A stretch of 37,202 bases of DNA. Source: a virus. Under the pieces are notes generated by a model. The model saw only the letters and a program-made list of their open reading frames with translations. It was not told the DNA's origin and searched no databases. The stretch is taken from positions 1-37,202 of IMG/VR virus record IMGVR_UViG_3300012936_000056; one strand, written 5' to 3'. Each line of letters opens with the position of its first letter. Position 1 is the first letter of the stretch. The translations under genes were made by a program, and so were the position numbers. This document shows, one piece after another, positions 1 through 37,202 of this stretch.

Positions 1-504
1 AAAGTTTCTAACAAAAGCAGCTTCGTCTACTATTAAAAGAGAAAGTGCTTCTGAACGTCCTGCATCTTCAGATGTAGGTACAGCTTTAATTTGTGAACCA
101 TTTGAAAATTCAACTTGTTGTTTGTTGTTTGCAGTTATTGCTGGAACTAAAAGCCATTTTGGCATAGATTTAATATAAGTTTTAACTTTACGAATAAAGT
201 TTTGTGCTACTGCTAGTTTAGTAGCAATGATAAGAATATTTTTTTCTTTATAGAATATTGCTTGCCAAACAGCATAAGCAGCAACAAGTGTTGATAATCC
301 TAGTTGTCTTGATTTTAAAATAATATTGAATCTATTGTCATTAAAATCTTTAACACAGTCATCTTGAAAAGGATAAGTCTTAAAAGGAATCAGGCCTCTC
401 ATAGGATGCTGAATTTTTAAGTATTTATTCATAAAATATACAGGATCTTTTCCACATTTTATGATTTCATTTATTTGTCCATTTCTAGAAAGACGACTAG
501 TCAT
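1..504 (-). CDS. terL: Terminase large subunit, N-terminal ATPase part (cut by window edge)
   Basis: This is the packaging motor ATPase (T4 gp17 type), which pumps DNA into the prohead and cuts concatemers. I read 168 codons from ATG at 504 with no stop, so the C-terminal nuclease half lies outside the window. Visible elements are an adenine-binding Q motif (YPFQDD, Q47), a deviant Walker A KSRQLGLST at residues 64-72 with the lysine at the front of the loop, and Walker B LSLLIVDEAAF with D160/E161. T4 gp17 has a similar SRQLG loop and a DE-A-F Walker B, but a much longer N-terminal arm. The start is supported by a GAGG ribosome site inside the end of the upstream gene, whose stop lies only 2 bases away, so the two genes are probably translationally coupled. 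Identity is confident; the gene's full length is unknown. Confidence 0.93.
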   Translation of the reverse strand, partial: MTSRLSRNGQINEIIKCGKDPVYFMNKYLKIQHPMRGLIPFKTYPFQDDCVKDFNDNRFNIILKSRQLGLSTLVAAYAVWQAIFYKEKNILIIATKLAVAQNFIRKVKTYIKSMPKWLLVPAITANNKQQVEFSNGSQIKAVPTSEDAGRSEALSLLIVDEAAFVRNF

Positions 505-506
505 TG

Positions 507-878
507 TTAGGAAACCTCATATCCAACTGAAAAAGTGTACTTTAATGTTCTTATTGGACTATATGGACTTACTGTTAATGTTTCAATATTATCATAATCC
601 ATTACTTTTTTTGTTTTTAAAGGACGTCCTGATTCTTCTTTGAAAACTTGTTTAATAGATCTCATTCTTGACTCGATCATTTGTTTAGACTCAGATTTAA
701 TTAAATCCATCTGTCCTTCAAGCTGAAGATCTTTGGCAACTCTTAAAATAGTTCTGTATTCAAGTACAAGATGATTGTCTTGAATTTTAGCAACAGTTCT
801 TCTATCACTTGATTCTGCATAGTTGTTATATACATTATCAATACAATTTCCTAGTTTTGTAATTAATTCGTAATCCAT
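507..878 (-). CDS. Small protein in terminase small-subunit position; function unproven
   Basis: This is a 123-residue protein encoded immediately upstream of the terminase large subunit. In T4 that place is held by gp16, the small terminase subunit. By sequence alone I do not recognise it. It looks mostly helical up to about residue 85 (for example EYRTILRVAKDLQLEGQMDL, then a Lys/Glu-rich stretch), followed by a short segment that could be beta-rich near the C-terminus (LTVSPYSPIRTLKYTFSVGY). It has no cysteine cluster or nucleotide-binding motif. The ATG at 878 has an AAAAGG ribosome site about 10 bases upstream. A small terminase or DNA-recognition role is suggested by position only. It could equally be an unrelated accessory protein. 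Confidence 0.55.
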   Translation of the reverse strand: MDYELITKLGNCIDNVYNNYAESSDRRTVAKIQDNHLVLEYRTILRVAKDLQLEGQMDLIKSESKQMIESRMRSIKQVFKEESGRPLKTKKVMDYDNIETLTVSPYSPIRTLKYTFSVGYEVS

Positions 879-902
879 ATTTTTTAAACCTTTTGTATAG
901 AA

Positions 903-917
903 ATAATTATTAATTAT
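903..917. repeat. AT-only inverted repeat in the gap before the terminase genes
   Basis: The 61-base gap between the zinc-ribbon gene and the 123-residue gene contains a perfect dyad with 7-base arms and one central base (ATAATTA-T-TAATTAT). The gap is otherwise AT-rich and has no T4-type TATAAATA late promoter on the coding strand. It may be a weak RNA hairpin, a protein-binding dyad, or chance in AT-rich DNA. Confidence 0.25.
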
Positions 918-939
918 CTTTACTTTTTAATTTAAACAG

Positions 940-1176
940 CTAACCTTTGTTCCATTTTTCTGCATTTATATAGTAAAACAGTGTAAAACATTCTTCACAT
1001 ACACCTTTTCTTTTCATTATGTCGACGTCTTCAATTGTAGAAACAGCTTTGTTACACGAACTACAATAAATAGGACAAAAATCAAAATCTTTAGGTCTGA
1101 TAAATCTAGCAATACCTTCAGTTTTTTCTTCTGTTTTACTATCAATACTTTCCCAACCATTATTCAAGTCGAACAT
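940..1176 (-). CDS. Small zinc-ribbon protein
   Basis: This is a 78-residue protein with two CxxC pairs, C38-x2-C41 (CSSC) and C60-x2-C63 (CEEC), 18 residues apart. An additional C34 lies just before the first pair. This spacing fits a zinc ribbon or treble-clef-like knuckle. The first 30 residues are acidic and probably disordered, and the end is aromatic and helical (ECFTLFYYINAEKW). Such proteins often bind nucleic acid or act as protein adaptors, but there is no catalytic signature. The start at 1176 lies 17 bases inside the end of the SbcD-SbcC gene and has a strong AAGAGG ribosome site, so the gene is co-expressed with the recombination nuclease. A role in recombination, replication or late transcription is possible from context; none is shown by sequence. 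Confidence 0.75.
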   Translation of the reverse strand: MFDLNNGWESIDSKTEEKTEGIARFIRPKDFDFCPIYCSSCNKAVSTIEDVDIMKRKGVCEECFTLFYYINAEKWNKG

Positions 1177-4100
1177 ACGAGTCTTTACCTCTTATACTAA
1201 TTTCTATATTTTTATCTACAATATCTTTTATCGCATCAATATGTGATATGATTATTATAGACTTAAAATATTTTTTTAAACTATTTAATAGTCTTCCACA
1301 AGCTTCAACATTTGAAGCATCAAGTGCCCCAAAACCTTCATCAATTATAAAAACGTCTGATTTTGGCAAAGAAGATACATTTATCAAAGCAACTCTAATC
1401 GCTATAGAAGCCATCATTTTTTCCATTCCAGATGCACATTCTATAACTCTTTTAGAATCACCATAATCAATAAATATGTTTAAATTATTACCTTTTGTAT
1501 CTTCAGAAAGTTCTATTTTAAAACTTACAACACCATTTAAAATATTTTCTATTTCTTTATTAATCTTTGGAAGACAAGCATTAATAAGCATAGTAGGAAT
1601 ACCTTTTTTAGAGACTGCAGTTGAAAACAAATCATGTATTTTAAATTCTTGATTTAAGGATTTATATTCTTCTTTTTCTAAGAGTAACTTTTTTGTATTT
1701 TCTTCAATTGAAAATATTTCTCTTTGCATTTCCATACTTGTTAATTTGTTTTTATTTATTAAATCAATAGTTTCGTTTAACTCTGTTTTTAATTTTTTTT
1801 CTTTTGCAATTAAATCTTCACTATTAAATCCTTTTAACTCTGTAATTAAATTAAGAAACTTTATAATATTTTCTGTATTAGAATTTATTTTTGTTTCTAC
1901 AGTCTCTATTTTTGATATTAAAGCTTTTTGATCAATTTGATATTTGTACTCCTTAGCTAAAACATCATTATACTTTTTTATTTTTTGTTCAATTCCTTCA
2001 TTTATTAAGTTTTCAACTAAACCTTGATATTCAAAAATAGAACCTTCTAATTTTTTAATTTCTAAACTTATTTCTCCTATTTCATTTTTAGCACTATGAG
2101 CATTTTTTATAAATTTACAAGTAGGATAATCATCGCCACACGGTACTTGATCTAAAATTTTAAGTTGATTATTTGCGTTCTTAGCTGAAATGTTGACGAC
2201 TTTTTTGTGACTTTTTAAAGATTGTAGTTTTTTATTAAGAATATCTAACTTTTCTTTATCATTATTTAAAGAGTCAATAGGATATTTTTCTTTAAATAAT
2301 TTAAATTTTTCTAAAGCATTTTTATTTTTTTCTAAATCGTTATCTAGATTAATTTTTTCTCTTTGTAACTTTTCCTGTTTTGATTGTAAATATATGTATT
2401 CACTTTCAGCAGTTGTCTTTGTATATCCAGATGGATGCTTTTTAGTATTATTTTTTACTTTTTCAAGTTGTATGTTTATTTGTACTTCTTTAGCTCTTAG
2501 CTCTTGACTTTCATCATCTAGTTCTAAAAGTTTTGTTTTGTTTTGACTTATTTGTTCTTTATTGTTTAAAACTAAATTTTCCCAGTCTTTTTCGTTTAGA
2601 TTTTTAACCTTACTTTTTAGCACTGTAAAATCTTCTCTTGATTCTTTGTATAAAGACTCATAAATGTCAAGATTTAAAAACTTAGATAATACATTTTTTC
2701 TTGCACTAGTTTTTTCTTTAATAAATGTATTCATTTCACCTTGAGATGCAAATGATGTGTACAAAAAATCTTCAGAAGTACCAATCAAGCTTCTTAATAT
2801 TTTTTCTGTTTCTCTTCTTTGCTCTTCACTCTCATCGATATTATGATTTAAGTGCATTAAATTTAAATTAGTTGTAGCTGAAACTGTATTGTTTTTATTA
2901 GTTTTCTTTTTTGTTTCTCTAAAAATCTTATACTGATTTGTGCCTAAAGTAATTACAGCTTCAGCATCACAAAATCCTTTTCTTATATTTACAATATCAT
3001 GATTTTTAAGAGATCCTCTATCAGTAGCATTAAATAGAGTATACATAAGTGTCCCAGGTATAGAAGATTTTCCTGCTCTATTATTACCGAATATACCTAC
3101 TACGCCAGACAAATTGTCAAAATTAATAAAATTATCTTTTCCATATGAAAAAGTATTGTTAAATTTTAAAGAATTAATTGACCATTTTTGTCCAAAGTTT
3201 TTTGTAATATCTTCTGGGATTTTATCTAAATTTTTTACAAAAATGCTGTCTATTTTTTCAATCAATTCATTATTTAAATTTTCAAAGCAATTATTAATTA
3301 GCTCAAATCGATCACTTTTTTTTCTAATATTTAAAGATATATTTTTGCTATTTGCCAAATTTTCTTGTACTATATTTGTATTATTTAAAACTTGATATAC
3401 AATTTCATGTGCTTCTTTTTCATGTTTTAAATAGTAGTGAATTAATTTAATTTCTGCTTGTGACAGATTATGAGCTGATCTTATTCTATAACGAACGCCT
3501 TTTTTAACTGGTCTAGCAAAAGCTATAGTGTCTTCTACAGTTCCTTTCCAATCAATTGTTAAAAAAGGATGTGGGTTTTCAACTTGTATAAAAGTAGATT
3601 TAAAATCATTTTTACTATTAATCTCCCAATAAACAAAGCCTTTTTTAATATCTTCACCATAATTTTGTTGCACTGTACTTCCTGGGTAGCATATTCTTTT
3701 TTCATCATCTAGATATTGAAGTTTGTGAATATCTCCTAAGAATCCAAAGTCATATCCGTTAAAAAAAGAAAGTTTAACTTCACCTTCTAGTTCCCAGTCA
3801 ACGTCTGTTTTTGATCCTGTTACAGCACCGTGAAAACATGCAATATTAACTTCATTTTCAACAGGATGTACGTTTTTCCAACCTTTTTCATCAAAGCAAC
3901 TAAAAACACACCAGTTAAAGCCTTCTACACCAGTTTGATATACACCGCTTTTTTTATAAAGAAAAATATTAGAATTATTAATTGCTGAAAGAATTGGTGT
4001 AATTGCATCTTGTCTATCCTCGTTTAGAATTAATCCGTCGTGATTACCTAAAATAACATGGACAGGAGCAATATTAGCTAAAGAATTGAACCACCAAGTA

Positions 4101-4285
4101 AGCATGTCAATAATTTCAGGGGTAATACCTTGCGTTTTACTATGTACAATATCACCACCAATAAAAATACAGTCAAGATCTAACTCCTGTAATTCATCAA
4201 AAAGTCTTTCAAATACTTGAAAGTACTCTTCGTGTCTCTTAAGACTTCTAAAATGTATATCACTAATATGTGCACATTTAAACAT
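1160..4285 (-). CDS. Single-chain SbcD-SbcC (Mre11-Rad50, gp47-gp46) recombination nuclease/ATPase
   Basis: This is a DNA-end-processing complex on one 1041-residue chain. Residues 1-~330 are an SbcD/Mre11/gp47 calcineurin-like phosphoesterase with metal-binding motifs SDIH (D9, H11), GGD (43-45), GNHD (80-83), FHG (H152) and GDIH (184-187), then YPGS-QQNYGE. Residues ~368-1041 are SbcC/Rad50/gp46: Walker A GNNRAGKSS (400-408), Q-loop near Q515, coiled coil ~545-890 with a hook at C716 and C723, signature ASGMEK (951-956), Walker B VFIIDE (978-983) with D-loop GALD, and switch histidine H1015. In T4 and in bacteria these are two genes. There is no stop or frameshift between the halves. The ATG at 4285 has an AAGGA site. 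Predicted role is resection of double-strand ends for recombination-dependent replication and host DNA breakdown. The hook has six residues between its cysteines instead of two. Confidence 0.93.
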   Translation of the reverse strand: MFKCAHISDIHFRSLKRHEEYFQVFERLFDELQELDLDCIFIGGDIVHSKTQGITPEIIDMLTWWFNSLANIAPVHVILGNHDGLILNEDRQDAITPILSAINNSNIFLYKKSGVYQTGVEGFNWCVFSCFDEKGWKNVHPVENEVNIACFHGAVTGSKTDVDWELEGEVKLSFFNGYDFGFLGDIHKLQYLDDEKRICYPGSTVQQNYGEDIKKGFVYWEINSKNDFKSTFIQVENPHPFLTIDWKGTVEDTIAFARPVKKGVRYRIRSAHNLSQAEIKLIHYYLKHEKEAHEIVYQVLNNTNIVQENLANSKNISLNIRKKSDRFELINNCFENLNNELIEKIDSIFVKNLDKIPEDITKNFGQKWSINSLKFNNTFSYGKDNFINFDNLSGVVGIFGNNRAGKSSIPGTLMYTLFNATDRGSLKNHDIVNIRKGFCDAEAVITLGTNQYKIFRETKKKTNKNNTVSATTNLNLMHLNHNIDESEEQRRETEKILRSLIGTSEDFLYTSFASQGEMNTFIKEKTSARKNVLSKFLNLDIYESLYKESREDFTVLKSKVKNLNEKDWENLVLNNKEQISQNKTKLLELDDESQELRAKEVQINIQLEKVKNNTKKHPSGYTKTTAESEYIYLQSKQEKLQREKINLDNDLEKNKNALEKFKLFKEKYPIDSLNNDKEKLDILNKKLQSLKSHKKVVNISAKNANNQLKILDQVPCGDDYPTCKFIKNAHSAKNEIGEISLEIKKLEGSIFEYQGLVENLINEGIEQKIKKYNDVLAKEYKYQIDQKALISKIETVETKINSNTENIIKFLNLITELKGFNSEDLIAKEKKLKTELNETIDLINKNKLTSMEMQREIFSIEENTKKLLLEKEEYKSLNQEFKIHDLFSTAVSKKGIPTMLINACLPKINKEIENILNGVVSFKIELSEDTKGNNLNIFIDYGDSKRVIECASGMEKMMASIAIRVALINVSSLPKSDVFIIDEGFGALDASNVEACGRLLNSLKKYFKSIIIISHIDAIKDIVDKNIEISIRGKDSYVRLE

Positions 4286-4287
4286 TA

Positions 4288-5250
4288 CTATAACATCCTT
4301 ATTTTTGAAAGCAAAGAATCAGTTTCTGTATATTCTTTTGCATTATTATAAATTTTATTAAATTGATCTCTTGACATATCACCAATATCATTAGGACCTC
4401 TTGTATCTAATATGTCAACGTTTATGTCATATGCTGAAAGTGTTTTTGCAATTTTTAATGATTTAGAATAAGCATCACTATCTAAAGCTAATTTAATATC
4501 AGTTTTATTTTTAACTATTTCTTGAAATAATTTCATGTCTTCAGATAAAACAGAACCAAGTAAACATGTTGCATTATCATTTGTTTTTAATAAATCTAAA
4601 GGACCTTCAACAATTGTTAAAGGAATGTTCCAATTAATATTTATTTCGTTAAATATAATATTTTTTTTTGGAATAGTTGCATTTTTATATTTATAGCCGC
4701 AGCTTGTGTCTACATCAATATTTCTAGAAACGTAGTAATTTAATTCACCTTTTTTATTATAAGAAGGTAATATTAAAAATCTTCTAAAATCACTTGATGT
4801 AGAAAAGCCAGCTCTTAACATACAAAGCTTATGTTTGTTAATTCCTCTTTTAATAGCGTATTTAAAGACATCTCTTGCATCTGGATCTCTTGGACTGAAG
4901 TTATCTAAGAAAAACTCAAATCCTTCTGGTAGAAGAACAGAATCAACTTCTTCTTCGATTTCATCCTCATCAAACAAACTAAACTTTTTATTGTTTTTCT
5001 TAAAAAGCCCGTCAGGAATTTTAATATTTTTGTTTATTTTATTAACAAGGTAATAAACATTTGATCCTTTTTTCCCACAAACCCAACAATGAAAAAAGCA
5101 TTTTTCTAAATGTATTACCATTTTCATTTTTCTTTTGTTTGTACTATTGCAAAAAGGACAGCAAATATTTAAATTTACACCATCTTTTGACAAATGATAG
5201 TTTTTTAAATTACTATCAAAAAAGTCTAATCTTTTATTTAAATCATTCAT
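4288..5250 (-). CDS. DNA primase, DnaG/gp61-like (zinc finger plus TOPRIM)
   Basis: This is a 320-residue primase that would make RNA primers at the replication fork. The N-terminal zinc-binding module has CPFC (C31, C34) and CFFHCWVC (C55, C58), a CHC2-like finger in which the last ligands are cysteines. A catalytic TOPRIM follows, with VEGPLD (E215) and the metal-binding DSD (D257, D259), then a GPND-IGD segment near 285-291. The length is close to T4 gp61 (342 residues) and shorter than bacterial DnaG, with no obvious helicase-binding C-terminal bundle. The ATG at 5250 overlaps the end of the resolvase gene by 8 bases, and the SbcD-SbcC gene begins 2 bases after its stop, so all three are one unit. 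No helicase is visible in the window. Confidence 0.9.
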   Translation of the reverse strand: MNDLNKRLDFFDSNLKNYHLSKDGVNLNICCPFCNSTNKRKMKMVIHLEKCFFHCWVCGKKGSNVYYLVNKINKNIKIPDGLFKKNNKKFSLFDEDEIEEEVDSVLLPEGFEFFLDNFSPRDPDARDVFKYAIKRGINKHKLCMLRAGFSTSSDFRRFLILPSYNKKGELNYYVSRNIDVDTSCGYKYKNATIPKKNIIFNEININWNIPLTIVEGPLDLLKTNDNATCLLGSVLSEDMKLFQEIVKNKTDIKLALDSDAYSKSLKIAKTLSAYDINVDILDTRGPNDIGDMSRDQFNKIYNNAKEYTETDSLLSKIRML

Positions 5251-5818
5251 TATTTATTACGATACCAGCTTTACAAATTACATATGCGTCAGCTATATCA
5301 TAACAAAATTTTTCAAATTTTACACGACCTTTATTTGGCCCTCGCGAAATAATTTTTGTAGCCCAATTATAACCCCCTAGATCTTTATCGACCCACTCCA
5401 TAATTTGTTCTTTTTTATCCTTGTCACTGTTTTTATCTATTTTGATTCCTAATGATTTCCTAGCTGTATTAACATTAATAAAAACAGGCTTAATTTTGGT
5501 AATCCTAAATACTATGTTTGATACTATTCCATTAAATCTTGCTAACTGCATCAAAGTTCTTGCTGAAGACATTCCTCTACTAAAACTTTGCAAAGTATCT
5601 TCTATATAGATGTTATCTATTAAAATTTCATTATCTAAAATATCTTTCAATATTAGAGATATAAAATCTTCTTCAAACTTCTTTGATTTGTCAAACATGC
5701 ACTTCGTCTTTGTCAAGTCAACATGTTTTAATTTTTGAAGTTTATTGTCTAAAAAAAGAGACATACCTACAATAGATGTTGATACGTCTAATCCAATACT
5801 ATATTTTTGTTTTTCCAT
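5243..5818 (-). CDS. RuvC-like Holliday-junction resolvase
   Basis: This is a 191-residue RNase-H-fold nuclease predicted to cut four-way DNA junctions. The four acidic positions are visible: D11 in IGLDVSTS (strand 1), E73 in NIYIEDTLQ, and D174 and D177 in CYDIADAY. A basic DKDKKEQI stretch at 132-139 resembles the family's DNA-contacting region. Length is close to bacterial RuvC (about 170 residues). T4 uses the unrelated endonuclease VII (gp49) for debranching before packaging, so this enzyme may fill that job here. Start and upstream stop overlap as TAATG with the 1042-residue structural gene, and there is no good ribosome site of its own, so reinitiation is likely. It is the first DNA-metabolism gene after the structural block. 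Other RNase-H-like nucleases are a less likely alternative. Confidence 0.85.
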   Translation of the reverse strand: MEKQKYSIGLDVSTSIVGMSLFLDNKLQKLKHVDLTKTKCMFDKSKKFEEDFISLILKDILDNEILIDNIYIEDTLQSFSRGMSSARTLMQLARFNGIVSNIVFRITKIKPVFINVNTARKSLGIKIDKNSDKDKKEQIMEWVDKDLGGYNWATKIISRGPNKGRVKFEKFCYDIADAYVICKAGIVINNE

Positions 5819-8800
5819 TAATAGTCCATTTTTAGTCTAAAGAGAATAGAGTCTGAAAGCTTTTTGGGCGCTGGTCTTGCTAATTTAGCTTTTGCAACAA
5901 TATTCAGATTCTCATCGTGTAAGTTTATATCTGTAATATAAACAAAACTTTCTTCAGAGTTAAATGCACTTTCATCATGTCTTAAATCTTCATTATAAGA
6001 TTTATTTGAAGACTTATCAAACAAACCTTTTCTAGCAGGAATATTTATTTCATTAACGTATAAATAGGAGTTTGAGAAAAAGTTACAGCTAAAGTCATCT
6101 TCACCAAAATATACTAATTCTGGTCTATTTAAAGAAGCAATACCATCTTTATAAAAGATATGACCAACATAATTCCAAGAAGCTACTTTAGTTTTACAAT
6201 TATCTCTATACAACCCTCCATTTTTATTATCACTAAATTTTAAATTAATATTTCCATTTGAAGTACTTACATTATCATCTAAGATTTCAAATGTATCTTT
6301 TTTAATATTTTTATTGTAAAATTTACTAGGTATGTCAAAAATAGTAGTAAAGATACTATCATAATCTTTATTAATAACTGAATATGGTACGGGTAATCTT
6401 AGAAATTGTATTTGTGTATTTTTATATTCAAGAGATTCAGTATGACTATTATCAGTACTACTTCTATTTACAAGATCTGATATGCTTTCTTTATAATGTC
6501 TAAGAATTGGGTTGCTAAAAGATATTTGATATATTTCTTTACATTCTTGTTCTAAATTAAGAACTCTTAATTTTTCATCACTAGTATAATTATTTAAGTT
6601 TATATCTTGTCTATCAAGATCAATTTCAGAAACATTTGTTATTATATTATCATGAAATATAAAATTGCTGTAATTAAATAGTTTATCTTTAGAAATATTT
6701 GGTGTAACGTTTATGTTTTCAAGTCCTACATCAAAAATTGTAGCTAAATCAGAAACTTCTCCATTATCATCAACGTTAAAGAAGTCTTCAAAAAAACTTT
6801 GAATAGTATCTATATCTTGTTCATTATAGTTTAAAAAATTTGGATTTTTAACTAAAACATTAATATTATCATCTATGTCTAATAGTCTTTCTGGAGTTAT
6901 ATTGTTTGATCTAGAGTTATCTAAGTTCCAACTATAATTATAATTCTTATTTTTATGAATATTTTCAACAGTTATGTTAAAATTTAAAGTTTCATTAAAA
7001 AGACTATCGTCCAATTTTATGCTATTATTTGAATATTCATTAATTATACTGTTTATTGGCTCAAAATAAACATCTTGAATGCCATTGTCATTAGGAAGTA
7101 TTAAAAGATTTCTATAAGAAATATTGCTATTTATATTGATTAATCTATTACTGTGACTACTATCTTTTAAATTTTTGTTATAAATAGACTTTTGTAATAT
7201 ACCTGTTTTTATATCATTATGATCATCTGTATATGATAAAAGAGAAGAATTAGAAATACTAAAAAAATCTCTATAAATATAATCTTCTTCTTTTCCTCCA
7301 ATAACAATATTAGGTTTTGTATGCTTTATAAAATCAGTCAAATAATTTTCAGATGAAACTTCTAATCCTCCACAAGTATTTGCAAGAAAAGGATTGAAAA
7401 TACAAGAATATCTGAGATTTATTTTAGTAGCATTAGCATTAAAAGAACCTCTTTTTTTAATAAAATAAGGTACATAAAAAACAGGAACGTAAAATTCAAT
7501 ATTTTCTTCTAATTCAATATCTTCAATTGTTTTGTTACATATATTGTTATTTATAAAATCAACGTTTAATACATCTGAATATATTCTAATATCATGTATT
7601 TCTCCATGGAAAGATTCTGAATTACTATTTACTCTATTTTCAAAAGTTATATTTCCAGTATAATTCGGGTCAGATGTCAATATTTGACCATCATCTTGCC
7701 ATTCATTTTCTTTTCCTAGGGATATATCTTTGTCAAATTCTCTAGCAAAAATTTGGTAAAAAACATGTGAATAGTTAACATTATTGCCATAAATAGGACG
7801 ATTACCTAGACATATAAAACTATTTCCAGTATAATTTTCTCTATTTTCAACAATTTCAGTTTCAAATAACTTTACTCCATCTATAAAAAATCCTAAATTA
7901 ACTTGATTGTTCTGATTTTTAAAATAATTTAAACTTAAGTTATACCACCTATTATTTAAAATGTTTAAAACAGAAGAAAGATAAAGGCCTTCTATGTCAT
8001 CTTTTACAACATCTGTGACTAAATCATTTAAAGTTAGATAACTTTTTAAGTTATTTTTTGTTTTTTCTCCTAAAGTAATACCAATTCGATGTTTTAAAGA
8101 AGAAGTGTTTCTTATTATATAAATTGATATTACATTTGGAACGTGAAAAATACATTCTGGATTTGATTCTGATGAATAATTTTTCCTTAAATTAAAATAC
8201 AAGCTCAGATTAAAAGAATTTCTATTTATAAAGTTGTATTGATTTTCACCATTACTTTTTATTGTATTTGGCCAAATAATACAATTACTATGATTTAAAT
8301 TATTATCAAATCTTTGTGAAAAGAAATTAATTGAGTTCCAATTACAGTATCCATAATTTAAATCATTGTAGAAATCAAGCGAGTAGTCTTTTTTATAGTC
8401 TCCATATAATCTATTCTTTACGTAATTCTTTTTTTGCAAACTAAAACTATCTGGTAAAAAATGTTGTTCTATTCTGTCAATTTTGTAGCTATTTCTAAAC
8501 AAAAAGCTTTTAATGTCACTGTTATTAACTGTATAATTTACAATATCTTGATATTGATTTCCATTAAATGATCTATAGTTTTCTATTTTATCTTGATACT
8601 CTTTTCTTTTTGTAAAATAATTCTGAGTATTAACATTTGAAGGAATAGGATCATCAGGAGTTATAATGCTATAACTTTCATAAAAATGATCATTTTCACT
8701 TATATACGTGTACAAGTTTTTTAAGTCTACTCTTTTTAATGCAATACTTAAATCAGATTCATTACCGTTTAAGTTAAGTTCACTTGTAGAAAAATTTCTA

Positions 8801-8946
8801 TAGCTATTTATATTAATTAAACTTTTAGAGTCTATGTTTTGGTCGTAAATATATGTTGTAGGATCAGAATTTTTGTATTCTACTTTTAGTAAACTTTCTA
8901 CTTTGTTTTTAACAAAATTTTTGTGTGTTAAAGGTATGAAAGTCAT
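5818..8946 (-). CDS. Large Asn-rich structural protein with LamG-like domain and tail-type C-terminal module
   Basis: This 1042-residue protein is about 14% Asn over its first 220 residues by hand count. A LamG/concanavalin-A-like sandwich covers about residues 240-470. Its typical elements are RWYNLSLNYF (333-342), GFFIDGVKLFE (352-362), ICLGNRP (378-384) and the closing strand GEIHDIRIYSDVL (448-460). LamG folds often bind glycans. The C-terminus (about 965-1042) matches that of the next upstream gene, the 541-residue protein: an IPARKGLF segment, then VYITDINLHDENLNIVAKAK and a final FRLKMDY. I saw no signal peptide or membrane helix. It is probably a virion surface or baseplate-associated fibre protein that takes part in attachment. 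Ribosome site AAGGA. It overlaps the resolvase start by one base. The precise virion location is unknown. Confidence 0.8.
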   Translation of the reverse strand: MTFIPLTHKNFVKNKVESLLKVEYKNSDPTTYIYDQNIDSKSLININSYRNFSTSELNLNGNESDLSIALKRVDLKNLYTYISENDHFYESYSIITPDDPIPSNVNTQNYFTKRKEYQDKIENYRSFNGNQYQDIVNYTVNNSDIKSFLFRNSYKIDRIEQHFLPDSFSLQKKNYVKNRLYGDYKKDYSLDFYNDLNYGYCNWNSINFFSQRFDNNLNHSNCIIWPNTIKSNGENQYNFINRNSFNLSLYFNLRKNYSSESNPECIFHVPNVISIYIIRNTSSLKHRIGITLGEKTKNNLKSYLTLNDLVTDVVKDDIEGLYLSSVLNILNNRWYNLSLNYFKNQNNQVNLGFFIDGVKLFETEIVENRENYTGNSFICLGNRPIYGNNVNYSHVFYQIFAREFDKDISLGKENEWQDDGQILTSDPNYTGNITFENRVNSNSESFHGEIHDIRIYSDVLNVDFINNNICNKTIEDIELEENIEFYVPVFYVPYFIKKRGSFNANATKINLRYSCIFNPFLANTCGGLEVSSENYLTDFIKHTKPNIVIGGKEEDYIYRDFFSISNSSLLSYTDDHNDIKTGILQKSIYNKNLKDSSHSNRLININSNISYRNLLILPNDNGIQDVYFEPINSIINEYSNNSIKLDDSLFNETLNFNITVENIHKNKNYNYSWNLDNSRSNNITPERLLDIDDNINVLVKNPNFLNYNEQDIDTIQSFFEDFFNVDDNGEVSDLATIFDVGLENINVTPNISKDKLFNYSNFIFHDNIITNVSEIDLDRQDINLNNYTSDEKLRVLNLEQECKEIYQISFSNPILRHYKESISDLVNRSSTDNSHTESLEYKNTQIQFLRLPVPYSVINKDYDSIFTTIFDIPSKFYNKNIKKDTFEILDDNVSTSNGNINLKFSDNKNGGLYRDNCKTKVASWNYVGHIFYKDGIASLNRPELVYFGEDDFSCNFFSNSYLYVNEINIPARKGLFDKSSNKSYNEDLRHDESAFNSEESFVYITDINLHDENLNIVAKAKLARPAPKKLSDSILFRLKMDY

Positions 8947-8955
8947 ACTTTTTCC

Positions 8956-10581
8956 TTAGTAATCAAGTCTTATTCTAATTGATAAGTCAGTTTCAGGATT
9001 TTTCTCTATAGGTCTTGATGTTTTTGCAACAGCTAACAAATCTCCGTTTGCATCATATAAACCAACAGTAGTTACAAAACAAAAAGGCTCTTCTCCATTA
9101 AGCGCAATAATTTCACCATCACTATTTGTATAAGATGGATTTGTGGAATAATTTAATTGTGAAGGTGCTGCTCTACAAAATATTAAAGATGAATTAATCG
9201 CGGTTTCATTTCTAAAAGCAATAGAAGAAGACTGATCTCTTCCAAATCTTGTATCACATAAATGATCAATAACACCATCTATTGTTCCACTTGTCCATAA
9301 ACTAGGATAAAGCTTTCCGTTATGTAAAGTTACTCCATCAATTTCTTCAAAAGTAGTTTGATCATAGTATGCATCTCTTTGTGCAGAAGTCATTTGACTC
9401 CAAATAGGATATAAACCAGATGCAGGTGGATTATCACCACCTGCTACATCATTAATTTGATTATCACCATCAGCATGATACCAAACAGACATTATTTCAG
9501 TGCTAGCATCATCTTTAACAGCTATAAAACTTTGAAATTCTACTCTTGTGTTTCCTGTATCATCTAATTTGTAAACAGGATAGTACCATTTTTCCTCACC
9601 TGCATTTTGACCATCTTTTCTACCAAAAATCGCAAAAGGACCATTTACGTCGAAAGATAAATTTGTTCTTCTTGTTGAAGTTATTTCTCCTCTAATGTAT
9701 TGATCTGGATCAAAAGTTCTTTCAACATCTAAGATTATAATTCCACTATCATAAAAAATTAAACCAACGTGACTTCCTGAAGAGTCTGTTAAAGTTGATA
9801 TTTCCCCAGAAACTGGACTTACTGTAGTATTTGTAGCAGATAAAACGTCGGTAATTAAAGTTTGTGCTGTGTTTGCTGAATTTGCAATTGTAATTTCTTC
9901 TGTAAGATTTGTTGTACTTGATCCTACTTGATTATCATTTGCAACGTCTATAAATTCCGAAAACAGTCTGTTAGCGTTTTTATAAATCTTAAGACCAAAA
10001 GATCCTTTTCTAATGTTGTCTCTTGTAAACAAACGTCTAAAGCAAAGAAAAATAGCACCTCTAATTTTTTTTGAAGTTGTTCCTGACTTCTTTTGATCAT
10101 CTGTAATATCTGCAGCTTCTGCAGTTACGTCATGTGGTAGAAAAAAAGTAGAATCTGCGTCGCCTAAAAGATTTTGAGCAAATTGTTTATAAATACTTAC
10201 TTTTTCTCTCATCATAGGTAGTTTTGCAGAATCTGTAAAAATTAATTTACCACCACCGTCTTCAGTTGGATTTAAATTATTTACTGTGATTGTATTACCA
10301 TCAGCACTTTTTTCCATTAAAGAACCAATTGTAACGTCAAATAGAGGGTTTGAAGTTCCTAAATTAAATTCTTGATCGTGTACAGTTTGAAAAAGAGAAC
10401 TAGTAAAAGTTTGTTGATCTACACCGCCACTTGTAAAAACTTCATAAGATTTTCTTGTATTTGAACTAACACTAGCAATATCAGATTGTACAACATCCAC
10501 AAGTTGCTGGACTGATGTTTTTGATGTATTAATGTTACTTTGATCTATTGTTATAAAAGATCCTGTTAATTGATTTGCCAT
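8956..10581 (-). CDS. Conserved phage structural protein (baseplate/tail type), 541 residues
   Basis: This protein is much less Asn-rich than most of its neighbours (about 7% over the first 200 residues) and richer in Gly, Ala and Thr. Its architecture resembles, from memory, a structural protein family of marine T4-like phages. It has an N-terminal segment with SLFQTVHDQEFNLGTSNPLF (62-81), a REKVSIYKQFAQNLLGD stretch (125-141), a GAIFLCFRRLFTRDNI motif (175-190), then a C-terminal module (462-541) with NYSTNPSY, TTVGLYDANGDLLAVAK and IRIRLDY at the very end. That last module recurs in the 1042-residue protein downstream. No catalytic motif is visible. Strong AAAGGTAA ribosome site. The better-conserved composition suggests a core particle role rather than a variable fibre. 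Exact role is not known to me. Confidence 0.8.
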   Translation of the reverse strand: MANQLTGSFITIDQSNINTSKTSVQQLVDVVQSDIASVSSNTRKSYEVFTSGGVDQQTFTSSLFQTVHDQEFNLGTSNPLFDVTIGSLMEKSADGNTITVNNLNPTEDGGGKLIFTDSAKLPMMREKVSIYKQFAQNLLGDADSTFFLPHDVTAEAADITDDQKKSGTTSKKIRGAIFLCFRRLFTRDNIRKGSFGLKIYKNANRLFSEFIDVANDNQVGSSTTNLTEEITIANSANTAQTLITDVLSATNTTVSPVSGEISTLTDSSGSHVGLIFYDSGIIILDVERTFDPDQYIRGEITSTRRTNLSFDVNGPFAIFGRKDGQNAGEEKWYYPVYKLDDTGNTRVEFQSFIAVKDDASTEIMSVWYHADGDNQINDVAGGDNPPASGLYPIWSQMTSAQRDAYYDQTTFEEIDGVTLHNGKLYPSLWTSGTIDGVIDHLCDTRFGRDQSSSIAFRNETAINSSLIFCRAAPSQLNYSTNPSYTNSDGEIIALNGEEPFCFVTTVGLYDANGDLLAVAKTSRPIEKNPETDLSIRIRLDY

Positions 10582-10599
10582 ATTTTAAATTACCTTTAA

Positions 10600-11346
10600 T
10601 TAAGTATTTGGTTGAGAAATTTGTATTGGAATTACAATAGAAGCACCAGATGATTCTCCAATAACTTGAATTGAAGTATTTATTCTATTTGCATTACCTA
10701 TTGTTGAAAACTTTGCAAAAGAATTAGAAGTTACAACTCCATAAGATTTAATTGTAAATTCTGCACTTTTTTGATTTAACCAAGCTCCGTTAGTTTCATT
10801 TGCTGTAGAAACTTCATAAGTTTTAATACCATTTAAATCAGTATCAATAAAAGTAGCACTTGTATTTCCAGTAATATCTAATAAAGCTCCATGTAACTTA
10901 ATTATAAAAATATCATCCGTAATGTTTGGGTTGAGTGTCGAATTAGCATCGATAGTAGTTAAGAAATTTTTAATCTTAACAGTAACTTCAGAATCTTGCG
11001 CATCGTCAGAGTTTGTAAGTGTAATTGCAGTTGTTAAACCATCATCTCTAACTAATTTAGGTAATTCATTAATTCTTGTTAAAGGATTAGGGAAAGAAAT
11101 AATTGGATGTTTTATTGCAATATTTTCATTAGGATTAGCTTCAAATACAGGAGTATTTTTAATAATTTTTTCTTTGCCTATTGTAAGTCCATATTTTGTA
11201 AGTAGCGAATAATCAATTTCATCATCTCCAAACGAAAAAGCTTCAATACTAAAAGATCCGTTATTTTTAGATAAAAGCTCACGTCCTCGCTCAGTTAGAA
11301 CTGCATCAATAATAATATTGTTTGTTGCGTGATTTAAAAATCCCAT
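10600..11346 (-). CDS. Structural protein with conserved N-terminal 'VLTERGR' module, 248 residues
   Basis: The N-terminus IIIDAVLTERGRELLSKN followed by SFGDDEIDY (to about residue 46) is a pattern I associate with virion structural proteins of T4-like marine phages. The rest is beta-rich and Thr/Asn/Ser-rich, ending in IVIPIQISQPNT, without catalytic motifs, signal peptide or membrane helix. The same N-terminal pattern occurs in the 356-residue protein at 20301-21371, so the two probably share a fold and possibly a docking surface. The gene lies 18 bases before the 541-residue gene and likely works with it. Its ribosome site AAAGGTA is about 12 bases from the ATG, and its core is complementary to ACCTTT upstream in the gap, so translation might be modulated. 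The identity of the virion part is not established. Confidence 0.78.
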   Translation of the reverse strand: MGFLNHATNNIIIDAVLTERGRELLSKNNGSFSIEAFSFGDDEIDYSLLTKYGLTIGKEKIIKNTPVFEANPNENIAIKHPIISFPNPLTRINELPKLVRDDGLTTAITLTNSDDAQDSEVTVKIKNFLTTIDANSTLNPNITDDIFIIKLHGALLDITGNTSATFIDTDLNGIKTYEVSTANETNGAWLNQKSAEFTIKSYGVVTSNSFAKFSTIGNANRINTSIQVIGESSGASIVIPIQISQPNT

Positions 11347-11357
11347 TTTTAAGTAAT

Positions 11358-11398
11358 ACCTTTCTTTTTAATAAATATAACTTATTCTATTTAAAGGT
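11358..11398 (-). promoter_or_regulatory. Possible hairpin covering the ribosome site of the 248-residue gene
   Basis: In the 58-base gap, the mRNA-sense strand has ACCTTT (11398-11393) and the complementary AAAGGT (11363-11358), which is the core of the ribosome site. Between them lies an inner stem AATAA/TTATT (11386-11382 with 11374-11370) around a 7-base loop, separated by a symmetric 6 by 6 internal loop. The stem is AU-rich and may be weak, so this is a candidate only. Confidence 0.3.
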
Positions 11399-11404
11399 TA
11401 AATT

Positions 11405-13027
11405 TTATTCTTCAAACTCAAACCCATTTATATTTATTTCATTGCTTAATTTTTGTCCATTTTCTAAACTAAATATTCCTAATTTATAATTACCTTTTAA
11501 TAATTTTATATAAGTTTCGTCTTTTTCAAAAGAAAAACATTCAGGTGTAGCAAAAACACTTATTTTTTTAACTTTTTCTTCAAAAGGTGTATTACTAACT
11601 ATATAATCATCATTATTAAAAAACTTAGTTTTTCTAGGTAAAAGTAAATTTGGCATATGCAAAGGTGCACCAGCTTTACTTACAGTATCAATTATGCATT
11701 TTCTTTGTTTACTATCAAAAACTACAGCTATCTGTGTTCCATAGTTTGAAGTAAAACCTCTTGCATCTATTGAACATATTGTGTATATTTGTATTATTTC
11801 TTTTTTAAAATCTTTATCAATAAAAACAGTTTTATGATTATCAACTTTTTCTACGATATCATCATCGACTTGAACATTTCTTTCATAAAGATCAAAACTG
11901 CTATGAAATTCAATTTGATGTATAATCTTGTAAGGATTTTCTAAACTATCTCTTTTGAAAATTTGATATCCTTTTATATCACCTTGCATGTCAACAGGCT
12001 TGTTCCACTTTATTCTTAAATTGTCATTAATTAAATCAATTTTCATAAAAGAAGGTGCTTCAGGTCTTATAGTTTCTTTACACTCTATTTGATCTGTAAT
12101 GTAAGGATAGTCACAAACTAAAAAAGTATCTATAGTATTATAGTCATTTTTGCTTGGTATCGACATTAAAAACGTAGGGTATATTATGTAAAAATAAGTA
12201 CTTCCATAAACCACATTATTGTCTTTGATTACTAATCTATCGTTTATTTTATAAATATTAGTTGATGTAGATGATTCTTCTCTTTCATTACTTTTAAAAA
12301 AAGATGAAGATTTAAAAACCGGTTCATCTAGAATTTCATCAATTTTATATTTTTCTACTAAATGACCTACATATTTATAATAACATGTATCAAAACCAAA
12401 CATTGAGTGTCTTTGAAAAGGCACAAAATTTTCTGTAATTCTAATTTCAGATTGATCTCTATTTACACCGTCTTGCTCATTTTTCTGCAGCAAGTTTTCA
12501 AAAATATTAATAGATTGTGTTAAGTCTTGAGTAAAAAAAACACTGTTGTTGTTATTTTCATAAAAATTATCTTTTATGACTTTGTTTATACTAGCTTTAT
12601 GATTTAACTTCATAAAATCAACAGCTTCAGAAAAATCACTACTCTGAATATTGAAAAAATTATTAATTTTATTAATTTCTTTATCCTTTTTGTCAAAAAC
12701 TACATCAATATAATCTTTGTTTCTATCATGTAGTTTGTTAAAAAAATTTAAATTATTATTATCAAGTGTTAAAGGATAAGTCAAGCTATTTAAGTCAATT
12801 AAATTAATAAAATTAATTAAATTATTATATCTTGTATGTTTATTTCTATCATATTTTGCTTTTGTTGTAATATCTAACTCAATAAATCTTGTAGGATTAA
12901 TGTTATTATTAATAATTTTAACATCTTTACCAGGTTCAGACTCATTACTTTCATAGAAATTGTATATAAATCTTTCATTTACGTTTGTTGAAAAGTCTGT
13001 GCTATTTAAAAAATCAAAATTAATCAT
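11405..13027 (-). CDS. Structural protein with fibronectin-III-like domain, 540 residues
   Basis: The first 200 residues are Asn/Asp-rich, probably partly helical, and unrecognised. From about residue 321 to 437 there is a fibronectin-type-III-like sandwich. It begins RPEAPSF, continues LRIKWNKPVDMQGDIKGYQI (337-356) with FKRD, and closes with IIQIYTICSIDARGFTSNYG (411-430). The tail has SKAGAPLHMPNLLLPR (450-465). I associate this FN3 plus 'GAP-x-PN' arrangement with tail or baseplate proteins of large phages; the association is from memory. FN3 domains in phage tails often help particles bind cell-surface material weakly. The ATG at 13027 has AAGGTAA upstream, 4 bases after the 1602-residue gene, so the two are tightly co-translated. 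No enzyme motif is seen. Confidence 0.75.
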   Translation of the reverse strand: MINFDFLNSTDFSTNVNERFIYNFYESNESEPGKDVKIINNNINPTRFIELDITTKAKYDRNKHTRYNNLINFINLIDLNSLTYPLTLDNNNLNFFNKLHDRNKDYIDVVFDKKDKEINKINNFFNIQSSDFSEAVDFMKLNHKASINKVIKDNFYENNNNSVFFTQDLTQSINIFENLLQKNEQDGVNRDQSEIRITENFVPFQRHSMFGFDTCYYKYVGHLVEKYKIDEILDEPVFKSSSFFKSNEREESSTSTNIYKINDRLVIKDNNVVYGSTYFYIIYPTFLMSIPSKNDYNTIDTFLVCDYPYITDQIECKETIRPEAPSFMKIDLINDNLRIKWNKPVDMQGDIKGYQIFKRDSLENPYKIIHQIEFHSSFDLYERNVQVDDDIVEKVDNHKTVFIDKDFKKEIIQIYTICSIDARGFTSNYGTQIAVVFDSKQRKCIIDTVSKAGAPLHMPNLLLPRKTKFFNNDDYIVSNTPFEEKVKKISVFATPECFSFEKDETYIKLLKGNYKLGIFSLENGQKLSNEININGFEFEE

Positions 13028-13031
13028 TTTA

Positions 13032-16000
13032 TTACCTTATTATTTCTACTTTAAAATAAACATTAAAGTTGTCAACATTAAAATTATCTATTGAAACCTT
13101 ACTATTATCATTAATAAAATTATCTATTAGAAAGTCTAAAGGAATATCTAACATTTTATAAATAGAAAGTAAATCGCTGTCTGCATTTAGTTGAATATTA
13201 GTTTCTTCTATTAAATCATTATTTTTAATATCAATATATTTAAAGTTTCTAGGATTAATTGGAATACAGTATGTATCATAGTAAGTGTTATTATACAATA
13301 AATCATCAACATATTGTAAATTACCAATCTTATTTATATAATCTACAAGCATATAAAAAGTTGTATTATCTTGTACACTAGTATAATCACTAGGAATACT
13401 AAAACTATCTAAGCCTTCTATTACTTTACTTTCTATTTTTGATCTTTTGTGATCGAATATATTAAAAAACTCTTTTTCAGTTAAAGCATTGATTCGCCTA
13501 ATAATGTTTTTATCTATTTGTCTGTCGCTATTATTGTATTGACTTATGTTGTAAAGATAACTTTTTAAATTTTTGCTTTTACTTGATGACAAATGACAAT
13601 AAATTAAGTATTTAGTAAGGTTTGAAGCATCAATATCTTCAGAAATGTTAAATTTAATTTTTATTGCATTTTTAAGACTTTTAAAAACATTATTGTTTTC
13701 GTCTAACAAGTTATTTGTATCATCAACATAAAGTCTTTCAGTAATATTTTTATTTGGATTAAAATAACCTAAAAAGTTACTCGACGTATTTGTATCTGAA
13801 GGGCTTAAAAAGTTTAAGTCAGTCAAAAGAGGTGAATAAATAAAAACTTTAGGAATATAGTAATGATTTAAATTAAATTGATCCACAACATAAACAGTAA
13901 ATTTAATTATTGTATTCAAAGAAAAGTCTTTAACTAGTTGATTTTTTATACCAAAGCTATAGAAACTAGAGTTATAAAAATCAATATTATTTTGCCCAAA
14001 TACTTCCTTACTAAGAACATTATCATCAAAATTAAAATTACGTCTATTCAAAAGATTTTTTTCAATATTTTTTATAGTTGTAAAAAAACCACTATTACTT
14101 TGATTTTTATATATTGACAAATCACCATTATTAGTATTGTTTTCAATATAAGTTTTATATTTACTATTTAAATAATTACTTTTCTCATAGCTTTTACTTA
14201 GCTTATTTATAAATGCCATATTATAAAAATTTTCTTCAATAATATCAACTTTGTAATCTTGAAGATATGATTTTAATTCATCAAAAGACTCGCTACTTGT
14301 TAATTCTGATCTTTCTTTTAATAAATTTTCTTCTAAATGAAGAATATATGCATTTATCATATCAAAATAAAAAGACTGCTTAAGATCTGAATCATACAAA
14401 CTATTAATAATATTATTTAAATTTTGAGTAATTGCAGAATTCCATGTAGTTTGATCAGCAGCAAAAAGAGATTCAAAATTTTGTGATGATTCAGACAAAT
14501 TCAAAAAACTAAAACCATCTTCATTTTCAAAATTTTCAACTATTTTTTTAATATCAACAATACTTAAACTATGTATATTTGAATCTTTTAAACTTTCATT
14601 AATTTCAAAATCAATTTCTCTATTTCTGTCTGAATTGTTTAAACTACTTAATAAAACAGGCACATCAAAAAATTCGTCAAGTGGATTTGGAACGTCTAAA
14701 TTTAAGTCTTTTATTAAAAACATAGACTTGAATGCATATGATCTTTGTATTCTATTAAAATAAATAAAATATATTTCGCTATAAAGTTCAATTATTTCAT
14801 TTATGTAACTCAATATATCTAGATTGTTTTCAATATATTCGTCAATTTGACTTTCTTCTTCAAAGTTTTTATTGCTATATTCAGTGTCTGTAGTTCTTAA
14901 AAAAGATTGAATATTTTTACATATGCTGTTAAAAATCATATTTTTCTTACTGCAGGTTTCGTCAAAATGATCTTCAATCAATATGCTTTTTAGACTTAAA
15001 TCTTTAATTCTTCTTATTGTTTTTTGTTTATTAGCATCTTCAAATATTGGTTTTGAAGAAATTGTAACTCTTGTTTTTATATTTTTACTATTAGTAATAT
15101 CAAAATCATTTGTTAATATATCAACTTTTGTAACAACATCATCGCTGTTTTTAACTAAATTTAATCTATTTTTATACTCACAGAAAAAATTTGTATCTAC
15201 ATTAATAAAGTCACCATAAAAATTATCTCCTGCAAAAGAAAAAGTTTCTCCTCCTTGATAGATATGAAAAGGCAAAGGTATATTAACAAAATTATAGTTT
15301 AAAAACAATAATTTCATAAATCTTTCATTTATATTTAATAAATTAAAATTTTTAAACGTTTTGTAATTCGAAGAGTTGTTTTTTAAAGATTTAAGGTTTT
15401 CTTCGTTAAACAAATTTTTTCTAATAATTTTTAAATTTTCTGATGAGTTTATTATTTCATCTAAAAAGCTATTACTACCATCTTCACTATCTAGATCAAA
15501 ATCTTCTTGCTCAATTTCATCTATTTTATAAGCATAATCAGATGATTTTAATCTTTGAATAGTGGAATTAGTAACAGAATCTAATAAAATTGCTTTTTTA
15601 AAAAATCTTTTTGAAATTGTATCTTTTACTTTAGCAGAATTAGAATCTAAAGTATTTTTGTTGTTATAATAGTAATTTAAATAAATAGATTGATTTAAAC
15701 TGTAATCAAAATACTCGTCAAAATCAACACTTTCAGCTTCTAGCGTTAAGTTTTTTAGCATATTATAGAAAAAAGTCGAAGAACTAAAAAACTCATTTTT
15801 TGGGTAGTAATTTGCAAGTAATTTTTTAAAATTATTAGCTATGTCTTCTCTATCAGTATTTACCTCAGAGTCTGTTTTTAGTAAAGAGTCTAATCCAAAA
15901 AAGCTGGTATTATTAATTTCATAATTTGCAACAAGATCAGCGTGACTATAAACAATATTTTCTTGTTCACTTTTGTCAGTAAAAAGTAAACTAAATATTT

Positions 16001-17840
16001 TATTATTTTTATCTATTACTGACAAATCATCTTTATCTTCTAAACAATGAGACAATATAATATTATCACTATTTTCAATGTTATTGCTTTTTATATTTGT
16101 TATTATTTCATTTAAAAAGCTTATATCAATATTTTGATTTTCAATTTTTTTAATTTTTATACTTTTTACAAGCTGATCTATTTTTATTTTGTAAGATAAT
16201 TCGTTGTTTATTAAATCTAAGTGTAAGTCTGTATCTAAATTTTTTTCTAGTTTAAATCCTGTGTTTGTTACCAGCTCTCCATCTCTTATTCTAAAATTAT
16301 TTATTCCTTGATCAAGTATTATTGCAGGAAGATTTTTATAATACAATAAAAATCTCATATCTTCAAGAGTATTTCTTTTAAAAACTGAAAGATTTTTGTT
16401 AAGAATTAAAAGTGCTATTAAACTAGCTTTAGTTTTTCCTTGTACGTTACTTATAAACCTGTCATAAATTCTTTTAAAAGAATCTTCGCTATTTATACTA
16501 TCTAATAATTGATTTGTAATATTATGACTCAAACCTTGGATTCTTGGATTTACAAAAGAATCATCACCTCTTCTAACATAGTCAAGTAAAGTTTCATTTG
16601 ATAAGTTTTCTGAGCTATTTGCTTTTCCAGTAATAAAATTATTAATGGTTTTAGCTAAATCAAAAATTTTGCCATAATTTCCTTGATTATTAAAAAAAGG
16701 TGCTGCATCATTAAAAGGTGAAGGTTGAAACTTATATAAATTTCTAAAAAAATAGTAAAAAGAAGGACCGTCAGTCAATGAAAATCTATAAAATGAAGGA
16801 TCTGCTTTACTTATAATTCCTTTTTTGTCATAAAGTCTTTGACTATTAAGTAATTCTCCCATTTCTTCGAAATTATTAGTTTGGGCTATTTCTGTAAATT
16901 CTGATAAATCACTACTTCCGTCAAATTCTGATTTAAAGTTTACAAGCTTTATGTTACTATTGTCTTCTTGATCAAAATAGTTTAATAAATTAGATTTTTT
17001 AGAGTTTTCATTTAAAAAATCAAATATTTTAAAATCTGAAATTTCTGACTTCAAGTTTAAATTATTTTCATTTTCAAAATCAATAAATTCTAAAGAAACT
17101 TCACTTTTGTAGTTTTCTAAAAAAGAACCAGGAGAAATTGTATAAAAGCTTCTTGCCAAATTAATAAAATTTTGAATAATAATATCGTTTGTATTAGTTT
17201 TTATTGGTTTAAAATATTCGCTTGTTGAAGTATTATATATAAAAGTCATCCCTTCTTTAAGCTTTTCACGACTAAAGTTGTTAGAAGAACTAGTTCTAAT
17301 TCGCTGTTTCAACCTGTTGTTTTCTTTAACTTTTTTTGAGTTACTTATTTGAATTTTATTTTCATCAAAAAACTTTGTAATTTGAAAAAAGTAGTCAGAA
17401 GAGTTTTCGTCTATAACACTTTTTTTGAGCTCAAAGTTAAAACTATTTCTTTTGATCCTATTAGTTTTTTCTTCTATTCCATTTTTAATTTTTTCTATAA
17501 TAAATTGACTTCTATTAAGTTTACTAGTAAATAAATTATGTAAAAAATTAGAATTGTTTGCTCTTATGTTTACAAATAAGTCAAACTTATTAGTTATCTT
17601 ATTGAATTTGCTCTCTAAAATTGATTCCTTGTAACTTAAGACACTTTCAACTGTAGAGTCTGTAATAGGGTTAGAAAAAGTATTTTTTTCAACTGCATAA
17701 AGAAAATCAACTTTATTTTCTAATTCACTTTCTTCAATGTTGTAAATAAAGTTATTTATATTTTGAAAGCTTTGAGTGTCAGATCTGGCTAGTGTTATTT
17801 CTCGAGGAAAATCACTTCTTGAATTAGGAGTTATAATCAT
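13032..17840 (-). CDS. Giant Asn/Ser-rich protein of unknown function, 1602 residues
   Basis: I do not recognise this protein. It is one open frame of 1602 residues, very rich in Asn, Ser, Lys, Ile and Asp, with almost no Cys. It has long predicted helical stretches in the middle (for example near residues 1050-1240, rich in Glu/Asn/Leu) and a more beta-like C-terminus (FKVEIIR at the end, preceded by VYVVDQFNLNHYYIPKVFIY around residue 1320). There is no signal peptide, clear membrane helix, protease or hydrolase motif, or collagen-like or heptad repeat. Setting in the structural block argues for a virion or baseplate-periphery protein. A chaperone or an injected internal protein is also possible. 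It starts with a strong GAAGGTAA ribosome site after the longest gap in the window. Confidence 0.7.
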   Translation of the reverse strand: MIITPNSRSDFPREITLARSDTQSFQNINNFIYNIEESELENKVDFLYAVEKNTFSNPITDSTVESVLSYKESILESKFNKITNKFDLFVNIRANNSNFLHNLFTSKLNRSQFIIEKIKNGIEEKTNRIKRNSFNFELKKSVIDENSSDYFFQITKFFDENKIQISNSKKVKENNRLKQRIRTSSSNNFSREKLKEGMTFIYNTSTSEYFKPIKTNTNDIIIQNFINLARSFYTISPGSFLENYKSEVSLEFIDFENENNLNLKSEISDFKIFDFLNENSKKSNLLNYFDQEDNSNIKLVNFKSEFDGSSDLSEFTEIAQTNNFEEMGELLNSQRLYDKKGIISKADPSFYRFSLTDGPSFYYFFRNLYKFQPSPFNDAAPFFNNQGNYGKIFDLAKTINNFITGKANSSENLSNETLLDYVRRGDDSFVNPRIQGLSHNITNQLLDSINSEDSFKRIYDRFISNVQGKTKASLIALLILNKNLSVFKRNTLEDMRFLLYYKNLPAIILDQGINNFRIRDGELVTNTGFKLEKNLDTDLHLDLINNELSYKIKIDQLVKSIKIKKIENQNIDISFLNEIITNIKSNNIENSDNIILSHCLEDKDDLSVIDKNNKIFSLLFTDKSEQENIVYSHADLVANYEINNTSFFGLDSLLKTDSEVNTDREDIANNFKKLLANYYPKNEFFSSSTFFYNMLKNLTLEAESVDFDEYFDYSLNQSIYLNYYYNNKNTLDSNSAKVKDTISKRFFKKAILLDSVTNSTIQRLKSSDYAYKIDEIEQEDFDLDSEDGSNSFLDEIINSSENLKIIRKNLFNEENLKSLKNNSSNYKTFKNFNLLNINERFMKLLFLNYNFVNIPLPFHIYQGGETFSFAGDNFYGDFINVDTNFFCEYKNRLNLVKNSDDVVTKVDILTNDFDITNSKNIKTRVTISSKPIFEDANKQKTIRRIKDLSLKSILIEDHFDETCSKKNMIFNSICKNIQSFLRTTDTEYSNKNFEEESQIDEYIENNLDILSYINEIIELYSEIYFIYFNRIQRSYAFKSMFLIKDLNLDVPNPLDEFFDVPVLLSSLNNSDRNREIDFEINESLKDSNIHSLSIVDIKKIVENFENEDGFSFLNLSESSQNFESLFAADQTTWNSAITQNLNNIINSLYDSDLKQSFYFDMINAYILHLEENLLKERSELTSSESFDELKSYLQDYKVDIIEENFYNMAFINKLSKSYEKSNYLNSKYKTYIENNTNNGDLSIYKNQSNSGFFTTIKNIEKNLLNRRNFNFDDNVLSKEVFGQNNIDFYNSSFYSFGIKNQLVKDFSLNTIIKFTVYVVDQFNLNHYYIPKVFIYSPLLTDLNFLSPSDTNTSSNFLGYFNPNKNITERLYVDDTNNLLDENNNVFKSLKNAIKIKFNISEDIDASNLTKYLIYCHLSSSKSKNLKSYLYNISQYNNSDRQIDKNIIRRINALTEKEFFNIFDHKRSKIESKVIEGLDSFSIPSDYTSVQDNTTFYMLVDYINKIGNLQYVDDLLYNNTYYDTYCIPINPRNFKYIDIKNNDLIEETNIQLNADSDLLSIYKMLDIPLDFLIDNFINDNSKVSIDNFNVDNFNVYFKVEIIR

Positions 17841-17856
17841 TATATATTACCTTCAT

Positions 17857-17907
17857 AAAGATTAGTTATATGCATATAAATATAATCTATAAGTTTTTAT
17901 AATCTTT
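17857..17907 (-). promoter_or_regulatory. Inverted repeats upstream of the 1602-residue gene
   Basis: The 66-base gap 17841-17906 is the longest in the window. It contains 8-base complementary arms, AAAGATTA at 17857-17864 and TAATCTTT at 17900-17907, that enclose a perfect 14-base palindrome TTATATGCATATAA (17866-17879). The structure sits directly before the GAAGGTAA ribosome site of the 1602-residue gene. It lacks a following T-run, so it is not a typical terminator. It could be a 5' leader hairpin, an RNA-processing site or a protein-binding dyad. Chance is possible given the AT content. Confidence 0.35.
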
Positions 17908-20288
17908 TAAAATGTAAACGTTGTTTTAACAAAAGATCTGTCTGATATTAAACTTTTAAAAGCGTTAAAATAATTTAAATAATTATTTGAATTAAGCTCT
18001 TCTTTGTCAATTATGCTTTTTTTAATATTGTTTATAATTTCAAAGCTTTGACTATTAGACGTATTTTCAAATAAGAAATTATAAAAGTCACGTCTAATTA
18101 TAGCTTTATCAGTTTCAGAAAAACTAGTATTGTCAAAGTTTAGTATTACATTTTTTACGCCATAAATAGAAGTTTCATTAAAAGGTATATTGTATGATCT
18201 AAGTATATTGAAAGGAATTGGCAATATTTTAATTTCTAATTTAAAAAAATCTATATTTAAACTTGTACTATCTGGAACAAATAATATTTTCATGTTTTCC
18301 TTGACACTAATAAAATTATTTTCTATATTACTAAAATCAAAAACATCCTTTATAAACTTTAAGTTACTTTTGTTTCTATTATCACCGCAAAATATGTCTA
18401 TATTAATAATACAATTTTTTAAAAAATTTTCAACATCAGGCGAAGTATTTTCACTTGCAGTAAAATATCCATATTTTGTTGACAAGCTTTCAAAGTCTTC
18501 TGTATCGACTAAAGAAATATTAGAGAAATTTAAACTATCATCTTCTTGATTTAAAACATCAATTCTTAAGTTTTGTTGAAATTTTTGATTTAATGTGTTA
18601 AAACTACTATTGTATCCATAACTTAAAAAGCTAGAAGACTCAATAATGTCATCATTTGATCTTATAAAAAATTCAAACTCGTTTAAAAGTATATTGAAAC
18701 TAAAAGTTATTCTTAATTTTTTTGAAGATCGACTTGTACTTAAAGAAATTAAATTTAAATTTCTTTCTAAACTATTTTTATCAAACCAAAACGTAAAAGA
18801 ATCTTCTTCTCTACTTAACTCAAAAAGACTTTTTTGTTCAAATTGTATTTGATTAGATGGATTAAAAATCTCGCTTAGATAAATTTTTTGTACTTCGTTT
18901 GTTATAATTCTATTATTAATATTGTTTGACTCAATCTCTATTTTTTTAATTTTAATTAATTTTGTAATATCACTTTTATCAAAGCTGAAAATGTTAGATG
19001 ATTGTGAATCTTCTACATTTAAGTAATCTAATTTAAAAGATTGTTGTGTGTTAAATCCACTAATTTGATTTGCAATTTCTGGAAATACTCTAAAAATAGC
19101 ATCAGAATCATCGCTGATACTTTGTCCAAACAATGATCTTTTTGCTTCATTTGTAAATCTGCTTAAAAAACTATTGTTATTAGATAAACCATTTATAGTT
19201 CTAGATGTTACAGGAACACTATAAACAAATTTTTCTTCATCGAAAACTAAATTATTTTCATCGTTGTAAAAAAGAAAAGTTACAGATATATTTTTTTCTC
19301 TTCTTAACGATATAAAATCAATAAACATTGCGAAAATAAAGTTTTTATTTTCATTTACAGAAGAATTTTCAAAAGACGTATTGTTACTACTGTCTATACT
19401 TATCGTTCCAGTAAAACTTGTGTAGTTTGGATTATATTCTAAAAGCTCTTTTACGCTGTTAGAATAAATTATTTCATATCTATCATCATAGTTAAAAACA
19501 ACTTCAAACCTGCTTAATCCTAGTAAATCAAAATCATCTTGTTCAAATACTCCTGGAAATTGATTTTTTATTTTTAAAGATGGTTGTGTATTATTTGGTG
19601 CTGTATCACTTATGTCATTTTCAAAAACAATTATTGGTTCTAATGATCTTCTAAATGAGTCTTCATAAAAAAGTGCAGCATTAGCAACCCTGTTTTCTTT
19701 TACTATTTTTGAAAAATCAATGCTAAAAAAAACATCTGTATAATCAACTATATTTCTATTGTTTAACAAAGTAATTCTTATTTTGTTTAATTCATCAGAT
19801 AAAATCCTACTAGAAAATGCTTTACTTAAAACAATATAAAAGGTAGACTGAGTAATACTAATATCAAGATTATTATTTAAAATAACTGAATCGTATCTGT
19901 CTTTGTTGTTTATACTAAATCTTGTTGTAAATATATTGTTAAAGGTACTGCTTTCAGAACTTTTTTGATAATTTAAAAATGTATTTTTTCTTAAGTCTTT
20001 TCCTATTGCTTGTTTTATTTTGTTGCTACTGTCATTAAACTTTTTGTAGTTAGGTGTATTATTTAAATCAAATATACTTGAAAAGTTTTCTTTAAATTTT
20101 TCATTATTTTGACAAATCAATTCAGCGTGAGTTATATCGTTTAATAATTCTGTATTACCTATAAAAATAGGTAAAACAAAATAAAATTCTTCTTCGTCTT
20201 CTCTTGTAGGTGTATCACTGCTGGTTACATACAAAATACTATTTTTATCAAAGTCTAAACCTGCGTTTCTATTTAAAAAGCTTGTCAT
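17907..20288 (-). CDS. Asn/Ser-rich structural-type protein of unknown function, 793 residues
   Basis: I do not recognise this protein. It is 793 residues, rich in Asn, Ser, Phe, Asp and Glu. Alternating hydrophobic patterns point to mostly beta structure (for example FYFVLPIFIGNTELL near residues 32-46, and FRVFPEIANQISGFNTQQSF around residue 400). It has no catalytic motif, signal peptide or membrane helix. The protein ends SFVKTTFTF; a short aromatic beta-like C-terminus is common in phage structural proteins. The ATG at 20288 is preceded by AGGT. The gene lies 12 bases after the 356-residue gene and just before the 1602-residue gene, so it is likely part of the same assembly. I infer a virion role from context only. 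Confidence 0.68.
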   Translation of the reverse strand: MTSFLNRNAGLDFDKNSILYVTSSDTPTREDEEEFYFVLPIFIGNTELLNDITHAELICQNNEKFKENFSSIFDLNNTPNYKKFNDSSNKIKQAIGKDLRKNTFLNYQKSSESSTFNNIFTTRFSINNKDRYDSVILNNNLDISITQSTFYIVLSKAFSSRILSDELNKIRITLLNNRNIVDYTDVFFSIDFSKIVKENRVANAALFYEDSFRRSLEPIIVFENDISDTAPNNTQPSLKIKNQFPGVFEQDDFDLLGLSRFEVVFNYDDRYEIIYSNSVKELLEYNPNYTSFTGTISIDSSNNTSFENSSVNENKNFIFAMFIDFISLRREKNISVTFLFYNDENNLVFDEEKFVYSVPVTSRTINGLSNNNSFLSRFTNEAKRSLFGQSISDDSDAIFRVFPEIANQISGFNTQQSFKLDYLNVEDSQSSNIFSFDKSDITKLIKIKKIEIESNNINNRIITNEVQKIYLSEIFNPSNQIQFEQKSLFELSREEDSFTFWFDKNSLERNLNLISLSTSRSSKKLRITFSFNILLNEFEFFIRSNDDIIESSSFLSYGYNSSFNTLNQKFQQNLRIDVLNQEDDSLNFSNISLVDTEDFESLSTKYGYFTASENTSPDVENFLKNCIINIDIFCGDNRNKSNLKFIKDVFDFSNIENNFISVKENMKILFVPDSTSLNIDFFKLEIKILPIPFNILRSYNIPFNETSIYGVKNVILNFDNTSFSETDKAIIRRDFYNFLFENTSNSQSFEIINNIKKSIIDKEELNSNNYLNYFNAFKSLISDRSFVKTTFTF

Positions 20289-20300
20289 TTTTTATACCTA

Positions 20301-21371
20301 TTATTCTATTACAATTGTAAACATACATATAAATGAAAAATATGCTGATAGTGCGAAAGTATTGTTTCCTTCTAAATTAACTTGTCCGTTATTAAAGTTA
20401 AATAATACATCAAGATCTGATGCATCATCTCTTGTGTTTATAATTTTACCTACAAGATAAACTTTTTTTACAGTAAGTGTAGATTTATCATAAAATTTTC
20501 CAATTTTTATAAAATGAAGTTTTTGCAAAGTTTTAGAGTTATCATCTTTTTCATGCATTTCAAACAATAAACCATTAAAATCAGATATTTTTTCTACTTC
20601 GTAAACTTTTTTTTGTATATTTTGATTATTATTTAAACTTCTTACTAAACTTAAAATTTCTTCTTCCCTAGATTGAAAATTGCTTGTATCTAAAGATTTA
20701 TAGCTAGTTAACAAAAAACCTACACTATTTTCTTCATCTAAATCATCAATGTTTTTAAAATTTTCTCTTTCATATATTTCAATTCCATCATTGTTAATAG
20801 GAGGCATTAACATAAAGTTTTTTTTGTGAGAAAATCTTTTATCTAAAGCAATAGTTTTAAGATCCTCCTTGTTCAATTTTGTTTCTCTTATCGTATCATA
20901 AGTGTTTACGTTATTAAAATTAAGTGTATTGTTTAGAAAACCATTATCTATAAATTTAATATCAACAGAGTTATTTACAAAGCTTTTTGTTGTTAAGTAT
21001 TTTAAGTTTTTTAAATTTTGTCCTAAAGAAAAATTTGTAAAATATTCTTCAACTTTATCGTCAAAAGAGATGTTTTTCGTATTTCTAGATATTACATTGT
21101 TGTCGTTTAAAAAATATTCTTTAATATCAAATTCTGGATTTATTAAGTCATTTACTTTAGTGTTAGTTTCTAAAGGAATATAGTCAATTTCAGCTTTAGA
21201 TACATCACTTTTTTTTAATTTTGACAAATCGTGATCTTTTGTATAAATAATTGATTTATCACTAATTGTTGCGTATTTATATCTAATGTCCCCGTTTTGA
21301 ATTTGCGACCTACCATTTTCTGTAATAACAAAATCAATAATTCTACTTTTTTTGTTTAATATTCCTGACAT
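20301..21371 (-). CDS. Structural protein with the same N-terminal module as the 248-residue protein, 356 residues
   Basis: The N-terminus ILNKKSRIIDFVITENGRSQ followed by NGDIRYKYATISDKSIIY (to about residue 45) parallels that of the 248-residue protein: I-I-D-x-V-[LI]-T-E-x-G-R, then a Gly/Asp-containing strand and a D-x-I-x-Y end. The remainder is Asn/Asp/Lys-rich. Recognisable short patterns are NFMLMPPINNDGI (about 195-207) and a C-terminal strand FALSAYFSFICMFTIVIE, hydrophobic enough to resemble a membrane segment but more likely a buried strand, because it is short and terminal. The ribosome site is weak (GAAAG). It lies 38 bases after the 2245-residue gene. A paired or repeated position with the 248-residue protein in the particle is plausible. 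Function is otherwise unknown. Confidence 0.72.
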   Translation of the reverse strand: MSGILNKKSRIIDFVITENGRSQIQNGDIRYKYATISDKSIIYTKDHDLSKLKKSDVSKAEIDYIPLETNTKVNDLINPEFDIKEYFLNDNNVISRNTKNISFDDKVEEYFTNFSLGQNLKNLKYLTTKSFVNNSVDIKFIDNGFLNNTLNFNNVNTYDTIRETKLNKEDLKTIALDKRFSHKKNFMLMPPINNDGIEIYERENFKNIDDLDEENSVGFLLTSYKSLDTSNFQSREEEILSLVRSLNNNQNIQKKVYEVEKISDFNGLLFEMHEKDDNSKTLQKLHFIKIGKFYDKSTLTVKKVYLVGKIINTRDDASDLDVLFNFNNGQVNLEGNNTFALSAYFSFICMFTIVIE

Positions 21372-21409
21372 CTTTATTTCTTTCTATAAAACATACTTTA
21401 ATCTAAATA

Positions 21410-24400
21410 TTAAAAATTTATATCTGCATTGTAGTTTGGGTGGCTTTGGTTAAGTTGTGATAGGGCATCGTTTGGATTTTCAATATATGGATAATAGCTT
21501 CTTGCATAAATATCTGTATTATAAGTTTGTGTCGTATTGCTTTCTTCAACATATGAATAGCCTTGACCAAGATATTGTTTTACAATTGGATAATTTACAA
21601 TAACTTCTCCACCAGTGCCTGTTTCAACTGTTGCGTATGATGAGCTACCATAATCCATATCAGCAAAATGACCAAATCTATTAGTTTTAAAATGAAATTT
21701 TCTACTATTTTTATTTCCACTTAAAACACCATATTTAAAGCCATCTAAATTTAAAATTGGATATCTGAATTTGCCTTTACTAAATCCATACAAAAAGTTC
21801 TTCATTGTATCTTCTTGACTATTTATGTTTCTATATCCTTCTGGGTTTTGTTTAATTTCAAAAAGAGGAGTACCAAATCTTCTTATATCTTCTGCTTTTT
21901 TATTAGACTTTGCTATTAAATCATTGCTATAAATTTGAGAAAAGTTTTTTTGTATAGTACTAAAATCGTTATCATTATCTCCTATTTCAATAAGCAAATT
22001 CTTTTTAATTGATAAATTTGAATAAGGGATTTGTTTAAACTGTTTATTACTTACACTGCCTATTGTTAAAGGAGAAGTATTAGACGATAAATTAATTTCA
22101 AAATAAGGAGTTTCACTATTAATATTTTCATTTATTTTATAGTTTTCTTTTAAGCTTTCCTCATAGATTCTTATTATATCGTTATTTTCTATTTCAAAAC
22201 AAGGTGATTTTGTACTTACAAAATCTTTCTTAGTAGATATATTATCAGAATCAAAAGCAATAATTTCAATTATATTATAGTCATTTCTTGGATTAGCTGG
22301 ATCATGCGGATTATTTTCATCAAAAACAAGAGAAGTAATCCCATCTGTATTTACATACATTTTATGAACTTTATATACTAAATAGCTGTTTGTTTTTACA
22401 AATTTATTAAATTTTTTCTTGTATATTTTAGATCTGTATACTTTTTCGTTCAACTTTTGTAAAGTATTATTAGGTGCTAAAATTTGTTCTATTCTATTAT
22501 CAATTAGTTGCTTATTGTTTTCTAAATATTTTTTATGAATAAATGTTAAAGAATTTTTATTTAGCAAATAATAATTGTTAAGATCTTTAGTGTTGGGATT
22601 TAAAAAGTTAATATCAGGAGTTAACTCGCTATTTGTATTATTAGAAAATTTAGCTAAACAAAGAAAAAGTGACTTACTTGACAATTTAATTTTTTCTTTA
22701 ATTGCTTCATTTGTATTACCATCGTTGCCTATATCTATAGCATCAATTTCACTAATTTTCCATGGATAACTTCTTAATGATCCATTTATATAAAATCTAG
22801 ATTCGTTTTCGCTTAAGCTAACAGGTAAAATATCTAAATTTGGATCTGATTCATAGTCTGAAGTTTTTCCATCAATAACAAATAAGTCATATACATTTGG
22901 ATTATCAATAATAGAAGTATTATCGTTTAACTTAGCATACCATGCAGGTGTAGTAGAATATTGAGCTTCGTTTGTTCTTGATTCATATCTTCCGTAAACA
23001 ATATTATTATCAACACCAAAATATGATTGTGGTATTTCTAAAGTTTCCCAAAAATAAAGTGGAATAGCGAGTTGATAAAAATTATCTTCTATTCTTGTAA
23101 TTTTTGCAATTTTGCATACTGCTTGATCAATTGTCGAATCAGAGCTTTCAAATATAAAAACATCTAGTATGCTTCCTTCTCTAAGATTTAACTTTGAATT
23201 TTCATCTAAGTTTGATGTGAGACTTGTAAATTCTAAACTATTTAGCTCAAAAACCAAGTGCCATTGTGGTGAAAATACATTACTGTTTTCTTTGATATCA
23301 TTGCAGTATTCATCTAAGTTTAAATTAGAATCAAAGTATTGTAACGAAAGATTAGAAAAATTCGATCTACTGCTATTAAACTTACTTATATTTTTATTGC
23401 TAATAATAAAATTATGAAATTCTTGTTGGTTAGAAAAGTCTAAACCGATTTCAGAGTCATTTTGTGATATAAAACTTTCAAAGTTTTGAATTTGCAATCC
23501 ATTTTGAAATTTATCTAAGCTTGAATTAGGAAGAACAAAATCTTTTATTGATAAATATCTTTCATATATTTTATAAAGATTAGCATTACTTCTGCTAACG
23601 TTAGAAGAAGCAGAATCTTCATTGTTAGATTGTAAATGTATTTTAGTTTCTTCTGAATAATCTACTGTATAACTGTCAACGTCAAAATATATAAAGGTTT
23701 TAAGACTTTCACTTCCTGAGTCTATATATGATACAGACTTATCGTTAACAATAATATTGTTTATATTGTTTAGTATATTTTTAAACTCTTCTAAATGATA
23801 TGTATTATGCCAATTATTAACTAAACTATTAGAAAAATTTAAGTTATAGTCTGAAATTTCTGCATCTGTAAAGTTTTCTGTAAAAATAATTTTATTTGAT
23901 GAAATTCCATTGTCATCTACATCTCTAAAGTCTATACCGTTAGTTTCGCTTTTTCCAAGACATCGTTTATAAATAAAGCCTATAGAAGGATTAATAGTAT
24001 CTTTCAGATAGATTGTTTTATCAATGCTTGAAGTTTCTTGTGTAGAAGTAATAAAACCAGAATAAGTTCCAAATTCTTTTGAAGAGTTTAATCCTATTAA
24101 ATTCTTGCCTAATATAAATTCATCTAAAGATTCATTAACATCGTTTAGATCCCAAACTTGATCAAAGTATGATCCTTTAGTTTGATATATACTTGCTCCA
24201 CTTTTTTCTATAAAATCATCTCCAATTATTGTTTTTGTAATTGATTTAGATTCATTGTTTTTATATTGAACATCATCAATGTAGTCTCTTCCTATTAAAG
24301 TAATTTCTAACTTGTCATGCAATTTAAAAACTGTAGGCATAACTTGTCCATTTGCATTAGATGATATACCTACAACTAATTTATCATGTGGTTTTAATAA

Positions 24401-27400
24401 GTAGCTTGAATTAATTGTTGGATTTTTACTATTTCCAGATTGTAAAAGCTTTCCACTTTTTGTCTTATAAGTAGGTAAATCTTGATTTGAAATTGGGCTT
24501 TTATCAATAATTCGATCTGATACTATTCCAAGTCCATTTGATTCTCCTAGATATTTTCCTTCTAAATTGTAAGATTGATTATAGTAGCTTTCTTGTTCAA
24601 TTACAGCTGAGTTTAAATTATTTTCCAGTAAAATAAAAGTTAAAGCAAAAACATTAGCAATTCCAGAAATTAACACATTGTTAGGATAAGAAATATTACC
24701 GCCTGTACTAGTATCAGTTATCAAAAAGTCTTGACTTGGGTTACTAGCATTAAATATTGACCAGTCTGAAACTAAAAAGTTTATACGTGAAGTAAAAGGT
24801 GAATCTGACTTAGTCTGTAAAGTAAATGAGTTACTTGGAAACTGCACGTCAATTAGATTTCCTGATGTGTCTTTAACTTGTTGACCAAGCCCTAAATAAG
24901 GTGAATAAAACATTACCATCACAATGATAGCATGGAGTGCTAAATTTTTTTCTTCCGGTGTAAAATCTGACCATTTATTTCCATCACCAGTTTCAAATGT
25001 AATACCTGAAGCATTTGCTTTAATTGCTTGAAAATAAGAATTTTCAAAGTTAAAAACAGTTTCGTCTGAGTTTGAAGAAAAAATCAACTTGTTAATTAAA
25101 TCTGAAAACGAAGATTTGTTATCATATGTATCAAATAGTCTTAAGTTTATGTCAAAAATATTTCTATGTCGAGTAATCATTAGTCCAAAAGGACCAGCTG
25201 CTTGATATGATTGTGTAGTTTTTTCTATGAATTGATTTATATTGAGCGTTTTATCTTGCGATGCAAAGGTATCTCTATTACTTAAACCAACTGGATTTTT
25301 GTAAGAAAATTTTATATGTGTTTCAACAAGTGTACTTTGTGCATACGACAAAGTAAAGGAAAAAATAGGAACTGTATGCGGAATATTGTTCCCAGAAACA
25401 TCTATACCCATAATATCAGTAATAGCAGTCCCATCTGACCCTGATGCATTTGATAGTTGAAAAAGTTCAGGTGTATTTTTATTATAAGAAGACCTTATTT
25501 CAAAGCTAGATTCAATTTCAGGAGATACTGTAACATTTTCAAAATAATTGCTTTTTATTTTATATTCAGACTCATCAGTATAATTAGAAAAGTTTTGATT
25601 TTTACAATAACTTTCAACTTTAAAGCTTTGTTTATCAATATTTATATTAAGATTATCTTCATCTTTTTCTTGAACTATATGATTATCAATATTAGTTAAA
25701 AGTTGGTCGTCTAATTGTAAAGAAGTCTTTTTTGATGTAATTAATAAATTGGAATAACTAACTAAATCTCTACTTCTATTTAAGTCTAAATCTTCTGAAT
25801 AAGATGAAAAGATTTTATATTTTTCGTATGTATTGCCTGACAACAAATTTGTATTTGTATTTCCTGCATTTTCCCAAGTATCATTTACATGATTTTCATA
25901 AATTTTATCAATTTGACCAACAGCAGCACTATCTGCTCTTGTTAACTTAAAAAAATTTGATTTATTAAAGCTACCGATTTTTGTTGGGTTATAACTAATG
26001 TTTGTATTATCGTTATTTTTAAAATAGTATAAATTAAAAACAGTAGATGAATTAGACTTAATATTGTTAAATTCATCTAAATTATAAAGACTTTTTGAAG
26101 GAACAATATAGCTTTTAACTTTTAATTTATTTTGATATTCTTCGTATGTTTCAAAATTACCTAAAAAGTTAGATAATTTTACACCTGTATTACTATAAAT
26201 ATTGTTATTATTAATTGTTTCTTGCGAATCATTTGTTAAAAGAAAATTGTAGTGTTGTAATGGTTGTACTTCAATCTTATTACTTAGATAATTTTGATTT
26301 TGTCTTTCATTTAAAAGAAAAAATGTTATATTATTAGAAATACAATTTGTATTATCATCTTTCATATTATAATGACTTCTAAACAAAGTGCTATCCGGAA
26401 AATTGCCTGTTTCTTTTAAATACCCGCTTGAATAGTTACCTATTCTAACAGGCATTTCACCTCTTGAAGAATAAACTCCTTTGAATACAACTTTTTCTAA
26501 GAGAAAATCCTTTGATATATACTTTGACATATCTAATTGATGATTATTATGTGGTTGCCATGTTGCTTTCCAAGGAAAACCATAAGAATCAGAAATTTGT
26601 GACAGAGGTGTTTTATTTAATTGTAATCCGCTTGAGCTTGATAAAATGCTGTTATCATTTCTCATACCTGGAGTTGTTAACAATGGTTTACTAAAATGAA
26701 TTATATTTCTATTTTCTTCGTTTAGTCTAATAATATCGTTTACAAGAAGAGTATCATCTGATGCAAACATGATGTCGTTAAAGATATCTGTGTATTCTTT
26801 TCTTTCACCAAATTCTGGAAAGTTGTCACTTTCAACTGCATTGTCAGGATTTTTTACATAATTTGATATACCTAAAATACCATTATAAAGAGAGCTAGAT
26901 TCTTTGATTCCTTGTAAATAATTCCATTCTCCTTTATTAAAATCCCAATAAGCTGTAGGCATAAAATGTGAGCTTACTGAATAATTTGTATCTTTCATAA
27001 AGTTAAAAAAGTTAGTATTAACAAGATTGTCTCTATTTGTCAAAGTAGTATCGTCTAAATCATCTGAAAGATCAAATCTAAATTGACTTTTTGTGCTAGA
27101 AGCATTAGGCTTGTTAAATACAAATTTCGTGTTTAACAAGTTCAAATCAATACTTTCATTACCATCGTTATTATTACCAGAAAAGTCTAAAACTATTTTT
27201 ATTTGTTTTTGTTTACCTAAATTGTAGTCTGTTTTATTTTCAGCATCATAAGTTGTATTATAAAAACTTTGACTTACGTCTTCTGTATGGAGATATTGAC
27301 TTTCGTCATACGCTTGATATTCTTCTTTGAATCTGTTTTGAATTATAACTTCATCTAATGAATTACTATTAATATTTCTTTGTATTAAAAACGTATTATC

Positions 27401-28147
27401 TATATGATTAGGTGTGCTTATTATTTTTGATTTGTCAAGTCTGAATTGATTTTTAATAAATTCTTGATCTTCTGAAATTGCATTTTCGCTTAATATATTA
27501 GAGTCAGTAGTAATATAAAAGTTATTATTTACACTTCCACTTAAAGATTTTAAAGGAAAACCAACTTCGTGTGATACGTTTTTATTTCCAAACTCAATTA
27601 AATTAAATTCTTCAAAAGGGTCTTTGAAGCTTTGCAATAATTTTCCAGTAGTAATTTTTGAAGATGGAAATACACCTTCACTGTAACTAATTTCATCAAG
27701 TCTTTTTTTAATTGATTTACCTAGTCTTCCTGACATTTCTGGTTTTGCACCAATTTTATATAATGTTATTGAATCATAGTCAGAGTTTATAATATTGTAC
27801 GGTAACTGAGGAAATTCTCCTTTAATTGTAAAAATAATGATTTTATTTGCACTATAGCTAGAAACATTTAATGACTCAATACTGAAAGTTACAGGAAGAC
27901 TATAATTATAAGCTCCAAGATCATTAGACTTAAATACTTTTTTTAAATAAAAATTTACAAACCCTGGCTTTATATCTTTTAATTTTATGCTATTGTGAAG
28001 TATAAAATTGTTTCTATTTGAAGCATCTACTTCAACATCAAAAGTCATAAAATATTTGTTTGTTCCATCATTTTGTAAAACTGTTTCTTTTACAATATTT
28101 AAAATATTACCAAGGAAAATATTGTTATTTTTCAAATTATTTTTCAT
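21410..28147 (-). CDS. Giant multidomain structural protein, 2245 residues
   Basis: This is the largest gene in the window, a single frame of 2245 residues, generally Asn/Ser/Asp-rich and beta-rich. Recognisable patches: a segment at about 518-560 with SYGFPWKATW and the strand SKYISKDFLLEKVVFKGVYS (541-560); a less Asn-rich segment at about 893-1183 with two strongly hydrophobic stretches, HAIIVMVMFYSPYLGLG and SGIANVFALTFILLENNL; then SYLLKPHDKLVVGIS and DKLEITLIGRDYIDD; and a C-terminus with GFKYGVLSGN and TNRFGHFADMDYGSSSYATV. Similar short patterns occur, from memory, in big structural proteins of marine phages, but I cannot name a function. No signal peptide is seen. Its ATG overlaps the previous stop as TAATG, suggesting coupled synthesis with the 343-residue protein. 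It is probably a baseplate-periphery or fibre component. Confidence 0.75.
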   Translation of the reverse strand: MKNNLKNNNIFLGNILNIVKETVLQNDGTNKYFMTFDVEVDASNRNNFILHNSIKLKDIKPGFVNFYLKKVFKSNDLGAYNYSLPVTFSIESLNVSSYSANKIIIFTIKGEFPQLPYNIINSDYDSITLYKIGAKPEMSGRLGKSIKKRLDEISYSEGVFPSSKITTGKLLQSFKDPFEEFNLIEFGNKNVSHEVGFPLKSLSGSVNNNFYITTDSNILSENAISEDQEFIKNQFRLDKSKIISTPNHIDNTFLIQRNINSNSLDEVIIQNRFKEEYQAYDESQYLHTEDVSQSFYNTTYDAENKTDYNLGKQKQIKIVLDFSGNNNDGNESIDLNLLNTKFVFNKPNASSTKSQFRFDLSDDLDDTTLTNRDNLVNTNFFNFMKDTNYSVSSHFMPTAYWDFNKGEWNYLQGIKESSSLYNGILGISNYVKNPDNAVESDNFPEFGERKEYTDIFNDIMFASDDTLLVNDIIRLNEENRNIIHFSKPLLTTPGMRNDNSILSSSSGLQLNKTPLSQISDSYGFPWKATWQPHNNHQLDMSKYISKDFLLEKVVFKGVYSSRGEMPVRIGNYSSGYLKETGNFPDSTLFRSHYNMKDDNTNCISNNITFFLLNERQNQNYLSNKIEVQPLQHYNFLLTNDSQETINNNNIYSNTGVKLSNFLGNFETYEEYQNKLKVKSYIVPSKSLYNLDEFNNIKSNSSTVFNLYYFKNNDNTNISYNPTKIGSFNKSNFFKLTRADSAAVGQIDKIYENHVNDTWENAGNTNTNLLSGNTYEKYKIFSSYSEDLDLNRSRDLVSYSNLLITSKKTSLQLDDQLLTNIDNHIVQEKDEDNLNINIDKQSFKVESYCKNQNFSNYTDESEYKIKSNYFENVTVSPEIESSFEIRSSYNKNTPELFQLSNASGSDGTAITDIMGIDVSGNNIPHTVPIFSFTLSYAQSTLVETHIKFSYKNPVGLSNRDTFASQDKTLNINQFIEKTTQSYQAAGPFGLMITRHRNIFDINLRLFDTYDNKSSFSDLINKLIFSSNSDETVFNFENSYFQAIKANASGITFETGDGNKWSDFTPEEKNLALHAIIVMVMFYSPYLGLGQQVKDTSGNLIDVQFPSNSFTLQTKSDSPFTSRINFLVSDWSIFNASNPSQDFLITDTSTGGNISYPNNVLISGIANVFALTFILLENNLNSAVIEQESYYNQSYNLEGKYLGESNGLGIVSDRIIDKSPISNQDLPTYKTKSGKLLQSGNSKNPTINSSYLLKPHDKLVVGISSNANGQVMPTVFKLHDKLEITLIGRDYIDDVQYKNNESKSITKTIIGDDFIEKSGASIYQTKGSYFDQVWDLNDVNESLDEFILGKNLIGLNSSKEFGTYSGFITSTQETSSIDKTIYLKDTINPSIGFIYKRCLGKSETNGIDFRDVDDNGISSNKIIFTENFTDAEISDYNLNFSNSLVNNWHNTYHLEEFKNILNNINNIIVNDKSVSYIDSGSESLKTFIYFDVDSYTVDYSEETKIHLQSNNEDSASSNVSRSNANLYKIYERYLSIKDFVLPNSSLDKFQNGLQIQNFESFISQNDSEIGLDFSNQQEFHNFIISNKNISKFNSSRSNFSNLSLQYFDSNLNLDEYCNDIKENSNVFSPQWHLVFELNSLEFTSLTSNLDENSKLNLREGSILDVFIFESSDSTIDQAVCKIAKITRIEDNFYQLAIPLYFWETLEIPQSYFGVDNNIVYGRYESRTNEAQYSTTPAWYAKLNDNTSIIDNPNVYDLFVIDGKTSDYESDPNLDILPVSLSENESRFYINGSLRSYPWKISEIDAIDIGNDGNTNEAIKEKIKLSSKSLFLCLAKFSNNTNSELTPDINFLNPNTKDLNNYYLLNKNSLTFIHKKYLENNKQLIDNRIEQILAPNNTLQKLNEKVYRSKIYKKKFNKFVKTNSYLVYKVHKMYVNTDGITSLVFDENNPHDPANPRNDYNIIEIIAFDSDNISTKKDFVSTKSPCFEIENNDIIRIYEESLKENYKINENINSETPYFEINLSSNTSPLTIGSVSNKQFKQIPYSNLSIKKNLLIEIGDNDNDFSTIQKNFSQIYSNDLIAKSNKKAEDIRRFGTPLFEIKQNPEGYRNINSQEDTMKNFLYGFSKGKFRYPILNLDGFKYGVLSGNKNSRKFHFKTNRFGHFADMDYGSSSYATVETGTGGEVIVNYPIVKQYLGQGYSYVEESNTTQTYNTDIYARSYYPYIENPNDALSQLNQSHPNYNADINF

Positions 28148-29178
28148 TAATCACCATCTCTTAAAAATGCAAATGAATCAGGCATTCCGCCATTAGAGTT
28201 GTCTAGGTCGAAACCAGAAGATACATGAATTAAATCTTCATCATGATCTGAATCTATTAAGATTAATTCTTTCGTATCATCAAATGGAGGGATTAAAGAT
28301 TCCTCTTCATTATAAAAAATAATCTTATTAGTAAATTGTGGTATTGTGCTAGTAGCATTTTCAGATGTATCAAAAATTGTGTAGATTTGTCCATTTATTG
28401 TGACTTGAGAATATCTAAAAGATCTTTGTAATAATTCTTCATTGTTAACTATGATATCCTCATCTTCCTCATCTAAAAAGCTTTCTGTTTTAAAAATTGA
28501 CTTTTTGTTTTCGTTAATTTTTATATCGTTTAAACTAAAAAAGTTAGATAAAAAAACTTGTTTATCTCTTGAAAACACACTTCCTGAACCTGTCATTAAG
28601 TCAGCCTTAATGCCTCTTAAAGATTTTTCAGTATTAATATCACCGTTAATTTGATCTAAATGCCCAAATACACAAATGTTTGAATTTAATCTTAATATTG
28701 AATATGCATTAAAATATCTAGGGTACTTAATTTCATGAGGCATTAAAAGAAACTCGTTAATATCTTCAATACTTTCAACATCTTCAAAAGGTTCATCGTC
28801 TAAGTTATCAAATATAGGATCAGCATTTCTTTGACCATATGAATTCTTAATTTTATATGGATTTTCAAAAGTAGAAATATTATTTCCAGAATAATTTTTA
28901 TCATCGTTATAAGGAGTAAAAATATGTGTTTGTATTTCTTGATCTTTTTTATAAAAGCTACTATTCATGATATTGTTAAAACCAAAATCTGAGTCAAATC
29001 CTACAAACACAGTTCCTTTTCGGAGTGTATCATTTGTAAATCCTTCCCTATCTAGAATTAATCTTTCATTTGGGTGCAAAAAGTCTTTATTTTTAGCTAA
29101 AAATTCAATATCACTTTTACAAGAAACATCTCGTTCATTTACATCAAAAAAGACAATTCTTTCATCTAACTCTAACAT
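28147..29178 (-). CDS. Acidic structural-type protein of unknown function, 343 residues
   Basis: I do not recognise this 343-residue protein. It is rich in Asp, Glu, Asn and Phe, with clusters such as NLDDEPFEDVESIEDINEF (124-142), FLDEEDEDIIVNNEELL and DSDHDEDLIH, so it is strongly acidic. Between them lies a probably folded beta segment (YSILRLNSNICVFGHLDQ). A role binding metal ions or a basic partner would fit the charge but is not shown. The ATG at 29178 has AAAGG upstream. Its stop overlaps the start of the 2245-residue gene by one base, a strong sign that the two products are made together and may assemble with each other. Confidence 0.68.
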   Translation of the reverse strand: MLELDERIVFFDVNERDVSCKSDIEFLAKNKDFLHPNERLILDREGFTNDTLRKGTVFVGFDSDFGFNNIMNSSFYKKDQEIQTHIFTPYNDDKNYSGNNISTFENPYKIKNSYGQRNADPIFDNLDDEPFEDVESIEDINEFLLMPHEIKYPRYFNAYSILRLNSNICVFGHLDQINGDINTEKSLRGIKADLMTGSGSVFSRDKQVFLSNFFSLNDIKINENKKSIFKTESFLDEEDEDIIVNNEELLQRSFRYSQVTINGQIYTIFDTSENATSTIPQFTNKIIFYNEEESLIPPFDDTKELILIDSDHDEDLIHVSSGFDLDNSNGGMPDSFAFLRDGD

Positions 29179-29193
29179 GTTCAGCCTTTCAGT

Positions 29194-32100
29194 TTATTGT
29201 CTATCTAAATTATAAGAATTACTTCGTCTCGAATATAAATTTTTTCTAGAAAAATCATATTGGTCTTCTTGACTTACTATTGTATTTATACTATCTTTAT
29301 TTTTGTGCTCGTATTTATGTCTTTCTAAAATATGAGACTCATATACAAAGTTAAACCCTTCAAAACTTACGTTACTTGGTACTATATCAAAAAGAACAGA
29401 CGACATAATATTATCAAAATATTTAAAAACATTACCTAACGACGCATAATTGATAAGCACTCTGTCACTAAACTTTGAAAAGTACTCTTCTCTTAAGTTA
29501 TCAATAAACTTATATTGATATTCAAATTTATTTGAAAAACTTTTTATTTTTATGTTAAAATCATTTAAGTCAGAAATTATGTTTTCAATATCATCATTTA
29601 TAGCTTTTGTTATTGACATGTCAATAGAAACTCTATTTGCAGTATCATATACATATTCATTAGGTACTTCGTGCGCCGGAAATATATTGAAATTGTTTTC
29701 TTGATTTTTGTTTTCATCTTCACTAAAGCTTACTATATTAAATTTATTAGACTTAGCGCTTTCATCAATTTTCATGCTTTTTTTCTTAAGAGACAAGACA
29801 TTAGTTTGAATTATGTTATTGCTTAGTTGATTGCCTAAGTAGTTATAAACATTACAGGCATTCAAATTAACAAAGTTGCTGTTAAATTTAATTAAATTAT
29901 TTGAGTTATCTTCTAATTTCCAATAGTAAGAACCTTCGTTATCAAGTCTAAAGCGCTCATCATCTTTAACACAAAAATCAAATATTAAATGTTTTAAAGG
30001 ATTATAAGTAGAAGTTCCTATGTTTTCAATATCGTTCGAATGCGAAACAATTTCAGATTTAGAAAGATTTTTCTTCCAAAGTCTAATATTGTAAATTTCT
30101 CCTTCGAATTCACCGTGAATAAGACTACTATCATTTTCCGAATAAAAGTCGACATTTGTGTTTTCACTGCTTTTATAAGATCCTTTTCCTATTTTAATAT
30201 TTTGAATATCATTTAAATTATTTTGTATATCAATAGATAAACTTTTTTCAAATATACTTTCATTGTTTAATATATTTTTATTGCCTAAGTCTATTAAAGA
30301 TGCATAATATGTATTACTGCTACCATCTCTACTTTGTGTCAAAACAAAATATTTTTCACAATTGAATAAATCAACATTTTCAAGTATAATTTTATAAACA
30401 GTATCATTAGATAAAGCATTTGATTTTGGCTGAATGTATACTGTAATATCGCCTTTAAAAAGATTAGGATCATTTTCTACATATTCTACTAAAATAAAAT
30501 CCTTTATTGAAAGTAAAGTTTGTTTTTTATTGTAATTTTTACCTGTCATTGATAAGAATTTTTGATTTAGTTTAGTCTTATGCAAAGCATTTTTTTTATT
30601 AATAATATCTTTAAAATTAAAAAATAACTCAACAGACCAATTATCTCCTACACCTGCTTCTAAAGTATTTTGTGTTGAATTGCTTTTACTTTGATCTAAA
30701 CTTTTTGATCTAATGTTATCAATAATAAGTAATAGTTGACTGTTTGGAATATTATAATTATTAGTTTGTCCAATATTTTTATCTAAAGCAAAACTTTCGT
30801 CATTTGTCATTAAGTTAACATTATTACCAAAATTAACATAGTTCTTTTTTATGTTTTTAATAATAAAATTTTGACTTTCTTTAATGTGATTAAAAGTAGA
30901 ATATTCTCTAATATTTATTAGCTTTTTACTTTCTATACCAAAAGAATTAAAGGCAGAGTGTATACTGTTTATTGTACCTTTTGATTTTAAAAAATCTTGT
31001 GTATTTATTAAAAATCTTTGCCAGAGTAAATTTTGTATTTTTCTAATGCTCAAATCAGAAAGTATATCTTCATAGTTCAGGTTTTTATTATTTAATTTTT
31101 CTTTACTTGGTGAAGATAAGATTTCTTTAAACTTAATGCCATACATTTTACATAGAATTGGAATCTGCATGCTAATTATTTTTTTATTGTTAATTGCATC
31201 ATAATCAACATTTAATAAGTTTGTAATTGAAGATATATAAAGCTTTAATTTATCAAAAAATCTAGCCCATATTAAAACAATATTTACTAAATCATTATTA
31301 GCAGGTACTGGTAAGTTTAAGTTACTTTTGTTGCTTATATTATTATTTAATATAGCTATTTCACTTGGTAAATTATAAGCTTCATCGTTACTATAAACAG
31401 GTAAATTTTGAATTTCTGAAGAATTTAAAAAATAATGTTTTGGCATTAAATTAAAAATTAAACTTGGATTATTAGCATCATATTTTTTTGCTAAATTTAT
31501 AAGTTGATCTCTAAGCTGAGTTGTTATTGTATATGCAGAATTTAAAACAGGTGAATCACTTTTGTTTTCTAAAACAAGTGGTGTATTTTCATTAACTTTA
31601 TTTAAAGATGTATCAGATTTTATATTTAACACATTATTATTTATTTCATAAAAAACACCATGAAGCTTGTTACCAGAATAATCTATACACAAACAGCTGT
31701 TTGTATAGTCTCCTCCAGGTTCATTAAGCCTTAAATAAAGTTTAAGACCTCTCTGAGAGAATATATTACTATTCATTTCTTTTTTAATGGTCTTGTAACT
31801 TCTAATCTTGTGAAAAAATCTAAATTCATCTATAGAACCTACAAACCCGTTCATGTTTTGTCCATCATGTAAAACTGAAGTGATTATTGATTCATTGTCA
31901 AGTACAAATATTTTTCCTAATGAAAAAGGTGCTTTATTATTAAAGCTATTAGAAAACTGATTTGAATTTAAATTTTGATTTGCGTGATCATCAAATATTT
32001 CACTTACAATATTACCATTTACAACAAAAGAAATTGCTTTTCTTTGAGTAATACTAATATTTATGTTTTGAAAAACTTCTGTGTTTATTAGAATTTTTTT

Positions 32101-32826
32101 ATTAATAAAATTTTTATTTATATAAATTGAAAAATTTAAAAAGCAGGTACTTGTTTCTACACCATTTTTAGTTATATAACAAATAAAGCCGTTATCAACC
32201 TTGTCTTCAGCGTTTTCTGTATAAACATTTATTTTTGAAAATACAGTTTGATAATCTATTATTGTATTTGTTGCAGTAAGTTCTGGCTTTATCCAAAAAT
32301 CAAAAGAAAAACTTTTTTCAACCGGATTTAAAATGTTTCTATTTCTATTTTTTGTATCATTTAAAATTTTTCCTTGTTCGTCATATACAACTACAATATC
32401 GTTCTGATTAAACTTTGCATAACCTGTTGATGTTGGATAAACATTTTTTAATAAATAATTTGTATATCCATCCATTCTATTAAAAAACTTAATATTTTCA
32501 ACTTGATTTTTATCATATGGAACATTTTGAATTTGCTCAAAAGCATATGATACTTTACTTACTGCAGAGTCAAAAACAATATGATTTTTAAATTCAGAGT
32601 AGTCAATATTTTCTAATTGTTGCGTTGTAAATAAACCTTCGTAGTCATCAATTCTTTGAAAAATTATTGACAAATCTTCTTTACTAAGCTTTTCTGGATC
32701 AATAATATTTAAGTTATCAAAAAGTTTATTTAGGCTATCTTTATTGACACTTGTAGCTGCATAGTTATAGCTTCTGTCAACAAAAGAATTTAAACTATCA
32801 TTATCTTTTGCTTGCTTAGCAATCAT
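29194..32826 (-). CDS. Baseplate/tail-type protein with two LamG-like domains, 1210 residues
   Basis: Residues about 170-345 form a first LamG-like sandwich: KSFSFDFWIKPEL at the start, AISFVVNGNIVSEIF in the middle and FVGSIDEFRFFHKI at the end. A helical region (about 430-640) includes LWQRFLINTQDFLKSKG (601-617) and AFNSFGIESKKLINIREY. Residues about 727-935 form a second LamG-like domain (WSVELFFNF to GEFEGEIYNIRLWKKNLS). The C-terminal part has DIVPSNVSFEGFNFVYESH and ILERHKY. From memory, the 'KGT...GI...EY' helices and the 'P-x-x-V-x-F-x-G-x-NF' end occur together in large tail or baseplate proteins of other phages. LamG folds suggest glycan or protein binding. The gene directly abuts the 599-residue gene (AAGGA ribosome site inside it). 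A receptor-facing baseplate component is my best guess. Confidence 0.78.
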   Translation of the reverse strand: MIAKQAKDNDSLNSFVDRSYNYAATSVNKDSLNKLFDNLNIIDPEKLSKEDLSIIFQRIDDYEGLFTTQQLENIDYSEFKNHIVFDSAVSKVSYAFEQIQNVPYDKNQVENIKFFNRMDGYTNYLLKNVYPTSTGYAKFNQNDIVVVYDEQGKILNDTKNRNRNILNPVEKSFSFDFWIKPELTATNTIIDYQTVFSKINVYTENAEDKVDNGFICYITKNGVETSTCFLNFSIYINKNFINKKILINTEVFQNINISITQRKAISFVVNGNIVSEIFDDHANQNLNSNQFSNSFNNKAPFSLGKIFVLDNESIITSVLHDGQNMNGFVGSIDEFRFFHKIRSYKTIKKEMNSNIFSQRGLKLYLRLNEPGGDYTNSCLCIDYSGNKLHGVFYEINNNVLNIKSDTSLNKVNENTPLVLENKSDSPVLNSAYTITTQLRDQLINLAKKYDANNPSLIFNLMPKHYFLNSSEIQNLPVYSNDEAYNLPSEIAILNNNISNKSNLNLPVPANNDLVNIVLIWARFFDKLKLYISSITNLLNVDYDAINNKKIISMQIPILCKMYGIKFKEILSSPSKEKLNNKNLNYEDILSDLSIRKIQNLLWQRFLINTQDFLKSKGTINSIHSAFNSFGIESKKLINIREYSTFNHIKESQNFIIKNIKKNYVNFGNNVNLMTNDESFALDKNIGQTNNYNIPNSQLLLIIDNIRSKSLDQSKSNSTQNTLEAGVGDNWSVELFFNFKDIINKKNALHKTKLNQKFLSMTGKNYNKKQTLLSIKDFILVEYVENDPNLFKGDITVYIQPKSNALSNDTVYKIILENVDLFNCEKYFVLTQSRDGSSNTYYASLIDLGNKNILNNESIFEKSLSIDIQNNLNDIQNIKIGKGSYKSSENTNVDFYSENDSSLIHGEFEGEIYNIRLWKKNLSKSEIVSHSNDIENIGTSTYNPLKHLIFDFCVKDDERFRLDNEGSYYWKLEDNSNNLIKFNSNFVNLNACNVYNYLGNQLSNNIIQTNVLSLKKKSMKIDESAKSNKFNIVSFSEDENKNQENNFNIFPAHEVPNEYVYDTANRVSIDMSITKAINDDIENIISDLNDFNIKIKSFSNKFEYQYKFIDNLREEYFSKFSDRVLINYASLGNVFKYFDNIMSSVLFDIVPSNVSFEGFNFVYESHILERHKYEHKNKDSINTIVSQEDQYDFSRKNLYSRRSNSYNLDRQ

Positions 32827-34626
32827 TTAAATTATCCTTACTGAGTATTTTTCATTGAAAATATATTTTTCATTATCTGTGACAATGTCTTTATATTTAA
32901 ACTTAAAATTAATTCTTCTATCTTTAAATATTTTAGGAATAAAAACGTCAAATACATATTTTTCACCATCAAAAAACATTAAAGTTGCTGAGTTATCATA
33001 ATCTACAATAACTTTATTTGTTTCTACATCATATATTTGATAATGTACATTGCCTAAATTCTCACTAGGTAGTTCATAAGGCACCTTTACGGCATCAAAT
33101 TCTTTGCGTGTATCAGTAAAATAAACTTTTAAAGATGTTACAGAGTTATCACTACTTATAAAATTTTCATCTATTTTTATTACTGATATAAGGTTTTCAA
33201 AGTCAAAACTTTCTTGAGTCTCACTGATTACAAAATCAACTCTTTGAGTTTTAACTGTTTTAATATTTGTTCCGTCATCTGTCCAATACCAGACATAATT
33301 TGCTTCTAGCTTATTGTTTTTAATTAAGCTGCTTATATTATCTTCAAATTTGCTTACATTGACTGTTGCTTTAAAAATACCTGATAATTGTTGTCCTCTA
33401 AGATTTGTTATGTTTGAAGAAGCATCAACAGGAGTTATTAAGTCAGTATCATTATCTTTGTTTGTTATTTTAAACTTTAAAGTATCTAAACCTGCAGGGT
33501 TTGCAAAATTAGAAAGTTGTCCATTAACTTTATTAAACAAATAAAAACTTTCATTATTGTTTAAAAATCTTATTTTATTAAAAGAACTAATAGGAATATG
33601 ATAACTTGAATCATTTATTTTTATTCTAAGTTCTGGTACTAGTTTTTTATTTGTTAAGTGTCTACTTCCTAGTCTTTTAGCAAAATAAGATTTATTATTA
33701 AATAAAAATTCATTTGTAAGTTTTATCAAAAAACCTTTGTCAGTTGTATTTACAAGTTGTTGCTTAATATAGTCTGTTACGTTTAAAACAATATCTTCGT
33801 TTCCTTTTTCTACATAAAAGTCTGAACTTATTGAATCTGCATCAGCTTGAGTTATAATTCCTGGTATTTCCCAAATGTTATTTGTGCTACTGTCCAAGTT
33901 TGTAAAATTACAAGGACCTTTATCAGAAAAATATATTGTATCTTTACCAATTCCTTCATCAAAATCTTTTAGCATTTTTAAGGCTTCAACTCTAAACTCT
34001 TTTGGTTTAGTTATGCCAGTATTTACATCTTTTAATACAATCTCTGCTTGCAAATTTTCAAAAGAACCTTGTAAAGCACCAGCATCGCTTAAAGTTATCC
34101 ATTCGCTTTTAAAGTTAGATATGTCAAATTTAACTAAGCATGCACTGTAATCTATTCTTGCAAAAGAAGATAAATTATATGAATGTGTCATGTTTGTAGG
34201 TAAAGTAAAAGACGTATCACCTGATGAACCAGATTTTTTCTGTTTTAAAACAAGTGTATTATTTGAATCTACATATGCATTTATTGCAAAGTCACTTTCA
34301 GCTTCAATTGCGGCTTTAATTAAGGATGCTTCGTTACCATTGTTTGATCCAACAATAGCTATATTGTTATTTAAAACACTGTCATTATTGTCAAATTCAA
34401 ATGTTTTAGTAACGCCATTTGCATCTTTTAATACTAAAACTTGACCATCTTCAATGCTATTACTAAATTGAAATATTGCCCAAGAATTAGCAAATTTATT
34501 TTCATTGTAAAGTTTAAATAAATCTAAAGTTGCTGCATTTCCAGAATTTGCCTCGATACCTTTGTTTTCTCGAGTATTTATATTTGTAACGTAAGCATCT
34601 TTTTGAGGTTCTAATATAATAATCAT
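32827..34626 (-). CDS. Structural protein with split DNRLRE-like domain, 599 residues
   Basis: The N-terminus PQKDAYVTN (7-15) and AATLDLFKLYNE (31-42), resuming at SACLVKFDISNFK (161-173), then DIVLNVTDYIKQQL and the SRHLTNKKLVPELRIKIND strand, resembles DNRLRE-like beta domains found in phage virion proteins and cell-surface proteins. Between 42 and about 160 an extra module is inserted: GQVLVLKDANGVTKTFEFDN (61-80), ASLIKAAIEAESDFAINAY and LKQKKSGSSGDTSFTLP. I associate such modules with variable insertions in marine phage proteins. The C-terminal third is beta-rich, with possible immunoglobulin-like segments ending KYSVRII. Ribosome site AAGGA. It is 9 bases downstream of the gp6-like gene and directly upstream of the double-LamG gene. 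Probably a baseplate-attached fibre or adaptor. Confidence 0.72.
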   Translation of the reverse strand: MIIILEPQKDAYVTNINTRENKGIEANSGNAATLDLFKLYNENKFANSWAIFQFSNSIEDGQVLVLKDANGVTKTFEFDNNDSVLNNNIAIVGSNNGNEASLIKAAIEAESDFAINAYVDSNNTLVLKQKKSGSSGDTSFTLPTNMTHSYNLSSFARIDYSACLVKFDISNFKSEWITLSDAGALQGSFENLQAEIVLKDVNTGITKPKEFRVEALKMLKDFDEGIGKDTIYFSDKGPCNFTNLDSSTNNIWEIPGIITQADADSISSDFYVEKGNEDIVLNVTDYIKQQLVNTTDKGFLIKLTNEFLFNNKSYFAKRLGSRHLTNKKLVPELRIKINDSSYHIPISSFNKIRFLNNNESFYLFNKVNGQLSNFANPAGLDTLKFKITNKDNDTDLITPVDASSNITNLRGQQLSGIFKATVNVSKFEDNISSLIKNNKLEANYVWYWTDDGTNIKTVKTQRVDFVISETQESFDFENLISVIKIDENFISSDNSVTSLKVYFTDTRKEFDAVKVPYELPSENLGNVHYQIYDVETNKVIVDYDNSATLMFFDGEKYVFDVFIPKIFKDRRINFKFKYKDIVTDNEKYIFNEKYSVRII

Positions 34627-34635
34627 TTGTATTCC

Positions 34636-36480
34636 TTATTTGCTGCCTGTAATATTAATATCATTAAATGTATACTTCATTTCAAATATGCCTCCTCTTT
34701 CAGGAAATATTAGTCCATTGTTGTAAGATATTGACGGACTGAATGTATTGTTATTGTATGATATTATTTCTAGTAACTCACTATCAAAATCTACTTGGCT
34801 TAAATTCTTTGAAACTATTATGTTTTCTTTACTGGTAATAATATCAGCAACACCTTCAGTTGACTTTATGATTACGTCGATCATATTCACATCGATTGGA
34901 TCTCCTATTTGTAATAAGTCAAATCTCATTCTTTCAACTAGTCTTGAATTTACATCAAATATTACATTTTCAGGATCATATCCAGCTTTAACTACTATTT
35001 GAGCTTCAATTCCAAAATTAAAAACAGGTACATCAACAATATTAAAACTATCACCTATTACTCTATATTCATTTAAATAATTTGACATATTTTTTTTAAT
35101 AGCATCTGATGCTGCTACGTAAAAACCTTCACTATTTTTACAAACAATAAATAAATCTTTTGTAAAGTTATTATAAGGATTATTTAGTGCTACTGCTTTG
35201 TTTATTCTACCAAAATCTGTAGGCATTGTTAAAATTCTAGATATTAAATCTTCGTAAGATACAATTCTATTTTGTGATCTTATAACCGATGGTATTTGCT
35301 GCTTTAATTCTTCTAAACTTAAAGCTTGAGCACCACCTACTGATCCTTGTTCATTATTTACAAATAATGATTCTATAACTGCATCTATATCATTAACGTT
35401 TAATGCTTCTTTTGGAAAAACCATTAGTGGTTCTCCTATTATATTCACAATAGAATTCCTGGAAACATTATGAGAAGTTCCTCCACCAGATTTATATGTA
35501 ACTGTAATAGTTTTTCCTCTAGGGGAAATACCAAGAGTGTCGGATTTAAGAAGTTTTCCTGGATCCAAATCAGCTCTACTGAATGTATCTTTATTCTTTA
35601 AAGGTAAAAGTAGATCCTCTGGATTGTAAAAAATATCATCTTTTACTGTTTTTCCATTACCATTACCAAATCTTATACTTGTTCTACCTGTTAAAAAGTT
35701 TTCTTCTGTTACAAATCTTCGAGGAGCAGGTATTATGCTAATATAATTGTTTTCACCAGAAGTTTTCTTTTTAAATACAGTACTTTGACTTAAATAATCA
35801 ACTTCAAAATACTCGTTATTGTCATTGTCATAAATAGAAATTATTGAAGTTATATTTTCTCTTTCTAGTTCTATTGAAATAAAATAATTTTCGTTATCTG
35901 GAATATTAAAAGTTTCTTCATATATTTGACCAGATACACATAATCCTTTTTTACTAACAAAATAAGTTTCAATACCAGTAAGAGATTCTTCCCCTACTTC
36001 TATTATATAATCTTTAGAAAAGTCTATGTCTTCTTGTAAAGTAAATATAATACCAGTATCAGACGATATAGTTGTCCCTTTTCTAATTTCTGGTAATAAA
36101 GTTTGATCAACGTTTTCATCAAATCCTTGTAAAGCAGGAACTTCTATTGTAAATGTAACATCTACTGAAGATGGTGAAGCTTTAGAATCTTTAATGTTTG
36201 CTCTTTTTAGATGCTTTACAATATTAGATGGATCTGTTGCTGTTGAGTAGTCTAACTCGTTAAATTGTTGTTCTGCATAATAAATTAAAGAATCACCAAC
36301 AATTGATGCAAAGTCTAAAAGCATCCCACCTAAAGAAACTTCAGAAAAGTCTAAAATGTTATCTTTGTAAAAAGTATTTGCATAATCTAATAAGTCTTGT
36401 CTAAAATCAGAAAATGTTTGATTTGAAAACTGCCTTGTATTTTGATTTTTTAAATATTCTTCTAATTTACTTGTTGGCAT
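34636..36480 (-). CDS. Baseplate wedge protein, gp6/gpJ-like
   Basis: This 614-residue protein matches the gp6/baseplate-J type that forms the wedge ring of contractile baseplates. The N-terminal pattern TFSDFRQDLLDYANTFYKDN (23-42) followed by LGGMLLDFASIVGDSLIYY is typical of this family, as is the central GRTSIRFGNGNGKTVKDDIF. A segment that starts SYEDLISRILTMPTDFGRI and ends FNFGIEAQIVVKAGYDPENV corresponds to the conserved J-like C-terminal half. T4 gp6 has 660 residues, so the length fits. The ATG at 36480 has a clean AGGAG ribosome site, 12 bases after the gp25-like gene, an order (25 then 6) common in T4-like phages. Each wedge would be expected to use two copies, by analogy with T4. 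Confidence 0.9.
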   Translation of the reverse strand: MPTSKLEEYLKNQNTRQFSNQTFSDFRQDLLDYANTFYKDNILDFSEVSLGGMLLDFASIVGDSLIYYAEQQFNELDYSTATDPSNIVKHLKRANIKDSKASPSSVDVTFTIEVPALQGFDENVDQTLLPEIRKGTTISSDTGIIFTLQEDIDFSKDYIIEVGEESLTGIETYFVSKKGLCVSGQIYEETFNIPDNENYFISIELERENITSIISIYDNDNNEYFEVDYLSQSTVFKKKTSGENNYISIIPAPRRFVTEENFLTGRTSIRFGNGNGKTVKDDIFYNPEDLLLPLKNKDTFSRADLDPGKLLKSDTLGISPRGKTITVTYKSGGGTSHNVSRNSIVNIIGEPLMVFPKEALNVNDIDAVIESLFVNNEQGSVGGAQALSLEELKQQIPSVIRSQNRIVSYEDLISRILTMPTDFGRINKAVALNNPYNNFTKDLFIVCKNSEGFYVAASDAIKKNMSNYLNEYRVIGDSFNIVDVPVFNFGIEAQIVVKAGYDPENVIFDVNSRLVERMRFDLLQIGDPIDVNMIDVIIKSTEGVADIITSKENIIVSKNLSQVDFDSELLEIISYNNNTFSPSISYNNGLIFPERGGIFEMKYTFNDINITGSK

Positions 36481-36492
36481 TTTTTCTCCTAA

Positions 36493-37080
36493 TTATTTTG
36501 AACTATTAATTGTTAGTGTAATTTCTTTTGTTCTATTTAACAAAGGTATAGAATACTTAATTTTTATTTCATAAATACTGTCTAAGTCTTTGTTGTTCTT
36601 ATTTATTTCCTTGATACTACTATTTTTTAAATCCAAAGTATTGTTTTGATTTATTAAAAACTCGTATCCTTTGTTGTTTGATGAGTTTAGTTTTGCCTGT
36701 GCTAAATCTATCTTTTCAGAATAAAACTCTAACAAGGTTATACTAGGCATGAATTCTGAAACTGCATTTTCAATTTCCTTTGAAGCAATTTCAGCTACTT
36801 GATCTTGAGATAAAGTATTATTTGAGTATATGCTTTTAAGTTGAGTTCCAAATGTAGGAAAACCTAATCTTTCACCTTTTTGTGTCATAATAAGGTTTTT
36901 TAAATTATCTTCTATTTGTTTAGATATATCAAAATGCATTCTAAACAAACTCTCTGACTTTCTGGATCCTCTTTCAAGAGGTGTTTTAATCCCAATAGGC
37001 TTTTCTGGAACTTTAATTGTTTTTGCTTTATGCAAGCCTTGTCTTCTAAGCTGTGATAAAGAACTTCCTAACTCTGACAT
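36493..37080 (-). CDS. Baseplate wedge protein, gp25-like
   Basis: This 195-residue protein belongs to the GPW/gp25 family, which links baseplate wedge and sheath initiation. The hallmark LIMTQKGERLGFPTFGTQL (63-81) is clear, with an upstream helix (FDISKQIEDNLKNL) and a C-terminal strand IYEIKIKYSIPLLNRTKEIT. It is longer than T4 gp25 (132 residues) because of a basic 45-residue N-terminal extension with many Arg and Lys and an Asn-rich insertion at about 127-165. At the place of the family's EPR motif I read FMPSITL, so proline is kept but the flanking Glu and Arg are not. The ATG at 37080 has an AGAGG ribosome site. It probably interacts with the gp6-like product encoded next. Confidence 0.88.
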   Translation of the reverse strand: MSELGSSLSQLRRQGLHKAKTIKVPEKPIGIKTPLERGSRKSESLFRMHFDISKQIEDNLKNLIMTQKGERLGFPTFGTQLKSIYSNNTLSQDQVAEIASKEIENAVSEFMPSITLLEFYSEKIDLAQAKLNSSNNKGYEFLINQNNTLDLKNSSIKEINKNNKDLDSIYEIKIKYSIPLLNRTKEITLTINSSK

Positions 37081-37111
37081 TTTAAACCTCTTTTTTAATA
37101 TTAATTATGTT

Positions 37112-37202
37112 TTAAGAAGTTTTTGCAAACCTAGAGAGTATTTTATTTAAACTTTGTTCTAGATTATTATAGTGATCGCCAATGTTTGTATGCTCTCTAT
37201 CA
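37112..37202 (-). CDS. C-terminal end of an upstream gene (partial)
   Basis: An open frame enters at the window edge and ends at TAA (37112-37114), giving 29 residues, DREHTNIGDHYNNLEQSLNK then ILSRFAKTS. It is a hydrophilic, probably helical tail. In T4-like phages other baseplate genes often lie next to gene 25, but this fragment is too short to identify. A 31-base AT-rich gap separates it from the gp25-like gene. Confidence 0.6.
   Translation of the reverse strand, partial: DREHTNIGDHYNNLEQSLNKILSRFAKTS

Follow-up and report, generated by a model that had tools for sequence, protein, structure and literature searches.

The genes for gp6, gp7, gp8, gp9, gp10, gp11 and gp12 of phage T4 occupy the same position (PMC3004832) as the eleven-gene block that we describe here, and both this T4 series and the P2 series V-W-J-I-H resemble the block in having a gp25/gp6 wedge core, a gene at the gp7/gpI position, and then genes for periphery and fibres. 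Compared with T4 gp7-gp12, however, the block has about three times more coding, and for T4 and P2 sequence homology is demonstrated for gp25, gp6 and a short tail-collar motif of P2 gpH alone. The block lies in a viral record of 37,202 bases, which has no further genome behind it and was analysed as a whole (the window); its proteins are named here by their length in residues.

Among the cultured phages of the phage collection, those with a relative of gp6 are Flavobacterium phage vB_FspM_immuto_3-5A (MW353176; immuto) and Microcystis phage Mel-JY01 (PP395634). In immuto, gp25 and gp6 are followed by homologues of p599, p1210, p248 and the C-terminal module of p541, and annotated tail fiber and tail spike genes come next. 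It differs in having one 403-aa gene between its p1210 and p248 homologues, and no resolvase, primase and SbcCD genes directly after its block. Mel-JY01 and LR756508 (484 kb) carry homologues of p599, p1210 and p248 and several p541-module genes, after which primase and SbcC(D) follow, together with a RuvC-like gene in LR756508; Mel-JY01 departs from the window in its five tandem module genes, and in a GIY-YIG gene at the position of the resolvase. What all three lack is a six-gene insert of p343, p2245, p356, p793, p1602 and p540, of which p356 alone has relatives there, by way of its paralogue p248.

The Far-T4 phages, which have Rhodothermus phage RM378 as their cultured reference (PMC4360716), are common in lakes and oceans and show high turnover (PMC4360716, PMC13037479), and their marine members are predicted to have Bacteroidetes and Flavobacteriales as hosts (PMC7198788, PMC13037479). 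RM378 keeps the p248-p541 gene pair, whereas no homologue of gp25, gp6, p1210 or the insert was detected in it with the profiles used. Capsid, portal, gp21, terminase, sheath and tube proteins of the window's relatives match those of RM378, the capsid in relatives G001 and G002 (E 1e-71 and 3.7e-68), and portal, terminase and gp21 in G001-G003; the window itself contributes a terminase fragment only. Judging by these RM378-like genes in related contigs, the window would lie near the Far-T4 phages. A reading as a tailocin or eCIS was dropped, as the relatives carry capsid, portal and terminase genes.

Layout and flanks of the block

A sequence-only reading of the window had described eleven consecutive genes between a gp6-like gene and a resolvase, with 9,519 residues in total, and the ORF list and the sum of the lengths agree with this (Table 1). 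The identities it had given to the flanking genes held as well, the RuvC-like resolvase matching phrog_159 at E 5.3e-8. The gp25-like and gp6-like genes belong to the same gene string as the block, with Pfam scores for Baseplate_J and GPW_gp25 below the cut-offs. That the genes overlap or nearly abut is borne out by intergenic gaps of -1 to 66 nt, but the sole overlap inside the block is one of 1 nt between p343 and p2245; p1042 and the resolvase also overlap by 1 nt. A high Asn/Ser/Asp content had been pointed out too, and this is indeed raised, albeit modestly, at 25-32% versus 22-26% in the flanking SbcCD, primase, RuvC, gp6 and gp25, a level consistent with the GC content near 25%. Most gene starts in the block are preceded by a purine-rich stretch. 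While TATAAATA sites are enriched (25 versus a shuffle mean of 14.7), a single one falls in the gaps of the block, on the wrong strand, and promoters and terminators are at chance level.

Table 1. Features of the window, with positions counted from its first base
Feature	Position	Strand	Basis
Eleven-gene block (599, 1210, 343, 2245, 356, 793, 1602, 540, 248, 541, 1042 aa)	5818-34626	all minus	
gp25-like baseplate wedge protein	36493..37080	-	phrog_261 E 1.4e-5; PF04965 E 1.6e-4, below the curated cut-off
gp6/Baseplate_J-like wedge protein	34636..36480	-	phrog_6 E 6.5e-16; homologues in immuto, Mel-JY01, LR756508
p599, wedge-associated, directly after gp6	32827..34626	-	family profile and conserved order
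p1210, probable scaffold at the gp7/gpI position, two LamG-type domains (133-404, 660-1013)	29194..32826	-	PF13385 and fold match
p343, clade-specific	28147..29178	-	orthologues in the same slot
p2245, clade-specific giant, conserved core ~430-640	21410..28147	-	core in slot proteins
p356, p248 paralogue, putative adaptor	20301..21371	-	iterated p356 and p248 profiles converge
p793, clade-specific, fastest-evolving, C-terminus shorter than in orthologues	17907..20288	-	orthologue alignment
p1602, clade-specific giant, conserved at ~911-1489	13032..17840	-	hhalign 99.6% to a divergent slot group
p540, clade-specific, one FnIII domain at ~311-368	11405..13027	-	titin FnIII match, E 1.3e-7
p248, putative small adaptor before the fibre-type genes	10600..11346	-	homologues in other phages
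p541, fibre-type, C-terminal tail-collar-like module ~450-541	8956..10581	-	module in genes of other phages
p1042, fibre-type, C-terminal module in common with p541	5818..8946	-	PF13385, sub-threshold, E 8.7e-4
Fused SbcD-SbcC, 1041 aa	1160-4285	-	metallophosphatase domain at 3-187; SbcC Walker B at 945-1001
123-aa protein	507-878	-	69-85% identity in relatives

Downstream, the block is followed by the resolvase, a primase, SbcD and SbcC fused in one gene, a conserved gene of small size and part of a terminase gene. The fusion, a single ORF in the window, is present in most relatives, while LR756508 (L020) and L060 have separate genes. The small gene, between SbcCD and the terminase large subunit, encodes the 123-aa protein, for which its position allows a guess at a small terminase subunit.

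Gene order in uncultivated relatives

Relatives were gathered from IMG/VR contigs with gp6, p1210, p541 and p356 as baits; single-sequence searches for related loci with p2245 and with p1602 found none. Three divergent viral contigs, of 73.8, 133 and 49 kb, carry the full series gp25-gp6-599-1210-343-2245-356-793-1602-540-248-541-1042-RuvC-primase-SbcCD-123aa-terminase-portal, in identical order and with similar gene sizes. When the loci were joined on a shared identical stretch of 200 bases in a sampled comparison, 61 clusters resulted, and each canonical neighbour pair is present in 7 to 40 of these. Non-canonical neighbours are forward skips only, where the protein in the slot has diverged below detection, and among the plus-strand matches of the 61 clusters there was no inversion of order. 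As such, the neighbourhood comparison that the sequence-only reading had proposed came out clearly in favour of a kept eleven-gene order, complete in three contigs and in parts across the clusters. With gene lengths and gene order both conserved in other contigs, chance ORFs are ruled out, and the block is genuine, its order being kept in dozens of uncultivated aquatic phages related to T4.

A marine MAG contig that was binned as Halobacteriovorax (L115, PBIO01000013.1, 109 kb) shows this order too, beginning with p356, and its gp6 stands further upstream. This is probably a phage contig, and its host label may come from the binning.

Conservation is uneven along the block. By mean column identity, p541 (65%) and p1042 (64%) rank at the top, and p343 (38%), p793 (40%), p1602 (43%) and p2245 (44%) at the bottom, although the ranking is rough, since the alignments differ in membership.

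Proteins of the block and its insert

Against PHROGs and Pfam none of the eleven proteins gave a match above curated cut-offs, with weak ones below these, and a DNA-level search of phages found no match. Searches of phages by tblastn returned nothing for p1210, p2245, p356, p1602 and p540, and PDB profile searches gave no credible match for p599, the p2245 core, p248, p541, p1042 or the C-terminal module of the latter two. Profile comparisons show that six of the eleven are homologous to genes of the baseplate and fibre regions of other phages, p356 through its paralogue p248 only.

In immuto and LR756508 the gene next to gp6 is matched by the family profile of p599, that of Mel-JY01 being reached by hhalign at 91%, and the place of p599 in the order is kept in 17 clusters. 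Homologues of p1210, of 1265-1400 aa, are present in immuto, Mel-JY01 and LR756508, and PF13385 is found in seven of nine p1210 orthologues (best E 2.6e-8). In its model, residues 133-404 match a LamG/pentraxin (concanavalin-like) sandwich with a Z of 18.2 and an rmsd of 3.1 over 199 aligned residues, and the second LamG-type domain reaches a Z of 13.7; helical segments lie between and after these domains, where the model is poor, with low confidence. Direct comparisons of p1210 with T4 gp7 and with P2 gpI were not significant. Tail_P2_I matches the LR756508 homologue only, at a sub-threshold E of 0.024 and in the equivalent helical segment, and this match, together with the place of p1210 as second after gp6, suggests a gp7/gpI role. 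Probably, then, p1210 takes the gp7/gpI position as a helical scaffold with two LamG-type sandwiches.

Between p1210 and p248, the insert amounts to 5,879 residues, or 5,523 if p356 is left aside. It is known only from uncultivated relatives, so that about half of the block, including several giant proteins, is without counterpart in the phage records searched. Neither a recognised structural domain (PHROGs, Pfam) nor an enzymatic or regulatory domain was found in p2245, p1602, p793 and p343, and a scan of p2245 orthologues was likewise negative for the former. For p343 there is no match in the phage records, and distant proteins of its slot are joined to the family by hhalign at 94%. The p2245 core of about 210 residues recurs in 23 slot proteins of 741-2494 aa, some of which are cut by the ends of their loci. 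The p793 of the window is 19-28% identical to its orthologues, which run to about 1000 aa, and lacks some 200 C-terminal residues that these possess, after which a 66-nt gap leads to p1602; distant proteins of the p793 slot could not be joined to its family. In 49 loci p540 is present, and p356 orthologues occur in about 32.

Homologues of p248 are located at the same relative place in immuto, Mel-JY01, LR756508 and RM378, and p248 and p356 belong to a single family whose N-terminal stretch is strongly conserved. The C-terminal half of p248 is predicted to form an Ig-like sandwich (model pLDDT 71.5; top viral match of 205 aa). Its p53-like Foldseek matches, with their low TM-scores, were taken to reflect a generic Ig-like fold. 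It was also considered whether its N-terminus might be the first half of the P2 gpH collar domain, an idea rejected because 21 of 100 shuffles scored equally well.

The C-terminal module of p541 is also present in genes of immuto, Mel-JY01, LR756508 and RM378. A profile of the p541/p1042 module aligns by hhalign with the N-terminal collar domain of P2 gpH over 23 columns, a score that none of 100 shuffles reached, and PF12571 is matched by three of 15 module members (best E 0.073). Since the module is C-terminal in p541 and p1042 and N-terminal in P2 gpH, these proteins were not filed as members of PF12571. In Mel-JY01, all five tandem genes (L019:28987-37933; 357, 352, 954, 718 and 591 aa) end in a p541-type module, as if several fibres shared one docking part.

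Reading of the block and its alternatives

So what kind of structure does the block encode? The sequence-only reading had taken it for an undescribed, oversized baseplate-periphery or attachment machine. A large multi-protein module, conserved in order, is still the best reading, but smaller homologous blocks exist in immuto, Mel-JY01 and LR756508, and the homologues of p599, p1210, p248 and p541/p1042 that follow gp6 there place the block in a known kind, the wedge-periphery and fibre region of a contractile tail. We consider it likely that it is the outer baseplate and host-attachment fibre operon of a Far-T4-like relative of T4 with a contractile tail, and that a clade-specific insert has enlarged it, in which case its proteins would be part of the virion and its genes transcribed together. 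Further points in favour are the LamG folds of p1210, the FnIII domain of p540, the tail-collar motif in p541 and p1042, and the RM378-like head and tail genes of the relatives. The undescribed part is the middle insert, p343 to p540. More tentatively, p343, p2245, p793, p1602 and p540, with p356, may amount to an attachment or baseplate-periphery apparatus not described before, its folds differing from those of T4 gp8-gp12, that a widespread aquatic Far-T4-like group shares and the cultured relatives searched lack; any function of the first five we infer throughout.

In such an operon, the gp25-like and gp6-like proteins would form the wedge core with p1210, whose scaffold p599 and p343 would decorate. 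The paralogous p356 and p248 may act as small adaptors, p541 and p1042 would be fibre or spike proteins held by their tail-collar-like module, and each wedge would be surrounded by a large periphery, or pin-and-fibre layer, built from p2245, p793, p1602 and p540. By analogy with T4 gp7-gp12 (PMC3004832), binding to a surface glycan would move the periphery and thereby set off contraction of the sheath, an analogy drawn from gene position and from the homology of six proteins to baseplate and fibre-region genes of other phages.

Rather unlikely, in our view, is that p343 to p540 are the equivalents of T4 gp8, gp9, gp10, gp11, gp12 and fibritin, diverged and grown beyond recognition, which would leave a T4 wedge and short-fibre operon with nothing new in kind. 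The position is the same and the order broadly parallel, with gp6, gp7 (1032 aa), gp8 (334 aa) and then gp9-gp12 in T4, and p343 follows the gene at the gp7 position as gp8 does. No profile of gp7-gp12 or fibritin matches within the block, but this test has little power, since the same comparison barely detects T4 gp6, against which the gp6 family reaches only 2.7%. Size also argues against equivalence, with 2245, 1602 and 793 aa as compared to at most 602 aa for gp8-gp12, and so do the smaller phage blocks, which are entirely without genes p343 to p540. That same absence would fit a mosaic, in which wedge genes (p599, p1210) and fibre genes (p248, p541, p1042) flank the genes of another component of the virion, for instance neck whiskers, head fibres or a tail decoration, the more so as T4 fibritin adjoins the T4 baseplate genes. 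We find this improbable, however, because many divergent contigs have the insert at a fixed place between these two sets of genes, with its internal order kept, and this suggests that it works together with them. Even less probable is that some proteins of the insert are foreign to the virion, being secreted or acting in the infected cell: although no structural domain was recognised in p2245, p1602, p793 and p343, no enzymatic or regulatory one was found in them either, the genes form a tight string between structural homologues, and the length and Asn/Ser-rich make-up of the products suit structural proteins.

Returning to the operon of outer baseplate and attachment fibres, the status of p541 and p1042 as the best-conserved proteins of the block is unusual for receptor-binding parts and counts against the fibre reading. 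Other points against the operon reading are the C-terminal place of the tail-collar motif, the lack of a significant match of p1210 to T4 gp7 or P2 gpI, and the absence of any gp8-gp12 homologue in a comparison that barely detects T4 gp6. If host recognition drives fast change, p793 and the giants would be better candidates for receptor contact than the fibre-type proteins, and it is these that the comparison suggests as the fastest-changing parts. The block offers a concrete, order-conserved candidate for the missing host-attachment machinery of Far-T4 phages, and indicates which genes to search for in virions.

Outside the block, G002 (133 kb) has two adjacent oversized tail-sheath-like genes (L036:11227-14538, 1103 aa, and L036:14583-19142, 1519 aa), both with matches to the sheath of RM378 and to the Pfam domain of the sheath C-terminus. 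The same relative carries a glycosyltransferase gene (L023:955-2184) a few genes upstream of gp25.
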